Shown: piece after piece, positions 1-64,000 of the stretch
Layout: each line of letters starts with the position of its first letter
How positions within the stretch are numbered: position 1 is the first letter of the stretch
Source of the DNA: Rufibacter glacialis
GTDB taxonomy: Bacteria > Bacteroidota > Bacteroidia > Cytophagales > Hymenobacteraceae
Reading direction: 5' to 3'
DNA: 64,000 bases
Assembly (NCBI RefSeq): GCF_008271745.1
Contig: NZ_VKKZ01000022.1
Coordinates: forward strand, 62,001 to 126,000
Notes under the pieces: model-generated
The model's input: only the letters and a program-made list of their open reading frames with translations
What the model was told of the DNA's origin: nothing
Database searches by the model: none
Made by a program: the position numbers and the translations under genes

Positions 1-1666
1 TGGCTTCCACGGTGACCTGTAAGTTGCCGGCTTGTTGCTGTACGTGGGCAATGGCGAGGTCTGGGTGGCCAGGGTCAAAGAACCAGCGCTTCCAGAACCA
101 GTTGAGGTCACGGCCCGCGCCGGCATTCATGGCGTTGAAGAAGTCCCAGGGCAAGGGGTGCTTGCCGTTCCACTGCCCAATGTAGTGGTGCAGGGCCTTG
201 GTGAAGAGTTCGTCGCCCAGCATCTGTTTCACATAGAGATAGCCCAGGGCCGGCTTGGGGTAGGAGTTCAGGAAGAAAGGGGTGCCGGTTTGTTGGGTAG
301 ACAAGGTCATGGTGGGCATGTCAGCCTCAGTGGAAGCCAGTTGAGCATAAGGCTGCACGCCGTAGTCATCTACCAGCTTGGGCTCTATGATAGAGGAGAT
401 GATCCATTCACCCAGGGTAGCCCAGCCTTCGTCCATCCAGCCGTACTTGGTTTCATTGGTGCCCATGTAGAAGGGGAACATGGCGTGGAAGATCTCATGG
501 TCTGTGAGCATGATGGCGTCTTCGCGGGTTGTCACGGGGTTGTCGTTCGCCATCATGGGGTATTCCATCTGGTCCAGGCCATCAAAAACGGTCTGGTGGG
601 AGAAGGGGAAAGGCCATTTAGGGAAAGAGTAGCTCATGGCTTCCACCGTTTTGCGCGTGAAATGGATCACCTCCACAAAGTCATGGTGAACGGGGCTGAA
701 AGCCACATCTACCCGGGTGCGGCGCTTGGTCTTGGGGTCCACTACCAGGCTGGTGGCGTTCCAGAGGTAATGGTCTGACGTGGCGAAGGCAAAGTCCACC
801 ACGTTCTGGGCGGTGAATTTCCAGGTGTTGCGGTCGTTCTGGGCGGTGATGTCGCGGCGCTTCAGGTCTGTGCTGTCAATGATGGCGATGATGGCGTCTT
901 TCTTCTCGGCGTTGGCCAGGCGCTTGGCGTATTTTTTGGTGAGCACCTCCTGGGCGTTGTTCAGGTCGCCGGTGGCCCACAACACAAAATTCTTGGGTAC
1001 CGTGATTTCCGTGGTAAACGAGCAGAAGTCATTGTAAAACTCCTGCGGACCCAAATAGGGCGTGCGGTTCCAGCCGTCCACGTCATCATACACGGCAATG
1101 CGCGGGAAAAAATACGCCACAAACGCCGAGCCGAGCGAGTCTACCTGCCCCGTCCGCATGTGCGACCCGGCATTCAAGAAGTAGTGGTAAGCAATAGAGA
1201 ACTGCGCTTTCTGCTTAGGCGGAAGAGGTTTGATGCGAAGCGTGAGGTTGGTAGCGTCTATGCGCAGTTTCTTTACGTCTTGCGGTTCCTGGTTCACGCT
1301 GAGGCGCTCAATCTGTACTCCTTCGCTCACGTCTTGCGGGGCAATGCGGCTGGCCCGCGGGGCTCCTTTCTGGTACAGGTTGGGGTAGAGTTTGAACACG
1401 ATCTGCTTGAGCGTGTCTGGGCTGTTGTTGGTGTAGTCAATATCTACGGTTCCGGACAGTTTTCTTGAAAATGGATCAAAATCGACTTTGATGGTGTAGG
1501 CGGCCGTGTTCTGCCAGTAGTTTTTGCCGGGCAGGCCGTCAGGGCTACGGGTGCCTTTCTGGTAAGCAGCCGCAATGTTACGGGGCATGGGCAGTTGGGG
1601 CTGGGCAACAGCAGGAACGGCGGCTGTCAGCCAGGCCAGGCATAGAAGCGTTGTTATTAATCTCAT
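1..1666 (-). CDS. M1 family metallopeptidase, 3' end cut by window edge
   Basis: I read an open frame on the minus strand from the ATG at 1666 to the window edge (555 codons), with an N-terminal signal peptide ending near AVAQ (residues 1-22). The zinc site is clear: HEIFH at residues 390-394, with the third ligand Glu 19 residues further on in WMDEGWA, the gluzincin spacing. Just upstream lies DQMEYPMM, the place of the GxMEN substrate-binding motif of M1 aminopeptidases; here it is MEYP, a variant I associate with Bacteroidota M1-like peptidases. The product should be an exported zinc peptidase acting in the periplasm or at the surface. It is separated from the next gene by a strong hairpin. 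The C-terminus lies outside the window, so a T9SS sorting domain cannot be checked. Family call is secure, substrate unknown. Confidence 0.9.
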   Translation of the reverse strand, partial: MRLITTLLCLAWLTAAVPAVAQPQLPMPRNIAAAYQKGTRSPDGLPGKNYWQNTAAYTIKVDFDPFSRKLSGTVDIDYTNNSPDTLKQIVFKLYPNLYQKGAPRASRIAPQDVSEGVQIERLSVNQEPQDVKKLRIDATNLTLRIKPLPPKQKAQFSIAYHYFLNAGSHMRTGQVDSLGSAFVAYFFPRIAVYDDVDGWNRTPYLGPQEFYNDFCSFTTEITVPKNFVLWATGDLNNAQEVLTKKYAKRLANAEKKDAIIAIIDSTDLKRRDITAQNDRNTWKFTAQNVVDFAFATSDHYLWNATSLVVDPKTKRRTRVDVAFSPVHHDFVEVIHFTRKTVEAMSYSFPKWPFPFSHQTVFDGLDQMEYPMMANDNPVTTREDAIMLTDHEIFHAMFPFYMGTNETKYGWMDEGWATLGEWIISSIIEPKLVDDYGVQPYAQLASTEADMPTMTLSTQQTGTPFFLNSYPKPALGYLYVKQMLGDELFTKALHHYIGQWNGKHPLPWDFFNAMNAGAGRDLNWFWKRWFFDPGHPDLAIAHVQQQAGNLQVTVEA

Positions 1667-1841
1667 GCAGCAAACGGAAAGTGGATAAGCCAACCTATGG
1701 ATGGTATACTTAAAGGTAAGGCGATTTTCCTTTTTGTGAAAAAGTGCCAGCCCAGGAAGCTATGAGGAAAACTGCTGCCAAGGTACCACGTTTTCAATAG
1801 GTTTTCGGGAAAACTAACCTTAAAAGGGTAAGACCTGAAAA

Positions 1842-1875
1842 CAGGAAAGCCTGCTCATTTGAGCAGGCTTTCCTG
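1842..1875 (-). terminator. Perfect hairpin between HMA gene and M1 peptidase
   Basis: A 15-bp perfect stem (CAGGAAAGCCTGCTC pairing with its complement) closes a 4-nt ATTT loop, 25 bp past the stop codon of the HMA-domain gene. It is probably a transcription terminator for that gene; a long U tract is missing. Confidence 0.75.
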
Positions 1876-1899
1876 TTGAAACTTTAGGGAAAAGGAAGC

Positions 1900-2253
1900 T
1901 TAGTGGCTGCCGTTCTCCTTCTTGCAGCAGGCATCCAGGCGGTCATAGGCGCGGAGCGTGGCAGGAGAAGCATCAGCGTCATAGCCCAAGTCATTCACGG
2001 CTTTCTTCAGTTTCTCCACAGAGGTTTTGTCGCTATTGAAAGCCACTGTCAGGACTTTTGAATTCACATCCAGGGTAGCTTTGTTCACGCCTTTCTCATA
2101 GGCCAGACCTTTCTCCAGGGTGGCTTTGCACATACCGCACACCGCAGAGGTCTTGAATTTCACTTCTTCGACTTTCTTGCCGCCTTGGGCAAAGCTTACA
2201 GAAGCCAGACCAGTAAGAATTAAAGAAAGCATCCAGATTTTAAGCGTTTTCAT
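1900..2253 (-). CDS. Exported heavy-metal-associated (HMA) domain protein
   Basis: This 117-residue protein starts with a signal peptide (residues 1-22, ending SVSFAQ) and carries one HMA fold of about 70 residues: beta strand EEVKFKTSAVCGMC with the metal-binding CxxC (CGMC), then helix, and the conserved hydrophobic KVLTVAFNSDKTSVEKLKKAVNDLGYDA-type ending. A C-terminal DACCKKENGSH tail adds two more Cys and a His. HMA domains bind Cu(I) or similar soft metals; being exported, this one should act as a periplasmic metal chaperone or sensor. It lies 177 bp downstream of, and in line with, a TonB-dependent receptor gene, followed upstream by another small Cys-rich exported protein, which together suggests a metal-handling module. 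The metal itself cannot be told from the sequence. Confidence 0.85.
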   Translation of the reverse strand: MKTLKIWMLSLILTGLASVSFAQGGKKVEEVKFKTSAVCGMCKATLEKGLAYEKGVNKATLDVNSKVLTVAFNSDKTSVEKLKKAVNDLGYDADASPATLRAYDRLDACCKKENGSH

Positions 2254-2426
2254 GATGTTTTAGTAAGAGGTTAAGGATTATAGGTTTATAGACTAAATTC
2301 AGTTTGAAAGGATTACTGGCTGTTTTGCCAAAATCGGGCCAGAAACGGTTTTAATTGTTGATTGTCTGTTGTTGATTTTTTTCTTTTTAAATGGACAACC
2401 AGCAATGGACAATCAGCAATACTCCA

Positions 2427-4649
2427 CTATTTGATAGTAAAACGCATTCCTGCATAAATCACGCGGCCAATGACCGGCGCCCACACCATACTGGCGTCAA
2501 AGTCCTGGCTAAAGGGGCGGTCAGCGGCGATGATCGGGTTTTTCTGTTTATAATCCAGCAGGTTCTCGCCACCAACGTACACTTCCCAGCGTTTGAATGC
2601 CCGCGTGATCTGACCATTGAACACCGCATAGGGGTGAACAGTTCGCGTTTTGATAGGCGCGTTGTGCTGATCCATGGCATGCTCCATCACGGGAACCAGG
2701 CGGTTGCCGAACCATTGGGTGGTCAAATCAGCGCGCCATTTGTCAAAAGGCGTGGCAAACCCCAGGTTCAGGAACGCCCGGTGGTTGGGGATGAACGGCC
2801 GCTGCAACAGTTGGCCATTATAGGTGGTGCGCACATCAAAATATTTGTAAGCCGCTTTCACATCCAGCATAGACGAGATCTCATACTGCAGCTCGGCCTG
2901 GAAGCTTTTAGAGAAGGATTCCCCGTTCAGGTTCGTGAACGCTACCTGGTACGGGCTGCTGTACATGTCGGGCACGATCTGGTTCTGGAAGGTGGTGTAG
3001 TAGTAATCCGTGATGAAGGCTCCTTTGCGCTCGCCCACCTCAAAGTACTGCGTGAAGCTTCCCCCCAGGTTCCAGGCTTTTTCCGGCTGCAGGTTGTTCT
3101 GGAAATAGAACGCCCGGTTGCTGATGAGCGAGGCCACGTTCTCAGCGATGGGGTTGGCTACCCTGAACCCTTTTCCAGCGGCCAGGCGCAAGATGGAGTT
3201 GGGGTTGAAATCGTACTTCATGTTGAAGCGGGGCGTGTACACCCAACCATACAGGTTGTGGTGGTCGGCTCGAACCCCACCCACCAAAGTCAGATTCTTG
3301 CTGTTTTGGTAAATGTACTCGAAAAACGCCCCCGGCACCCGTTCCTTCCGGCTCAGGCGTTGCCCGGCCAGGTCTTCCTGAAAGTCTTCGTACTGGTAGC
3401 TTAGCCCGGTTTTGTAGGTGTGGGCAGTATTTCCAAACGCCGACTGGAAGATCAGATTCGCCAGGCCGCTGTTCTGGTAGCCGTCATACGTTCTGGGACC
3501 GTAGTGCGAGTCAAAGTCATGACGGGCACCTGATAAGATCAGCCCGATGCTCTGGTACGGCCTGTTTTTGAAGGTGTAGGAGGTTTTGGAAAAGGCGCTG
3601 AACCGGTCCGTCTCCGACTCAATGCCGTAGAGGCTGCCTTCCCGTTGCGGCATGCCGGGGCGGTAGCCAACCTGCCCGCTCAAACGGGTTTCGCGCAGGG
3701 CCTGAATACCAATCTCGGCCACCCACTGCTTGCCCGTGTTGTACTTCCACTTGTTGAACACGTTGTAGTGCTTGCCCAGCGGCAAATCCAGGAAACCGTC
3801 ATTGTTGCCGTCTACGCGGTTGCTGAGCTGGTCAGTGTGCAGCATGAGCACGGTGCTCAGTTTGGGGGTGAGGGTGAAGGAGGTGTTCACGTTGGCGTCC
3901 CATTTGGCCAGGCTGTTGCCGTAGAGGTTCACGTACAGCCGGTCTGATTTCTCTGGATCCTTCAGCCGCACGTTCACCTGCCCTGAGATAGACTCATAGC
4001 CATTCAGTACCGAGCCCGTTCCCTTGATGATGTCAATGGCGTCTATATAAGTACCCGACAAGTAATTCAAGCGGTACGGGGTAGCGAGTCCACGCAGGGC
4101 CGGAACATTGTCTGTGGTCATCAAGGTATAGGCGCCATCTAAACCCAGCATCTGGATCTGCTTTGCGCCTGACACCGCGTCTGAGGTAGAAACCTCCACG
4201 GAGGCGTTCGTTTCAAAGCTTTCCGCCAGGTTGCAGCAGGCTGATTTGGTTAAGTCTTGGGCGGTGATGACCTGGGAGTTGGTAGGCGTTAGCGCCGAAT
4301 AGCGGTCTTGCCGCCCCGTGATGGTGACTTCCTGCAGAGAAGTGACAGGCTTCAATTGCACTACTAGATGGGCGCGGCCCTGTACCTGCACGGTATCTGA
4401 TTTGTAGCCAATGTAGGAGACCAAAACGGCGGTCTCGCCGTTGGGTGCCGGAGCCAGGGTGAAATGGCCGTTGGCATCTGTGCTGGTGGCCTGGCTGGTG
4501 CCTAACCAGAGAATGGAGGCGCCAATGAGAGGAGTGGCGTTGGCTGCGTCTACCACGCGGCCAGCAAGGGCTTGGGCTTGTCCTATAAAAGGAAGCAGGA
4601 GCCCCCATAAGGTCAACGCGAATACCGCCTGACGTTTAGAGAATAACAT
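2427..4649 (-). CDS. TonB-dependent outer-membrane receptor, putative metal-linked
   Basis: A 740-residue receptor with signal peptide (to about residue 27, IGQAQA), an N-terminal CarboxypepD_reg-like beta-sandwich (about 28-110, LAGRVVDAANATPLIGASI), a plug domain (about 120-230, with QIQMLGLDGAYTLMTTDNVP and SISGQVNVRLKDPE) and a 22-strand barrel ending in aromatic/hydrophobic GRVIYAGMRFTIK. It is much shorter than the ~1000-residue SusC proteins elsewhere in this window and has no SusD partner, so it belongs to the siderophore/metal receptor side of the family. The plug contains a Cys pair (SACCNLAESFETNASVEV), a feature I recall in Bacteroidota receptors beside HMA and HYC_CC_PP proteins. 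Neighbours encode an HMA-domain protein downstream and a Cys-rich small protein upstream, so copper or another soft metal is the favoured ligand by inference. Confidence 0.88.
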   Translation of the reverse strand: MLFSKRQAVFALTLWGLLLPFIGQAQALAGRVVDAANATPLIGASILWLGTSQATSTDANGHFTLAPAPNGETAVLVSYIGYKSDTVQVQGRAHLVVQLKPVTSLQEVTITGRQDRYSALTPTNSQVITAQDLTKSACCNLAESFETNASVEVSTSDAVSGAKQIQMLGLDGAYTLMTTDNVPALRGLATPYRLNYLSGTYIDAIDIIKGTGSVLNGYESISGQVNVRLKDPEKSDRLYVNLYGNSLAKWDANVNTSFTLTPKLSTVLMLHTDQLSNRVDGNNDGFLDLPLGKHYNVFNKWKYNTGKQWVAEIGIQALRETRLSGQVGYRPGMPQREGSLYGIESETDRFSAFSKTSYTFKNRPYQSIGLILSGARHDFDSHYGPRTYDGYQNSGLANLIFQSAFGNTAHTYKTGLSYQYEDFQEDLAGQRLSRKERVPGAFFEYIYQNSKNLTLVGGVRADHHNLYGWVYTPRFNMKYDFNPNSILRLAAGKGFRVANPIAENVASLISNRAFYFQNNLQPEKAWNLGGSFTQYFEVGERKGAFITDYYYTTFQNQIVPDMYSSPYQVAFTNLNGESFSKSFQAELQYEISSMLDVKAAYKYFDVRTTYNGQLLQRPFIPNHRAFLNLGFATPFDKWRADLTTQWFGNRLVPVMEHAMDQHNAPIKTRTVHPYAVFNGQITRAFKRWEVYVGGENLLDYKQKNPIIAADRPFSQDFDASMVWAPVIGRVIYAGMRFTIK

Positions 4650-4732
4650 GGGTGGATTTCATTTAAGTAAAACATCTGTTCTGGAGCGAAAGCACGGGAA
4701 ACCGGCTTCAACTGAGCGAAGGGATGTAAGAC

Positions 4733-5167
4733 CTAAATGTTGAGGATGTGCAGACGGTGGAGTAGGGCCCGGCCTGCCAAAGGGGGCGAGGTATCTGAGT
4801 AAAAAGGCCAGGAACCTTCAATAGGAGTGAGGGCTACTGGGGGTAACAGGAATACCGAGGCTAAGGCCGGCGGCAGCGCCACAAACTCTACCTTGCTGAG
4901 CTTCAGGGTAGAAGGAATGTCCAGTTTGTGGTGGGTGGTGGCTACCGAACAACAAGGGGTTTTGTCTACCCGCGTGGTGCCGTCTGGGCAGGAGGCTTTT
5001 TTCTTGGCCTTGCAGCAGCCCATCTCCTCCATTTTCCGGGTCATTTCCTGAGAAGGAGCCATGCTCAACATGGCGCAGAAGCGCTGGGTTGCCGCCATCC
5101 CAACAGAACCTGTCAGGAGGCTAAACGCCAGCACCAAAAGCACCACATGACGGAGTTTTCCTCTCAT
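4733..5167 (-). CDS. Small Cys-rich exported protein, HYC_CC_PP-like
   Basis: This 144-residue protein has an N-terminal hydrophobic export signal (residues 5-26) and Cys clusters RFCAML, MGCCK, SCPDG and PCC, then a Pro-Pro-Leu element close to the C-terminus (SPPLAGRALLHRL). That arrangement fits the Bacteroidota small protein family named HYC_CC_PP, although the first motif here is FC rather than HYC. Function of the family is unknown to me; Cys-rich composition and the position before a TonB receptor and an HMA protein point to metal binding. The gene diverges from mraZ. A TATATTTG sequence ends only 4 nt before the ATG, leaving almost no leader, so either the transcript is leaderless or that element is not the promoter used. 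Confidence 0.7.
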   Translation of the reverse strand: MRGKLRHVVLLVLAFSLLTGSVGMAATQRFCAMLSMAPSQEMTRKMEEMGCCKAKKKASCPDGTTRVDKTPCCSVATTHHKLDIPSTLKLSKVEFVALPPALASVFLLPPVALTPIEGSWPFYSDTSPPLAGRALLHRLHILNI

Positions 5168-5171
5168 GCTG

Positions 5172-5208
5172 CAAATATATGGTTTTTTGACCCACTTTCC
5201 ACCACCTT
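5172..5208 (-). promoter_or_regulatory. Possible minus-strand promoter with MraZ-like tandem repeats
   Basis: On the minus strand, TATATTTG (5179 to 5172) matches the Bacteroidota -7 consensus TAnnTTTG. Directly upstream in the same orientation are two 10-bp repeats, AAGGTGGTGG (5208-5199) and AAAGTGGGTC (5198-5189), resembling the AAAGTGGNNN units in front of mraZ. The ATG follows 4 nt after the -7 element, which is unusually close. Confidence 0.4.
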
Positions 5209-5321
5209 CTCACCACAAGTGATTTTTGCTGTAGGTGCTTGGCGGTAAACTAAGTTAACCGATTGATTGTAAGGGTTATACGTAAGTATTCACGGGTTAT
5301 TTACTAAATATATTGAAAACG

Positions 5322-5403
5322 TTATCCATAACTTATCCCGAAGTGGCGGGGAAAAATGTGGATAATGTGCATAAGTGGGGTGGATAACCATGATTTATCC
5401 ACA
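5322..5403. promoter_or_regulatory. Cluster of DnaA boxes upstream of mraZ
   Basis: Two perfect 9-mer DnaA boxes occur within 47 bp: TGTGGATAA at 5357-5365 (reverse of TTATCCACA) and TTATCCACA at 5395-5403. Two near matches flank them: TTATCCATA at 5322-5330 and GGTGGATAA at 5379-5387, each with one mismatch. An AT-rich stretch (about 5295-5322) precedes the cluster, and genes diverge from it on both sides. This can be a DnaA-controlled promoter of the division cluster or part of a replication origin; no dnaA or other origin-linked gene is visible here. Confidence 0.65.
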
Positions 5404-5459
5404 AAGTGGGAAAAAGTGGGAGACCGTGGTTGACTTTGCCTGCCCCTTTAGTACTTTTG
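5403..5459 (+). promoter_or_regulatory. MraZ operator overlapping the mraZ promoter
   Basis: Three head-to-tail 10-bp units follow each other without a gap: AAAGTGGGAA (5403-5412), AAAGTGGGAG (5413-5422) and ACCGTGGTTG (5423-5432). MraZ family regulators are known to bind such short tandem GTGG-type repeats before their own operons. The third unit overlaps a TTG (5430-5432) that lies 19 nt before TACTTTTG (5452-5459), a perfect TAnnTTTG -7 element, giving a leader of about 30 nt to the mraZ ATG. Binding would cover the -33 region, consistent with autorepression of the dcw cluster. Confidence 0.75.
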
Positions 5460-5496
5460 TTTTGTACCAAAGACTCTCGTCACTGCCTCTACCACC

Positions 5497-5964
5497 ATGA
5501 ATTTCCTCTCCGGCGAATACGAATGTAAGCTAGACCCGAAGGGAAGATTGGTGCTGCCTGCCAAAATCAAATCCAACCTGCCAGATGAGTGCGGGAACCA
5601 GGTAGTCTTGACCCGCGGGTTTGAGCCATGCCTGGTGTTGTACCCTAAAACAGAGTGGAAAACGATCTATGACCGGGTGGCGAGTTTGAATGAGTTCAAT
5701 GAGGAGTACCGCCATTTCCAGCGGAACTTCTTCCGGGGAAACACGGAGATTGAACTGGACGGGGCCGGCCGTTTCATCTTGCCGCGCACCATGGTACGGT
5801 ACGCCGAGATTGAGAAAGAGGCCATTGTGGTAGGCTTAGGGAACCGGGTGGAAATCTGGAACCCAGACAAATACGACGCATTTTTAATAAAAGACCAGCA
5901 GAACTTCTCGCAACTGGCGCAGAAGTTCCTCGGGGACCAACCGAGCTTACCCCCAACTGAATAA
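5497..5964 (+). CDS. mraZ: Division/cell wall cluster transcriptional regulator MraZ
   Basis: The 155-residue protein contains two SpoVT-AbrB-like MraZ halves: the first starts FLSGEYECKLDPKGRLVLPAKIK (residues 3-25) and the second FFRGNTEIELDGAGRFILPRTMV (about 78-101), the expected internal duplication with DxxGR signature in each. MraZ forms oligomeric rings that bind tandem DNA repeats and repress the dcw operon. It is the first gene of the cluster, 6 bp before rsmH, and its own promoter carries the matching tandem repeats (5403-5432). Length and position are standard. Confidence 0.97.
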   Translation: MNFLSGEYECKLDPKGRLVLPAKIKSNLPDECGNQVVLTRGFEPCLVLYPKTEWKTIYDRVASLNEFNEEYRHFQRNFFRGNTEIELDGAGRFILPRTMVRYAEIEKEAIVVGLGNRVEIWNPDKYDAFLIKDQQNFSQLAQKFLGDQPSLPPTE

Positions 5965-5970
5965 CAGCCT

Positions 5971-6897
5971 ATGCTATACCACCAGCCCGTTTTGTTGCAG
6001 GAATCGGTAGATGCGTTGGCCCTTAAACCCGGCGGCATTTACGTAGACGTCACCTTTGGCGGGGGCGGCCACTCTGCACATATCCTAACTCAGATGCAGG
6101 GCGGGCAACTTTACTCCTTTGACCAGGACACCGATGCCGAGCAACAGGCTGAAAAGCTGATCTCTGACAAGTTCACCTTTGTGAAGGCCAACTTCCGGTA
6201 CCTCAAAAAATACCTGCGCCTGTACGGCGTGAAGCAGGTTGACGGCATTCTGGCAGATCTGGGCGTTTCTTCCCACCAATTCAATACCGCAGAGCGCGGC
6301 TTCTCCACCCGTTTTGACGGTCCCCTTGACATGCGCATGGACAAAGAAAGTCCGCTCACGGCGCAGCAGGTGATCCTGGAATACTCAGAAGAACAACTGC
6401 ACCGCATCTTCGGGCTGTACGGCGAGGTGAAGAACGCCAAGACCCTGGCGCGGGAAGTAGTATCTGCCAGAAATGTGCAGACCATAGAAACCATCGCAGA
6501 TTTCAAGCAGGCCATCATGGGCTGCACGCCCAGAGGCAAAGAGAACAAGTACCTGGCCCAGGTGTTCCAGGCGCTCCGCATTGAGGTGAACGATGAACTG
6601 AAAGCCCTGGAGGAGATGTTGGAGCAAGCTGTAGAGGTGCTGAAGCCCGGCGGAAGACTGTCGGTGATCTCTTACCATTCCCTGGAAGACCGGCTGGTGA
6701 AGAACTACATCGCCAAGGGCAAGTTCTTCGGTGAGGTGGAGAAAGACTTCTTCGGGAATGAGATCAAGCCGCTGGATTCCGTGACCCGCAAACCCATTGT
6801 GCCCGGGGCGCTGGAACTGCAGGAAAACAACCGCTCCCGCAGTGCCAAGCTACGGGTGGCGCAGAAGCGCGAGACCCCAGAATCGTTGAAGAAGTAG
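5971..6897 (+). CDS. rsmH: 16S rRNA (cytosine(1402)-N(4))-methyltransferase RsmH
   Basis: A 308-residue class I methyltransferase, formerly MraW. The SAM-binding motif VDVTFGGGGHSAHIL is at residues 25-39; further family blocks are DGILADLGVSSHQF (about 91-104) and the C-terminal ISYHSLEDRLVKNYI (about 233-247) before PLD..TRKPI..GALELQENNRSRSAKLRVAQK. The enzyme methylates N4 of C1402 in the 30S P site. It sits in its conserved second place in the dcw cluster, 6 bp after mraZ, so the two must be co-transcribed. Confidence 0.97.
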   Translation: MLYHQPVLLQESVDALALKPGGIYVDVTFGGGGHSAHILTQMQGGQLYSFDQDTDAEQQAEKLISDKFTFVKANFRYLKKYLRLYGVKQVDGILADLGVSSHQFNTAERGFSTRFDGPLDMRMDKESPLTAQQVILEYSEEQLHRIFGLYGEVKNAKTLAREVVSARNVQTIETIADFKQAIMGCTPRGKENKYLAQVFQALRIEVNDELKALEEMLEQAVEVLKPGGRLSVISYHSLEDRLVKNYIAKGKFFGEVEKDFFGNEIKPLDSVTRKPIVPGALELQENNRSRSAKLRVAQKRETPESLKK

Positions 6898-6936
6898 AAA
6901 GATAGAAGGGAAAGCACATTAGTTTACGATTTGATT

Positions 6937-7377
6937 ATGGCAGTCAACACCGCACGTCCACAAGTGAATCGGCCCAAGGCAAACACCCTGCGGGAAGTGC
7001 CTAAGGTAGAGAAGCCACGTCCGGCCCGGCCGCCGCGCCAGAAGGGCACCAGCCTGTTTGAATTACTGGACCGCTACACCAAGGTAGACTGGTTCTTTGC
7101 CGAAGGTTTGCCGGTACGGTACCTGCCCAAGGTGCTTTTTCTCATGGCGGTGACCTTGTTCTACATTGGCAACACGCATTACGCAGACCGCACGCTCCGC
7201 CGCATTGACAAAACCAAAGCCGAGACCGAAGACCTGCGAGCCGACTACACTACCCTCAAATCTGATTACATGGAGGCCAGCAAACAGTCTGAGGTGGCCC
7301 GTAACGTGTCGCCTCTGGGTTTGATGGAAAGTTCTACCCCACCCATTCAAGTAGTTATCAAGAAAGATGAATATTAA
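6937..7377 (+). CDS. FtsL-like cell division protein
   Basis: I chose the ATG at 6937 rather than the in-frame TTG two codons earlier, giving 146 residues. The protein has a basic, Pro-rich cytoplasmic N-terminus (residues 1-35), one transmembrane helix (about 66-83, PKVLFLMAVTLFYIGNTHYA region) and a periplasmic segment predicted as coiled coil (RRIDKTKAETEDLRADYTTL). This bitopic design and place between rsmH and ftsI identify it as the Bacteroidota FtsL-like protein, which should pair with FtsB/FtsQ to activate FtsWI at the septum. It overlaps ftsI by 11 bp, implying translational coupling. Confidence 0.85.
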   Translation: MAVNTARPQVNRPKANTLREVPKVEKPRPARPPRQKGTSLFELLDRYTKVDWFFAEGLPVRYLPKVLFLMAVTLFYIGNTHYADRTLRRIDKTKAETEDLRADYTTLKSDYMEASKQSEVARNVSPLGLMESSTPPIQVVIKKDEY

Positions 7378-9520
7378 AAGGTCTATCGTCACGCGGGTGC
7401 GGGTGGCCTTTTTGGCGATCTGCCTTTTCGCGTTCGCGATTATTTACAAAGTAGGGTACATCCAGTTGAAAGACGGTGACCGCTGGCGCGAGATCGCGAA
7501 TGAGAAACGGTTCCATTACCAGCCCGTCTACGCTACCCGCGGCAACATCTACTCCAATGATGACCGCATCATGGCTACCTCGCTGCCGTTCTACCGGGTG
7601 GCGTTTGACCCTACCATTTCCCCAGATGACGTTTTCGCCAAGGGCATAGACTCCTTGTCCATCCAGTTGTCCCGTTTCTATGGGGACCATTCACCGGAAT
7701 ATTACAAACGCAAAATCAAGAACGCCCGCAGCGCCGGACGTAAATACGTGCGTCTGAACAGCCGCCTTATCAATTACCAGGACAAGAAGATGATGGCCAA
7801 ATGGCCGGTTTTCCGGGCGGGTAAAAACAGGGGCGGGGTGATCTTCGAAAAGCTGGACCGTAGGTTCCTGCCGTTCGGGTCACTGGCCAAACGGACCATT
7901 GGGTTCATCAACGAAGACCGCAACGGCGCGGGGCTGGAGTTCAGCTTTAACCGCCACCTGGCCGGGAAAGACGGCGAGGCCCTGTATGAGCGCATGGCGG
8001 GTGGTAACAAACCCATCAACGACGGTACGGAGGTGAAACCCATGCCCGGCTTTGATATCCAGACCACCATTGACATCAACCTGCAAGACGTAGCGGAAAA
8101 TGCCTTGCGCCACGCTTTGACCATTAACGACGCTGCCCACGGCTGCGTGATCCTGATGGAGGTGAGCACCGGGCACATCAAGGCCATTGCCAACCTGGGC
8201 CGCCAAAGCGAAGGCGTGTACGCCGAAGATTACAACTACGCCGTGGGTAACCAAGGCCGCACAGAGCCGGGCTCCACCTTCAAGTTGGCCTCTATGATGG
8301 CCTTGTTGGAAGAAACCGACCTGCAGTTGAATGACACTGTAGACACTGGCGTGGGTTCTGAGCGCATCGGCGGGGCCGTGAAAACCGATACTCGCGGTTA
8401 CGGGAAAATCACGCTACAGCAGGTGTTTGAGAAGTCCTCTAACGTAGGGGTGGCCAAGCTGATTCAGCAGACGTTTGAGAGCAATCCCCAGAAGTACGTG
8501 GATTACCTGCACAAATTCGGGTTGCACCAGCCGCTGGGCTTCCAGATGAACGGCGAGGCGGTGCCTTACATCAAATCACCCAAAGACCGCAGCTGGAGCC
8601 GTCCGTCCCTTTCCACCATGGCCATTGGATATGAGATGAAGCTTTCTCCTTTGCAGACCCTGGCCTTCTACAACGCCGTGGCCAACAATGGCGTGAAGGT
8701 GCAGCCCATGATCGTGAAAAGCATCAAGCGCGCTGACCAGGTGCTGGAGTCTTTTGACACCAAGGTGCTCATCCCAAAGATCTGTTCAGACGAGACCCTG
8801 GTGCAGTTGAAGACAATGATGGAAGGCGTAGTGGAAAACGGCACGGCTAAGCACCTGAAAAGCAAAGACTACAAGGTGGCCGGTAAAACCGGAACTGCCC
8901 GCAAGGTGATCAACGGCCAGTACACCAGAAGATACTCCACCTCGTTTGTGGGCTACTTCCCCGCTGACCGGCCCAAGTACAGCTGTATCGTGATCATTGA
9001 CAACCCGCAGAAGAACGCCCAGTACGGTGGTGATGTGGCCGCCCCGGTGTTCCGGGAATTGGCCGCCAAAGCCTACGCCCAGGATTTGGCCATCCATGCG
9101 CCCATGGCGCGCCGCCCGGTGGGGATAGCGCCTAAGCTGCCGGTCTTGCACGCCGGTAACCAGGAAGAACTGACCATTCTCTGCAATAAACTTGGCGTGA
9201 GTGCCCACCCCATGAGCCCTGAGGAAGATTGGGTGCGGGTAGACACGCAAAAGCAATCCGTGGCCTTGAAACCGGTGCCGGTGAAAATGGGGCGAGTGCC
9301 CGATGTCACGGACATGACCTTGAAAGATGCCCTGTTCCTCTTAGGGAACCACGGCATCAAAGTGCGGGCCATCGGGCTGGGCCGGGTAGAAAGCCAAAGC
9401 ATTCCGCCGGGAGAACCCGTGGCCAAAGGAACCACCATTACCATTACATTAACTACACATGGCGCAACTAGAAAACCTGCTACAGGTACTCCAGTCACCG
9501 CAATTGCTCGGGCCTACTAA
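7367..9520 (+). CDS. ftsI: Septal peptidoglycan transpeptidase FtsI (PBP3) with PASTA domain
   Basis: The 717-residue class B penicillin-binding protein has an N-terminal membrane anchor (residues 12-30), a dimerisation/pedestal domain (about 45-220) and a transpeptidase domain with active-site STFK (Ser303), SSN (about 364) and KTGT (about 507-510). A C-terminal PASTA domain (about 643-702, VPDVTDMTLKDALFLLGNHG) follows, common in Bacteroidota and Gram-positives but absent from E. coli FtsI. It crosslinks septal peptidoglycan together with FtsW, encoded downstream. The gene overlaps ftsL by 11 bp and, unusually, murE by 62 bp: its last 21 codons after the PASTA domain (AQLxNL in the other frame) double as the start of murE. 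Confidence 0.95.
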   Translation: MNIKRSIVTRVRVAFLAICLFAFAIIYKVGYIQLKDGDRWREIANEKRFHYQPVYATRGNIYSNDDRIMATSLPFYRVAFDPTISPDDVFAKGIDSLSIQLSRFYGDHSPEYYKRKIKNARSAGRKYVRLNSRLINYQDKKMMAKWPVFRAGKNRGGVIFEKLDRRFLPFGSLAKRTIGFINEDRNGAGLEFSFNRHLAGKDGEALYERMAGGNKPINDGTEVKPMPGFDIQTTIDINLQDVAENALRHALTINDAAHGCVILMEVSTGHIKAIANLGRQSEGVYAEDYNYAVGNQGRTEPGSTFKLASMMALLEETDLQLNDTVDTGVGSERIGGAVKTDTRGYGKITLQQVFEKSSNVGVAKLIQQTFESNPQKYVDYLHKFGLHQPLGFQMNGEAVPYIKSPKDRSWSRPSLSTMAIGYEMKLSPLQTLAFYNAVANNGVKVQPMIVKSIKRADQVLESFDTKVLIPKICSDETLVQLKTMMEGVVENGTAKHLKSKDYKVAGKTGTARKVINGQYTRRYSTSFVGYFPADRPKYSCIVIIDNPQKNAQYGGDVAAPVFRELAAKAYAQDLAIHAPMARRPVGIAPKLPVLHAGNQEELTILCNKLGVSAHPMSPEEDWVRVDTQKQSVALKPVPVKMGRVPDVTDMTLKDALFLLGNHGIKVRAIGLGRVESQSIPPGEPVAKGTTITITLTTHGATRKPATGTPVTAIARAY

Positions 9521-10922
9521 CCCCGAGCTTTCTGCGTTAACGATGGATTCTCGCCAGGCAGGCCCGGGCGTAGGGTTCTTCGCGATCCGGGGTACGCTCC
9601 GCGATGGCCATGACTTTATTGCCTCCGCCGTGGAACAGGGCGTATCGGCCGTGTTTTGCGAAGAACTGCCCCAGAACACCCCCGCGCACGTGACCTTTGT
9701 GCAAGTGCCCAATGCCGCCGAGGCGATGGGACACGTAGCGGCTGAGTTCTACGGTAACCCCTCTAAGAAACTCAAACTGGTTGGCGTGACGGGTACCAAC
9801 GGCAAAACCACCTGTGTGACCTTGCTGCACAAGCTGTACCGCGACCTGGGCTACAATGCTGGTTTGTTGTCAACGGTGCAGAACCAAATCAACGAGACGG
9901 TGATTCCGGCCTCGCATACCACGCCAGATGCCATTACCCTGCAAGGCCTGTTGGCGCAGATGGTGAAAGCCGGCTGTACCCACGCCTTCATGGAAGTGAG
10001 TTCGCACGCCCTGGTGCAGCACCGCGTGACCGGCGTGCAGTTCACCGGGGCCGTGTTCACCAACATCAGCCATGACCATCTGGACTACCACGGCACTTTT
10101 GATGAGTACATCAAAGCTAAGAAGCTGTTTTTTGACCATCTGGGCAAAAAGGCCTTCGCGTTGGTGAACTCAGATGACAAGCGCGCCATGGTGATGCTGC
10201 AGAACACCAAAGCCGCCAAATACACTTACGCCCTCCGCAAGGAAGCTGATTTCAAGGCCCGCCTGCTGGATAATTCCATTCAGGGGCTGCAACTGGAGCT
10301 GGAAGGGCAGGAGGTGTGGTTCCGGTTGATCGGTACGTTCAACGCCTACAACCTGCTTGCCGTGTACGGAGCCGCCACGCTGCTGGGCGAAGACAAGCAA
10401 GAGGTGCTGGCGAGTCTGTCCAGCCTCACTTCTGCCGCGGGCCGCTTTGACTATGTGGTGTCTGCTGGGCAGATTACCGGCATAGTGGATTACGCCCATA
10501 CCCCTGATGCGCTGGAGAACGTGCTGCAAACCATTCAGCAGATCAGAAGGCCCGACCAGAAAGTGATCACCATTGTGGGTTGCGGCGGAAACCGTGATGC
10601 CACCAAGCGCCCGGTCATGGCGGACATCGCTGCTAAGATGAGCGACCGCGTGATTTTGACTTCTGACAACCCCCGTGATGAAGACCCGCAGGAAATCCTG
10701 AACCAGATGCAGGCGGGCGTGAAAGCTACCGACCTCAAGAAGGCGCTCTCCGTTATTGACCGCCGTGAGGCCATTAAAACCGCGGTACTCCTGGCCGAGG
10801 CGGACGACATCATTCTGGTAGCGGGCAAAGGCCATGAGACCTACCAGGAAGTGAAAGGCGTGCGTGCACCATTTGATGACAAGCAGGTGCTCCAGGAATC
10901 GTTTGCCTTGTTGCAGAAATAA
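9459..10922 (+). CDS. murE: UDP-MurNAc-L-Ala-D-Glu:meso-diaminopimelate ligase
   Basis: The 487-residue Mur ligase has the three expected domains: UDP-binding N-domain (1-90, with LTMDSRQAGPGVGFFAIRG), central ATPase with P-loop GVTGTNGKTT (about 110-119) and the C-domain. The motif DNPRDEDP (about 406-413) is the DNPR signature that selects meso-diaminopimelate, so the peptidoglycan is of the Gram-negative DAP type. It catalyses addition of the third amino acid to the UDP-MurNAc dipeptide in the cytoplasm. The start at 9459 keeps the usual N-terminal helix (MAQLENLLQVL), and forces a 62-bp overlap with ftsI. murF, normally the next gene in many bacteria, is absent. Confidence 0.95.
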   Translation: MAQLENLLQVLQSPQLLGPTNPELSALTMDSRQAGPGVGFFAIRGTLRDGHDFIASAVEQGVSAVFCEELPQNTPAHVTFVQVPNAAEAMGHVAAEFYGNPSKKLKLVGVTGTNGKTTCVTLLHKLYRDLGYNAGLLSTVQNQINETVIPASHTTPDAITLQGLLAQMVKAGCTHAFMEVSSHALVQHRVTGVQFTGAVFTNISHDHLDYHGTFDEYIKAKKLFFDHLGKKAFALVNSDDKRAMVMLQNTKAAKYTYALRKEADFKARLLDNSIQGLQLELEGQEVWFRLIGTFNAYNLLAVYGAATLLGEDKQEVLASLSSLTSAAGRFDYVVSAGQITGIVDYAHTPDALENVLQTIQQIRRPDQKVITIVGCGGNRDATKRPVMADIAAKMSDRVILTSDNPRDEDPQEILNQMQAGVKATDLKKALSVIDRREAIKTAVLLAEADDIILVAGKGHETYQEVKGVRAPFDDKQVLQESFALLQK

Positions 10923-10995
10923 GGGCTAGCGCCAAAAAGGAACTTCACCAGAGCAGGGCGGGCATTTCCGTTCTCCTTTTGAAAGATAGAAACAG

Positions 10996-12213
10996 ATGCT
11001 TTATTACCTATTTGATTTTTTAGACAGGCAATTCGACTTCTACGGGGCGGGCGTGATGCGCTACATCTCGTTCAGAGCCGGGTTGGCTGCGCTTTTTTCG
11101 CTCTTGATCGCCATGATCTTCGGGGGGCGCCTTATTCGTTTGCTGCACCGCAAGCAAGTGGGCGAATCTATCCGTGACCTGGGCCTGGAGGGGCAGTTGG
11201 AGAAAAGAGGCACGCCCACCATGGGTGGGTTGATCATCATCCTGGCCATCATGCTGCCCACTCTGCTTTTTGCCCGGCTAGACAATGTGTACATCCTGTT
11301 AATGTTGGTGTCTACGGTGTGGCTGGGGGCCATCGGGTTCCTGGATGACTACATCAAAGTCTTCCGCAAGAACAAAGAGGGCTTGGCCGGCCGTTTCAAA
11401 ATCCTGGGCCAGATTGGGCTGGGCCTCATTGTTGGCTTGACCCTGTTTTTCTCGGAGGATGTGGTGGTGCGGCAGTACCTCACCAGCAAGGGCATCACCG
11501 CCATTGACTTCTCCACCTCTTACCAAGATGTCCGGAAAATGATCACCACGGTGCCGTTCACCAAGAACAATGAACTGGATTACCACCATTTCTTCAGCTT
11601 CGCCAGCCCTTTGTTGGGATCTTACGCCCGGTTCCTCTACATCCCGCTGGTGATCCTGATCATTACGGCCGTGTCTAACGGCGCCAACATCACCGACGGC
11701 ATTGACGGCTTGGCCGCGGGTACCTCCGCCATCATCGGTACCACGTTGGCCGTTTTTGCCTGGGTTTCCGGTAACTCCGTTTTCGCCGATTACTTTGACA
11801 TCATGTACATTCCCAACACGGGCGAGCTGGTAATTTTCTGTACCGCCTTCGTGGGGGCCTGCGTGGGTTTTCTGTGGTACAACTCTTATCCGGCGCAGGT
11901 GTTCATGGGCGACACGGGTTCCTTGTCTATTGGCGGTATCATCGCTGTTTTAGCCCTGATTTTGAGAAAAGAGCTCCTAATCCCTATCCTGTGCGGCATT
12001 TTCCTGGTGGAGAACCTGTCTGTGTTGCTACAGGTGAGCTACTTCAAATACACGAAAAGGAAATACGGCGAGGGCCGCCGCATCTTCAAGATGTCGCCGC
12101 TGCACCACCACTACCAGAAATTAGGGTACCATGAGTCCAAGATCGTATCGCGCTTCTGGACCGTGGGCATTATGCTGGCCATTTTGACGCTCGTTACATT
12201 AAAATTAAGATAA
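10996..12213 (+). CDS. mraY: Phospho-N-acetylmuramoyl-pentapeptide transferase
   Basis: A 405-residue polytopic membrane enzyme with about ten transmembrane helices that transfers phospho-MurNAc-pentapeptide to undecaprenyl phosphate, making lipid I. Diagnostic blocks are [12 protein letters not shown] (about 71-82), the Asp pair FLDDYIK (about 114-121), [15 protein letters not shown] (about 227-241), [12 protein letters not shown] (about 303-314) and [12 protein letters not shown] (about 364-375) with the His cluster. The length is about 40 residues above the E. coli enzyme, because of an extra loop after helix 5 (about 155-200), a known feature of Bacteroidota MraY. It is separated from murE by 73 bp and from murD by 239 bp that hold a palindromic repeat. 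Confidence 0.96.
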
Positions 12214-12261
12214 GCTGTTTAGGGGCCTTTTTCGTGAAATTGGCCCGAACCCCCTTTTTCC

Positions 12262-12351
12262 TGTCATCCTGAAAGGATCTTGTGGGCAAACTAGATGGAC
12301 AGTGGTGGTAGCGTAGTTACCGTTCGCAACCAAGATCCTTTCAGGATGACA
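12262..12351. repeat. 90-bp palindromic repeat element inside the dcw operon
   Basis: Two perfect 21-bp inverted arms (12262-12282 and 12331-12351, core GTCATCCTGAAAGGATC) enclose a 48-nt centre. A second, diverged element of almost the same size and ends lies at 56310-56398, so this is a dispersed repeat family (REP/MITE-like). In RNA it could form a very stable stem-loop between mraY and murD and so act on mRNA stability or partial termination within the operon. No coding capacity. Confidence 0.85.
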
Positions 12352-12452
12352 AAGAGGGAGAAATAGTTTAGAAAAGCAGAAGTGAAAAGGAAACGTTTCA
12401 GGCTTCTTTCTTGGAAAACAGGTCTGAAACGAAGAACATAAAAACAAAAGCA

Positions 12453-13802
12453 ATGCAAAAAATAGCCATACTAGGAGCAGGGGAGAGCGGCGTGGGAGCA
12501 GCCTTGTTGGCAAAAGCCAAGGGCTTTGACGTGTTCGTCTCAGACCGTGGGTCTATTGCAGAAAGATACCGGGTGCAGTTGAGCCAGGCCCAGATTCCTT
12601 TTGAGGAGGAAACCCATTCGCTGGAGCAGATTTACTCGGCCCAGGAAATCATCAAAAGCCCGGGTATCCCAGACACGGCCCCAGTGATTCAGGGCGCGGT
12701 GGAGCGGAATATCCCTGTCATTTCTGAGATTGAGTTTGCCGGCCGCTATGCCAAGGGCAAGTTCATCTGCATCACTGGCACCAACGGCAAAACCACCACC
12801 ACACTCCTCACTTACCACCTGCTCAAAAGCGCCGGGTTGAAGGTAGCACTAGCCGGGAACGTGGGGGAGAGCCTGGCGGGGAAGGTCTTGGAAGGCGGGT
12901 ATGACTACTACGTGGTGGAACTGAGTAGTTTCCAACTGGATAACATGTATGCCTTCCAGGCCCACATTGCCATTCTGCTCAACATCACCCCAGACCACCT
13001 GGACCGCTACGGCTACCAGATGGAGAATTACGCCGCCTCAAAGTTCAGGGTGGCGCAGAACATGACCTCTGAAGATTATTTCCTCTTCAACCAGGATGAC
13101 GCAGAGATCCAAAAGTACTTAGGGGCTCATGCCGTGCCCGGAACCCAGGTGCCGTTTGGCTTGAAAAATACCCAGGGGGCAGCGCTTCAATTCCAGGGGC
13201 ATTCGATTTCGGCTTCTTTTGCTGGAAAGAGTGTCCAAGTAGCCACCTCCAACTCCCCGCTAATTGGGCAGCATAACCAATACAACACCATGGCGGCCGT
13301 GGGTGCTGCCTTGCTAGTAGGCATTTCTCCGGCGCAGATAGAAGCGGCGTTGGGCACTTTCCAAAACGCCGGCCACCGCCTGCAACCCGTGGGAGAAATA
13401 GATGGGGTTCGCTTCATCAATGATTCCAAAGCCACCAACGTGGAGGCGGTGTGGTACGCCCTGGATGGTATTCAGAAGCCCATTGTATGGGTGGTAGGCG
13501 GTACCGACAAAGGAAATGACTACTCGCCCCTGTTGCCTTTGGTGCAGGAGAAGGTGAAAGCCATTGTGTGCCTGGGCGTGGATAACAGCAAGCTTTTCGC
13601 CTCTTTTTCCCAAACCGGCCTGAAAATGGTGGAGACCCAGGATGTGCAGGAAGCGGTGCAGCTAGCCAAAGACTTCGCCGCGGCCGGAGACGTAGTGCTG
13701 CTTTCCCCCGCCTGCGCCAGCTTTGACCTTTTCAAGAATTATGAACACCGGGGCCGGGCCTTTGCCGAGGCAGTAGCCGCCCTTAACCAACCCGTAGCAT
13801 GA
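12453..13802 (+). CDS. murD: UDP-N-acetylmuramoylalanine--D-glutamate ligase
   Basis: I start the gene at the ATG at 12453 (449 residues), because the sequence then opens with the Rossmann-type MQKIAILGAGESGVGAALLA; an in-frame TTG at 12411 would add 14 residues of no family resemblance. The P-loop is ITGTNGKTTTT (about 110-120), followed by the Mur ligase centre (VVELSSFQLDNM, HLDRYG) and C-domain (INDSKATN, VGGTDKGNDY, LSPACASFDLFKNYEHRG). It adds D-glutamate to UDP-MurNAc-L-Ala. It overlaps ftsW by 4 bp. Confidence 0.96.
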   Translation: MQKIAILGAGESGVGAALLAKAKGFDVFVSDRGSIAERYRVQLSQAQIPFEEETHSLEQIYSAQEIIKSPGIPDTAPVIQGAVERNIPVISEIEFAGRYAKGKFICITGTNGKTTTTLLTYHLLKSAGLKVALAGNVGESLAGKVLEGGYDYYVVELSSFQLDNMYAFQAHIAILLNITPDHLDRYGYQMENYAASKFRVAQNMTSEDYFLFNQDDAEIQKYLGAHAVPGTQVPFGLKNTQGAALQFQGHSISASFAGKSVQVATSNSPLIGQHNQYNTMAAVGAALLVGISPAQIEAALGTFQNAGHRLQPVGEIDGVRFINDSKATNVEAVWYALDGIQKPIVWVVGGTDKGNDYSPLLPLVQEKVKAIVCLGVDNSKLFASFSQTGLKMVETQDVQEAVQLAKDFAAAGDVVLLSPACASFDLFKNYEHRGRAFAEAVAALNQPVA

Positions 13803-14968
13803 CCACTCCTATCAAAAACTGGCTTCGCGATAACCTGAAGGGCGACCCTATTTTGTGGGGGATCGTCTTGACGTTTGGGCTCATCAGTATTGCCGTGGTG
13901 TATTCGGCCACGGGTACGCTGGCCTACAAGAAAATGGGCGGTAATACTGAGTATTATCTGTTCAAACACTCCAGCCTTATCTTCATTGGCTTGGCCTTTG
14001 TGTGGCTGGCGCACAAGATCAACTACCGGTATTATGCTAAACTAAGCTTGCTGGCTTTGATTTTCTCGGTGCCCTTGCTGATCTACACCTACCTGAAAGG
14101 CTCCAACATCAACGAGGCGTCGCGCTGGCTCACTATTCCTATCATCAACCAGACGTTTCAACCCTCAGATTTGGCCAAATTGGCCCTGATCTCTTACCTG
14201 GCCAGTATCCTGAGTAAGCGGCAGATGGACATTGATTCTAAAAACACACTTATTCCGCTGGTGTTGTGGAGCGGGCTCATCTGCGGGTTGATTGCCATGA
14301 GTAACATCTCCACGGCTTTGCTTCTGTTTTTGACCTGCCTTTTGCTCATGTTTATAGGCCGGGTTCCCATGAAACCCATTCTATCCATGATCGCAGTGGG
14401 GATTTTCTTTGGGGTGATCGCCTTGTCTTTGGGGCAACGGGGGAAGACGGCCATGAGCCGGATTGAGAACTTTATGGATAAAGAGCAGACGGTTTTCCAG
14501 TTGGAACAATCGTACATCGCCATTGCCACGGGCGGGGTGTTGGGCAAAGGGCCCGGTAATTCCGACCAACGCAACGTGCTGCCCCACCCATACTCTGACT
14601 TTATCTACGCCATCATCATTGAGGAGTACGGCATGCTGGGAGGGGCCGTGGTGGTCTTCCTGTACCTGGCATTCCTGTACCGGGGCATGATGGCCGTCAC
14701 CAATAGTTTGGGGGCCTTCGGCGGATTGCTCTCGGCGGGCATCAGTTTCAGTCTGGTCATTCAGGCCATGGTGAACATGGGGGTGGCCGTTGGGCTGGGC
14801 CCAATCACGGGTCTGCCGCTGCCACTGCTGAGCATGGGAGGTACCTCCTTGATTTTTACGGGTATCTCCATTGGAATTATCCTGAGCGTGAGCCGGAGCG
14901 AGCACGAAGCCAAACTGGCGGCGATGCCTTCGGCGAACAAACCCGTTAATGTATTGACGAATGCCTGA
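13799..14968 (+). CDS. ftsW: Septal peptidoglycan glycosyltransferase FtsW (SEDS family)
   Basis: This 389-residue SEDS protein has about nine to ten transmembrane helices. Family blocks include VYSATGTLAYK after helix 1, the GSNINEASRWLTIPIINQTFQPSDLAKLALISYLA segment (about 100-137) and the large periplasmic loop with GKGPGNSDQRNVLPHPYSDFIYAIIIEE (about 247-275), which contains the residues implicated in glycan polymerisation, and the C-terminal GLPLPLLSMGGTS (about 338-350). FtsW polymerises lipid II at the septum with FtsI. It shares 4 bp with murD and 8 bp with murG. Confidence 0.95.
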   Translation: MTTPIKNWLRDNLKGDPILWGIVLTFGLISIAVVYSATGTLAYKKMGGNTEYYLFKHSSLIFIGLAFVWLAHKINYRYYAKLSLLALIFSVPLLIYTYLKGSNINEASRWLTIPIINQTFQPSDLAKLALISYLASILSKRQMDIDSKNTLIPLVLWSGLICGLIAMSNISTALLLFLTCLLLMFIGRVPMKPILSMIAVGIFFGVIALSLGQRGKTAMSRIENFMDKEQTVFQLEQSYIAIATGGVLGKGPGNSDQRNVLPHPYSDFIYAIIIEEYGMLGGAVVVFLYLAFLYRGMMAVTNSLGAFGGLLSAGISFSLVIQAMVNMGVAVGLGPITGLPLPLLSMGGTSLIFTGISIGIILSVSRSEHEAKLAAMPSANKPVNVLTNA

Positions 14969-16064
14969 GAAAAACTATAGGTTCATCATCAGCGGCGGGG
15001 GCACAGGCGGACACATTTATCCGGCGGTGGCCATTGCCAATGAAATCAAGCGGCTGCACCCCTCGGCAGAGATCCTCTTTGTGGGAGCCATGGGCCGCAT
15101 GGAGATGACGCGGGTGCCCGAGGCGGGCTATAAAATCATTGGCCTTTGGATCAGTGGGCTCCAGCGCCGCCTGACCCTGGACAACCTCTCTTTCCCGTTG
15201 AAGGTCCTTTCCAGCGTTAGGAAATCATATAAAATCATCAAAGACTTCAAGCCAGATGCTGTGGTAGGGGTAGGGGGATACGCCAGCGGCCCGCTATTAT
15301 ACGCGGCTACAAAGATGGGAATCCCGTCCCTGATCCAGGAGCAGAATTCGCATGCGGGCATCACCAATAAGCTGTTGGCTAACAAGGTAGATAAGGTCTG
15401 CGTGGCCTATGACAGCATGTACAAGTATTTCCCCAACGCCAAGATCGTGCTCACGGGAAACCCGGTACGCCGTGATATCACAGAACTGGCCGGAAAACGG
15501 CCGGAGGCCATGAAGTTCTTCGGCCTGAACCCAGACCGGCTCACCTTTTTGGTCATTGGCGGAAGTCTGGGCGCCCGTACCCTGAACCAAAGCACTGAGC
15601 TGGCTTTGCAGAAAATCCAGGAGGCCGGCTATAACCTCATCTGGCAGACGGGGAAACTCTATTACCCTACTGCAGAGGCCGCCGCCAAACAGCAGCCAAC
15701 TGACCAGATCAAGGCCTATGACTTCATCAAACGCATGGACCTGGCCTACGCCGCCGCTGACGTGGTGATTTCCCGGGCCGGGGCTCTCTCAATCTCAGAG
15801 CTTTGCCTGGCCCAGAAACCCGCCATCCTGGTGCCTTCGCCCAACGTGGCCGAAGACCACCAAACGAAAAATGCCATGGCCCTGGTCCAGAAAGAAGCCG
15901 CCGTGTTGGTGAAAGATGTGGAAGCCTCCCAGAAATTGTGGGATACCGCCTTCGCTCTGGCGCAGGATACCACCAGACAGCAGGTCTTGCGGAAAAACAT
16001 CGCGCAACTGGCCAAGCCGCAGGCTACTGAAGCCATTGTTCAGGAACTTTTGAAATTAGCCTAA
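14961..16064 (+). CDS. murG: Undecaprenyldiphospho-muramoylpentapeptide beta-N-acetylglucosaminyltransferase
   Basis: A 367-residue GT28 glycosyltransferase that turns lipid I into lipid II on the inner face of the membrane. The first glycine-rich loop SGGGTGGHIYPAVAIA is at residues 10-25, the second GVGGYASGP near 94-102, and the third GGSLGARTLN near 196-205; the C-domain carries VISRAGALSISELC and the E.HQ motif VAEDHQTKNA. It overlaps ftsW by 8 bp and its stop codon shares one base with the murC ATG, typical of tight translational coupling. Confidence 0.96.
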   Translation: MPEKNYRFIISGGGTGGHIYPAVAIANEIKRLHPSAEILFVGAMGRMEMTRVPEAGYKIIGLWISGLQRRLTLDNLSFPLKVLSSVRKSYKIIKDFKPDAVVGVGGYASGPLLYAATKMGIPSLIQEQNSHAGITNKLLANKVDKVCVAYDSMYKYFPNAKIVLTGNPVRRDITELAGKRPEAMKFFGLNPDRLTFLVIGGSLGARTLNQSTELALQKIQEAGYNLIWQTGKLYYPTAEAAAKQQPTDQIKAYDFIKRMDLAYAAADVVISRAGALSISELCLAQKPAILVPSPNVAEDHQTKNAMALVQKEAAVLVKDVEASQKLWDTAFALAQDTTRQQVLRKNIAQLAKPQATEAIVQELLKLA

Positions 16065-17473
16065 TGAATCTGCAACAATACCGTCATATCTATTTCCTGG
16101 GCATTGGGGGCATTGGCATGAGTGCCTTGGCCCGCTGGTTTTTGGCCAAGGGGTTTGCCGTGGCGGGGTATGACAAAACACCTACGCCCTTGACCCAGAA
16201 ACTGGAGAAGGAAGGCGCCACCATTCACTTTACGGATGACGTGCAGCTGATTCCGGCCTCTTTTAGGGAAAACAAAGAGGAAACGCTGGTGATCCTGACG
16301 CCCGCCGTTCCAGCCTCGCACCAGGAGAAACAGTACCTGGTCCACCACGGCTTCACCATCATGAAGCGCTCCCAGGTGCTGGGGCTCTTAACGCAGGACC
16401 AGTACCTGGTGGCCGTAGCAGGAACCCACGGGAAAACCACCACCTCCAGCATGGTGGCGCACCTTCTGCACCACGCCGGGGTATCTACTTCCGCGTTTTT
16501 AGGGGGCATTTCCACTGATCTAGGGTCTAACCTGCTGTTGCCGCACCAGGAGGAAGAGCGGGCTCTAGCCGTGGTGGAAGCTGATGAGTATGACCGGTCG
16601 TTTCTGACCCTGCACCCAGACATTGCCATTGTCACCTCCACTGACCCAGACCATCTTGATATCTACGGCGAGAAAGAAGCCTTGGTAGAGTCATTTAAGC
16701 AGTTTGTGCGGCAGATCAAGCCCAACGGCTACCTTTTGCTGAACCACACGGCAGACCAGAGCCTGGCAGAAGTGGTGGACCCATCGGTAACGGTTATCCG
16801 GTACGGACTTGAGAAAGAGGAGTTAGCCGTCACCGACTTGCAGATAGCTGATGGGGCCATGAATTTTTCCGTCAAAGGAAGGAACTTAGTTTTGCCCCAG
16901 ACCGCTTTGCAAGTGCCCGGCTTCCACAACGTGGAGAACGCGGTGGCCGCGGCGCAGGCCGTTTCCCTTTTAGGCGTACCGGTCCAGAAAATCCAATCAG
17001 GAATTTCTACTTACACCGGCGTAAAAAGAAGGTTTGAAAAGTTATACGCAACCAAAAAAAGAGTATATTTAGACGATTACGCGCATCACCCCAGAGAGAT
17101 AGAAGCGTTCCTCCAATCGGTCAGGGCGTTATATCCGGGGCAGAAGCTGAGAGTTATCTTTCAACCCCACTTATTCACTCGCACCCGCGACTTTTTAGAA
17201 GGATTTGCCCGGAGCCTGAGCCTCGCAGATGAGGTATGGCTCTTGGAGATCTACCCGGCCCGGGAAGAACCTATCCCGGGGGTGACCTCGGCCCTGTTAT
17301 ATGACCAGATAACAGGTGTGAAAAAGCGCCTTTTGCCCAAAAATGCAGTTCTGCAGGCACTCAGAGAAGATTTGGATTATAAAGTGTTGGCCACCATTGG
17401 GGCAGGCGACATAGACACCCTGGTACCAGAGATTAAATGTTTATTGGAGGAGAAGGACCATGTTATGGAATAG
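16064..17473 (+). CDS. murC: UDP-N-acetylmuramate--L-alanine ligase
   Basis: A 469-residue Mur ligase beginning with the nucleotide-binding fold IYFLGIGGIGMSALARW (residues 9-25), a P-loop AGTHGKTTTSSMVAHLL (about 123-139), EADEYDRSFL and STDPDHLDIYG in the centre, and C-domain DDYAHHPREIEAFL (about 345-358) and FQPHLFTRT. It ligates L-alanine to UDP-MurNAc, the first step of stem peptide assembly. It overlaps ftsQ by 14 bp. Confidence 0.96.
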   Translation: MNLQQYRHIYFLGIGGIGMSALARWFLAKGFAVAGYDKTPTPLTQKLEKEGATIHFTDDVQLIPASFRENKEETLVILTPAVPASHQEKQYLVHHGFTIMKRSQVLGLLTQDQYLVAVAGTHGKTTTSSMVAHLLHHAGVSTSAFLGGISTDLGSNLLLPHQEEERALAVVEADEYDRSFLTLHPDIAIVTSTDPDHLDIYGEKEALVESFKQFVRQIKPNGYLLLNHTADQSLAEVVDPSVTVIRYGLEKEELAVTDLQIADGAMNFSVKGRNLVLPQTALQVPGFHNVENAVAAAQAVSLLGVPVQKIQSGISTYTGVKRRFEKLYATKKRVYLDDYAHHPREIEAFLQSVRALYPGQKLRVIFQPHLFTRTRDFLEGFARSLSLADEVWLLEIYPAREEPIPGVTSALLYDQITGVKKRLLPKNAVLQALREDLDYKVLATIGAGDIDTLVPEIKCLLEEKDHVME

Positions 17474-18221
17474 GAAGGTAAAAGCGCTTCTATTTGCCCT
17501 ATTCTGCATGGGGGGCTTTGTTTTTTTAGCGGGATTTTCAAAAAATAGGCAGGAGGGAAAAATATGCAAAAAAGTCAATATTAAAATTGATAATGAGTAT
17601 AACAATTACTTTCTTAGTGAATCGGAAGTGATGGCGCTGCTGACCCGTAACGGGAACCAGCCACTCACCGGAATGAAAAAAGAGGAGATTGACCTGAAGC
17701 GGCTGGAAATGCGAATAAAATCGCATAAATTTGTAAGGCAAGCGGAGGTCTCTCGAGATCTGGAAGGGAATATTAACGTCACCATACAGCAAAACCGGCC
17801 TATTGCCCGGCTGCTGAGTACTGAGAAAGACGTGTACTTAGACGAAGAAGGAAATCAACTGCCTTTGTCCACCCTGTACACGGCCCATGTCATCCCCGTG
17901 ACATCCTCAGTGGTGGCCAAACCCAAGTCCGGTTCTTTTTTTCAGGATTCTGTGGGCAAGGCGTACTTGTCTCTGCTCCGCTTCATAGAAAAAGATCCCT
18001 TTTGGAACGCCCAACTTGCCCACATGGACATTGACCAGAAAGGCAAGGTGAGTTTTTTGACCCAGGTGGGGGACCAGCGCATTGAATTTGGCAAGCCGGT
18101 AAACGTGCAGGAGAAATTCAGAAAGCTTTTCATCTTTTACAAAGAGGTGATGCCAGTAGTGGGCTGGGATAAGTACAGCCGCTTGAATATTGAATACAAG
18201 GATCAGATTATTTGTGAATAG
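17460..18221 (+). CDS. ftsQ: Cell division protein FtsQ
   Basis: The 253-residue bitopic protein has a short cytoplasmic N-terminus, one transmembrane helix (about 9-26) and a periplasmic part in which residues 36-110 look like a POTRA domain (VNIKIDNEYNNYFLSESEV .. LEGNINVTIQQNRPIARLL) followed by the beta domain. FtsQ bridges early and late divisome proteins. Sequence conservation of the family is low; assignment rests on topology, domain order and the place between murC and ftsA. The start codon lies inside the end of murC. Confidence 0.88.
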   Translation: MLWNRKVKALLFALFCMGGFVFLAGFSKNRQEGKICKKVNIKIDNEYNNYFLSESEVMALLTRNGNQPLTGMKKEEIDLKRLEMRIKSHKFVRQAEVSRDLEGNINVTIQQNRPIARLLSTEKDVYLDEEGNQLPLSTLYTAHVIPVTSSVVAKPKSGSFFQDSVGKAYLSLLRFIEKDPFWNAQLAHMDIDQKGKVSFLTQVGDQRIEFGKPVNVQEKFRKLFIFYKEVMPVVGWDKYSRLNIEYKDQIICE

Positions 18222-18229
18222 TTAATGAT

Positions 18230-19558
18230 ATGACGCAGAACGACAAAATAGTTGTAGGCTTAGACATTGGAACAACCAAAATTTGCGCGCTGGTAGGTAG
18301 GAAGAACGAGTATGGCAAGCTGGAGATCCTGGGCTTGGGCAAAGCAGTATCTGAAGGGGTAGTGCGGGGCATGGTAAGTAACATTGACAAGACAGTTGAG
18401 GCCATCCGCAAAGCCATTAGGCAAGCAGAGGAGCAATCTGGAATTGATATAAAAGTAGTGAACGTAGGTATTGCCGGGCAGCACATCAAGAGTCTGCAGC
18501 ACAACGGCAGCATCACGCGCACTTCCTTAGACAGTGAGATCACCGTGGAAGACGTGAACCGTCTTACCAATGACATGTACCGCCTGGTGACCCCACCCGG
18601 CAGTGAGATCATCCACGTGATGCCGCAGGACTACAAGGTGGATTACGAAGATGGCATCATGGACCCGGTGGGCATGTCTGGCGTGCGTCTGGAAGGTAAT
18701 TTCCATATCATCACGGCGCAGTCTAACGCAGTCAACAACATCACCAAGTGCATTACCCGCGCGGGCCTGGAGATTGATCAGTTGATCCTGGAGCCCTTGG
18801 CCTCTTGCATGTCTGTGCTGAGTGAGGAAGAGCGCGAGGCTGGTGTAGCCTTGATTGACATTGGCGGCGGAACCACAGACCTGGCTATCTTCAAAGACAA
18901 TATCATCCGGCATACGGCGGTTCTCCCTTTCGGTGGAAATATTATCACTTCAGATATCAAGCAGGGCTGCATGGTCATGCAGAACCAGGCGGAGCAGTTG
19001 AAAGTGCGTTTCGGGAAGGCTATTGCCGACGAAGCCTCTGACAATGAGATTGTTTCCATTCCTGGCTTGCGTGACCGGACCCCTAAAGAGATATCCTTGA
19101 AAAACCTTGCTTTTATTATAGAAGCAAGAATGGAGGAAATTGTTGAACTCGTTTACTCAGAAATTGTTAGAAGCGGGTATGCGAACCAGTTAGCGGCGGG
19201 CGTTGTGATAACCGGAGGCGGGGCACAACTGCAGAACCTGGTGCAATTAGTAGAGTATTTGACTGGCCTTGATGCCCGTATCGGTTATCCGAATGAGCAT
19301 TTGGGAAAGAGCAAGATAGACTCTGTGAAAAGCCCCATGTTTGCAACTACCGTTGGGTTGGTTCTAGCTGGTTATCAAGCCCTGGATGAGCGGGTAAACC
19401 GCTACACTGAAATGACCAACAGCCCAGACACCCGGGTGGTGAATGAGGTGAAACCAGTGCAGAAGGCCAGCAGCGGAGGTGGATTCTTTAACAAGATTAT
19501 AGAACGCACCAAAGGCATGCTCATCGATGATTTTGACGATAAGCAACAGAACTATTAA
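18230..19558 (+). CDS. ftsA: Cell division protein FtsA
   Basis: A 442-residue actin-like ATPase that anchors FtsZ filaments to the membrane. Nucleotide-binding blocks are VVGLDIGTTKICALVG (residues 8-23, phosphate 1), ALIDIGGGTTDLAIF (about 206-220, phosphate 2) and GVVITGGGAQLQNL (about 324-337, adenosine). The SHS2/1C domain occupies about 85-165. After a variable linker, the C-terminal GGGFFNKIIERTKGMLIDD forms the amphipathic membrane-targeting helix, followed by an acidic tail. It starts 8 bp after ftsQ and ends 23 bp before ftsZ. Confidence 0.96.
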   Translation: MTQNDKIVVGLDIGTTKICALVGRKNEYGKLEILGLGKAVSEGVVRGMVSNIDKTVEAIRKAIRQAEEQSGIDIKVVNVGIAGQHIKSLQHNGSITRTSLDSEITVEDVNRLTNDMYRLVTPPGSEIIHVMPQDYKVDYEDGIMDPVGMSGVRLEGNFHIITAQSNAVNNITKCITRAGLEIDQLILEPLASCMSVLSEEEREAGVALIDIGGGTTDLAIFKDNIIRHTAVLPFGGNIITSDIKQGCMVMQNQAEQLKVRFGKAIADEASDNEIVSIPGLRDRTPKEISLKNLAFIIEARMEEIVELVYSEIVRSGYANQLAAGVVITGGGAQLQNLVQLVEYLTGLDARIGYPNEHLGKSKIDSVKSPMFATTVGLVLAGYQALDERVNRYTEMTNSPDTRVVNEVKPVQKASSGGGFFNKIIERTKGMLIDDFDDKQQNY

Positions 19559-19581
19559 CGCGTAATTTCAGGAGAGATAAC

Positions 19582-21090
19582 ATGAGTTTTTCATCGTATA
19601 AGTTTGATGTGCCATCACACTCCAAATCCATCATCAAGGTCATTGGTGTTGGCGGAGGGGGAAGCAATGCCGTGAACCACATGTTCAACCAAGGCATTAA
19701 GGACGTGGAGTTTGTGGTGTGCAATACCGATGAACAGGCGTTGAAAAGCAGCAGTGTGCCCAACAAGCTCCAGATTGGTACCACCCTGACCGAAGGTCTT
19801 GGCGCGGGGGCTAACCCAGAGCGTGGCAAACAGGCTGCCTTGGAAAGCAAGGAAGAGATACGGGAACTGTTAGGCGCCCATACCAAAATGGTTTTCATCA
19901 CGGCAGGAATGGGAGGAGGAACCGGTACCGGTGCCGCCCCAGTTATTGCCAAGGTGGCCAAGGAAATGGACATCCTGACGGTAGGTATCGTGACCGCTCC
20001 CTTTGCCTTTGAGGGCCGCAAGAAGCGTACTGCCGCTGACAACGGGATCAAGGAACTGAGCGAAAACTGCGATACGGTCCTTGTTATCTTGAATGATAAA
20101 CTACGCGAGATGTTCGGGAACCTGCCTATCAGGGCAGCGTTTGCCAAAGCAGATAACGTCTTGACCACCGCCGCCAAAAGTATTGCCGAGATCATCACGG
20201 TGACTTCTGAGGTGAACGTGGACTTTGAAGACGTGAAAACTGTCATGAAAGACTCCGGTGCCGCCGTGATGGGTTCTGCCATCACCGAAGGCGAGAACCG
20301 TGCCCTTCGGGCCGCCGAGGAATCCCTGTCTTCGCCGTTGCTGAACAACACCGACATCCATGGCGCTCAGAAGATCCTTCTCTCCATCATGTCTGGTGAC
20401 CAGGCCGAGTTGGAGATGGATGAACTGACGGAGATCACAGATTACATCCAGGAAAAAGCAGGTGATGATTCTGAGGTGATCTTCGGGCACGGCATTGATT
20501 CTTCTTTGGGAGCCAGCATCCGGGTAACGGTGATCGCTACCGGGTTTGCGCGGGAAATTGAAAGCCTGCCAGCTCCAAAAAAGACCGTTGAGGCCGGACC
20601 AACCATTGGAGCAACTGCGCCTCAGGCAGTAACTGAAGAAGTTATAGAGCCAGTCGCTCCGGTAATCCCTACCACGTATTCGGTGACGCCGCCTGCTTCC
20701 GCTACCCAATTGGTAGCCAACGAGCCGGTACGCAAGCCCGTGCCAGTGGCAGAGAATACAAGCAGAATCGTGTTTGACCTGGATGCGGATAGCGGAATCG
20801 TTTCACCTGCGTACGAGGAAGAGGTTTTTGTCCCTGAACCTGTCCAGGAAAGCCGGAACCCCCAGACCAACCGCATGGATGAGCGCCGCGAGCGCCTGCG
20901 CAGATTAAGTGCAGATGCTTATTCAGATGCTTCTATCAAAGAGAAACTGGAAGTTCCTGCTTACTTGCGCAGAAACGTGCAGCTGGAGAATGTGGTGCCC
21001 TCTGCAGAGCAGAAGATCTCCCGGTTCAACCTGAATGATGACAATGAACTACTAGGAGACAACCGTTTCCTGCATGATAATGTAGACTAA
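19582..21090 (+). CDS. ftsZ: Cell division GTPase FtsZ
   Basis: The 502-residue tubulin homologue begins its GTPase domain with IKVIGVGGGGSNAVNHM (residues 18-34), carries the tubulin signature GMGGGTGTGAAPVIA (about 111-125) and the T7 loop NVDFEDVKTVM (about 212-222). The first 330 residues are well conserved; a ~150-residue Pro/Val-rich linker then leads to a C-terminal segment with DERRERLRRLSADAY and an end FNLNDDNELLGDNRFLHDNVD-like acidic tail (last 21 residues), typical of Bacteroidota. It is the last gene of the cluster and is followed by a strong terminator. Confidence 0.97.
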   Translation: MSFSSYKFDVPSHSKSIIKVIGVGGGGSNAVNHMFNQGIKDVEFVVCNTDEQALKSSSVPNKLQIGTTLTEGLGAGANPERGKQAALESKEEIRELLGAHTKMVFITAGMGGGTGTGAAPVIAKVAKEMDILTVGIVTAPFAFEGRKKRTAADNGIKELSENCDTVLVILNDKLREMFGNLPIRAAFAKADNVLTTAAKSIAEIITVTSEVNVDFEDVKTVMKDSGAAVMGSAITEGENRALRAAEESLSSPLLNNTDIHGAQKILLSIMSGDQAELEMDELTEITDYIQEKAGDDSEVIFGHGIDSSLGASIRVTVIATGFAREIESLPAPKKTVEAGPTIGATAPQAVTEEVIEPVAPVIPTTYSVTPPASATQLVANEPVRKPVPVAENTSRIVFDLDADSGIVSPAYEEEVFVPEPVQESRNPQTNRMDERRERLRRLSADAYSDASIKEKLEVPAYLRRNVQLENVVPSAEQKISRFNLNDDNELLGDNRFLHDNVD

Positions 21091-21105
21091 TTACCGTCTG
21101 CTTTC

Positions 21106-21150
21106 AAAAAAGAAGCCCGAAAACGTTCTACGTTTTCGGGCTTCTTTTTT
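21106..21150 (+). terminator. Strong intrinsic terminator after ftsZ
   Basis: A 20-bp stem built from GAAGCCCGAAAACG and its complement, flanked by A6 and T6, with a 5-nt loop (21126-21130), lies 15 bp after the ftsZ stop codon. The A and T tracts make it work in both directions, so it can also end the minus-strand FMN reductase transcript. Confidence 0.93.
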
Positions 21151-21174
21151 GAATAGGCCTACAAGATTCATGGA

Positions 21175-21699
21175 TTAAAACTGGAGGAACTCGGTGATCT
21201 GCTCTTCCAGCAACTGCAGGTACAGCGTGTTGGTGAACTGGCCATCCTGGAGGTGCTTGTGGATGTACGGGAACCGGGGCTTCTGGGCCAGCACATGCAA
21301 GCCACAATAATTCAGAACATCGGTTAAATGGCTTAAGGCAATGTTGCCGCCTTGGCTACCCGTAGAAAGCCCCACCAGGGCTCCCTTCTTGTAACGCAGC
21401 GCCTGGGGGTACTCCAACCCGTCAATGAACGCCTTTAATACCCCGGGGTATGAGCAGTTATATTCTGGCACAATAAACACCATCTTCTGGACCCCCGCCA
21501 CGCGTTGCCTAAGTTCCAGGAACCCCTGCGAGTACAACTCACTTTTGTACAGGGTAGGGGAGGCGAAGTCTAGCGGCAGGTCTTGCAGGTCCAGGATCTC
21601 TGCCGTTTGCCCTTTGGCAATGAGTAGTTGCTGGTAGAGCCTGGCTACCTGCAGGGTGATGGAGTTGGGCCGGTTAGTGCCCGATATGATTAGGATCAT
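21175..21699 (-). CDS. NADPH-dependent FMN reductase family protein
   Basis: A 174-residue flavodoxin-like protein. The FMN phosphate-binding loop SGTNRPNS is at residues 6-13; PEYNCSYPGVLKAFIDGL (about 78-95) is the second family signature (PEYN.s.Pg.LKn.iD), and STGSQGG (about 111-117) contacts the flavin. Members reduce quinones, azo dyes or chromate with NAD(P)H; the physiological substrate here is unknown. It is a lone gene converging with ftsZ across the shared terminator. Confidence 0.9.
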   Translation of the reverse strand: MILIISGTNRPNSITLQVARLYQQLLIAKGQTAEILDLQDLPLDFASPTLYKSELYSQGFLELRQRVAGVQKMVFIVPEYNCSYPGVLKAFIDGLEYPQALRYKKGALVGLSTGSQGGNIALSHLTDVLNYCGLHVLAQKPRFPYIHKHLQDGQFTNTLYLQLLEEQITEFLQF

Positions 21700-21822
21700 C
21701 AGGATCTTTGTTTGGCTGAAAATGAAGCGAAGCAGGCGCTAATTTACTCCATTTTATGAGAAGGGAAGAACAACTGGTGTTTCCCTGTTCCCCGTTTCCC
21801 GCCTGTTTTTATAAAAGGAACC

Positions 21823-21863
21823 AAAAAAAGGCGAGGCCTTCCAGATAGAAAGCCTCGCCTTTT
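21823..21863 (-). terminator. Terminator after sdhB
   Basis: The stem GGCGAGGC / GCCTCGCC, extended by A7 and T4 tracts, follows the sdhB stop codon by 22 bp on the minus strand. It should end the sdhCAB transcript. Confidence 0.88.
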
Positions 21864-21884
21864 GTAAAAACACCCGGGAAATCG

Positions 21885-22667
21885 TTACACGTTCTCTGAG
21901 GTGAAGGAGGCGTTGATGTACTCGCGGTTCAGCATGGCAATGTTCTCCAGAGAGATACCCACCGGGCACTCAGCCGCGCAGGAACCAATATTGGTACAAG
22001 CCCCGAAGCCTTCTTTGTCCATCTGGGCCACCATGTTCTCTACACGTGTCTTCCGCTCTACCTTACCCTGGGGCAACATGGCCAGCTGAGAAACTTTGGC
22101 AGAAGTGAAGAGCATGGCAGATCCGTTCTTACAGGCCGCCACACAGGCGCCGCACTGAATACAGGTAGCCGCGTCAAACGCTTTGTCCGCAATATTCTTA
22201 GGGATCGGGATCTCATTGGCGTCAGGTACCCCACCGGTGTTCACGGAGATGTACCCACCTGCCTGCTGAATGCGATCCAGGGCCGAACGGTCGGTGCAAA
22301 GGTCTTTCAACACCGGGAACGGACCTGCTCTCCAGGGCTCAATGGTAATGGTGTCTCCGTCAGAGAACTTGCGCATGTGCAACTGACAGGTGGTCGTGCC
22401 ACGCTCCGGGCCGTGAGCCCGGCCGTTGATGTACAGGCTGCACATTCCGCAGATACCCTCGCGGCAGTCATGGTCAAACGCCACCGGATCAATGCCTTTC
22501 AGGAGCAAGTCCTCATTGAGCACGTCCATCATTTCCAGGAAAGACATTTCCGGGGAGATGTCTTTAATTTGATATGTTTCCAGCGTACCGGCCGCCTGGG
22601 AGTTTTTCTGTCTCCATACTTTCAGCGTCAGGTTCATTGGTTTGCTGTTAGGATTATTACCAGCCAT
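21885..22667 (-). CDS. sdhB: Succinate dehydrogenase/fumarate reductase iron-sulfur subunit
   Basis: A 260-residue electron-transfer subunit. The plant-type [2Fe-2S] cluster ligands are in [15 protein letters not shown] (about 72-86) with the last Cys in TTTCQLHM; the ferredoxin-like half has [17 protein letters not shown] (about 156-172) and [15 protein letters not shown] (about 213-227) for the [4Fe-4S] and [3Fe-4S] clusters. It moves electrons from the flavoprotein to menaquinone at the membrane anchor. Gene order sdhC-sdhA-sdhB with a single anchor subunit is the Bacteroidota type-B complex. Confidence 0.96.
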
Positions 22668-22776
22668 TTTCTTTCTAATTAAGAATTAAGAATCTGGAAT
22701 CAGGAATGGAAGGAAGTGGAGCTACTCAAACAGCTTACTGGAGTTTATCTCCTGCTTCTTTATTCCTAACTCTTAC

Positions 22777-24690
22777 TTATTTATAGCTTCTCTGCGTCAG
22801 TTTCACATTCTCAAACTTCAGCTCTTCCTTGTGCAATACCGGCTGTTGGTTAATGCCTGTATATTCCCACGCAGCTACATAGGTGTAATTCTCATCATCA
22901 CGCAGGGCTTCGTTCTCTGGGGTCTGGTATTCTTCCCGGAAGTGACCGCCGCAGGACTCGTTGCGGTTCAGGGCATCCTCTACCATCAGTTCGCCCAGCT
23001 CCAGGAAGTCGGCCACACGGCCGGCTTTCTCCAGGGTAACGTTCAGTTCCTCGTTCACGCCAAGGATCTTCACGTCTCTCCAGAACTCATCACGCAGCTT
23101 CCTGATTTCCTGTTTGGCATACTGAAGGCCTTCGGCGTTACGGGCCATACCGCAGTAATCCCACATCAGAAGACCCAGGGCCTTGTGGAAATCATCTACC
23201 GTTCTGGTACCGTTGATGCTCAACAACCGGTTCACGTCAGCCTGTACCTTCGCTTCGGCCTCTTTGAAGGCCGGGTGAGTGGTCTCTACTCTAGTGGTAG
23301 GGTTCTGAGCCAGGTAGTCACCAATGGTGTAAGGAATCACGAAATATCCATCGGCCAGGCCTTGCATCAGGGCAGATGCGCCCAGACGGTTGGCACCGTG
23401 GTCAGAGAAGTTACACTCACCGGTGGCATACAAGCCTGGCACGGTGGTCATGAGGTTATAATCCACCCAAAGCCCACCCATGGTGTAGTGTACCGCAGGG
23501 TAGATGCGCATGGGTTGCTCATAAGGGTTCTCGCCGGTGATCTTGGCGTACATCTCAAAGAGGTTCCCGTATTTCTGGCTGATTTTGTCCAAGCCTTCGC
23601 GTTTGATGGCATCAGCAAAGTCAAGGTAAACGGCCAGCTTGGTGGTTCCTACGCCACGTCCTTCGTCGCAAGCCAGCTTGGCGTTACGGGAAGCCACGTC
23701 GCGGGGCACCAGGTTACCAAAGGAAGGGTATTTACGCTCCAGGAAGTAATCACGCTCGTCTTCTGGGATTTGGTCGGCCGGACGGTTATCACCCACGGCT
23801 TTCGGCACCCAAACCCGGCCATCGTTCCGCAGGGACTCAGACATCAGCGTCAGCTTAGACTGATAGCCGCCAGACACGGGAATACAGGTAGGGTGAATCT
23901 GGGTAAAGCAAGGGTTGGCGAACAAAGCACCTTTCTTGTGCGCTCTCCAGATAGCCGTGGTATTGGAACCCATGGCGTTGGTGGAAAGGAAGAACACGTT
24001 GCCGTAGCCCCCGGTGGCCAGAATCACAGCATGGGCGCTATGTGACTCAATCTTACCGGTGATCAGGTGACGGGTCACAATGCCGCGGGCTTTGCCGTCT
24101 ACCATCACCAGGTCCAGCATCTCGGTGCGTGGGTACATCTTCACCTTGCCATAGGCAATCTGACGGTTCAGGGCAGAGTAGGCACCCAATAACAGCTGCT
24201 GACCGGTTTGGCCCCTAGCGTAGAAAGTCCGGCTTACCTGGGCACCCCCGAAGGAGCGGTTGGCCAGCAACCCGCCGTACTCACGGGCGAAAGGAACGCC
24301 TTGGGCCACGCACTGGTCAATGATGTTCACACTCACTTGGGCCAGACGGTACACGTTGGCCTCGCGGGCACGGTAGTCACCCCCTTTGATGGTGTCATAG
24401 AACAAACGGTACACGCTGTCCCCGTCGTTCTGATAGTTTTTGGCGGCATTGATACCTCCCTGGGCGGCAATGGAGTGGGCACGACGCGGGCTGTCCTGAT
24501 AGCAGAATGCTTTTACGTTGTAACCAAGCTCGGCTAGGGTAGCCGCGGCAGAAGCGCCGGCCAAGCCGGTTCCCACCACAATGATATCGTATTTTCTCTT
24601 GTTGGCAGGGTTTACCAACTTCACGTTGAATTTATGCTTGTCCCATTTCTCGGCCAATGGCCCTTCGGGAATTTTAGAATCTAAAATCAT
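22777..24690 (-). CDS. sdhA: Succinate dehydrogenase/fumarate reductase flavoprotein subunit
   Basis: A 637-residue FAD protein. The dinucleotide-binding [20 protein letters not shown] is near residues 41-60; [15 protein letters not shown] (about 68-82) contains the His that binds FAD covalently. Further conserved parts are QIHPTCIP (about 265-272), the active-site Arg region [22 protein letters not shown] (about 404-414) and [22 protein letters not shown] (split around residues 425-446). It oxidises succinate to fumarate in the TCA cycle, or works in reverse. It lies between sdhC (10 bp) and sdhB (109 bp). Confidence 0.97.
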
Positions 24691-24700
24691 AGCGTATTGC

Positions 24701-25390
24701 TTAGTTCAGAAGACCTTGAATGAAAAAGTAGAGTGGCATGGAGGCAAAGCCAGCAGGTACTACTATGGAAAAGAACGCCCCAAACTTCTGGATGGCCGGC
24801 GTGTACTTCTTGTGGTTCAGCCCCAAGGTGTGGAAGGCGCTGGAGAAACCGTGGTATAAATGAAGGCCTAAAGCAATCTGGGCTACCACGTAAATCAATA
24901 CATACCACCACAGTTGAAAAGACTGCACCACCACTGAATATAAATCGTCATAGCCGGTGCCTTCAATGTCAATCATGTTAGGTTCGCCAAAGCGGGCGCG
25001 CCAGAAGAAGTTGTATAAGTGGATGATCAGGAACAGCAGGATCACCGTGCCTAGCAATCCCATGCTGCGCGAAGACCAGTTGCTGTTGTCTTGCGGGCGG
25101 TTGTAGGCATAAGGCACCTTTCTAACGCTGTTGTTTTTACGGTTCAGGTAAAGGCTTTGGTAAATGTGGAACACGAACCCAAGCAACAGCACGATCTCCA
25201 TTGTCCGGATGATCGGGTTGGTGGCCATAAAGTGGGAATAAATATTGAAGGACGCGCCTCCATCACTTTTGAACAACTGAAGATTCCCTATAAGGTGGAC
25301 CACCAAAAAAGAGCAGAGAAACAAACCAGTCACGGCCACGACCAATTTACGGCCTATACTACTGGAAAACGTTTTAGAAAACCAACTCAT
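24701..25390 (-). CDS. sdhC: Succinate dehydrogenase cytochrome b556 membrane subunit
   Basis: A 229-residue protein with five predicted transmembrane helices (near 13-35, 57-80, 103-123, 148-172 and 195-222), the architecture of the single-anchor type-B diheme succinate:menaquinone oxidoreductase. Conserved His residues that could ligate hemes occur in HLIGNLQ, HFMATN-type, [16 protein letters not shown] and [15 protein letters not shown]. It is the first gene of the operon; a good promoter sits 54 bp upstream of its ATG. Confidence 0.93.
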
Positions 25391-25443
25391 TTTGTTGTGT
25401 TAAGGTTGATAAAAAGGTGTGTAAAGGATCGGTTAAATCTTTT

Positions 25444-25474
25444 CAAAGGTACATGCCAAGGCTTTCTCAAGCAA
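25444..25474 (-). promoter_or_regulatory. Putative sdhCAB promoter
   Basis: On the minus strand a TTG (25474-25472) is followed after 20 nt by TACCTTTG (25451-25444), an exact match to the Bacteroidota -7 consensus TAnnTTTG. The expected transcription start near 25437 gives a leader of about 47 nt before the sdhC ATG. Confidence 0.65.
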
Positions 25475-25736
25475 TGGAAGTTTTTATTTTAAATGAATCT
25501 AAATAATTGGCCTCTGAGAGGTGAAACAGGAGGAAAAAGCCGCTTGTTTTTGAACTGTTTGCCCCAAATTCGCTTAAAAACACTAAATGATTCGTAAATT
25601 ACAACAGTGGTACAGGTAATTCGTTATAGCCATACAAACGTATAAATATAACCATGAGGCATTGGATTTGTTTCTCTTGCCAGTGGGCTGTATCTAGCTT
25701 CTTCTATCTTTGTTTTTGCGTGCAAAACCCTACTAT

Positions 25737-28484
25737 ATGCCTCTAATTTTACAGAAAGTGAGAGCCTTATTGTTTTTGCTGGGTGGGCTGATCTTTTTTT
25801 CCTTGGTTTCCATACAAGAAGCGCAGGCTACCCACTTGCGGGCCGGAAACATCTACGTGAAAAGTGATACCACTGCTGCCCGGAATCCCCTTCGGTTCTT
25901 CTTTACCCTTGAAACCTACAGTGTGGCACCACCCCCGTTTGAGGATCTGGAAGCTACCCTCTATTTTGGTGATTGCACCAGCCAACGCGTGCCCAGGGAA
26001 TCAAGGACATTGATAGGTGGTAACCAGAACGGTACCTTCCTGAATATTTATCGGTTTGAACATATCTACTCTGGACCGGGCACCTTCACTGTGACCTTTG
26101 TGGGGGAAAACCGGAATGGCGGGGTAGTCAATATTTCTTCTTCCGTACAGCAGACCTTCTTCTTGCAGAGTACCCTCACCGTAGATCCTTTCTTAGGAAT
26201 CAACAAATCACCTGTGCTTCAATATGATCCGGTAGACGTTGCTGTTCGGAATCAGATTTATATCCATAACCCGGGAGGCTATGACCCTGACGGGGACAGC
26301 CTTTCTTATAAAATGCTGGAGCCAAGGGTCTTTAATGCAAACGATGCCTGTGGTAACCCAACCGGCAGAACCGCACCTGGATACAGAGGATTAGAAAACT
26401 ATTTAGGTAGAGTTGATAATGCTAACAACAGGCCTGCTGGGCTCACCCTGGACCGCAATACCGGCCAGCTGACCTGGAACACTCCCGGGGTGCTGGGTGA
26501 GTTCAACATCGCCTTCGTGGTGGAGGAGTGGCGAAATGGTCGCTTGATTGGCCAGGTGATCCGGGACATGCAGATCTTCGTGCGCGAGGACCCCAACCGC
26601 CCGCCCGTCCTGTTCATCCCCCGCGACACCTGTATCGTGGCGGGTACCCTGCTGCGCGACACCGTCAGGGCCCGTGACCCGGACCGCGATCCGGTCATTA
26701 TCACGGCCATAGGGAGCATGCTGCCCCCGGCCACCTTCCCCAAGTTGAATGACACCACCCATATCTTCAACTGGCAGACCAGCTGCGCCGATGTGCAACG
26801 GACTCCTTACCAGGTCGTGTTTCGGGCAGAGGATGTACCTCCTGCTGGTAGGATAAAACTAGTGGATCTGCGGCCCTGGCGGATAACGGTGGTGGGGCCG
26901 CCGCCGGTATTGGTGAATGCGGTTCCCAAATCTGGCAGCAGCATCCAACTGACTTGGCAGGACTATGTTTGTCCTAATGCCACCACCATGTACATCTACC
27001 GCAAAGAAGGGCCTTCTGACTTTAAACCTGATGCATGTGAGACCGGAATCCCTAAATCAGCGGGCTATACGCTGGTAGGGCAGGTAAGTGCCGGTGTGAC
27101 CACCTTTCTGGACAACAACAACGGCCAGGGGTTGGCACGTAACCGTACCTATTGCTACCGCATCTACGCTGAGTTTCCTCAGCCCAAGGGCGGAAGCAGT
27201 ATTGCCTCTAATGAGATTTGCGCCTCCCTGGAGTCCATTTCCCTGACTAAAGTGAGTGTGACAGAAACCAGTGCTACCACCGGTAAGATGAGGGTAGAGT
27301 GGAGCAAGCCCCGCCCGGCGGTAGTGGCATTGTTCCCTGGTCCGCATACCTACCGCTTGCTGCGGGCCTTGGGTCAAAACAGAGGGGCAACGGCGGCCTT
27401 CACCCCGGTACCAGGGTATACCTTCACCAGTTTGAACGATACCGTGTTCACGGATAACAACCTGAATACGCGAGACACCTCCTATACCTACCGGATAGAA
27501 TTTTATAATTCCGGAAATACCGGTTCACCCACTAGTCTGGTAGATTCCTCCTCGGCCTCCAGCGTACGGTTGAGAGCACAGGCCGCTGGTCCGGCCCTGG
27601 TGCTGAACTGGACCTATAATGTGCCCTGGAACAATGCCAGCACCCCGGAACGGCAGCTCTACCACGTGATCTACCTGGCCCAGAATGGTAGCCGGAATTT
27701 CGTGAAATACGACAGTGTGCAGGCCACCGCCACCTCAGGGACCTACCGAAAAGAGATTCCGTTGCAGCCCGGCCAGGAGTACTGTGTGTTTGTGCAAACC
27801 AAAGGTACCTTCAATAACCCCTTCCTGCCAGATCCTATCCTCAACAACAGCCAGGAGGTGTGCGTCACCAGGCCTTGTATCCCGGTCCTGGAGATTGACC
27901 CGCTAGTCTGTGATGAAAGTTTTGAGCCCGGTCCCGCTCCCTTCACCAACCGGTTGCGGTGGACCCTGCCGACAGGTTGTAGCCCCAATTCCATAGATTT
28001 CTACACCTTATATTATAAAGAGACCGAGGACGGGCCGCTGGTAAAAATTGCCACCATAGACAATACCGGACAAACCGTTTACGAGTACCTCCACCAGAAT
28101 CTGGTATCTTATGCCGGGTGCTACGTGGTGACCGCTACTGGCCTGGATGGGGTAGAAGGGGAGCAGAGCAATGTGGTGTGCAAAGACAATTGTATCGTGT
28201 TCTCGCTGCCTAACATCTTTACCCCTAATGGTGATTTAAAGAACGATGTCTTCACGCCAAAACAGGGAGCTACCTTTATCAGAAAAGCCACGCTGAAGGT
28301 GTTTAACCGCTGGGGGAACAAAGTCTTTGAAGGCAGCGGTGATCCGGCCCTGAACTGGAGCGGCGTTGACAACAGCGGCAAAGCCCTCTCAGAAGGCACC
28401 TACTTCTATCAGGTGGAAGTGGATTTCTATGGCCTGAAGCCAGACGTAAGAACCTTTAAAGGCTGGGTAGAGATTGTAAGATAG
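25737..28484 (+). CDS. Large secreted protein with type-B T9SS (gliding-type) C-terminal domain
   Basis: I start at the ATG at 25737 (915 residues); a TTG nine codons earlier is in frame but lies ahead of the signal peptide (residues 8-31, ending EAQA). After cleavage comes THLRAGNIYVKSD, an opening common in Bacteroidota surface proteins of this kind. The body has beta-sandwich segments, including a cadherin/PKD-like part (about 30-380) and fibronectin type III-like repeats (about 390-790). The last ~90 residues (FSLPNIFTPNGDLKNDVF .. LKVFNRWGNKVFE .. GKALSEGTYFYQVE .. KGWVEIVR) are the CHU_C domain that directs type IX secretion and surface attachment. Role probably adhesion or gliding; substrate unknown. 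It is a single-gene unit ended by a hairpin at 28541. Confidence 0.9.
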   Translation: MPLILQKVRALLFLLGGLIFFSLVSIQEAQATHLRAGNIYVKSDTTAARNPLRFFFTLETYSVAPPPFEDLEATLYFGDCTSQRVPRESRTLIGGNQNGTFLNIYRFEHIYSGPGTFTVTFVGENRNGGVVNISSSVQQTFFLQSTLTVDPFLGINKSPVLQYDPVDVAVRNQIYIHNPGGYDPDGDSLSYKMLEPRVFNANDACGNPTGRTAPGYRGLENYLGRVDNANNRPAGLTLDRNTGQLTWNTPGVLGEFNIAFVVEEWRNGRLIGQVIRDMQIFVREDPNRPPVLFIPRDTCIVAGTLLRDTVRARDPDRDPVIITAIGSMLPPATFPKLNDTTHIFNWQTSCADVQRTPYQVVFRAEDVPPAGRIKLVDLRPWRITVVGPPPVLVNAVPKSGSSIQLTWQDYVCPNATTMYIYRKEGPSDFKPDACETGIPKSAGYTLVGQVSAGVTTFLDNNNGQGLARNRTYCYRIYAEFPQPKGGSSIASNEICASLESISLTKVSVTETSATTGKMRVEWSKPRPAVVALFPGPHTYRLLRALGQNRGATAAFTPVPGYTFTSLNDTVFTDNNLNTRDTSYTYRIEFYNSGNTGSPTSLVDSSSASSVRLRAQAAGPALVLNWTYNVPWNNASTPERQLYHVIYLAQNGSRNFVKYDSVQATATSGTYRKEIPLQPGQEYCVFVQTKGTFNNPFLPDPILNNSQEVCVTRPCIPVLEIDPLVCDESFEPGPAPFTNRLRWTLPTGCSPNSIDFYTLYYKETEDGPLVKIATIDNTGQTVYEYLHQNLVSYAGCYVVTATGLDGVEGEQSNVVCKDNCIVFSLPNIFTPNGDLKNDVFTPKQGATFIRKATLKVFNRWGNKVFEGSGDPALNWSGVDNSGKALSEGTYFYQVEVDFYGLKPDVRTFKGWVEIVR

Positions 28485-28540
28485 AGCCCAGTTGCTGGCG
28501 AGGACGTTGCCCCTGGTGCTCCTCCTTGCCATAACATGTT

Positions 28541-28602
28541 GAGAAAAGCCCGTTCCTGGGAGAGAAGAGATGGTACCTCTTTTCCTCCAGAACGGGCTTT
28601 TC
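28541..28602 (+). terminator. Terminator-like hairpin after T9SS surface protein gene
   Basis: The arms GAAAAGCCCGTTC (from 28543) and GAACGGGCTTTTC (ending 28602) pair perfectly around a ~35-nt centre that itself contains GGTACC. It follows the stop codon by about 57 bp. Confidence 0.7.
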
Positions 28603-28760
28603 AATTTCCCTGGTTCCCTTACAGATTGAAAGGAAATGCGTATTGGATGTTCCCGCTTTACCCATAAGGATCCAAAGTGGCCTTTAAGCTGGAACCTATG
28701 ATGGAAGTACTGCTTCCCACTGGCTTAGATAAATAGCTTGGGCAGTTTAGGGCCTGTTTT

Positions 28761-29069
28761 TTAGAAATCCTTCAAGAAGCAGGTTGCATAGCCTCTTAGC
28801 CAGCGCCGTTTTCCCAAGTATTGACTTCTAATGCGGGAGGCCCCAATTGATCTTTCATGAATTCGGCCTTCTTTTCCCAAAACTACTTCAAAACATTGAC
28901 TCAGTTGGTCAGGCTCCTGGAGAGCCTGGATCTTCTCAATAGAATCCTTGGGAGAGGTAAGGAACTTAGAAAAAGGCAAATTAGTCAAGAGCAGGAAGTA
29001 GAAGAAGACTGATAATAGGGGCTTAGGTTTTTGCCAAAAACGCAATGTCTGTGCAAACATTACCATCAT
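28761..29069 (-). CDS. Doubtful 102-residue ORF in an otherwise gene-poor stretch
   Basis: The stretch 28603-29503 holds no gene I can recognise. The longest frame is this minus-strand ORF, with a hydrophobic segment (residues 18-33) and a basic C-terminus. An AGGTGG sequence precedes its ATG, but the protein resembles nothing I know and has no clear promoter. A second frame (29023-29208, minus) abuts it in another register, so the pair could be a decayed, frameshifted gene, for example a transposase remnant; I cannot support that by any motif. Codon use looks unlike the neighbours. Treat as hypothetical. Confidence 0.2.
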   Translation of the reverse strand: MMVMFAQTLRFWQKPKPLLSVFFYFLLLTNLPFSKFLTSPKDSIEKIQALQEPDQLSQCFEVVLGKEGRIHERSIGASRIRSQYLGKRRWLRGYATCFLKDF

Positions 29070-29394
29070 CCACCTGCTTTGGTTTCAGCTGGAGTTGCCA
29101 ATGATAAGCCCTTGCTTTTCCTTCGTTTCTTTGAACTGTTTGCCAAGACGTTTCCTGTATCCAAAGGCTACAAGATTGGCTTTGAATAGTACCGCCTTGT
29201 TGCAGCAATAAGGCAAACGAGCGAGCTGGCCTAAAAATGGAAGAAGAAAAAAATAATTACAGAATTTTTATTTTAAACCTAGTATGAAAAGAAATAATTG
29301 ATTAAATTTCAATAGAAAGACCAAGGATTGGATAATATCTAATCAGGTTGTCATGAGTATTCAAGGTGTTTTTCCACCTCTTTTTTATATAGGA

Positions 29395-29414
29395 TTGTGC
29401 AATCGATAGCACAA
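29395..29414. promoter_or_regulatory. Inverted repeat upstream of GntR-type regulator gene
   Basis: TTGTGC (29395-29400) and GCACAA (29409-29414) form a perfect 6-bp inverted repeat around an 8-nt centre AATCGATA, itself nearly symmetric. The size and symmetry suit a dimeric winged-helix regulator, and it lies about 110 bp upstream of the probable promoter of the regulator gene. Whether it is its own operator is not shown. Confidence 0.35.
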
Positions 29415-29503
29415 GTACCAATCGGACTGTGGAGAAGTTGGCGGAAGGAAGAAGTAGTAAGTAGCATCTAAGGAGGGTAGGGAGGTAAACGGAAATTACA
29501 ATT

Positions 29504-29534
29504 TTTGCAAAACCTCAAATGGCCTCTAGTTTAG
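29504..29534 (+). promoter_or_regulatory. Putative promoter of GntR-type regulator
   Basis: TTTG (29504-29507), 19 nt spacing, then TAGTTTAG (29527-29534), seven of eight matches counting free positions in TAnnTTTG. The predicted leader to the ATG at 29587 is about 45 nt. No CAGGATA tandem box is present here, unlike the PUL promoters. Confidence 0.55.
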
Positions 29535-29586
29535 TTTTCTTTGAATAAGTTGTTTAAATATTGATATCCCCTTTTTAATTAACTCT

Positions 29587-30603
29587 ATGGAACTTCTAGA
29601 CAGAATAGATTCTACATCAGCCATCCCCAAGTACTTACAGGTGGTCAATGCGGTAATTCAGGATATAGAGGCCGGTGTATTGAAACGTGGTGAGCGTGTT
29701 CCGTCCATCAACGAGACCAGTGAGATGTACTACCTTTCCAGAGACACCATTGAGAAAGCGTACAGGATTCTGCGTAAGAAAGGCGTGATCAGCTCAGTCA
29801 AAGGCAAAGGCTGTTATATCAGCAATAGCTTCGCCGCCAGCAAAATAAGGGTGCTGTTGCTGTTCAATAAGCTGAGTGCTTATAAAAAAGCCATCTACTA
29901 TTCCATGCTCAAGGTATTAGGGGAAGACGCGGTGGTAGATCTGCACATCCACCATTATGACGGTAAAATCTGCGGGAACCTAATCCAGGAGAATATCGGC
30001 AAGTATGACTACTATGTGGTCATGCCCCATATCTCCTCCGGCTTGGAGGAATTCACCCAGGCCCTGAACAAAATACCCGAAGACAAGCTGATTCTCCTGG
30101 ATAAGAACGTAGAGACGTTTCATGGGAATTGTGGGGCCGTTTTCCAGGATTTTGAACGGGACATCAGAAGAGCCTTGCACTCTGGGGAAGACCTGTTGAG
30201 TAAGTATAATAAGTTTGTGCTGGTGTACCCACGGGAGATTTCCTACCCCATAGAGATTGTCAAAGGTTTTCGGCAATTCTGCCGGGAAATGTCTATGGAG
30301 CATGCCGTCATAGGCTGCGTGCTGCAGGAACCCTTGGTTCCCGGAACGGCCTTCCTTGTCCTGGAAGAGTCAGACCTGGCCAACCTGATCACCCAAACCC
30401 GGGCCAACCATTTGCAATTAGGAAAAGACATTGGCCTGATCTCCTATAATGATACCCCCTTGAAAAAGATCCTGGATGCCGGCATCACGGTAGTTTCCAC
30501 AGACCATGAATTGATGGGGGAAACGGCAGGGTTTATGATCAAGCAGAAGTTGAGAGAGAAAATCCATAATCCCTTTATGCTTGTTCGAAGAAATTCGCTC
30601 TAA
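29587..30603 (+). CDS. GntR-type transcriptional regulator with LacI-like sensor domain
   Basis: The 338-residue protein has an N-terminal GntR winged helix-turn-helix (residues 10-80: IPKYLQVVNAVIQDIEAG .. RVPSINETSEMYYLSRDTIEKAYRILRKKGVISSVKGKGCYI) and a C-terminal domain (about 88-330) like a periplasmic sugar-binding protein/LacI effector domain (IRVLLLFNKLSAYKKAIYYSM .. YYVVMPHI .. ILLDKN .. IGLISYNDTPLKKIL .. GITVVSTDHELMGETAGFMI). This AraR-like arrangement is common beside Bacteroidota sugar loci and senses a mono- or disaccharide. It sits at the left border of the PUL, is transcribed toward it, and is followed by a terminator-like hairpin, so it is a candidate regulator of the locus. 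Its ligand cannot be deduced. Confidence 0.88.
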   Translation: MELLDRIDSTSAIPKYLQVVNAVIQDIEAGVLKRGERVPSINETSEMYYLSRDTIEKAYRILRKKGVISSVKGKGCYISNSFAASKIRVLLLFNKLSAYKKAIYYSMLKVLGEDAVVDLHIHHYDGKICGNLIQENIGKYDYYVVMPHISSGLEEFTQALNKIPEDKLILLDKNVETFHGNCGAVFQDFERDIRRALHSGEDLLSKYNKFVLVYPREISYPIEIVKGFRQFCREMSMEHAVIGCVLQEPLVPGTAFLVLEESDLANLITQTRANHLQLGKDIGLISYNDTPLKKILDAGITVVSTDHELMGETAGFMIKQKLREKIHNPFMLVRRNSL

Positions 30604-30629
30604 TTATAAAATAGAACTTTAAAATTTTT

Positions 30630-30667
30630 AACCCTGGCTTTTCTTAAGAAGAGGCAGGGTTTTTTTA
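30630..30667 (+). terminator. Terminator after GntR-type regulator
   Basis: AACCCTG and CAGGGTT pair around a purine/pyrimidine centre that itself pairs (CTTTTCTTAAGAAGAGG region) and are followed by seven T residues, 27 bp after the regulator stop codon. Confidence 0.8.
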
Positions 30668-30800
30668 TGCGTTTGATTCAGGTAATCCATGTTTTGTTCA
30701 GCTACAAATTTGCTGAGCCTTGCCTATTGGCAATTTAGAAGATTGGCTCAAAGTTGTTTTCAATAGCAATACCTAGAAGATAAATTTTGCTAGCTGTTAA

Positions 30801-30845
30801 CAGGATACAACAGGATAGAAAGAAGTAAGTGATGATCTAGTTTTG
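30801..30845 (+). promoter_or_regulatory. Tandem CAGGATA box and promoter of susC-1 (site A)
   Basis: CAGGATA (30801-30807) and CAGGATA (30811-30817) repeat with a 10-bp period. Exactly 20 nt later TAGTTTTG (30838-30845) matches TAnnTTTG perfectly. The predicted leader to the susC ATG is about 200 nt. This is the best copy of the motif shared by six PUL promoters. Nothing else is apparent in 30668-31052. Confidence 0.75.
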
Positions 30846-31052
30846 GTAAAAGGCTGGAAGAAGGAATAAGGTTCTTGAGTTCTCTAGGAATCTAGTTTCC
30901 ATCATTATTTCTAGTGTAGCATTTTGTTAATATTTAAAGAAGATACCAGCGGTCAATATTTGATACAGGGTCTTTGGGGTATATCTCCTACCTATTCATG
31001 GCAGGTGAGGTTTTCTAAACAGAATAGTGTTTTACATATTTAAAGATAAAGT

Positions 31053-34000
31053 ATGACTAAGTTTTTACCAAAGCAAAGTAGGCTATGGCGGCTTAATTGC
31101 TTCCTCGCATGTATTCCTTTGAGTATGGTAGGTGTTGTAGTTCCGTATAAGGCTACATCTCATCCATTTGCAGACAATAACTATGCTTTTCAGTGGACAC
31201 TTTCTGGAAAAGTTGTTTCTAGTACTGGAGATCCTTTACCAGGAGTTACTGTTTTACTGAAAGGCTCTACCACTGCTTCTTCTACCGGGGTAGATGGGAG
31301 CTTTACTATCGCTGTTCCAGAAGCCCCAGGAACCCTGGTTTTCTCTTATATAGGATTTACCTCCCAGGAAAAGGCCTTCACCGGGCCAGCAACTTTAAAT
31401 ATCACTTTGTCTGATGATGCCAAAGCCTTAGAAGAAGTAGTGGTAGTAGGTTATGGCACCCAGAAAAGAGCCGATGTAACTGGGGCTATTGCCACCATGA
31501 ATGCTGAAAAGCTAAATGAGCGCCCTTTGGCCAGGGTGGACCAAGCATTAGTAGGCCAAATGGCCGGCGTAAGGGTTCAACAAACCAGTGGAGTGCCTGG
31601 CAGAGGTTTTAGTATCCAGGTTAGAGGAACAGGATCAATTTCGGCCAACAATGAGCCTCTTTATGTGATTGATGGTTTCCCGTTAGCGGTTCAGCCGCAA
31701 AATTCTGGCGGGGGTTATTCCAGTGGCAACCCCTTAGATAATATCAATCCCAATGATATAGAGTCCATCCAAGTATTAAAAGATGCGGCTGCTTCGGCTA
31801 TCTACGGCTCCAGGGCATCAAACGGAGTGGTACTGATCACCACAAAAAGAGGGAAAACGGGTAAAGCCAAGATAAACCTGAATGTTTATGGAGGTGTTAG
31901 TGAAGTGGTTAAAAAGCTTGATGTGCTTAACGGGGAAGAATGGATTGATAGGGCGATTGAAAGCATTAATTACAACTGGGTGCGTTCCGGTACAGGCAGA
32001 ACAGCCAATCAAACTACAGAAGAAAGGCGAGTACTACTAAAGCTGCCTGCCGGGTCAGTAAACCGCAACTTCATGATTGATGACAGATGGCTACAGGAAG
32101 GATACCCTGGCTTGAAGTTTATTGATTGGCAGGATGAATTATTCCGCCAAGGTAATGTGAAAAACTACCAGCTTTCTGCCAGTGGAGGCACAGATGCAGT
32201 CAATTACTTTGTTTCTGGTGATTACTTAAATCAGCAGGGAGTGGCCATTGGCCTGGGGTATGAGAGATACTCTGCGCGAGCCAATGTGGAGGTAAAAGCC
32301 AATGACAAATTAACTTTAGGTCTAAATCTTTCTCCTTCTTATGCGGTTACAAATGACCCTGGGGTGGAGGGTAAAGACCAGTTAATGCACTTATCGGTTT
32401 CTATGCCCCCGGTAGTGGAGGAAAGTGCAGGTCTGCAAACAGGTGTTGCTCCTTTTAACGTGTACACCTGGGGACCTGCCAGGGTAAGTCCGGTTGCGGT
32501 TGCCAGAGAAGCCATAGGGGAAAATAAAGTTTTCAGAACGCTGGCTACCATTTTCGGACAGTATAAAATCCTGGAAGGGCTTAATTTTAGGACTACGTTT
32601 AACTTAGACCATGCTGATGCAACAACCAAAAACTGGTTACCCGCTAAGTTAGCCATCAACAGAAACACCACAGGGAGTCTGTTAGGCTATCGTAGACAAA
32701 CCTTCGTAAATGAAAATACCTTAGACTATAATAGAACCTTTGCCAAGATGCATAATATTTCTGCACTAGGTGGGATTTCTTATAGCAACTACAAATTCGA
32801 CAGCTGGCGACTTAGCGGGGCAGGGTATACTTCCAATGAGATTCCAACCTTAAATCAAGCTACCTCCTTTTCAGGCACCAGTGCTGAAACTCGGAATGTT
32901 CTGTTCTCCTACTTTGGTCGGGTGCAGTATAACTACAATGACCGTTACCTGCTTTCGGCCTCTATCCGGAGAGACGGTTCTTCAAGATTCGGAGATGAAA
33001 CACAGTGGGGCGTTTTCCCATCTGCTTCTATTGGCTGGAGGGTTTCTCAGGAGAGGTTTATGCAGAATATACCAGTTATCAATGATCTGAAGTTAAGGGC
33101 AAGCTGGGGTATTGCCGGTAACAACGGGGTTGGTGATTATGATGATATCTCCCGCTTACGGGTAGCTAATTACTCTTTCGGATCAGGTTTGGCGAACGGG
33201 CAGGTTCCACAAAACTTTCCTAACCCAAGGTTAAGTTGGGAGGAATCAGAGACCATAGATGTTGGTTTTGATTTGGGCCTGCTCTCAAACCGCGTATTCA
33301 CCTCATTTGACTTTTATGTTAAAACAAACAGAGACCTTCTGTTGAATATTCCGGTTCCTACGGCTTCCGGATTTACCACCGCGCTCACGAACATTGGGAA
33401 AGTAGTCAACAGAGGCTGGGAATTAGAGCTTACCACCCGCAACCTGACGGGTTTGTTTGAGTGGAATACAAACCTGAATTTCAGCCACAACCAGAATGAA
33501 GTAAGGCAGCTTGGTCCTAACAATACCCCCATTGCAGGCGGAGATTGGGACATAAACCATAACTTATTAATGGTTGGTCAGCCGATGTACAGCTTGTGGT
33601 TGGTACAGCAAGTGGGCCTGTTGTCAGCCCAAGACATAGCTGCTGGCTACCCCATGTATGGCAAGCAAGAGCCAGGAGATCCTAAGTACCTAGATGCCAA
33701 CAAAGACGGCAAAATAGATGCAGGTGACCGTGTGTTATCTGGCCATCCTAATCCAGATTATGTGTGGGGTATCAACAATTCCTTTAGTTACAAAGGGTTT
33801 GATCTAAGTGTTCTGGTGCAAGGCCAGTGGGGCGGAAAAATCTACTCTACCTTTGGGCGTGCGGTAAACAGAACGGGTATGGACTTTATAGACAATACCT
33901 TGGGGATGTACCGCAACAGATGGAGGTCGCCCGAAGACCCTGGCGACGGGGAGACCCACAAAGCCCCATCCAGCTTTGGCCGGATCAAGAACACAGATTG

Positions 34001-34238
34001 GTTATACCCTTCTGATTATTGGCGGGTAAGAAACATCACCTTGGGCTATAACCTTGGAGGGCTTATGAAAAGCAAATTCATCAGCGGTGCCAGAGTGTAT
34101 GTAACTGCTGAAAACTGGTTTGGGGATGATAAGTACACCGGAGGTTTCAACCCAGAAGCTGTGAACAATGGAGGTGATGATTATGGCGCTTTCCCATTAT
34201 CTAAGTCCATGATAGTTGGATTGAACCTCACCTTTTAA
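31053..34238 (+). CDS. SusC-family TonB-linked outer-membrane transporter, copy 1
   Basis: The 1061-residue protein has an N-terminal export signal (about 1-40), a CarboxypepD_reg-like domain (about 50-125, LSGKVVSSTGDPLPGVTVLL), the SusC-specific EEVVVVGYGTQKRADVTGA TonB-interaction region (about 128-147), a plug (about 150-265, with VQVRGTGS-like VRGTGSISANNEPLYVIDG and IQVLKDAAASAIYGSRASNGVVLI) and a C-terminal barrel ending MIVGLNLTF. SusC proteins import oligosaccharides captured by the SusD lipoprotein, here encoded 22 bp downstream. It is the first structural gene of the PUL. The base composition of this gene and its partner is visibly more AT-rich than the dcw genes. Confidence 0.95.
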   Translation: MTKFLPKQSRLWRLNCFLACIPLSMVGVVVPYKATSHPFADNNYAFQWTLSGKVVSSTGDPLPGVTVLLKGSTTASSTGVDGSFTIAVPEAPGTLVFSYIGFTSQEKAFTGPATLNITLSDDAKALEEVVVVGYGTQKRADVTGAIATMNAEKLNERPLARVDQALVGQMAGVRVQQTSGVPGRGFSIQVRGTGSISANNEPLYVIDGFPLAVQPQNSGGGYSSGNPLDNINPNDIESIQVLKDAAASAIYGSRASNGVVLITTKRGKTGKAKINLNVYGGVSEVVKKLDVLNGEEWIDRAIESINYNWVRSGTGRTANQTTEERRVLLKLPAGSVNRNFMIDDRWLQEGYPGLKFIDWQDELFRQGNVKNYQLSASGGTDAVNYFVSGDYLNQQGVAIGLGYERYSARANVEVKANDKLTLGLNLSPSYAVTNDPGVEGKDQLMHLSVSMPPVVEESAGLQTGVAPFNVYTWGPARVSPVAVAREAIGENKVFRTLATIFGQYKILEGLNFRTTFNLDHADATTKNWLPAKLAINRNTTGSLLGYRRQTFVNENTLDYNRTFAKMHNISALGGISYSNYKFDSWRLSGAGYTSNEIPTLNQATSFSGTSAETRNVLFSYFGRVQYNYNDRYLLSASIRRDGSSRFGDETQWGVFPSASIGWRVSQERFMQNIPVINDLKLRASWGIAGNNGVGDYDDISRLRVANYSFGSGLANGQVPQNFPNPRLSWEESETIDVGFDLGLLSNRVFTSFDFYVKTNRDLLLNIPVPTASGFTTALTNIGKVVNRGWELELTTRNLTGLFEWNTNLNFSHNQNEVRQLGPNNTPIAGGDWDINHNLLMVGQPMYSLWLVQQVGLLSAQDIAAGYPMYGKQEPGDPKYLDANKDGKIDAGDRVLSGHPNPDYVWGINNSFSYKGFDLSVLVQGQWGGKIYSTFGRAVNRTGMDFIDNTLGMYRNRWRSPEDPGDGETHKAPSSFGRIKNTDWLYPSDYWRVRNITLGYNLGGLMKSKFISGARVYVTAENWFGDDKYTGGFNPEAVNNGGDDYGAFPLSKSMIVGLNLTF

Positions 34239-34260
34239 CTACCCTTAAAAGACCAGAATC

Positions 34261-35772
34261 ATGAAAAGAATAGGAATACTACTTTGTTCGGCTTTGCTAC
34301 TTAGTCTAGGAGCATGTGAAGACGATTTAGACCAAGCACCCATTTCAGAAGCCAGTGCTGCTAATTTCTACCGAAACACGGAAGATTTCCAAATTGCAGT
34401 AAACGGTATTTATAATGCCTTGGGGAGCTATCCGGTCAGGAGCCTGAACTTGTCTGAGGTTAGATCAGATAATGTGTATGCTCCCGGTGTGTCTGGTGTG
34501 CGAGAGTGGAACCCCGTGAACAACTTTGAGAAAACGTTGGCCACCAACCCGTTGATATCAGATGCCTGGAACGCCAATTATGTAGGTATTTTACGATCGA
34601 ACACGGTTTTAGATAAAATAAACGAAACGGTAGTTCCAGATGCCGCTACCAGAGACAGGTTCATCGGGGAGGCAAAATTTTTAAGGGCCTTCTACTACTT
34701 TGATCTGGTGAGGTTGTTTGGCAGAGTTCCATTATTCAATAGAGTTCTGACGCCAGCCCAGGCCCTTGAAGTACCCAGAAGCCCGGTTGAAGAAGTATAT
34801 GCGTTGATCATATCAGATCTTGAAGATGCCATTTCAAAGTTGCCTACTACCTACAATGCCCAAAACAGAGGAAGGGTAACTGCATCTGCCGCCAAAGGAA
34901 TATTAGCCCTGGTACACCTAACCCGTTCCGGGCCCAAGCTACATCCGGCCGGACCTACCTTGGGGGTAAATGAGTATAGTAAAGCACTTACTTTATTGAA
35001 TGATGTCATCAGCAGTGGGCAGTACTCCTGGGTTAATAACTATGCCAGCATCTTCTCCTATACCAATGAGAACAACCCAGATATAGTTTTTGATGTGCAA
35101 GCCATTGGCGGAAGCGCCGGGGATGTAGGGGTGGGTTCTAATCTGCCATCTGAGATGTATGAAGAGCTATATGCGCGAGCCATAGGTATTCCATTTCCGG
35201 GCGGTATTCCAATAGATGGCCCTAAAACACCATCTAATGATTTGATCAACTCCTATTCAGCAAATGACGTGCGTGATAATTTCATCATCTTGCCTTCTTA
35301 CAGAGATCCAAACGGAGCTTTGGTCAACCGGGCACAGTTTGTGAAGTTCTTGGATGTAAGCCGGGCAGGGGTAGACCGTTTTAACTGGCCTATCAATTAT
35401 CCCGTGCTACGGTACACAGATGTCTTGTTGCTGAAGGCAGAAGCCATTTTGAGAGGTGGAGCCGGAGGCAGTCAGGGAGAGGTGGATGTCATCGTGAATC
35501 AGGTAAGGGCCAGAGCAGGTCTGCAACCTATTGCTAATGTGAACCTGGATATGCTTTTAGCCGAGCGAAGAAGAGAGTTTGCGGCTGAAGGGCTTAGGTG
35601 GCATGATCTGGTAAGAACAGGTAAGGTGCTTGACGTGATGAATGCTTGGAGAGCCACGGAAGATGTTGCCAGAAAAATTAATGCGGTCACTGCAAATGAT
35701 ATTGTCTATCCTATTCCGCAAACCCAACTAGATGTTAAAAAAGGCTTGTATGACCAAAATCCAGGTTATTAA
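34261..35772 (+). CDS. SusD/RagB-family nutrient-binding lipoprotein, copy 1
   Basis: A 503-residue lipoprotein: signal with lipobox LSLGAC, lipidated Cys19, then the acidic export-to-surface stretch EDDLDQ. Family features are FYRNTEDFQIAVNGIYNAL (about 36-54), the tetratricopeptide-like helices (AKFLRAFYYFDLVRLFGRVPLF, about 138-159) and the C-terminal YPVLRYTDVLLLKAEAIL, RRREFAAEGLRWHDLVRTGK and IVYPIPQTQLDVKKGLYDQNPGY segments. It forms the lid of the SusC transporter and binds oligosaccharide at the cell surface. Co-transcribed with the preceding susC and closed by a strong terminator. Confidence 0.95.
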   Translation: MKRIGILLCSALLLSLGACEDDLDQAPISEASAANFYRNTEDFQIAVNGIYNALGSYPVRSLNLSEVRSDNVYAPGVSGVREWNPVNNFEKTLATNPLISDAWNANYVGILRSNTVLDKINETVVPDAATRDRFIGEAKFLRAFYYFDLVRLFGRVPLFNRVLTPAQALEVPRSPVEEVYALIISDLEDAISKLPTTYNAQNRGRVTASAAKGILALVHLTRSGPKLHPAGPTLGVNEYSKALTLLNDVISSGQYSWVNNYASIFSYTNENNPDIVFDVQAIGGSAGDVGVGSNLPSEMYEELYARAIGIPFPGGIPIDGPKTPSNDLINSYSANDVRDNFIILPSYRDPNGALVNRAQFVKFLDVSRAGVDRFNWPINYPVLRYTDVLLLKAEAILRGGAGGSQGEVDVIVNQVRARAGLQPIANVNLDMLLAERRREFAAEGLRWHDLVRTGKVLDVMNAWRATEDVARKINAVTANDIVYPIPQTQLDVKKGLYDQNPGY

Positions 35773-35800
35773 GATTCTTTTTCAGGAGAATAACTTTGTA

Positions 35801-35836
35801 GAAAGAGCGCGCCCAAGGGCGCGCTCTTTCTTTTTG
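35801..35836 (+). terminator. Strong terminator after susD-1
   Basis: A 14-bp perfect stem (GAAAGAGCGCGCCC with its complement) closes a 2-nt AA loop and is followed by T5, starting 29 bp after the stop codon. Confidence 0.92.
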
Positions 35837-35902
35837 TAAGAATTTATAATTAAGGATGGTATTCCACAGAAAAGAAAAGCTTTTATTTTATTATTACCCT
35901 TC

Positions 35903-36136
35903 TCAGTTGACAAGCCTAAGCCGCTCAGGGTGCACCTAAAGACCGGTGACCTCATCCAGAATTTCAAGTACACGGATATCAAGGGCTTCGCCTACAACAG
36001 CTATATCCCGGGAGGTGCCGCCACGGTGTTGGATCTTCCCTTGAATTCCAAAAAGAAGCTAAAATCATTAGAAGTGAAAGCCCTGGCCAATGATGTCGTG
36101 ATTGGGCTGATGGGAGTGTCATTGGTGAGGAGATAA
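35903..36136 (+). pseudogene. C-terminal remnant of a larger exported enzyme
   Basis: The frame is open from 35840 but has no usable start except a GTG at 35930; recognisable protein begins near 35903 with SVDKPKPLRVHLKTGD and continues through FAYNSYIPGGAATVLDLPL to a clean end ALANDVVIGLMGVSLVRR. A short core of this kind (IPGG.ATVLDLPL .. LKSL.V.ALANDVVIGLM) reminds me of the extreme C-terminus of large Bacteroidota carbohydrate-active enzymes, but I cannot name the family with certainty. Lying directly behind the susCD terminator and with no start or signal peptide, it is most likely the tail of a gene deleted from the locus. Confidence 0.5.
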
Positions 36137-36168
36137 GGGGCAGGAGCCTGGAACAGAGCTTTTGCGGG

Positions 36169-36213
36169 CAGGTCACAGCAGGATAATCAAAAGGAAAAGA
36201 GCGGCTATATTTA
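36169..36213 (+). promoter_or_regulatory. Degenerate tandem CAGGATA box and promoter of the sulfatase operon (site F)
   Basis: CAGGTCA (36169-36175, two mismatches) and CAGGATA (36179-36185) keep the 10-bp period, and TATATTTA (36206-36213) begins exactly 20 nt after the second unit. The leader to the sulfatase ATG would be about 58 nt. Confidence 0.55.
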
Positions 36214-36277
36214 GCATGGATGACGTGCGCGCACGCCTCTAGTAGACACCTTTTGTTTTACCTTTCAGGCTACTTCC

Positions 36278-37894
36278 ATGAAAACGCCCCGTGTCCTTAG
36301 CCTTTGTTTGGTGGTTGCTGCCAGCCTTTTAGTGGGCCTGGGGCCACGGAAAACGCCGCCCAACATCATCATCATCCTAGCTGATGACATGGGGTATTCT
36401 GACCTGGGCAGTTTTGGGGCGGAGATAGAAACCCCGCACTTAGACGCGTTGGCCAGGGGAGGGCTCAAAATGACCCAATTCTACAATGCCTCGCGCTGTT
36501 GCCCTACCCGGGCGTCTTTGCTCACCGGCGTCTATCCGCACCAGGCGGGAGTAGGGCATATGGTGAATGAGCGGCAGCATCCTTCGTACCGGGGCATGCT
36601 CAACCAAAACTGTGTCACCATGGCTGAAGCCTTGAAAGAAGGAGGCTATACGACCCTGATGACCGGCAAATGGCACCTGAATTCCCGCAAAGAAGAATGG
36701 CCCCTGAAACATGGCTTTGACCGGTATTTCGGGCTATTGGATGGCGCCAACAGCTACTTCGGGAACCGGCCTTACCGCCCCAACCAAAAACTCACCTATG
36801 CCTTGGATGAAGCGGAATACACGCCTGGCAAAGACTTCTATGCCACCAATGCCTACACAGAGTACGCCTTGAAGTTCATAGACGAACGGAAAAATAAGAA
36901 CAACCCCTTCTTTCTCTACCTGGCGTACACCGCCCCGCACTGGCCCTTGCATGCGCTGGAAAAGGATATCGCCAAGTACAGAGGAAAGTACCGCAAAGGG
37001 TGGGACGTGCTGCGGGAAGAGCGCTTCAGACGCATGCAAGCCTTGGGTGTGGTAGGCCCAGGAGCTAAACTCCCGTCTAGAGCCCCGGAAGTGCCCGCCT
37101 GGATTTCGCTTTCAGCAGAAGAGAAAAAAGGGTGGGAAGAGAAGATGGCGGTATATGCGGCCATGATAGATAGAATGGATCAGAACATTGGCCGGCTTCG
37201 GCAGAAACTCAAAGAAACCGGGGAAGACCAGAATACGCTCATCATGTTCCTGTCAGACAACGGAGGAAGCTATGAAGTCATAGAGGGCCCCGAATTTACC
37301 TCTGAGATAAATGAAGCCAGTAAAAAGCCTGCCAGTGATCCTGCTTCCTTCACCTCCTATGAATACGCCGGAGCCAACCTGAGCAACACGCCCTTCCGCA
37401 AGTTCAAACGCTGGGAGCACGAGGGCGGCATTTCCACGCCGTTTATCGCCTATTTTCCAGGAACCATCAAACCCGGCAGCATCAACCATCAGCCCGCCCA
37501 CCTCATAGATTTAATGGCCACCGCCTTAGATTTCGCTGGGGTGGCTTACCCAAGCACCTACAAAGGAAAAAACATCAAACCCATGGAAGGCATCAGCCTG
37601 GCACCTGTGTTCAGAGGCCAGAAATGGGCGGGGCATGAAGCGCTCTTCTTTGAGCACGAAGGCAACCGCGCGGTACGGAAGGGCGACTGGAAACTGGTTT
37701 CCATGTTTCCGGAAAACAAGTGGGCGCTTTACAACATCACCGCAGACCGGTCAGAATTGAACGACCTAAGCGCCCAACATCCTGAAAAGGTGAAGGAAAT
37801 GGAAACGCTTTACAATGGCTGGGCCACCCGGGCGAATGTGGTGCCCTTTGCCCAGTTGTTGGAGTTAGATAAGCAGCAGAAGGAAAAGAAATAA
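36278..37894 (+). CDS. Exported S1-type sulfatase
   Basis: The 538-residue protein has a signal peptide (about 1-22) and the alkaline-phosphatase-like sulfatase fold. Metal-binding IIILADDMGYSDLG is at residues 30-43. The maturation motif is CCPTRASLLTG with the catalytic Cys at residue 74 (CxPxR), to be converted to formylglycine by an anaerobic (anSME) or FGE-type enzyme not encoded here. TGKWHLN, PFFLYLAYTAPHWPLH and MFLSDNGGSYE complete the active site. It would remove sulfate esters from a sugar in the periplasm. It is followed with a 1-bp overlap by an L-rhamnose mutarotase gene and then a rhamnosidase, so sulfated rhamnose is a reasonable guess for its target; this is inference. Confidence 0.93.
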   Translation: MKTPRVLSLCLVVAASLLVGLGPRKTPPNIIIILADDMGYSDLGSFGAEIETPHLDALARGGLKMTQFYNASRCCPTRASLLTGVYPHQAGVGHMVNERQHPSYRGMLNQNCVTMAEALKEGGYTTLMTGKWHLNSRKEEWPLKHGFDRYFGLLDGANSYFGNRPYRPNQKLTYALDEAEYTPGKDFYATNAYTEYALKFIDERKNKNNPFFLYLAYTAPHWPLHALEKDIAKYRGKYRKGWDVLREERFRRMQALGVVGPGAKLPSRAPEVPAWISLSAEEKKGWEEKMAVYAAMIDRMDQNIGRLRQKLKETGEDQNTLIMFLSDNGGSYEVIEGPEFTSEINEASKKPASDPASFTSYEYAGANLSNTPFRKFKRWEHEGGISTPFIAYFPGTIKPGSINHQPAHLIDLMATALDFAGVAYPSTYKGKNIKPMEGISLAPVFRGQKWAGHEALFFEHEGNRAVRKGDWKLVSMFPENKWALYNITADRSELNDLSAQHPEKVKEMETLYNGWATRANVVPFAQLLELDKQQKEKK

Positions 37895-38217
37895 TGGTAC
37901 AAACGAAACAGAGATTCGCGTTCAAAATGAAATTGAAACCAGGCTGTGCGGCGGAATACAAAAAACGCCATGACCAGATCTGGCCAGAGGTAGCCCAACT
38001 TTTGAAAGAGGCAGGCGTCAGTGACTATTCCATCTTTCTGGACGAGGAGACCCATACCTTATTTGCGGTGCAAAAGCAGCAGGGAGCCTCTTCCCAGGAT
38101 TTAGGCACTACCCAGATCGTGCAGAAATGGTGGGCCTACATGGCCGACATCATGGAAACCAACCCAGACAACTCACCGGTCTCCGTTCCCCTGCCAGAAG
38201 TGTTTTACCTGGCGTAG
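37894..38217 (+). CDS. rhaM: L-rhamnose mutarotase
   Basis: The 107-residue protein is of the usual length for RhaM and carries its signature: RFAFKMKLKPGCAAEYKKRHDQIWPEVAQLLKEAGVSDYSIFLD (split over residues 7-50) with the conserved His in KRHDQIWPE, then LFAVQK and QKWWAYMADIMETN (about 76-89) with the Trp pair. It interconverts alpha and beta anomers of L-rhamnose in the cytoplasm, speeding entry to RhaA. The overlap TAATG with the sulfatase means translational coupling. No rhaA, rhaB or rhaD is in the window. Confidence 0.93.
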   Translation: MVQTKQRFAFKMKLKPGCAAEYKKRHDQIWPEVAQLLKEAGVSDYSIFLDEETHTLFAVQKQQGASSQDLGTTQIVQKWWAYMADIMETNPDNSPVSVPLPEVFYLA

Positions 38218-38300
38218 CTTTATTAAGAACACAAAAAAGTTAAAAGGCTAGAATACCGGCTATTCCTCCCTATTTTACCTCACCACCCAGATTCTTCCCC

Positions 38301-41177
38301 ATGGCATTTAAATACAGATCCCTTGCCTCGCTTGCTTTGTTCGCAACTCTGCTGGCCAATTGCCGTCAGCCGCAAGCCTCCACGGTGGTTTCCGGGGCTA
38401 TTTCAGCAAAACAGGCCCAAACGGAGGCCTTGTGGCCTGAGGTGAAAAAAGAGAACCGCCCCTGGACCCGCTGGTGGTGGATGGGGAATGCGGTAGATGA
38501 AAAGAACATTGACCGGCTATTGGCCGAATATGCAAAGGCTGGCATAGGCGGCGTGGAGATTGCGCCCATCTACGGGGCTAAAGGGCATGAGAGCAGGTAC
38601 CTTGATTTCCTGTCCCCGCAATGGATGGCCATGCTGGATGCTACGGTAAAGAAAGCGGGCAGCCTGAACATGGGCGTGGACATGACCCAAGGCACGGGAT
38701 GGCCTTTTGGTGGGCCGCAGGTAACGCCGGAGCATGCTGCTTCCAGGTTGATTCTGCAAAAGTACGCCCTAAACGGCGGGCAGACGCTGACCGAGAAGCT
38801 GGAGGTGAAAGACCCCAAGCAGAAGGAAGTAGGCGTGGTGTTGCAGGCGGTCATGGCCTACCATGACAAAGGAGCCATCCTGAACCTCACCGACAAAGTA
38901 AGCCCCGAGGGCAAGCTGAACTGGAAAGCTCCGGCTGGTACCTGGGAGATTTACGCCGCTTTCAACGGAAAGACCCGCCAAATGGTGAAGAGAGCTGCCC
39001 CGGGCGGAGTAGGCTATACGTTGGACCATCTGTCAAAAACAGCTACCCAAGCCTATTTACAGCCTTTCACCCAAGCCTTCAACGGCAGCAACCACGGCGT
39101 AAGGGCGTTTTATAACGACAGCTATGAAGTGTACGGCGCGGACTGGTCGGCAGGCTTTTTTGAGGAGTTCCAGAAGCGGCGAGGGTATGACCTGCGGCCT
39201 TTCCTGCGGGAGCTGGTGAGCAAAGAGCACACAGAGAAAGTAGCCCGCCTTAAATCTGATTATCGGGAAACCATGAGCGAAATGCTCTACCACAACTTCT
39301 ATACTCCTTGGAACGAGTGGGCGCACAAACACAAGAGCCTCACCAAAAACCAATCGCATGGCTCTCCCGGGAACCTCCTGGATTTATACGCCGCCGTAGA
39401 CATCCCTGAGTGCGAGACCTTCGGGTCTAGTTATTTCCCCATCCCCGGTCTGCGCCGCGACAGTGCCGATGTGCGGAACGTAGACCCAGATCCTATCATG
39501 TTGAAATTCGCGTCTTCGGCAGCGCACGTGACCGGGAAAAACCTGGTGTCCAGTGAGACCTTCACGTGGTTAGGGGAACACTTCAAGACCTCCTATTCCC
39601 AGATGAAGCCCGAGGTGGAGCAGGTTTTCCTGTCTGGCGTGAACCATGTCTTCTACCACGGGGTCACCTACTCGCCAGAAGAGGTGGCTTGGCCCGGTTG
39701 GTTGTTTTATGCCTCGCTCAACATGACCCCGGCCAACAGTTTGTGGCCGCAGTTCAACGGGTTCAACCAATATATCACGCGGGTCCAGTCGGTGTTGCAA
39801 GCGGGCAAGGCAGATAATGAGATATTGGTGTACTGGCCCATCCATGATGTGTGGAGCAAACCTGAGGGCATGCAAATGATGATCGGGGTACACGAAGTGG
39901 ATGAATGGCTGCATCCCACGCAATTCTACAAGCAGTCAAAAGGATTGATGGAAGCGGGCTACTCTGTTGATTTTGTCTCCGATAAAATGCTGCACCAATC
40001 CAGCGTAAACAATGGTCAGATTATGACGGCCGCTGCTGCTCCGGAGCACAAAGTGCTGGTACTACCCCAAAGCAAGTACATGGCCGAAACCACCTTTGAG
40101 AGAGCTATCCAACTGGCCAACGAAGGCGCTACTGTTATCATAGAGCAATTGCCCACCGAGGTTCCCGGTTTGCATGACCTGGAGAACAGAAGACAGAAGC
40201 TGCAACAAGTAACGAAGTCCCTTTCTTTTACCGATGCGGGCAACGGCATCAGGCAAACGAAAGCCGGCAAAGGCGAGATCCTGCTATCCAAAGACATCCA
40301 AAAGGCCCTGGCTTATAAGAACATCCAGCGGGAAGCCCTCACCGACACCGGACTGAAATTCACCCGCCGCCATATTGGCAATGGGAAGTACTACTACCTT
40401 GTAAACCATACCGCCAAAGCCATTGACACCACTATACCTTTGAACGTGGCTGCCCAGTCGGTGGTGATGCTGGACCCGCAAAGCGGAAATGCCGGGTTGG
40501 CGGCTTCCTCCACCTCTCATGAGAAAACAACGGTACGGGTCCAGATGAAACCCGGCGAGGCACTCATCCTGAAGGCCACCACCCAACAGACCCCTGAGGT
40601 GATAGCTTGGCAATACCTGGATAATGCCGGTGCTCCCTCAGAAGTAAAAGGAACCTGGAGCCTCCGCTTCACCCAAGGCGGACCCGAGTTGCCTGCTGAG
40701 CAGAAGTTAACGCAACTGACCTCCTGGACCGAGTTACCAGACAAAAAAGGCGAATCCTTCTCTGGTACCGGCGAATACACCATCACCTTTGAGGTGCCTG
40801 CCAAAAAAGCGGCCGAATATGTGCTGGATTTGGGAAAAGTAAACGAAAGCGCCAAAGTGTGGATTAACGGTCAGGAAGTGGGGTATATCAACAGTATCCC
40901 GTTCCAGGCCAGGGTAGGGCAGTACCTGAAGCCGGGTAAAAACACCCTGAAAATTGAAGTAGCAAACCTGATGGCCAACCGCATCCGGCACATGGACCAG
41001 CAGAAAATCCAGTGGCGTAATTACTACGAGATCAATTTCGTGAACATCAATTACAAGCCTTTTGATGCCTCGGTATGGCAACCAATGCCTTCCGGGTTGT
41101 TGGGGCCAGTGACCTTGACCCCTTACAGTACCTCGGCAGGTGCGGTTTCCGGCTCCTTAGGAAGAAAAGGCAACTAA
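38301..41177 (+). CDS. GH106 alpha-L-rhamnosidase
   Basis: A 958-residue enzyme beginning with a hydrophobic signal (to about residue 20) and a Cys in ATLLANC, a possible but atypical lipobox. The catalytic TIM-barrel part opens with the GH106 pattern RPWTRWWWMGNAVDEKNIDRLL (residues about 52-73), GIGGVEIAPIYG (about 81-92) and MGVDMTQGTGWPFGGPQV (about 122-139); AFYNDSYEVYGADW and SSETFTWLGEHFKTSYSQMKPEVEQVFLSG-type segments (about 267-280, 416-445) carry likely catalytic acids. A C-terminal galactose-binding-like sandwich (about 800-890) follows. It should release terminal L-rhamnose from rhamnogalacturonan. 83 bp after rhaM, without terminator in between. Confidence 0.9.
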   Translation: MAFKYRSLASLALFATLLANCRQPQASTVVSGAISAKQAQTEALWPEVKKENRPWTRWWWMGNAVDEKNIDRLLAEYAKAGIGGVEIAPIYGAKGHESRYLDFLSPQWMAMLDATVKKAGSLNMGVDMTQGTGWPFGGPQVTPEHAASRLILQKYALNGGQTLTEKLEVKDPKQKEVGVVLQAVMAYHDKGAILNLTDKVSPEGKLNWKAPAGTWEIYAAFNGKTRQMVKRAAPGGVGYTLDHLSKTATQAYLQPFTQAFNGSNHGVRAFYNDSYEVYGADWSAGFFEEFQKRRGYDLRPFLRELVSKEHTEKVARLKSDYRETMSEMLYHNFYTPWNEWAHKHKSLTKNQSHGSPGNLLDLYAAVDIPECETFGSSYFPIPGLRRDSADVRNVDPDPIMLKFASSAAHVTGKNLVSSETFTWLGEHFKTSYSQMKPEVEQVFLSGVNHVFYHGVTYSPEEVAWPGWLFYASLNMTPANSLWPQFNGFNQYITRVQSVLQAGKADNEILVYWPIHDVWSKPEGMQMMIGVHEVDEWLHPTQFYKQSKGLMEAGYSVDFVSDKMLHQSSVNNGQIMTAAAAPEHKVLVLPQSKYMAETTFERAIQLANEGATVIIEQLPTEVPGLHDLENRRQKLQQVTKSLSFTDAGNGIRQTKAGKGEILLSKDIQKALAYKNIQREALTDTGLKFTRRHIGNGKYYYLVNHTAKAIDTTIPLNVAAQSVVMLDPQSGNAGLAASSTSHEKTTVRVQMKPGEALILKATTQQTPEVIAWQYLDNAGAPSEVKGTWSLRFTQGGPELPAEQKLTQLTSWTELPDKKGESFSGTGEYTITFEVPAKKAAEYVLDLGKVNESAKVWINGQEVGYINSIPFQARVGQYLKPGKNTLKIEVANLMANRIRHMDQQKIQWRNYYEINFVNINYKPFDASVWQPMPSGLLGPVTLTPYSTSAGAVSGSLGRKGN

Positions 41178-41381
41178 ACCTACCGCCCGCCAGAACTCCC
41201 GTTCCCCAGAAAGCCTACGTGAAAACCGAGCCTTTCTAAGGAATGTCTTTCCGGCATTGGCCACACAAGTGGGAGTGCCCGGCAGAGGACCGCCCGCCCG
41301 TAGACCCTGTTAGCGTGGGGTAGCAAGACTGAGCTTTGGGTAGATTTTTCAGAATGCCTTCACCACCTAAAGAACACGCCC

Positions 41382-44084
41382 ATGGGAAAGTTACGTTTCA
41401 CCTGTTTGGTTATTGGCCTCTATTTGTGTTTTGGGGTTGTTTTTCCAATTTCGGCCCAAAAAGGGAAACCTGTCCCCGTAGACCTCAAGTGGCTCCATGG
41501 TCACACCTTGAACAGCGCTACCGGGGTAAGTTGGGGAGTGCCGTGGCCGAAGGGAACTGTAAAGAAGGGGCAGTCCTTCCACTTGACGGATGCTGCTGGC
41601 AAGACCTTGCCCCTGCAAACGTGGCCGTTGGCGTATTGGCCCGATGGCTCGTTGAAGTGGAGCGGTTTTGCCACGGTGGCTAGGCCTGACAAGGCTGGCC
41701 TGAAACTGCACCTGGGCAAAGCAGAAGCTGCCAAAACAGAAGGGCCGGTGCAGGTAAAGGAAAATGCCCAAGGCGTCCGCATCCAGACCGGCAACCTCCA
41801 GTGCGTCATCCCCAGAACCGGGCGCTTTCTCCTGGACTCTCTGGTGACGGGTGGCCGTGTGGTAGGCACGCAAGGCCGGTTAGAATGCGTGTTGCAGAAC
41901 GGCCCGGACGGGGAGGTGCATGAATCTCCCAGAAAGGAGCTATTCTTTAGCAAGGTGGAGAAAGTAACGGTAGAGCAATCTGGGCCGGTGCGGGCGGTGG
42001 TACGGGTAGAAGGCAAACTGAAGGCGGAGAAAGGCGGACGTTCGTGGCTGCCCTTCAGTATCAGGATGTACTTCTATGCCGGATCAACTGCCGTGCGCCT
42101 GGTGAACACCCTGGTCTATGATGGCCATGACCAGCAGGACTTCATCAAAGGACTGGCGGTGGTGTTCTCTGTGCCCCTGCGCGAACAGCTCCATAACCGG
42201 CACGTGCGTTTTGCGGGGGAAGGGCCCGGAATCTGGGCAGAACCGGTGCGGCCTTTGGTGGGAAGACGGCTGGTTACCTACCAGGGTGAGAATGTCTTCC
42301 CAAATCAGGTAGCCGGAAAGCGCATCGCCAACCAGGAACAATTCGCTGAGCCGGAGCAAAAACTTATCCAGGACTTCCCGGTCTGGAATGACTACAAACT
42401 GGTCCAGAACAACGCAGACGGATTCAATATCCAGAAAAGGACCAACTCCCAAAGCACCTGGTTAGACGCCAGTGCCGGCAAGCGGGCCTCTGGATTGGCT
42501 TTTGTGGGAGATGTGCAAGGCGGGCTAGCCGTGGGTTTGAAAGACTTCTGGCAATCTTACCCCGCGGCTCTGGAAGTGCGGAATGCGGCCAAAGGGGTGG
42601 CCGACTTGAAGGTTTGGCTATGGTCCCCGTACGCAGAGGCCATGGACATGCGCCATTATGATACCCTGGCCCATGGCCTGGAGGCCACCTATGAAGACGT
42701 GCAGGAAGGGTTCAGTACGCCCTACGGGATTGCCCGCACGAGTGAGCTGACCTTGTTCGCCAGGGCAGAGGTTCCCTCGCATGAAGAATTGAGTGGCTTC
42801 ACCAGCCTTAGCCGCCAGACACCTTTATTGGTTTCCACGCCAGAATACCTGCATTCGGTCAATACCTTCGGTGTATGGAGTTTGCCCGACCGCTCCACTT
42901 CCGGTAAAAGCTGGATAGAAGATCAACTAGACAAGGCCATTGCCTTCTACCAAAAGGAAATAGACCAACGCAACTGGTACGGCTTCTGGAATTACGGCGA
43001 TGTCATGCATGCGTATGACCCCGTGCGGCATACTTGGCGCTATGACATAGGTGGATTCGCCTGGGCCAACACGGAACTAGCCCCTGACCTGTGGCTCTGG
43101 TACAGTTTCCTGCGTACCGGCCGCGCCGATATCTTTAAGATGGCCGAGGCCATGACCCGCCATACCAGTGAGGTAGATGTCTACCACATCGGGAAGCTGG
43201 CCGGATTGGGCTCCCGCCATAACGTGCGGCACTGGGGAGACGGCTCCAAAGAAGTGCGCGAAAGCCAGGCGCCTTACCGCCGGTTCTACTATTACCTCAC
43301 CACCGATGAACGTACCGGTGACATGATGCGCGCAGTAGCCCAAATCGCAGACAAAGCAATGGTAGAAGTAGATCCGCTGCGGTTGATTCTGCCTAAAAGC
43401 GAATACCCCACGCACTCCCGCATTGGTCCAGACTGGCTGGCCCTGGTAGGGAACTGGATGACCGAATGGGAACGGACGGGTGATAAACGGTGGCGCGATA
43501 AAATCATGGCCGGGGTCAACAGCTTCGCTAAGATGCCGTATGGGTTCTTCTCTGGCAAGCAGGGAGCCTTTGGGTATGATCCGGCTACGCAGAAAATGTA
43601 CATGCTCAGCAAAGATGCGATTGGTTCTGCGCATTTGACCGTACTCATGGGTGGCCCAGAGGTAGCCTTTGAATTAACCGACCTTTTGCAAAACGACACT
43701 TGGAACAGACTCTGGCTGCAATACAGTGAGTTATATGGGGCTTCAGAAGACACCATTGAAAAAGCCTTAGGCAGACGCACCACCCTGGGAGCGCCCGGTC
43801 CCCATTTTGCGCGTTTACCGGCCTATGCTGCCAAAAGGAAGCGAAACCCGGAACTGGCAAAACGCGCCTGGGCCGAGTTTCTGACTCCCAGAACCAAGGC
43901 GCAGTTTGACCCACAATTAATTCAGGGGGTACAGGCCTTGAAACCCCTGGAAGAAGTGCCCACTATCTCCACCAACAATACCGCGCAATGGTGCCTCAAT
44001 GCCATTCAGTTGCTGGAATTGGTAGGGGACCAGATGCCGGAACAAAACGAGCTCTGGAGTTCTACCGGGAAACCCAAAAACTAA
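41382..44084 (+). CDS. PL26 exo-rhamnogalacturonan lyase family protein
   Basis: The 900-residue protein has a signal peptide (about 1-25, PISAQ) and the three-part organisation of PcRGLX/YetA-like proteins: an N-terminal RIFT-barrel domain (about 33-110: WLHGHTLNSATGVSWGVPWPKG .. WPLAYWPDGSLKWSGFA), a beta-rich central domain (about 120-440) and a C-terminal alpha/alpha toroid (about 480-890: NWYGFWNYGDVMHAYD, FAWANTELAPDLWLWYSFLRTG, EVDVYHIG, RHNVRHWGDGSKEVRESQAP). PL26 enzymes remove unsaturated GalA-Rha disaccharides from chain ends of rhamnogalacturonan I. It lies 204 bp after the GH106 gene on the same strand and just before a DUF6250 lipoprotein. Confidence 0.86.
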   Translation: MGKLRFTCLVIGLYLCFGVVFPISAQKGKPVPVDLKWLHGHTLNSATGVSWGVPWPKGTVKKGQSFHLTDAAGKTLPLQTWPLAYWPDGSLKWSGFATVARPDKAGLKLHLGKAEAAKTEGPVQVKENAQGVRIQTGNLQCVIPRTGRFLLDSLVTGGRVVGTQGRLECVLQNGPDGEVHESPRKELFFSKVEKVTVEQSGPVRAVVRVEGKLKAEKGGRSWLPFSIRMYFYAGSTAVRLVNTLVYDGHDQQDFIKGLAVVFSVPLREQLHNRHVRFAGEGPGIWAEPVRPLVGRRLVTYQGENVFPNQVAGKRIANQEQFAEPEQKLIQDFPVWNDYKLVQNNADGFNIQKRTNSQSTWLDASAGKRASGLAFVGDVQGGLAVGLKDFWQSYPAALEVRNAAKGVADLKVWLWSPYAEAMDMRHYDTLAHGLEATYEDVQEGFSTPYGIARTSELTLFARAEVPSHEELSGFTSLSRQTPLLVSTPEYLHSVNTFGVWSLPDRSTSGKSWIEDQLDKAIAFYQKEIDQRNWYGFWNYGDVMHAYDPVRHTWRYDIGGFAWANTELAPDLWLWYSFLRTGRADIFKMAEAMTRHTSEVDVYHIGKLAGLGSRHNVRHWGDGSKEVRESQAPYRRFYYYLTTDERTGDMMRAVAQIADKAMVEVDPLRLILPKSEYPTHSRIGPDWLALVGNWMTEWERTGDKRWRDKIMAGVNSFAKMPYGFFSGKQGAFGYDPATQKMYMLSKDAIGSAHLTVLMGGPEVAFELTDLLQNDTWNRLWLQYSELYGASEDTIEKALGRRTTLGAPGPHFARLPAYAAKRKRNPELAKRAWAEFLTPRTKAQFDPQLIQGVQALKPLEEVPTISTNNTAQWCLNAIQLLELVGDQMPEQNELWSSTGKPKN

Positions 44085-44146
44085 CCATCGCTTACGTTGG
44101 AAAACCCTCAGAATTAATTTTCCACACTTGTTTTGCCCATAGACTG

Positions 44147-44890
44147 ATGAAAGAAGTTAAATTCTTAGGGCTCCTGTTTTCGTTTAGTTTGCTGGTCTTT
44201 GTGGGTAGTTGTGTTCCGCAGACAGGAGCAACTACGGGAAGTGGGGCTGTTCCCCAGAAGAGCAGGGCGTTCTACCAGAAAGCTGAACTGCTGTATGAAG
44301 ACAACTTCGATTCAGACTTACGCAACTGGGTGGTAGAAGCCCAACTTTCACCCTCCTCTAAGGTGCATGTCCAAGGCGGTAAACTGGTACTGGATGTAGC
44401 CGGAGGCGCCACCGTCTGGTTTAACAAAAAGCTTTCAGGGAACCTGTTGATTGAGTTTAAACGGAAAGTGTTGGTGGGAAATGGAAAAAACGACCGGCTT
44501 TCAGACCTGAACCAGTTCTGGATGGCCCTTGACCCCAAGAACGGAAACCTCTTTACCAGGTCTGGGGAATTCAGCCAATATGATTCCTTGCTTCTGTACT
44601 ATGTGGGCTTTGGCGGGAACACTAATTCTACCACCCGTTTCAGAAAATACACCGGAAACGGGGAGCGGGTCCTTTACACTGACCTCACGGATACCGCTCA
44701 TTTGCTACAACCTAACAAGGAGTACTTCATCACAATTGTCGTGAAAGACGGCATCACCAAGTTCTACGTGGACCAGGAAGAGTACTTCTCCTTTCAAGAC
44801 CCAGAACCGTTACGGGAAGGATACTTCGGATTCAGGACGGTACAATCCCGGCAAGAGATAGATGATTTCAAAGTGTACCGAATTAGATAA
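44147..44890 (+). CDS. DUF6250-domain lipoprotein
   Basis: I start at the ATG at 44147 (247 residues), which places a lipoprotein signal at the front (LLVFVGSC, lipobox VGSC, Cys near 22); an upstream GTG/ATG region within the preceding gene would add a meaningless 53 residues. The mature part is one beta-jelly-roll-like domain: YEDNFDSDLRNWVVEAQLSP (about 48-67), NQFWMALDPKNGNLFTRSG (about 119-137), YYVGFGGNTNSTTRFRKYTGNG (split over 147-168), LLQPNKEYFITIVV and EGYFGFRTVQSRQEIDDFKVYRIR at the end. This matches DUF6250, a domain I know as a neighbour of or fusion partner to pectin enzymes. It resembles a concanavalin-like glycan-binding or lyase fold; activity unknown. Confidence 0.8.
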   Translation: MKEVKFLGLLFSFSLLVFVGSCVPQTGATTGSGAVPQKSRAFYQKAELLYEDNFDSDLRNWVVEAQLSPSSKVHVQGGKLVLDVAGGATVWFNKKLSGNLLIEFKRKVLVGNGKNDRLSDLNQFWMALDPKNGNLFTRSGEFSQYDSLLLYYVGFGGNTNSTTRFRKYTGNGERVLYTDLTDTAHLLQPNKEYFITIVVKDGITKFYVDQEEYFSFQDPEPLREGYFGFRTVQSRQEIDDFKVYRIR

Positions 44891-45328
44891 AATAGCTGCT
44901 CATCTCCCGGTAAGCCTGCTTTTGGGCTTCCTGTAGGCTGGTTTTTTCTCTCATAAACCCTTTAGGTGTCACATCTTCTATTCTGCTCCCTCCACCAAGG
45001 CTGGACTGGGAGAAGAACGTCCTTGTACCCTATCTGTTTCTGAGCTGGTGAGAAGAATGATTGGACTCTAGAACCTTAGTTTGCCAGAACTACTTCTGCC
45101 GCTTTCCTCCAGGCAAGTCGGGCCGCAGCGTGCCAGGAAAAACCATCCTTTCCAGAGCTTCCTTCTTTTAGGGGTATTTTTTTTTCTTCGCCCTCCAATA
45201 ATCCTGTCTACCGGGTACTCTCCCTGAGCCGCTGTTTTGATGGCTTATTCGGTGAAGTAGCTGCTGTTCTTAGGTGGTTTAAAAGCGAGGAAAAGCAAGG
45301 TGAAAATACCGTGACCCGCAACAACAGA
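44891..45328. other. Intergenic stretch before site B
   Basis: About 440 bp between the DUF6250 gene and the second susC promoter hold no gene that I can support. A weak hairpin around 44909-44950 (AAGCC repeats with a T6 run) could end the upstream transcript. Confidence 0.4.
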
Positions 45329-45373
45329 CAGGATAGTGCAGGATACGTGTCCATTGAAAGGTTTTTATTTTTA
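45329..45373 (+). promoter_or_regulatory. Tandem CAGGATA box and promoter of susC-2 (site B)
   Basis: CAGGATA (45329-45335) and CAGGATA (45339-45345), perfect copies with a 10-bp period, are followed after exactly 20 nt by TATTTTTA (45366-45373), one change from TAnnTTTG. The predicted leader is about 54 nt. Confidence 0.72.
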
Positions 45374-45433
45374 AGTAATAGTCCATTGAGCAGACCGCCA
45401 TGAAAGCCCTGTAGTACTTAATAGAAGGATAGT

Positions 45434-48400
45434 ATGAAGAAGAGATTTTATTATGCTTGCTATGTTTGTTTAGCCTTGCCCTTGCTTGGCATTGGCACAA
45501 ATGCAGCGCATGCTGATAGCATGGTGACCTTGAAAGGAGCCAGCAACGGTAGGGCCGCCTTTACCGCAACTGTGGCTACAACCAAAAGAGGGGAGGCAAA
45601 TCAGAACCATAAGACTTCCGCCTACGCAGACGTGGCCGTCAGTGGGAAAGTGACCGGTGAAGACGGGAAAGGCATGCCAGGCGTGACGGTGATGGTAAAA
45701 GGTACCACCATTGCTACTGCCACAGACGTGGAAGGTAATTTTACCTTAAACGTACCAGATGCAAATGCTACTTTATTGGTCTCTTTCATAGGGTATGTGA
45801 CCCAGGAGGTGGCCCTTAACGGGCGTACCACCATCAACGTCTCCCTCAAAACAGACGCCCAGGCGTTGGATGAGGTGGTGGTGGTGGGGTACGGAACTGC
45901 CCAGAAAAGCGACGTAACGGGTGCCCTGTCTTCAGTATCAGCGGAACAGATTGCGCAGGTGCCGGTGCAGAATATCTCCCAAGCGCTTCAAGGGCGGGCA
46001 GCTGGTGTTGACGTAGCTGCTGGTACCTTTAGACCTGGAGAGGCTCCCGTCATCACCATCAGAGGAAACCGATCTATAAGTGCTACTAACCAACCCTTAT
46101 ATGTAGTAGATGGAATACCGCTAGCCCAGGGAACAGGGTTAAACGACTTTAATCCATTAGACATTGAGTCTATAGAAATCTTGAAAGATGCCTCCTCAAC
46201 AGCTATTTACGGCTCTAGAGGTGCTAATGGGGTGATTCTAGTAACCACTAAAAAGGGGAGGGAAGGTAAATTCACCGTCAATTATGATACCTACCTCAGT
46301 TTAGACAGGCCATTGGTGAAATTAGATCTTTTTGATGGTCCAGGGTTTGCTGAACTCAGGCGCGAAGCCTATAGGAATATAAATGGTCAAGATAGATACT
46401 CTACTCCTTTTCCCAATCCTGTAGATGACTTCCGGTTATTTGGGGCGGACCCTTATACCTGGGAATCCTTAGCCATGGGGTACGAGTGGGTTGACCGGGA
46501 AAAGCGTATTCCCCGCATGCGCCCTGCCACGGCAGAAGAACAGGCCCGGTACGGAGTAGCTGAACTCCCCATCTATAACCCAGCGAATGTAAGAAGCACT
46601 GATTGGCAAGATATGGCCTTTCAAGATGCCGTTACCCAAAACCACCAGATCATGGTTAGGGGCGGCTCTGACAAAGTCAGAACTGCTTTTTCTGTGGGGT
46701 ATTTAGACCAGGAAGGGATTCAGCGGGGCCAGGACTTTAAGAGATATAATGCCCGCCTGAATATGGATTTTGACGTAGCCAAGTTCCTGACCATGGGTGC
46801 TTCTATCAACGCCAACGTCAACATCCAGAATTTGGGGGGTAATATCTACGGCCGGTTTATTGCCCAGAACTCACTTGCTGTGCCGTATGATCCTCAAGGG
46901 AATTTCATAGAACTTCCGGGAGCGGATGATCAGGTGTACAACCCAGTTCGGGAAGCCGACTTGGTTTTCAACGAGCGACGGACGACACGTTTCTTCGGTA
47001 GTTTTTATGGCGAAGCAAAATTGGGGAAAGGCTTGCGGTACCGGCTGAACTTCGGGCCTGATTTCCGGCAAACCAGAAATGGGACCTATGAAAGTGGTAT
47101 TTCTGCAGAGCGCCAGGGTACCTCCAGGGCGGTCAACAGCCAAAACCAGAATTTCACTTATGTGGTGGAGAACCTGCTGTTCTATGACAAGAACTTTGGG
47201 AGTGACCATGCTTTAGGGGTAACCTTATTACAAAGTGTCCAGAAAGACAGATTTGAATCTTCAGGTATCACAGCCACTGATTTGCCTTATGAAAGCCAGT
47301 TATGGTACAACATAGGAACCACCAATCTAGGGCAGCCCAGTGCTTTTTCGAGTGGCTATTCCCTTAGAACCATGCAGTCCTTTATGGGCCGGGTTAATTA
47401 TAGTTTTAAAGACCGCTATTTGTTGACTGCCTCTGGTCGCTATGACGGGTCTTCTGTATTAGCCTCGGGTAACCAATGGGATTTCTTCCCTTCTTTTGCC
47501 TTGGCCTGGAAAATGCAGGAAGAAGAGTTCCTGAAAGCTGTAAGCTTTATCAACGAACTTAAATTGCGGGTAGGCTACGGTGCGGTAGGTCAGTCTTCTG
47601 TTGACCCTTACCAGACAGGTGGAGTTTTGAGTCGTACCCCGTACATATGGAATGAGACGGCGGCCTACGGATACACCCCAACTGGTCAACGGTTACCAGA
47701 CTTAAGTTGGGAGAAAACCAGCACCTTCAATGGTGGTATTGATTTCACCTTCTTTAATCACAGAATCAGTGGGTCGGTAGATGTTTACCAGGCAAACACC
47801 ACAAATTTAATTATGCCTAGAGCGGTGCCAACCGCCTCTGGTTTCGGCAGTGTTTTACAGAACATTGGCGCTACCCGTAACACGGGGGTAGAAGTTTCAT
47901 TAACTACCCATAATGTACAGTCAGCAGATGGTTTCAACTGGAGCACTGACTTTATCTTCTCCAGAAACAAAGAAGAGTTCGTGGAAACACACCTTGGGGA
48001 GGTGGATGATGTGGGGAACAGGTGGTTTATAGGACAACCGCTGGGGGTTTATTATGACTATAAGTTTGACGGAATCTGGCAGACAGACCAGAAAGACCTA
48101 GCCGCCAAATATGGACGGGTACCTGGTGACATACGGGTGGTAGATGTCAATAACGATTTTCAGATCAATGCCCAAGACCTGATGGTGCTGGGATCTAACA
48201 GACCCAAGTGGTCTGGTAGTGTCAACAACAGGTTGTCTTACAAAGGGTTTGAGTTGACGTTCCTGGTGTACGCCAGAATGGGCCACCTGATAAACAATAT
48301 CATGTACCGCCCAGGTTTAGGTGGCAGATATCAAAGCATTGCCCGTGATTATTGGACTCCTACTAATCCAAGCAATGAGTACCCACGGCCAGTTAAAGAC

Positions 48401-48682
48401 AAGGATATCTCTGAGTTTGGGCAGTCACTCCAATACCAGAAGGGAGACTTTGTGAAAGTGAGGAACATCTCTTTGAACTACACTTTCCCGCAGTCATTTG
48501 TCTCCAAATTCAGGGGAAGCAACTTAGGAGTGTATGTGAATGTGGTCAATCCTTTCTTGTTCACTGATTTTGAAGCCTTGGATCCTGAGGTAAGTGATCC
48601 GGGTACAGGTGCTTCGGAAAATAGAAGAGCTCTTGGCCTGAGCACCAGAAGCTATGTGTTTGGTTTGAGAGTTGGGTTTTAA
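45434..48682 (+). CDS. SusC-family TonB-linked outer-membrane transporter, copy 2
   Basis: The 1082-residue transporter has a signal peptide (about 1-28, NAAHA), a ~40-residue spacer, a CarboxypepD_reg-like domain (about 69-145, VSGKVTGEDGKGMPGVTVMV), the DEVVVVGYGTAQKSDVTGA segment (about 150-168), plug (VITIRGNRSISATNQPLYVVDG, IEILKDASSTAIYGSRGANGVILV) and barrel ending YVFGLRVGF. It is clearly different in barrel sequence from the first SusC, so the two pairs probably take up different oligosaccharides from one polymer. susD-2 follows after 19 bp. Confidence 0.95.
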   Translation: MKKRFYYACYVCLALPLLGIGTNAAHADSMVTLKGASNGRAAFTATVATTKRGEANQNHKTSAYADVAVSGKVTGEDGKGMPGVTVMVKGTTIATATDVEGNFTLNVPDANATLLVSFIGYVTQEVALNGRTTINVSLKTDAQALDEVVVVGYGTAQKSDVTGALSSVSAEQIAQVPVQNISQALQGRAAGVDVAAGTFRPGEAPVITIRGNRSISATNQPLYVVDGIPLAQGTGLNDFNPLDIESIEILKDASSTAIYGSRGANGVILVTTKKGREGKFTVNYDTYLSLDRPLVKLDLFDGPGFAELRREAYRNINGQDRYSTPFPNPVDDFRLFGADPYTWESLAMGYEWVDREKRIPRMRPATAEEQARYGVAELPIYNPANVRSTDWQDMAFQDAVTQNHQIMVRGGSDKVRTAFSVGYLDQEGIQRGQDFKRYNARLNMDFDVAKFLTMGASINANVNIQNLGGNIYGRFIAQNSLAVPYDPQGNFIELPGADDQVYNPVREADLVFNERRTTRFFGSFYGEAKLGKGLRYRLNFGPDFRQTRNGTYESGISAERQGTSRAVNSQNQNFTYVVENLLFYDKNFGSDHALGVTLLQSVQKDRFESSGITATDLPYESQLWYNIGTTNLGQPSAFSSGYSLRTMQSFMGRVNYSFKDRYLLTASGRYDGSSVLASGNQWDFFPSFALAWKMQEEEFLKAVSFINELKLRVGYGAVGQSSVDPYQTGGVLSRTPYIWNETAAYGYTPTGQRLPDLSWEKTSTFNGGIDFTFFNHRISGSVDVYQANTTNLIMPRAVPTASGFGSVLQNIGATRNTGVEVSLTTHNVQSADGFNWSTDFIFSRNKEEFVETHLGEVDDVGNRWFIGQPLGVYYDYKFDGIWQTDQKDLAAKYGRVPGDIRVVDVNNDFQINAQDLMVLGSNRPKWSGSVNNRLSYKGFELTFLVYARMGHLINNIMYRPGLGGRYQSIARDYWTPTNPSNEYPRPVKDKDISEFGQSLQYQKGDFVKVRNISLNYTFPQSFVSKFRGSNLGVYVNVVNPFLFTDFEALDPEVSDPGTGASENRRALGLSTRSYVFGLRVGF

Positions 48683-48701
48683 TGAATAAAGAGACAAGGA
48701 A

Positions 48702-50612
48702 ATGAAAAAGAGGAATATACGTATTGCATCCATTTTGGCGTCGCTTCTGCTGTTAGGTACCCTCTCTTGTAATGACTTCTTGGAAGAGGAATTAGTGGGT
48801 ACGCTCACAGAGGACTATTACCGTACTGAGCAAGGGGTAGAGGATCTGATAGACGCTTCCTATGAGCCAACGCGCACAAAATTCACCTACGAATGGGCAT
48901 ACGCCCTTTGGAATTTTGGGACCGATGAATTTACCCATGGGGACCAGGTGAACTTTAACTACTATAACACTTATGATAGCCGGTTGAATGCCAACCCAGC
49001 TGACCCAGATGTTTTTATACACGAGGTTTGGGCTACTTATTATGATGGAATAAACCGCACAAACAACGGAATCAAGTATCTGCCAGAGGTGCAAGGGGTG
49101 AGAACCCTTACCACACCGGTAGCCAAAGCCCAACGAATGGGAGAATTACGCTTCTTGCGGGGGCTCTACTATTTTACCCTGGTGCAGCAGTTTGGGGCAA
49201 TTCCATTGGTGCTGGAGCCCACCCAAGGTATCAGAACAGAATTCAACAGAGCCCCGGTGCCAGAGGTATACAAAAGCATCATTTCAGACCTCAGGTTTGC
49301 GGCTGATAATTTACCAGCAACCCAACGGGATTTTGGCCGGGCAACAAAAGGAGCCGCCCAGCATTTCTTGGCAAAGGCCTACCTTACCAGAGGCAGCGCC
49401 AAGGCGGAACAGCGCGGCCAGCAGCCAACTGATATAGACAGCGCTGCTTATTTTGCTGATTTGGTTATCAAATCCCCTGTATATGTTCTGGAAAATGACT
49501 TTTCTAATTTGTGGGCTTTGTCTAGTTATGATGACAATGTAAACAAGTCCCAGACCAGCAAAGAAATTATATTCTCTGCCCAATGGAACGATGATCCTTT
49601 GATTGCCGGGCGTTATGGGAACCAGACCCACATGTATTACATCATGCAGTATGACAACCTTCCTGGCATGCGGCGTGATATCATAAATGGAAGACCTTTC
49701 CGTAGGTTGATGCCCACGGATTATACCATGGACATATATGATCGTAAGAATGATTCCCGCTTTTATAAGAGCTTCAAGCTAGCCTGGATCTCCAATAACC
49801 CGGGTACCATTCCTAAATGGTCAGCTTCCAATGCGCCTGACCCAAGCCTAAGAGACAAACCCAAATTTACTGAGGGGGATACAGCAGCCTATATCTGGGT
49901 CAACACCCCGGCTACCGCTTTGACACAGGCTACCATTGATGCGTCACCCCATGCTCTTTTCCCTAGATACTACAGAAATAGTAGAGGTGAATTGGTTTCA
50001 GCCTTTACCACCCGGAATAGGTACCCAACGTTGGTGAAGTGGCTTGATCCATTCCGGCTAACGGCGAACCAGCAACAAGGAGTAAAAGATGGTATACTGG
50101 CGCGTTTAGGAGAAACGTACCTCATTGCTGCCGAAGCGTATGGACGTAAAGGTGATTATGCCAAAGCCCTGGAATATATCAATGTCCTAAGGCAAAGGGC
50201 CGCCTATAAAGCCGGGGAAGCAAAGCGTCCGGAATACTGGCTAGTGGAAGGTGGTCAAAAAGACAATGTGGCTAGTACCTATTCTGAGATAAGGGCCACT
50301 ACCGCCTTGTTTACCACTAATGCCCCAAGTGAGCTTTACCCCTCTGGTGTGTCTTCCACGGCAGATAGATTTATCCATTTTGTCCTGAATGAAAGGACCC
50401 GTGAATTGGCGGGTGAGTTCCACCGGTGGGAAGACTTGGTTCGGACAGAATCACTTTTGAATAGGGCAAAGGCCTTCAATCCGGATGTTAAAAATCTACA
50501 AGGCTTCCATGCCCTTAGGCCAATTCCATTACAACACCTGGAGCGGTTAACCGTCAATGGGCAACCGCTTAACTCTGATCAACGTCAGGCTCAACAAAAC
50601 CCTGGGTATTAA
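48702..50612 (+). CDS. SusD/RagB-family nutrient-binding lipoprotein, copy 2
   Basis: A 636-residue lipoprotein, larger than usual (around 500-550). Signal peptide with lipobox TLSC (Cys23) and acidic surface-export signal NDFLEEE. Family blocks: LTEDYYRTEQGVEDLIDASY (about 36-55), MGELRFLRGLYYFTLVQQFGAIPLV (about 146-170), GILARLGETYLIAAEAYGRKGDYAKALEYIN (about 463-493) and the C-terminal FVLNERTRELAGEFHRWEDLVRT and RPIPLQHLERL. The extra length is in the ligand-side region (about 280-440). It is the lid/binding partner of the preceding SusC. Confidence 0.94.
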   Translation: MKKRNIRIASILASLLLLGTLSCNDFLEEELVGTLTEDYYRTEQGVEDLIDASYEPTRTKFTYEWAYALWNFGTDEFTHGDQVNFNYYNTYDSRLNANPADPDVFIHEVWATYYDGINRTNNGIKYLPEVQGVRTLTTPVAKAQRMGELRFLRGLYYFTLVQQFGAIPLVLEPTQGIRTEFNRAPVPEVYKSIISDLRFAADNLPATQRDFGRATKGAAQHFLAKAYLTRGSAKAEQRGQQPTDIDSAAYFADLVIKSPVYVLENDFSNLWALSSYDDNVNKSQTSKEIIFSAQWNDDPLIAGRYGNQTHMYYIMQYDNLPGMRRDIINGRPFRRLMPTDYTMDIYDRKNDSRFYKSFKLAWISNNPGTIPKWSASNAPDPSLRDKPKFTEGDTAAYIWVNTPATALTQATIDASPHALFPRYYRNSRGELVSAFTTRNRYPTLVKWLDPFRLTANQQQGVKDGILARLGETYLIAAEAYGRKGDYAKALEYINVLRQRAAYKAGEAKRPEYWLVEGGQKDNVASTYSEIRATTALFTTNAPSELYPSGVSSTADRFIHFVLNERTRELAGEFHRWEDLVRTESLLNRAKAFNPDVKNLQGFHALRPIPLQHLERLTVNGQPLNSDQRQAQQNPGY

Positions 50613-50629
50613 TTAAGGAAAGGCCCAAT

Positions 50630-50674
50630 AGGAAAGGGAGACAGGAGGTCCATCTTCTGTTTCCCTTTTCTTTT
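50630..50674 (+). terminator. Terminator after susD-2
   Basis: GGAAAGGGAGACAG pairs with CTGTTTCCCTTTTC (two wobble/mismatch positions) around a 12-nt loop, followed by TTTT; it begins 18 bp after the susD stop codon. Confidence 0.8.
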
Positions 50675-50834
50675 AGGAAGAAAGCAGGAAATCCAGGATT
50701 ACCTTAATTCACCAGTCAATATCCTAATGGGGCCTTTTTTGGCTGTTTTTAGTAAAATAAGCCTGAAACAGTTTTTGCCCTTAGGGAGATTCTGGGGGAG
50801 AGGGTGCGCAGGGCAACAGCTAAAACCAAGACAA

Positions 50835-50879
50835 CCGGATAGAACAGGATGCTTCCGCCAAATCGCGGGTTTAATTTCA
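50835..50879 (+). promoter_or_regulatory. Tandem CAGGATA box and promoter of GH2 gene (site C)
   Basis: CCGGATA (50835-50841) and CAGGATG (50845-50851), each one mismatch from CAGGATA, with the 10-bp period; TAATTTCA (50872-50879) starts exactly 20 nt after. The leader to the GH2 ATG would be about 220 nt and contains a small perfect hairpin, AGGTAAG/CTTACCT with a CAT loop (51030-51046). No gene is seen elsewhere in 50675-51106. Confidence 0.62.
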
Positions 50880-51106
50880 AAGCTAGTAACGAGCAGAAGG
50901 AGCGAAGGGCACCCCAGAAGCAATAAAATAAAAGGTGAGTTAACAGCTGATTTGCTGAAAACAGCTCCTAAACCGGCCTTACATTGGGAAGGAAGTCACA
51001 AGACGTTCCCTTGCTTGGGTAAGGCTTCCAGGTAAGCATCTTACCTCTGGTAGTCAATAAACTTACCATTGAGTATCTAGTACCATACCACCACAACACG
51101 TAGCAC

Positions 51107-54025
51107 ATGCTGATTAGAAGAATCGTACTCCTTAGTTTCCTGTGGCTGGGCCTGGCCGGAGCCTACGCGAAAGGGCCAGAAACCCGGCAAGTCCAGTACC
51201 TGTCTGGCACCGACAACAAGAACACCGTAGCCTGGGACTTTATGGTGACTGGCGGACGGCAAAGCGGGAAATGGACCACCATTCAGGTGCCCTCGCACTG
51301 GGAGCAGCAGGGCTTTGGGACTTACAACTACGGGCGTGACTACGTGACGTACGGCAAGAACTTTCGCTTCGCGGATGAGAAAGGCCTGTACAAGCACCGG
51401 TTCCAGGTACCCAAGAACTGGAAAGGCAAAGACGTGTACATTGTTTTTGAAGGTTCCATGACCGACACCGAGGTGAAAATCAACGGCAAATCAGCAGGGC
51501 CCATCCATCAGGGGGCCTTCTACCAGTTCAAATACAACATCAAAGACAAGCTGGAGTACGGCAAAGACAACCTTCTGGAAGTCACGGTGAGCAAAATGTC
51601 AGCAGATGCGTCCGTGAACAACGCGGAACGCCTGGCCGACTACTGGATCTTCGGGGGCATTTTCCGCCCGGTTTTCCTGGAAGCCTATCCAACGCAGCAC
51701 GTGGCCTATACCGCCATTGACGCCAAGGCAGACGGAGCCTTCTCTATGAACGTGCACCTGGTGAACCCGCAGCCGGGCCAGGAAGTGGTAGCCGAAGTAG
51801 TGGACGCCGCCGGCAAAGTGGTGGGCACCGGTCGGGCCATTATTGCCAAAGACACCCTGGTGAACATCAAAACCAAGGTCAACAGCCCCTTGCAATGGAC
51901 CGCAGAAACGCCTCATCTCTATACCGTCAAGACCTCTATCCGGTCAGGCCGGAAGAACCTGTACCAGACCTCGGATAAGTTCGGGTTCCGTACCATAGAG
52001 ATCAGACAGGGAGACGGCATTTACCTCAACGGCACCAAGATCAAGATGAAAGGGGTGAACCGCCACGTGTGGTGGCCAGAGACGGGCCGCGCAGTGAACC
52101 GCGACATTGACCTGATGGATGTGAAGCTGATGAAGGAAATGAACATGAACGCCATAAGGTGCTCCCACTACCCGCCAGACAAAAGCTTTCTGCAACTCTG
52201 TGATTCTTTGGGGCTGTATGTGCTGAACGAGCTGGCCGGTTGGCAGAAAGCCTATAGCACCAAGGCCGGAGCCCCGCTGGTGAAGTCAATGGTGACCCGT
52301 GACGCGAACCACCCGTCCATCATCTTCTGGAGCAACGGCAATGAAGGTGGCCACAACAAAGAACTGGTAGATGACTATGCCAAGTATGACCATTCTAACC
52401 GGCCGGTCATCCATGCACATCATCGTCCCGGCAACGCGTTCAACGGCATAGACTGCAACCACTACGAAGATTACTACAGCACCAAAAACTTACTGGAAGG
52501 CCCTAATATTTACATGCCTACGGAGTTCCTGCACGCCCAGGATGATGGCGGCGGTGGAACCTCGCTGGCTGATTTCTGGGAACTGCACTGGAACAGCAAA
52601 CTGGGGGCAGGCGGCTTCCTGTGGGACCTGGCCGACGAGGGAATCGTGCGCACGGACTTGAACAATATCATAGACGTGAACCGGGTAAACGCCCCCGATG
52701 GGCTGGTGGGCCCGCATCGCCAGAAAGAAGGCAGCTTCTTCGCCATCAAGGAAATATACTCGCCGGTCCACCTCAAAATGGAGAAACTGCCCGCTGCGTT
52801 TGATGGCACTATCCCGGTGGAGAACCGTTACCATTTCACCAACCTGAACCAATGCACCTTCCAGTGGGAGCTGGCGGATTACCGCAAGCCCGGTGACACG
52901 TTTACCGGAACGGTGACCCGCAAGAAAGGCACCGGTGCCGGGCCTTCTATCGCGCCAACGGCCAAAGGAAGCCTGAAACTCAACCTGCCCGCTGATTGGA
53001 AAGAGTATGACGTGCTGCTGCTTTCAGCCTTTGACCCGCAGAAAGAACTGCTCTACACCTGGACCTGGAACGTTAAAACCCCTGATAAACTGCTGGAGGG
53101 CATTGTGCTGCTGACCAAGGACCAGGCCAAAGCCGCCACTAAAACTGATTCTGCCAATCAGAAAAAAAACGCGGTGCCGGACTGGAAAGTGGAAGTCACG
53201 GAGACGGATTCCACCATCCAACTGAGAGGCGGCGAGATTGGGATCAAGCTGGACAAGAAGAAAGGCACTTTGACGGAGGTCACCAATATCACGGCCAAAA
53301 ACCTGAATTTCGGCGATGGACCTGTCATGGTTTCCGGGAATGCGAAGGTAGCCAACGTGAGGCATTACAAAGACGGTGACGGCCACGTGGTGGAAGTCAA
53401 TTACTCCGGCGACCTGAAGTATGCCAAATGGAAGATGCACGGCAGCGGCTGGGTAAGCCTTGACTATGAGTACAGCCTGAACGGGCACTATCCTTTCACC
53501 GGTATCAGCTTCACCTACCCAGAGAACTTCATTATTGGGGCCAAGTGGCTGGGCAAAGGCCCGTACCGCGTTTGGAAAAACAGACCTCAGGGTATGGAGC
53601 ATGGCGTGTGGGAGAATTACTATAACGACACTCAGACCGGAAGTGCCCCGTGGCAGTACCCAGAGTTCAAGGGGTACTTCTCAGACATCATCTGGATGGA
53701 GTTCAACACCGCGGAAGGCAAGTTCATTGTCGCCTCTCCGCAGGAAGGGCTGTTTGTGCGCCGCTTTGACTTCTATGGGCTTTCAGGGATAAAGCCGCAT
53801 CCGGAACTGCCTGTCGGGAATGTGTCTTTCCTGGACAACATTCCGGCGTTGGGCACCAAATTAGCCTTGAATATCAGTGCCAACACCAAAAACCTGGGCC
53901 CCGCAGGCGAGTTGAACAAGGTTTCCGGGCCTATCAAACGGACCCTGTACTTCTACTTCGGCCTGCCAAAAACGGACGGTAATTCCCAGCAGTTTGACAG
54001 GCCTGTAGTAAACGAATTGTTTTAA
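51107..54025 (+). CDS. GH2 family glycoside hydrolase (beta-galactosidase-like)
   Basis: The 972-residue exported enzyme (signal 1-21, AYAKG) has the GH2 order: N-terminal sugar-binding sandwich (about 35-215; IQVPSHWEQQGFGTYNYG, GLYKHRFQVP, VYIVFEGSMTDTEVKINGKSAG), immunoglobulin-like domain (about 216-315), TIM barrel (about 316-600; KMKGVNRHVWWPETGRA, MNAIRCSHYPPDKSFLQLCDSLGLYVLNE) and C-terminal beta domains. The likely acid/base is Glu413 in SNGNEGGHN and the nucleophile Glu473 in PTEFLHAQDD, aligned with LacZ Glu461 and Glu537. Exact specificity (galactose or uronic acid) cannot be read off. In this locus it should trim beta-linked side chains of pectin. It has its own CAGGATA-type promoter and a terminator. 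Confidence 0.9.
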   Translation: MLIRRIVLLSFLWLGLAGAYAKGPETRQVQYLSGTDNKNTVAWDFMVTGGRQSGKWTTIQVPSHWEQQGFGTYNYGRDYVTYGKNFRFADEKGLYKHRFQVPKNWKGKDVYIVFEGSMTDTEVKINGKSAGPIHQGAFYQFKYNIKDKLEYGKDNLLEVTVSKMSADASVNNAERLADYWIFGGIFRPVFLEAYPTQHVAYTAIDAKADGAFSMNVHLVNPQPGQEVVAEVVDAAGKVVGTGRAIIAKDTLVNIKTKVNSPLQWTAETPHLYTVKTSIRSGRKNLYQTSDKFGFRTIEIRQGDGIYLNGTKIKMKGVNRHVWWPETGRAVNRDIDLMDVKLMKEMNMNAIRCSHYPPDKSFLQLCDSLGLYVLNELAGWQKAYSTKAGAPLVKSMVTRDANHPSIIFWSNGNEGGHNKELVDDYAKYDHSNRPVIHAHHRPGNAFNGIDCNHYEDYYSTKNLLEGPNIYMPTEFLHAQDDGGGGTSLADFWELHWNSKLGAGGFLWDLADEGIVRTDLNNIIDVNRVNAPDGLVGPHRQKEGSFFAIKEIYSPVHLKMEKLPAAFDGTIPVENRYHFTNLNQCTFQWELADYRKPGDTFTGTVTRKKGTGAGPSIAPTAKGSLKLNLPADWKEYDVLLLSAFDPQKELLYTWTWNVKTPDKLLEGIVLLTKDQAKAATKTDSANQKKNAVPDWKVEVTETDSTIQLRGGEIGIKLDKKKGTLTEVTNITAKNLNFGDGPVMVSGNAKVANVRHYKDGDGHVVEVNYSGDLKYAKWKMHGSGWVSLDYEYSLNGHYPFTGISFTYPENFIIGAKWLGKGPYRVWKNRPQGMEHGVWENYYNDTQTGSAPWQYPEFKGYFSDIIWMEFNTAEGKFIVASPQEGLFVRRFDFYGLSGIKPHPELPVGNVSFLDNIPALGTKLALNISANTKNLGPAGELNKVSGPIKRTLYFYFGLPKTDGNSQQFDRPVVNELF

Positions 54026-54033
54026 ACGGGAAG

Positions 54034-54068
54034 CCCTGGCAGGTAGAACACTTGTCAGGGTTTTTTTT
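54034..54068 (+). terminator. Terminator after GH2 gene
   Basis: CCCTGGCAG pairs with TTGTCAGGG (one G-U) around a 9-nt loop and is followed by eight T residues, 8 bp after the stop codon. The downstream PL11 gene therefore probably has its own promoter, although none of the CAGGATA type is visible in 54069-54277. Confidence 0.85.
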
Positions 54069-54277
54069 CCTTCAGGTAATAGATCAGGTTCTATTGAATT
54101 GCCTGATTCAAAAAGAATTGTTCCAGCTAGCGGCTCCCTTGAAAGGCCCGGGACAAAATCCTCTTATTAGGAGGATGGCTTAATTGGTTTTAGGCCTTTT
54201 TCCGCTAAACCGGCTCTGAAACAGAAGGAAACCAAGGGTTGTAACTTTGAAAACTGCCTCCTCTTAGTCTTACCTAT

Positions 54278-56299
54278 ATGAATCAATACGAACCCGTTTC
54301 TTTTGAGCATCAATCTCCAAAAAGAAAGGAGAATCCTATAGAACGCCTGCTCCCCCATAATGAAAAGCAGCACAGGTATGGGAACAAGAGGCTGGGGATC
54401 TTGTGCCTGTTGCTGTTTGTCTTTACTGCCGGAGTTGCGCAACGTCATGTAGAAAACCTGGGGCGCGGGGTAGTAGCAGTCAGAACCGCCCAGGATCAGG
54501 TATTCGTGAGCTGGCGGGTTTTGGGCACTGATCCCCAGAATATTGCCTTTAACCTGTACCGCGGGAAGAGTAAACTGAATACTTCTCCCATCACCGGCGC
54601 CACCAATTACGCAGACAAAACAAATGTGAATGAAACCTACACCGTTCGGCCGGTCATAGGTGGGAAGGAGCAAGCGGCTTCTGCTCCGGCTTCAGTATGG
54701 GTTGAGCCCTTTAAGCGGATACCCCTTCAACAACCAGCCAGCGGTACCACTCCAGATGGCGTAAATTATACTTATAGTCCCGGAGACTGCAGTGTTGGTG
54801 ATTTAGACGGCGACGGTGAGTATGAAATCATTGTGAAATGGGACCCTTCCAACGCCAAAGATAATTCCCACAGAGGGTATACCGGGAACGTCTTCCTGGA
54901 TGCGTACAAAATAAATGGAACCCGGTTGTGGCGCATTGACTTGGGCAGGAACATCAGGGCTGGGGCCCATTATACCCAGTTTATGGTGTATGACCTGGAC
55001 AGTGATGGCAAAGCCGAAATAGCTTGTAAAACCGCCGATGGAACGGTAGATGGAGCGGGTAAGGTCATCGGGAATGCTTCAGCTGACCACCGGAACCAGT
55101 CTGGGTTCATTCTGGAAGGACCGGAATACCTGACCGTCTTCAATGGGCGAACAGGCGCTGCCATGGCAACCGCGGACTATGTGCCGGCCAGAGGCGAGGT
55201 GGCTGGTTGGGGCGACTCAAATGGTAACCGGGTGGACCGTTTCCTGGCCGGGGTGGGGTATTTTGACGGTCAGCGGCCGAGCCTGCTCATGACCCGGGGC
55301 TATTACACCCGGGCGGTATTGGCGGCCTGGGACTGGCGGAACGGCAAGATAACCCAACGCTGGGTTTTTGATTCTAACAACGAAGGCAACAGGGCTTATG
55401 CGGGACAGGGCAACCACAACTTAAGCATCAGTGACGTAGACAAGGACGGCAAAGATGAAGTGGTGTTCGGTTCTATGACCATCAATGATGACGGTACCGG
55501 GCTCTATAGCACGGGTTTAGGCCATGGTGATGCCCAGCACGTGGGTGATCTGGACCCGGACCGCCCTGGCTTAGAAACCTGGACCGCCCATGAGTCACAG
55601 CGGCAATACCAGGGCAACGGTCTCTGGATGCGTGATGCCGCTACCGGCGAAAAGCTTTGGGGCGTGCCTGCCCAGGGAGACATCGGTCGGGCCATGACCG
55701 CTGACATTGATCCCAGACACAAAGGATATGAGGCCTGGGGAGCTACCGGAGGATTGTATAACGCCAAAGGGGTAGAAATTTCGCCTACCCGGCCCCGAAG
55801 CATGAACTTTGGCAGCTGGTGGGACGGCGACCTGCTGCGCGAACTCCTAAGCGGCACTGCCATAGAAAAATGGGACTACAACACCAGCAAGCTGGAGAGA
55901 CTACTGTCCGCAAACGAGTTTGGGGCGCAGAGTAACAACGGCACCAAAGCCACCCCTGGCATAAGTGCTGATATTCTGGGGGACTGGCGCGAAGAGGTGA
56001 TTTTCAAAAGTAGCGATAACAAGGAGCTGCTCCTCTTTACCACTACCATTCCTACTACCCATCGGTTTTACACCTTTATGCATGATACGCAATACCGCAC
56101 GGGCATTGCCACTCAGAACGTAGCTTACAACCAACCGCCCCACCCTAGTTTTTATGTAGGGGAAGGCATGGCATCTCCTCCAACTCCTTCTATTTTCTTA
56201 GTACCAACCTCTGCTTCCTCTTCTTCTGCTAAGTCGGCTACCGTTAAACCTACTTCTGCTAAACCCATCCGAAAAAAAGTAGTAAGCAAACGGCTTTAA
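54278..56299 (+). CDS. PL11 rhamnogalacturonan endolyase, copy 1
   Basis: The 673-residue protein opens with an unusually long, charged stretch (residues 1-37) before the hydrophobic export signal (LGILCLLLFVFTAGVAQ, about 38-54); no other Met is available nearby. A small N-terminal beta domain (55-140: NLGRGVVAVRTAQDQVFVSWRVLGTDP) precedes the eight-bladed propeller of PL11, with calcium/metal-rich loops such as GDLDGDGEYEIIVKWDPSNAKDNSHRG (split over 169-195) and YDLDSDGKAEIACKTADGT, and SISDVDKDGKDEVVFGSM. Such lyases cut Rha-GalA bonds within rhamnogalacturonan I by beta-elimination. After the last blade there is a ~35-residue Ser/Ala/Lys-rich tail ending KKVVSKRL, not part of the family. 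Confidence 0.92.
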   Translation: MNQYEPVSFEHQSPKRKENPIERLLPHNEKQHRYGNKRLGILCLLLFVFTAGVAQRHVENLGRGVVAVRTAQDQVFVSWRVLGTDPQNIAFNLYRGKSKLNTSPITGATNYADKTNVNETYTVRPVIGGKEQAASAPASVWVEPFKRIPLQQPASGTTPDGVNYTYSPGDCSVGDLDGDGEYEIIVKWDPSNAKDNSHRGYTGNVFLDAYKINGTRLWRIDLGRNIRAGAHYTQFMVYDLDSDGKAEIACKTADGTVDGAGKVIGNASADHRNQSGFILEGPEYLTVFNGRTGAAMATADYVPARGEVAGWGDSNGNRVDRFLAGVGYFDGQRPSLLMTRGYYTRAVLAAWDWRNGKITQRWVFDSNNEGNRAYAGQGNHNLSISDVDKDGKDEVVFGSMTINDDGTGLYSTGLGHGDAQHVGDLDPDRPGLETWTAHESQRQYQGNGLWMRDAATGEKLWGVPAQGDIGRAMTADIDPRHKGYEAWGATGGLYNAKGVEISPTRPRSMNFGSWWDGDLLRELLSGTAIEKWDYNTSKLERLLSANEFGAQSNNGTKATPGISADILGDWREEVIFKSSDNKELLLFTTTIPTTHRFYTFMHDTQYRTGIATQNVAYNQPPHPSFYVGEGMASPPTPSIFLVPTSASSSSAKSATVKPTSAKPIRKKVVSKRL

Positions 56300-56309
56300 C
56301 TCCACCTTT

Positions 56310-56398
56310 TGTCATTCTGTAAAGACCTTGGTAGCATACGGCACTGGCGGTTCAGAAAGGCCGGTCTAGATTGTTCACTAGGTCGTTTCAGGGTGACA
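56310..56398. repeat. Second, diverged copy of the ~90-bp palindromic repeat
   Basis: The ends at 56310-56330 and 56378-56398 are imperfect inverted repeats (five mismatches in 21) and match the ends of the element at 12262-12351 (GTCATnCTGnAA at the left, TTTCAGGnTGACA at the right); total length is 89 versus 90 bp. It lies between convergent genes (PL11 and DUF6298 protein), where it may help end transcription. The rest of 56399-56538 shows nothing. Confidence 0.72.
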
Positions 56399-56538
56399 GA
56401 GAAGGAAGGAGTACCTGGGCTATGTTTTTTTGGGAAGGCCTTTTTCTGTGCGCAGCTAATAATCTTATAAATGAGATAGCTTCTGAATCACTTCCTTCTC
56501 CAATAGTTTAGTGGCAATTAATTTCTACCTGTTTAAAA

Positions 56539-59500
56539 TTATCGAGCAGCCTTCAGTAACAAGAGCCAATGGGCGGCAGTAGGCTTAGGTAAGGCCGTTC
56601 CCTTTTTTAACTTGGCTGGTAACTCAGCAGGTTGCGTTTTACCCGAATTCGGATCAAACCAACGACCGGTATAGGTTTTCTTAGGAAGCTTCTGATCAAA
56701 GGTGATTTCCTGACCAGCAAGGGAGGACAGAAGAACCGTGTTCCTTTTTAAATCAGTTAATGCCCAGTTCTGGGTACTATGGGCAAGCAGTCCGTCTTGA
56801 GGTTGCAGGTGCATGAGGTGGGCGGCCAGATGCTGCTGTACAAAGGAATCCAGCGGATGGGCATCTACGGTCCTTCCTTGCCCGTGCCCAGCCGTAGGGT
56901 TGCGCATGATGACCTGCGCCCCGCCCGCCATCAAGGCGGGCACTGGCCCGGCGCCGCTGTGCCAGGCAACAATGGCTTTGTCTGGGTATTTGGTGTGGTA
57001 TTCCCGCACCTGCCGATAGACTTGCTGTGGGGTGGTATTGTCGCCGAACTCCTTGGGGTGCATTTCACGGAAAGCCAGGTTCTTGCCGCCTTCTGGGGCC
57101 CACAAGGTACCGTCTGGCAGGTAGTGCCAGTAACGCATGTCTATGACGGCCACCTGTTTCGCCAACGCAGGGTCAGCCAATACGGCATCGGTGACGTTCT
57201 TGCTGGTGTCCAGCACCAGGCGCACAGTGCGGTTGTTCTTCTGCTCCCATTCGGCCACAGTTTCCTGAAAAAACCTCTGAAACGCAAAGGGCCCGGAATA
57301 CTGGAAACTTAACCCGAAGAGGATGTTGTCAAAGTGTCCCAGTAGGTCTAATACATGGAAGATGTACGCCCGGTGCAGTTCTCTTAGCTTTGGGTTGGTG
57401 GCGTCATAGAACTGGTTGGCCACGTGAACCCGGGCTTTCGGTTCCAGCGGATCTGGCAAGTTGGTTTCATTGATGTTGTTGGCAGGCCGCCAGGGGAAGT
57501 CTATCCAGTGCGAAGCGGTTTCTAATAGGTTGTGGTTGTTGTACAGGTGATGGTACAGCACAAGGCCTTTCTGGTCGCTGAGACGGGCGAATTCCCGGGT
57601 GCGGTCAAAGTACCAAGGATTGTAGGTGCTCACGTCGTACTTACTTAAACCGTCCCAGGCTTTGCCTTGCCCGCTGCGGGCCCAGGGTAGTTCATAGAAG
57701 GCGGCCCACACGTTGCTGTTGGGGCGCTCCACAATGGAATGGTCATCGCGTCGCCGGTCATACCAGATGGCGGGGCCGCTTTGGTAAAAAGGGGTGCCTT
57801 GTGCAGCTACTCTGGAGGCTAGGGCAGAGAGGTCTTCCGTCAGGCCTGGGCCCGTTCTGCCCGGCACGAAACGGGTAATACTGAGGCCGGCATCTAAGGC
57901 GTTGTTTGGTGAGGTTTGTCCCAGCCACCAGGCATCATTCACCATTCCTCCCCAGAGCGTTTTGTTCCCGATCACAAACCGGCCGTTCACAATTTGAAGG
58001 GGAGAGGAAGCCAGTTTCTGCTCAGATGGAGCAGGAGGGAGGTCTGTGGGGGTGAATTCTCTGAGAAGGCTGAAATCTGTTTGGGTGTATTCAGCCGGCT
58101 GTTTCCTGATGGCTGCCAACGCCTGTTTACCCAGTCTTTTTGAAAGCTGGATTGAGAAGAGCGGCTCAGGTGACGTGACGGAAACTACTGGCGCGGTAGC
58201 AGGTCCTTTAGTGACAATCTCTTGGGCAGTACAATTCCAGAGGACAGAATTAGCGGCAGTCCAGCCGCCGGCTTGTGCCCGTTCTATGTCATAGGTAAGC
58301 CTTAGGCCATTTCCGTTTACCTGCACATTTTCATAAAGTACGCCCGAAGCCCAACTCTCAAAAGAGCCGCTGGGGCCTTGGGCCTTGGTAGCAATACAAT
58401 TCAGGAAGACATTGGGGCCGGCTGCCGTAAACCCGATGGCGAAGTCATTGATTCCTGCCTCTGCGGTGCAGTGTTGCACAAGTACCTGTTGCCCCTCAAC
58501 TAAGAAGCTATGTCGGCGGTAGCCGCCAACCTCAGAGATGGGTTGTTCACTCCGGCAGCTTTCTACCGTTATTCTTCGGGCCCTAGGGCCAACCCGTACC
58601 GCCGAAGACACAAAGTGACGCGCCGTGATATTCTGCACCCAGGCATCCTGCACGTGGTTTACACTGATGGCATACCAGGCATGTTCCTCATCTTTGGGGT
58701 TGGCCTTGGAAAACTCACTTTCCAGAACCAGGTTTTCTAGGCCTAGGTGCTGTAGTGGTGCCTCTGCCATGACTTTCGCTACCGTGCCACCTCCGTATGG
58801 CTTTTCCAGGGCAGTGGTAATGGGGGCGTCAACGGTAATCTGGTTTTTAGCTGGGTCAAGAGAGATGATTGTGCGGTCCCAAACAAGGTTTCGGGAACCT
58901 GCCGGCCAGTGGAAACGAAGATCAGAGAACACCCCTTTTAACGTATCCATGCCTAGGGCGGCGATCCATTCTTTGGTGCTGGGACGGGTTATCACGACCA
59001 GGTCACCCGTATGGAACCCTTCCAGGGTTTCCAGGGTAAAGGTGCGGCTCCCGGCCGGAACAACTTGGTCTGTTACTTTGACGGAGGGGCCTGGCTTGGG
59101 GAGATTCTCTTTGCCAACAACCAGCAAGCTTCGCCGGCCCTTGCCGGTAGCTACTATGATTGTTTTTAGGTTTCCGCTTCCTCTTAGCACCACTCCATCT
59201 GCCTTCAGGTGAAGCTGTCCAGAGACCAGGAATTTACCTTCGCCCAGTTGCAGGGCACCTCTGAATCCATTTGGCTGAAGCGGTAAACGTGCTGCCTGAT
59301 CCAAGGCTCCTTGCAATAATTTAGTGTCATCTTGCCCCGAAGGCCTTACAAGTAAAACTGCCGGAACTTTAGGGATGGAAACACCGCCTCCCCCGTAACC
59401 AGCATGCGAAAAATCAATAGCCGGTAAGAAAGGTGTGGGCTGCGCGTGCACAGGAAGTAGCGGCAATTCCATGAATAGAAGCGTAGCCAAAAAGAAAAGC

Positions 59501-59556
59501 ATTCTGACTGGTGCTGGCTGCTTATGCTGGAAAGCGTTGGGGAGAAGTGAATACAT
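56539..59556 (-). CDS. Beta-helix pectate-lyase-like protein fused to DUF6298-type domain
   Basis: The 1005-residue exported protein (signal to about residue 38, PVHAQ) has two large parts. Residues 45-460 look like a right-handed beta-helix of the Pectate_lyase_3 type (DFSHAGYGGGG opening, DDTKLLQGALDQA, GVVLRGSGNLKTII, ARHFVSSAVRVGPRARRITVESC, HSFLVEGQQVLVQHC). Residues 520-920 form a TIM-barrel-like domain (FVIGNKTLWGGMVNDAWWLGQ, YNPWYFDRTREFARLSDQKGLVLYHHLYNNHNL, DNILFGLSFQYSGPFAF, VIDMRYWHYLPDG), which I assign to DUF6298. A C-terminal sandwich (KTYTGRWFDPNSGK) resembles the end domain of GH140-like enzymes. It is likely a pectin side-chain enzyme of unknown chemistry. It lies 183 bp downstream of the GH43-like gene, probably in one operon. 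Confidence 0.78.
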   Translation of the reverse strand: MYSLLPNAFQHKQPAPVRMLFFLATLLFMELPLLPVHAQPTPFLPAIDFSHAGYGGGGVSIPKVPAVLLVRPSGQDDTKLLQGALDQAARLPLQPNGFRGALQLGEGKFLVSGQLHLKADGVVLRGSGNLKTIIVATGKGRRSLLVVGKENLPKPGPSVKVTDQVVPAGSRTFTLETLEGFHTGDLVVITRPSTKEWIAALGMDTLKGVFSDLRFHWPAGSRNLVWDRTIISLDPAKNQITVDAPITTALEKPYGGGTVAKVMAEAPLQHLGLENLVLESEFSKANPKDEEHAWYAISVNHVQDAWVQNITARHFVSSAVRVGPRARRITVESCRSEQPISEVGGYRRHSFLVEGQQVLVQHCTAEAGINDFAIGFTAAGPNVFLNCIATKAQGPSGSFESWASGVLYENVQVNGNGLRLTYDIERAQAGGWTAANSVLWNCTAQEIVTKGPATAPVVSVTSPEPLFSIQLSKRLGKQALAAIRKQPAEYTQTDFSLLREFTPTDLPPAPSEQKLASSPLQIVNGRFVIGNKTLWGGMVNDAWWLGQTSPNNALDAGLSITRFVPGRTGPGLTEDLSALASRVAAQGTPFYQSGPAIWYDRRRDDHSIVERPNSNVWAAFYELPWARSGQGKAWDGLSKYDVSTYNPWYFDRTREFARLSDQKGLVLYHHLYNNHNLLETASHWIDFPWRPANNINETNLPDPLEPKARVHVANQFYDATNPKLRELHRAYIFHVLDLLGHFDNILFGLSFQYSGPFAFQRFFQETVAEWEQKNNRTVRLVLDTSKNVTDAVLADPALAKQVAVIDMRYWHYLPDGTLWAPEGGKNLAFREMHPKEFGDNTTPQQVYRQVREYHTKYPDKAIVAWHSGAGPVPALMAGGAQVIMRNPTAGHGQGRTVDAHPLDSFVQQHLAAHLMHLQPQDGLLAHSTQNWALTDLKRNTVLLSSLAGQEITFDQKLPKKTYTGRWFDPNSGKTQPAELPAKLKKGTALPKPTAAHWLLLLKAAR

Positions 59557-59739
59557 AACGGTTTCAGGGGAGTTATTCCAAAACTTGCCTTAAACTGTTC
59601 CTGCGGTTTAGGACTTATTTTACCAAAAGAGGCCCTATACCGGAAGATACTGATGATATGGAGGAGCCGAATTATCCGCTTTGCGTGCTTTTAGATTACG
59701 CCTTTCCTTACTTGCCCAAGAAGGGAGATGTGATAAGAT

Positions 59740-60813
59740 CTATGGCCGTTTTCCTGGTTTTAAGTTGATAAAGGTAGGCTTATCCCGGTCAGAGGTGAGT
59801 TTGCCTTCCTGGTACCCCAGTTCAGCGAGTTGGATCACACTCCTTTTGGCGGCCACTGAATTAGCCGGGGCCGGATTGGCTTTTGATCTTCCGGGGTGAG
59901 TGAAGTAGAAAAGGTACGCCTTGTCCCCGTTCACTACTACGTCTGGGTGTCCGCCTATGGCTTGGTCATCGGGGCCTTGGCCTGGTTCCTCCAATAGTCG
60001 CTCTTCCAGGGCTTGCCAATGGAGCAGGTCATTGGATTTGAATACCTGTAAGCCTTTCCAGGCGTCAATAATCATCCAGTACTGGTCTTTCCATTGGAAT
60101 ACCTTTGGTCCTTCTCCTCTGGCCTGAAGGGCCTTACCTTTGTCTTGCCAATGGTACAGGTCTTTGCTGTCTGCGTAGTAAATGGACTTGCCGTCTCTTT
60201 CATTGTTGTACCAGAGCCGCCAGGTGCCATCGGGTAACCGAAACACGCAGGCATCAATGACTTTGTCGGTGACTAGGGGCAGGGTAGACTGGTAGTCCCA
60301 ATTGAACAGGTCTTTGCTGGTCAAGTGGATGATGTGGCGCGGGTGGTTCCAATCGGTGAAAATGCCGGGTACGTAGGTGAGGTACATGTGGAACACGCCA
60401 TTATGTTCTACCACGTCTGGTGCCCAATGCGTATAGGCGGCCACCGGACGGTAATTGATGTTGGCTGTGTCCCGGTAGGTCCAGGAGGCACCGCCGTCGG
60501 TTGACTCCGCTATCCCTATGCGGGTTCCGTGGACCCAGGTAACACCTTCGGCCTGGGTATCTGTGGCCCGGCGGTTGGTGTAGAGCATAAACCATTTCTT
60601 TTCCTTTTTATGGTAAATCACCACCGGGTCAGCCGCGCCATCATAGATGGGGTCCGCAAACAAAGGTTTGGAAACCGGTTGCCGCGGCAAGTTCTTCTGA
60701 GCGCAGGCACCTAAGGGAAGCATCAGAACCATACCGAACAGACAAAGCTTCTGCATTTTTCTCAAGGCAGGGTGGCGTAGAAAGCTAGAAATGATGGATA
60801 GAGTATTTTTCAC
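59740..60813 (-). CDS. GH43-like five-bladed propeller glycoside hydrolase, lipoprotein
   Basis: The frame from 60813 gives 357 residues, but an internal ATG at residue 20 (about 60756) starts a tidier lipoprotein signal, MQKLCLFGMVLMLPLGAC with lipobox LGAC; either start keeps the lipobox. The mature protein is a beta-propeller of the GH43/GH32 clan: YDGAADPVVIYHKKEKKWFMLYTNR (split, first blade with the Asp base in ADP), YTHWAPDVVEHNGVFHMYLTY (second), DACVFRLPDGTWRLWYNNE (with the pKa-modulating Asp), ARGEGPKVFQWKDQYWMIID (with the candidate Glu acid) and QAIGGHPDVVVNGDKAYLFYFTH. It probably cleaves arabinose or galactose side chains. First gene of a minus-strand unit driven by site E. Confidence 0.82.
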   Translation of the reverse strand: MKNTLSIISSFLRHPALRKMQKLCLFGMVLMLPLGACAQKNLPRQPVSKPLFADPIYDGAADPVVIYHKKEKKWFMLYTNRRATDTQAEGVTWVHGTRIGIAESTDGGASWTYRDTANINYRPVAAYTHWAPDVVEHNGVFHMYLTYVPGIFTDWNHPRHIIHLTSKDLFNWDYQSTLPLVTDKVIDACVFRLPDGTWRLWYNNERDGKSIYYADSKDLYHWQDKGKALQARGEGPKVFQWKDQYWMIIDAWKGLQVFKSNDLLHWQALEERLLEEPGQGPDDQAIGGHPDVVVNGDKAYLFYFTHPGRSKANPAPANSVAAKRSVIQLAELGYQEGKLTSDRDKPTFINLKPGKRP

Positions 60814-60870
60814 TATTAAGATAGGGTAGAGGAAAGGCTTTGAGAAACAAGGGTTTCGAGGCCTCTTTTC

Positions 60871-60915
60871 TAAAAGTAGCTCCTTTTTGAATGTTTCCTA
60901 TCCTGTGCTATCCTG
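60871..60915 (-). promoter_or_regulatory. Tandem CAGGATA box and promoter of GH43-like gene (site E)
   Basis: On the minus strand CAGGATA (60915-60909) and CAGGATA (60905-60899) are perfect with a 10-bp period. Exactly 20 nt after comes TACTTTTA (60878-60871), one change from TAnnTTTG. The leader to the ATG at 60813 would be about 50 nt. Confidence 0.72.
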
Positions 60916-61264
60916 CCAACCTAATGGCCTGCTGAAGAAAGGAACCTTGACCTGGTGGAAGTACAGAAAAGCATTCTCTTTGGTCTTGTGAGTTGGTTAC
61001 TTGAAAGTATAAAGTACGGGGCTTGGGCCTCTACTTAGGTATCCTCTTCAACGCCCTTACAACCTGAATAGTAAAAGCCAACGGCCCCTTTGGTCCAGCC
61101 AATCTAAATTTTACCGGAAATCCTCCGCTGGGTTCTAGCAGAAGCAGAGAAAAGACCAGCGTCTAGTCTGATTCTCTGTCTATTCATCTACTATTCTATC
61201 AGGTTGAGGTGTGGCAGGTGGTTTGTATTTTATTTATAAAATATTAGAAATAATCATAAGAAAA

Positions 61265-61309
61265 CAGGATAGAACAGGATGCGCTATCCTCCTTAGTTAC
61301 ATAAACTTA
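61265..61309 (+). promoter_or_regulatory. Tandem CAGGATA box and promoter of PL11 copy 2 (site D)
   Basis: CAGGATA (61265-61271) and CAGGATG (61275-61281) with 10-bp period; TAAACTTA (61302-61309) starts exactly 20 nt after, keeping the TA but a weaker -7. A further TATCCT in inverse orientation (61285-61290) follows at once. Nothing else is recognisable in the 61310-61425 leader or in 60916-61264 between the divergent promoters. Confidence 0.62.
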
Positions 61310-61425
61310 CCTATCCATAATCATGATTTTAATGGAGAAGCCATATGGCATATTCTACCAGCAAGTTAGGAACAGCCACAGGTAACTAAGTTTTACATCA
61401 TTTCTTCACCTCATTTCAGTATTCT

Positions 61426-64000
61426 ATGGGAATATCTCTACTATTTAAAAGAAGAAGGGGCACTTCGAAAATCTTGTCCTTTATCCATTCAAAATTAAGC
61501 TATTTGGCCCTGACACTGGTTTTCATAGTCTCAGGTGCCACTGATTCTTCCGCTCAGCAATGGAAGATTTTGGGGAATGAAGGCCAGATAGCATCTTCTG
61601 CTGCTTCCTACCCGTCTATTACCGCCCTAGATGATGTTCCGCATGTTGTTTTCCGCGAAGGCAGTTCGCCTGTGGTGAAAGTAAAAAGAAGGAACCCTGC
61701 TACAGGTCTCTGGGAACAGGTGGGGGACAACCTTGGTAACAACCTTACTTATACCAGAATCCACCTGGATAAGAAGAACAACCTGTTTGTAACCTATGTA
61801 GATGCCTCAAATGGCAATAAGCTGGCTGTCAAAACTTTTAACCCAGAAGGCAATGTATGGGAGCCGCTGAACAATGACAACAGCAACCTTTACGTGTCAA
61901 TTGGTTCGGTGACCAATACCGTTTCCCAATACAGCTCCACGCCCCGGAGTTCGCTGGCCTTTGACTCAGACAACACGCCCTATATCGCCTTCGGGGAAGG
62001 GAGCACCCTGGCTCCTTATGTAAAGAAATTCGATGGCACTTCCTGGGTGACCGTAGGTGCTGGTGCAGTTACTGCAACCGTTGCGGTTGGCGTAAGTTTG
62101 GTATTAGACGAAACAGATGTTCCCTGGTTAGCATTTGTGAGCCAATCAACTCCTACTTCCACCACCGGAAATATGGCGCTCTTCCGGTACAGCAATGGCG
62201 TCTGGGCATCTGCCACAGCCACCACCATAGGGGGCATCCGGCACACGAACATGGCCCTTAATGCAGCCAATAATCTGGCTATTGCTTACTTTAATACCGG
62301 AAACTCCAACAGAGCTACCATCATTGTATACAATAAAACAGCCGGTACCTGGGGATCGCCCACGGCGCTTTCTTCCCGTGATGCTCCTAGTCTAAGCTTG
62401 ACCAGAGATGTTTCAGGCAACCTGTACTGTTCTTTTATTGACAACATTGCCAGCACCTCCCGTTCACAAGCCAGGGTATTCAAACAGTTGGCAGGTGCTA
62501 CTGCCTGGGCTGAATTAAGAGACCCAAATAATACGTTGGGAGGCATAGACGAGCCGGTGGGTAACCTGACGATTGCCTCTGGAAGTGAATTTCCCTTTGT
62601 TGTGTACACCAAAACAAATTCAAGCGGGGTTTCTACCCCTATTGTCCGGGTGTACACCCCGCCGGCGGCCCCTGCCGTTCTTTCTACCACTGGTTTCAGT
62701 GACATCACACCTACAACTGCGGTAGCGGGAGGTAACATAACCTCTGATGGCGGCTCAGCTATTACCGAACGCGGCGTGGTATACAGCACCAGTCCCAACC
62801 CAACCACTGCCAATGCCAAGGTGGTTGCTTCTACAGCAGGTACCGGGCAATTTACCGTGAACCTTACCGGACTTGCTCCCTCCACCTTATATTATGTAAG
62901 AGCCTATGCCATCAACGGGGGTACCACCTATGGCAACACCCTGCGCCTCAGCTCGCTTGCCCAGCCCGATGCCGTGGTGTCCGGGCCAAAGCAAATGGAG
63001 TTTCTGAACCGTGGCGTTGTGGCGGCCCGTACCTCCAGCACCAAGGTGTATGTAGGCTGGCGCCTGCTGGGCACAGATCCTTCGGCTATCGCCTTCAACG
63101 TGTACCGCGATGGGGTAAAACTAAACCCAACGCCCATCACCGCCTCCACTAATTTTGAGGATAATACCCCTGTGAATGGCACGTACACAGTGCGCCCTGT
63201 TCTGAACGGAAAGGAAGGCGCACCGTCTGCTCCGGTTTCGGTTTGGGCCAAGAATCAATTATCCCTTCCCCTGCAAATCCCAGCCGGAGGCACCACTCCA
63301 GATGGGGTAGCTTATACCTATTCGGCCAACGATTGCTCCGTGGGTGATGTAGACGGCGACGGTGAATACGAAATCTTCCTGAAGTGGGACCCCTCCAAGT
63401 TGAACCACAATTCAGGCGGTTATTCCGGTGATCAGATCATTGATTGCTATAAATTGAACGGTACCCATTTGTGGCGCATCAACCTGGGCAAGAACATCAA
63501 TGCCGGGCCGCATTTCACCCAGTTCATGGTCTATGACTTTGACGGAGACGGGAAGGCAGAGATCATCCTGAAGACCGCCGATGGCACAATGGATGGCATG
63601 GGTACCATCATTGGGGATGCTAATGTGGATCACCGCAACTCTGGTGGCTGGGTGCAAAAAGGCCCTGAATACCTGACGGTTTTCAACGGTCTAACCGGGG
63701 CAGCCATGGCTACTACCACCTATGAACCAGCCCGCGGCAATGTGACAGATTGGGGCGATAGCTATGGTAACCGGCAGGACCGTTTTGTGTCGGCGGTGGC
63801 TTATCTGGATGGTACCCGGCCCAGCCTGATCGTAGGCCGAGGGTATTATGACAAATTAGTAAGAGCTGCTTATGATTGGAGAGACGGGAAACTTACCCTG
63901 CGCTGGATCTTTGACAGCAAGGATGCCAGTGATCCCACTAACAACACCTTTTCAAGCCAGGGGAACCACCAGATGACCATAGGGGATGTGGACGGTGACG
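61426..64000 (+). CDS. Multidomain PL11 rhamnogalacturonan lyase, copy 2, 3' end outside window
   Basis: From the ATG at 61426 the frame stays open to the window end (858 codons). After a signal region (about 20-45, FIVSGATDSSAQ) come about 360 residues of repeated beta-strand units with Asp/Asn-rich turns (DDVPHVVFREG, LDKKNNLFVTYVD, SDNTPYIAFGEG, DETDVPWLAFVSQ, AANNLAIAYFN, VSGNLYCSFID), looking like a sialidase/NHL-type propeller. A fibronectin III-like domain follows (about 411-505: GNITSDGGSAITERGVVYST .. GLAPSTLYYVRAYAINGG). From about residue 523 the PL11 catalytic part begins (QMEFLNRGVVAARTSSTKVY), closely parallel to copy 1, including DVDGDGEYEIFLKWDPS and YDFDGDGKAEIILKTADGT. The extra N-terminal domains probably bind polymer. 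C-terminal sorting domain, if any, is outside. Confidence 0.9.
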   Translation, partial: MGISLLFKRRRGTSKILSFIHSKLSYLALTLVFIVSGATDSSAQQWKILGNEGQIASSAASYPSITALDDVPHVVFREGSSPVVKVKRRNPATGLWEQVGDNLGNNLTYTRIHLDKKNNLFVTYVDASNGNKLAVKTFNPEGNVWEPLNNDNSNLYVSIGSVTNTVSQYSSTPRSSLAFDSDNTPYIAFGEGSTLAPYVKKFDGTSWVTVGAGAVTATVAVGVSLVLDETDVPWLAFVSQSTPTSTTGNMALFRYSNGVWASATATTIGGIRHTNMALNAANNLAIAYFNTGNSNRATIIVYNKTAGTWGSPTALSSRDAPSLSLTRDVSGNLYCSFIDNIASTSRSQARVFKQLAGATAWAELRDPNNTLGGIDEPVGNLTIASGSEFPFVVYTKTNSSGVSTPIVRVYTPPAAPAVLSTTGFSDITPTTAVAGGNITSDGGSAITERGVVYSTSPNPTTANAKVVASTAGTGQFTVNLTGLAPSTLYYVRAYAINGGTTYGNTLRLSSLAQPDAVVSGPKQMEFLNRGVVAARTSSTKVYVGWRLLGTDPSAIAFNVYRDGVKLNPTPITASTNFEDNTPVNGTYTVRPVLNGKEGAPSAPVSVWAKNQLSLPLQIPAGGTTPDGVAYTYSANDCSVGDVDGDGEYEIFLKWDPSKLNHNSGGYSGDQIIDCYKLNGTHLWRINLGKNINAGPHFTQFMVYDFDGDGKAEIILKTADGTMDGMGTIIGDANVDHRNSGGWVQKGPEYLTVFNGLTGAAMATTTYEPARGNVTDWGDSYGNRQDRFVSAVAYLDGTRPSLIVGRGYYDKLVRAAYDWRDGKLTLRWIFDSKDASDPTNNTFSSQGNHQMTIGDVDGD

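Follow-up and report, generated by a model that had tools for sequence, protein, structure and literature searches.

A GntR-LacI protein as candidate activator at promoter-locked tandem sites of a rhamnogalacturonan locus in Rufibacter glacialis

Described regulators of comparable sites and sugars

In class-II activation of the PhoB/OmpR type, a head-to-tail tandem with a period of about one helical turn is bound at the -35 region by proteins that are controlled by phosphorylation and belong to a family unrelated to GntR. Within the GntR family the site is typically a palindrome (PMC4494728, partial text). The AraR subfamily, with Bacillus subtilis AraR as its example, joins a GntR winged helix to a LacI/GalR-type core and serves a plant-sugar regulon (PMC4494728). 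GntR relatives that bind direct repeats include GabR, TauR, PdxR (MocR), NanR, NagQ and FarR, and some MocR winged helices on such repeats act as activators (PMC4494728; PMC5320631, partial text). FucR and ManR are named as Bacteroides GntR-family regulators with motifs (PMC3878776, partial text). For rhamnose, Bacteroides thetaiotaomicron uses the AraC-family RhaR, whose motif has a 21-bp period, while DeoR-type RhaR proteins of other phyla have direct-repeat motifs with a period of 10-11 bp (PMC3870299, partial text). The Bacteroides hybrid two-component regulators HTCS_Rgu-1 and HTCS_Rgu-2 belong to rhamnogalacturonan loci and have predicted direct-repeat sites, which according to the same partial text of PMC3878776 lie on average 21 bp apart; both carry AraC-type domains and are encoded in their own loci.

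The Rufibacter glacialis locus described here shares with HTCS_Rgu-1 and HTCS_Rgu-2 its rhamnogalacturonan genes and direct repeats, but its units have a period of 10 bp and none of the 17 HTH_18 genes of the genome lies within it (C21:92-175 kb). A 10-11 bp repeat at rhamnose genes is also what DeoR-type RhaR proteins recognise. The two HTH_DeoR genes of the genome are, however, unlinked to the locus (on C10 and C25), and a DeoR-type reader was rejected. Both kinds of RhaR differ in protein family from the GntR-LacI chimera encoded at this locus. This chimera resembles AraR in winged helix, LacI/GalR-type domain and, as predicted, plant-sugar regulon; if it is the reader, it uses a 10-bp head-to-tail tandem fixed in position relative to the promoter instead of a palindrome, and it is a predicted activator, unlike AraR, a named repressor. 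GabR, TauR, PdxR, NanR, NagQ and FarR differ from it in their sensor domains (aminotransferase-like in MocR) and site sequences.

Tandem sites and their distance to the -7 box

The window analysed comprises 64,000 nucleotides (C21:62001-126000). All six tandem sites that the initial annotation had placed in a pectin locus were recovered at their coordinates, and the TA of a -7 box begins exactly 20 nt past the second unit in every one. The count of six promoters proved too low, since 13 such promoters were counted in the locus. Four window sites match CAGGATRNNNCAGGATR exactly, while those at 50835 and 36169 deviate by one and two mismatches, respectively.

On the forward strand, the first operator (CAGGATA-CAA-CAGGATA, 30801..30817) lies 5' of a pair with TonB-receptor and SusD domains (SusC-like/SusD, 31053-35772; Pfam), with its -7 box TAGTTTTG at 30838..30845, 20 nt past unit 2. 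The second (CAGGTCA-CAG-CAGGATA, 36169..36185, +; box TATATTTA, 36206..36213, +) precedes genes assigned by Pfam to a sulfatase (36278-37894, +), the L-rhamnose mutarotase RhaM (37894-38217, +) and a GH106 alpha-L-rhamnosidase (38301-41177, +), which judging from their spacing likely form one operon (36278..41177). A second SusC-like/SusD pair (45434-50612; Pfam) follows the operator CAGGATA-GTG-CAGGATA at 45329..45345 (+) with box TATTTTTA at 45366..45373 (+), and a GH2 gene (51107-54025; Pfam) follows CCGGATA-GAA-CAGGATG at 50835..50851 (+) with box TAATTTCA at 50872..50879 (+). On the reverse strand, CAGGATA-GCA-CAGGATA (60899..60915, box TACTTTTA at 60871..60878) stands 5' of a GH43-like gene (59740-60813; Pfam). 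The sixth operator (CAGGATA-GAA-CAGGATG, 61265..61281, +; box TAAACTTA, 61302..61309, +) lies 5' of a long gene for a PL11 rhamnogalacturonan lyase, which starts at 61426 and extends beyond the window end, the Pfam assignment applying to its in-window part.

Across the whole genome, CAGGAYA-N3-CAGGATR followed by N20 and a Bacteroidota -7 box gives 13 good sites, all within one 82-kb stretch (C21:92801-174928), six of them in the window and seven past its right edge. The genes 3' of these sites encode SusC/SusD pairs, rhamnogalacturonan lyases, GH2, GH28, GH43 and GH88 enzymes, RhaT-RhaEW and the sulfatase-RhaM-GH106 operon. Such a genome scan had been proposed as a check on the motif, and the evenly scattered matches without fixed spacing that would have spoken against it were not seen. 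At up to two mismatches, units and box together match 14 times against none for a reversed-pattern control; the fourteenth match, at C21:459573, has TTCCTGTA in the box position. At up to three mismatches there are 16 matches against three in the control, so the two additional ones are at chance level. Units alone, with at most one mismatch, occur at 12 places in the genome, nine of them in the locus with a box at +20 and three outside it, none with such a box.

By itself the short motif hardly exceeds chance level in the window, where units alone at up to three mismatches match 23 times against 15.0 +/- 4.1 expected and 4 of 100 shuffles reach 23, and the signal thus lies in the good matches and their spacing. 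This weak excess is what could be said for the pattern being a product of chance or the relic of a repetitive element, a reading of negligible probability. It is refuted by the control scan (14 matches against none, with 13 inside 82 kb), by units and box that are conserved from genus to genus, unlike the DNA between them and on either side, and by the co-occurrence with a GntR gene described below.

The geometry holds beyond this genome. In stretches of eight genomes, R. glacialis and seven relatives, picked for having full-pattern matches, TA stands at exactly +20 in 79 of 83 sites identified by their units only. TANNTTT was counted 46 times at offset 20, and no other offset between 5 and 44 has more than two. 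The unit period is 10 bp, as in the window, the 20 nt between unit 2 and box are little conserved, and the box itself is of the ordinary type TAnnTT(t)(a/g). The consensus units agree at 8 of 8 positions as a direct repeat and at 2 of 8 when inverted, and the whole site is palindromic at 6 of 18 positions. Relative to a predicted start site, the tandem thus covers the -33/-35 region at a fixed spacing, as in class-II activation, and the previously suggested activator that binds head-to-tail and touches the polymerase fits this geometry.

The GntR-LacI protein as candidate reader

The candidate reader is a GntR-LacI chimeric regulator of 338 aa, encoded at 29587..30603 (+), a protein that the initial annotation had already put forward for a binding test. 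Pfam assigns GntR (PF00392) to residues 16-78 (E=8.1e-12) and Peripla_BP_3 (PF13377), a LacI/GalR-type sugar-binding domain, to residues 208-325. The AF2 model (pLDDT 88.8) has a LacI/PurR-type core, the top Foldseek matches are LacI structures, with PurR also listed, and the AraR DNA-binding domain 4egy is among the PDB sequence matches of the protein alignment. NCBIfam MocR models cover only its first ~88 residues, far under the cut-off, and its sensor is LacI-like instead of the aminotransferase-like domain of MocR proteins. Among the ORFs of the locus that were scanned (all those listed but four), this gene is the only one with a DNA-binding regulator domain. No tandem site was found 5' of the GntR gene itself.

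We consider it probable that the tandem is the operator of this protein, acting as a class-II activator of one regulon for rhamnogalacturonan I and L-rhamnose. Two winged-helix domains would sit in head-to-tail order on one face of the DNA at about -41, separated by one helical turn, and the bound protein would touch an RNA polymerase whose primary Bacteroidota sigma factor is at the -7 box, thereby switching on rhamnogalacturonan I breakdown together with L-rhamnose catabolism. The most likely effector of the LacI-type domain is rhamnose or an early product. On a direct repeat, the twofold-symmetric LacI-type core would presumably have to twist its linkers. Against this reading stand the palindromic sites usual for GntR proteins and the closest architecture, that of B. 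subtilis AraR, a named repressor.

As AraR, the characterised GntR-LacI chimera, is a named repressor and the tandem overlaps the core promoter, the same protein could instead repress, blocking the polymerase until rhamnose or an oligosaccharide releases it. We regard this as unlikely, since a single fixed spacing (79 of 83) is expected for polymerase contact and unneeded for blocking. The lack of a conserved -33 element between site and box also speaks against repression, though weakly: 143 other intergenic TAnnTTTG boxes (putative promoters in the fetched DNA) likewise have no TTTG or TTG -33 signal 5' of them, and the missing element at the tandem sites is therefore uninformative, also for the suggestion in the initial annotation that the units stand in for a -33 box.

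Co-occurrence and co-variation of motif and protein

The GntR-LacI protein as reader agrees with its distribution. Among 204 genomes of the family, 21 contain a close copy (at least 64% identity), and all 21 are motif-rich with 8-26 full-pattern matches. Only one of the other 183 exceeds five matches, namely G017 with seven, which has a 48% GntR copy with CAGGACAG-type tandems nearby. G061 has five matches and no GntR gene was found in its assembly, which is 78% complete.

A tandem repeat is unusual as a sigma site, and a dedicated (ECF) sigma factor recognising it as a promoter element, as the initial annotation had offered alongside the activator, is very improbable. The rigid spacing to a -7-like box would suit a bipartite promoter. 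However, the box has the TAnnTTT(g/a) form that is usual for the primary sigma factor (consensus in PMC7366714, partial text), no -10 type element of its own unlike TAnnTTTG was seen, and motif richness follows the GntR gene, so that a dedicated factor is left unsupported.

It is likewise improbable, if somewhat less so, that the motif is read by a hybrid two-component or AraC-type regulator from another part of the genome and that the GntR gene merely travels with the pathway genes. Hybrid proteins do regulate polysaccharide loci at predicted direct repeats (PMC3878776), and the genome holds two of them besides 15 other genes with AraC-type domains, although all lie outside the locus and the 21-bp average distance differs from the period of 10. 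In a phylogenetic profile limited to the two hybrid proteins, with 10 candidates scored per genome, motif-poor congeners (0-2 matches) have copies of both at 74-78% identity, while G010, with 17 matches, has just 38-39% matches to both. On this profile the two proteins were rejected as readers.

Returning to the GntR-LacI protein, the unit sequence varies along with it. At 72 loci of 45-51% copies, partly from close species and thus not all independent, CAGGANAG tandems (up to two mismatches) occur 80 times at period 10 against 10, 10, 13 and 12 times at periods 8, 9, 11 and 12. Of the period-10 tandems, 24 have TA..TT at offset 20, compared with none at the other four periods. Tandem plus box at offset 20 is present with up to three mismatches in just 20 of these 72 loci. 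A scan that presumes no unit sequence again peaks at period 10 and offset 20 (14 of 80 loci). These counts leave out a relaxed per-locus list, since its rules favour offset 20. Under the rules used, a shared de novo tandem was absent from eight distant-copy clades with 36 loci (Chitinophaga, Algoriphagus, Larkinella, Emticicia, Runella, Spirosoma, Cyclobacterium and Telluribacter groups). A prediction test on a LAKVT-type paralog gave a weak result: a CAGTASAG tandem stands beside its gene in two of three carrier genomes, with one site each and no box at +20; it is found in none of five paralog-free congeners and not in G000, G009 or G022, and one-mismatch matches (two in G026, one in G018) are chance-like.

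Taken across genera such as Rufibacter, Pontibacter, Adhaeribacter, Dyadobacter, Hymenobacter, Mucilaginibacter and Zobellia, these patterns lead us to lean, by a small degree, towards an undescribed class of GntR-LacI proteins in soil, water and marine Bacteroidota. Its members would be class-II activators with a 10-bp head-to-tail operator 20 bp from the -7 box, and would form a rhamnose/rhamnogalacturonan switch other than AraC-type RhaR or hybrid systems, with unit variants that follow protein clades as a readable protein-DNA code. In the open-licence literature, as far as its partial texts extend, no paper was recognised that treats this motif or a Bacteroidota regulator of the GntR type for rhamnose or rhamnogalacturonan, which is weak evidence of absence. 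If the assignment is true, a GntR-LacI chimera would activate from tandem sites, as opposed to the repressor AraR and the typically palindromic GntR sites. By linking an orphan promoter element with its likely regulator, the assignment predicts from sequence only a 13-promoter regulon that serves a complex plant polysaccharide in bacteria other than the gut Bacteroides. It would also offer a clean system for activation at the unusual Bacteroidota promoter, with its primary sigma factor, -7 box and weak or absent -33 box.

Genes under the sites encode RhaM, GH106, PL11, GH28, GH88, RhaT and RhaEW. A RhaEW relative is encoded no more than 10 kb from the GntR gene at 43 of 80 loci, RhaI at 36 and RhaB at 29.

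Tandem sites and the genes behind them

All six tandem sites proposed in the initial annotation, at 30801, 36169, 45329, 50835, 60915 (-) and 61265, were present, each with a TA exactly 20 nt past the second unit. Extension of the window (C21:62001-126000) to C21:62001-190000 revealed seven further sites of the same build, at 66896 (+), 94394 (-), 94716 (+), 103329 (-), 104978 (-), 105036 (+) and 112885 (+), counted from the window start. The full pattern (CAGGAYA-N3-CAGGATR-N20-TANNYTT, up to two mismatches) matched 14 places in the 5.32 Mb genome compared to 0 for its reversed control. Thirteen of these are the six and the seven sites, so that the matches lie in one locus and are not scattered, in line with what had been proposed; the fourteenth lacks a -7 box. 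Units alone, with up to one mismatch, occur at 12 places in the genome, and the box follows in 9 of 9 cases inside the locus and in 0 of 3 outside. The site at 104978 (C21:166952-166978, -) contains three units of 10-bp period (CAGGGCACGG CAGGATGGCC CAGGACC) rather than the usual two.

Within the window, the sites precede two SusC-like/SusD pairs, a set of sulfatase, L-rhamnose mutarotase (RhaM) and GH106 genes, a GH2 gene, a GH43-like gene and a long PL11 rhamnogalacturonan lyase gene. Beyond it, sites stand ahead of two more SusC-like/SusD pairs, one of them with a fasciclin-domain gene between it and its site, and ahead of genes for GH28, a GH88-family hydrolase, DUF4861 and another PL11. 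In the last set, the site is followed by rhaT, RhaEW, a RhaI-like isomerase and a kinase, after which come lactate-utilisation-like genes. RhaT and RhaEW score above NCBI cut-offs (RhaEW on its part within the fetched stretch L033). Against L-rhamnose isomerase models the isomerase scores under the cut-off, and the rhamnulokinase match of the kinase is weak. The genes under the sites look like a single pathway that begins with rhamnogalacturonan I and ends in the catabolism of L-rhamnose, and their spacing suggests which of them share transcripts.

Three genes of the locus belong to families of unknown function: DUF6250 (43988-44890), DUF6298 (56539-59556, -) and the DUF4861 gene with its own tandem site (C21:165455-166741, -). 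The PL11 gene starting at 61426 passes the window end (to C21:128333); its product is very long, at 1635 aa, and has additional regions at both termini. Sulfation is not known from land-plant pectin, which makes a sulfatase beside RhaM and the GH106 rhamnosidase behind one site (36278-38217) odd; an algal rhamnose polymer is possibly an additional substrate.

Geometry of the site and the -7 box

Spacing was analysed in 630 kb from eight genomes (R. glacialis plus seven relatives that carry a close copy of GntR), in stretches picked for full-pattern matches in earlier scans, which tilts the sample toward sites with a box. Of the 83 occurrences of units alone (up to one mismatch), 79 have TA at offset 20 and the other four read CA, CA, TT and TG. 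TANNTTT has 46 occurrences at offset 20, and no other offset from 5 to 44 exceeds two. The consensus, C[A/C]GGA[T/C]A[G/C]-N-[A/G]-CAGGATAG, consists of direct, not inverted, repeats; a G directly follows the second unit in 54 of 83 sites, and the remaining nucleotides before the box are nearly unconserved. A comparison set of 143 other putative promoters gave no -33 signal, and so has no bearing on whether the tandem takes the place of a -33 box.

With the -7 box starting near -11, the tandem would span about -48 to -32 and be centred near -40, the position of a class-II activator. Spacing that is rigid across many promoters, both strands and several genera would then reflect direct contact of the reader with polymerase. 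Alternatively, the reader could repress from the same position, but a repressor would not need rigid spacing, whereas polymerase contact demands it; judged from the sequence, activation is thus strongly favoured. Given the genes under the sites, the effector of the reader would probably be L-rhamnose or an early product.

A GntR-LacI chimera as candidate reader

Domains were scanned in the ORFs listed for the locus from 29587 to 122559 apart from four (a SusC-like gene across a stretch border, two ORFs opposite called genes on the other strand and a 102-aa ORF over the operator at 50835), with three more scanned in part. Among these, the GntR gene (29587-30603) carries the sole DNA-binding regulator domain. 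No AraC-type gene lies within the locus; the search for DeoR-type genes turned up two, both on other contigs. As no tandem site lies ahead of the GntR gene itself (29400-29586), the regulator seems not to control its own gene via this motif. Pfam recognises in the protein a winged helix of GntR type together with a periplasmic-binding-like domain of LacI type, the architecture that PMC4494728 describes for the AraR subfamily. The closest PDB matches of its AlphaFold model (mean pLDDT 88.8, pTM 0.70) are LacI structures. Because a LacI-type core is twofold symmetric and the tandem is head-to-tail, binding would require either flexible linkers, which AraC has, or two dimers.

A match to the GntR protein, at whatever level, was seen in 97 of 204 genomes of the family (R. 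glacialis among them). The 21 with a copy of at least 64% identity each hold 8 to 26 full-pattern matches; in the remaining 183, G017 has 7, G061 has 5 and all others 0-3 (reversed control, 0-2 per genome across the 204). G017 encodes a 48% copy with a variant CAGGACAG-TN-CAGGACAG nearby, the incomplete genome G061 shows no GntR among the matches listed, and G052, outside the family, combines a 54% copy with 3 matches. The two hybrid two-component proteins of R. glacialis were rejected as readers since they did not follow motif presence: copies of 74-78% identity occur in the motif-poor genomes G003, G004, G011, G012 and G015, and G010 has 17 motif matches but only 38-39% hybrid matches (ten candidates scored). 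Besides these two, the genome has 15 AraC-type genes, all outside the locus.

Many of the 24 matches in G009 are distant from its main cluster (C2, L241-L244; C1, L245-L247), so its regulon may extend in trans to other loci. Fifteen remote sites in G009, G018, G023 and G027, which come from the box-filtered full-pattern list and are thus no independent proof of spacing, are followed 66 to 1215 bp downstream by genes of varied size.

Distant copies and a paralog

A search of named genomes, based on an alignment of 21 GntR proteins, gave 588 confirmed loci, the best 80 of which span many Bacteroidota genera. A scan without an assumed unit (tandem 8-mers with 7 of 8 positions identical, followed by TA..TTT[GA]) peaked at period 10 and offset 20, in 14 of these 80 loci, with neighbouring offsets partly recounting the same sites; two of nine distant examples are of a non-CAG type. 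In 72 loci with 45-51% copies, several from closely related species and hence not independent, there are 80 CAGGANAG tandems of period 10 (up to two mismatches), compared to 10, 10, 13 and 12 of periods 8, 9, 11 and 12. TA..TT follows at offset 20 in 24 period-10 cases from 16 loci, and in 0 at the other periods. A second TA..TT peak, at offset 11 after period-10 tandems (10 cases, up to two mismatches; L164-L235), is possibly one conserved stretch of close relatives counted repeatedly. In 36 loci from eight clades of distant copies, no shared tandem emerged. At a distance of up to 10 kb from the GntR gene, relatives of RhaEW occur in 43 of the best 80 of 588 loci, of RhaI in 36, RhaB in 29 and RhaT in 11 (tblastn E<=1e-30).

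A GntR paralog of 40-41% identity has the recognition helix LAKVT in place of LSRDT. In two genomes (L096, L097; G018, G027) a CAGTAGAG-type tandem lies ~90-110 bp upstream of its gene, with no box at +20; a third genome lacks the site. The Arg-G contact of GntR helices described in PMC4494728 would fit the LAKVT change together with the CAGTAGAG unit, which is suggestive only; the pair offers a natural test of a helix-to-unit code.
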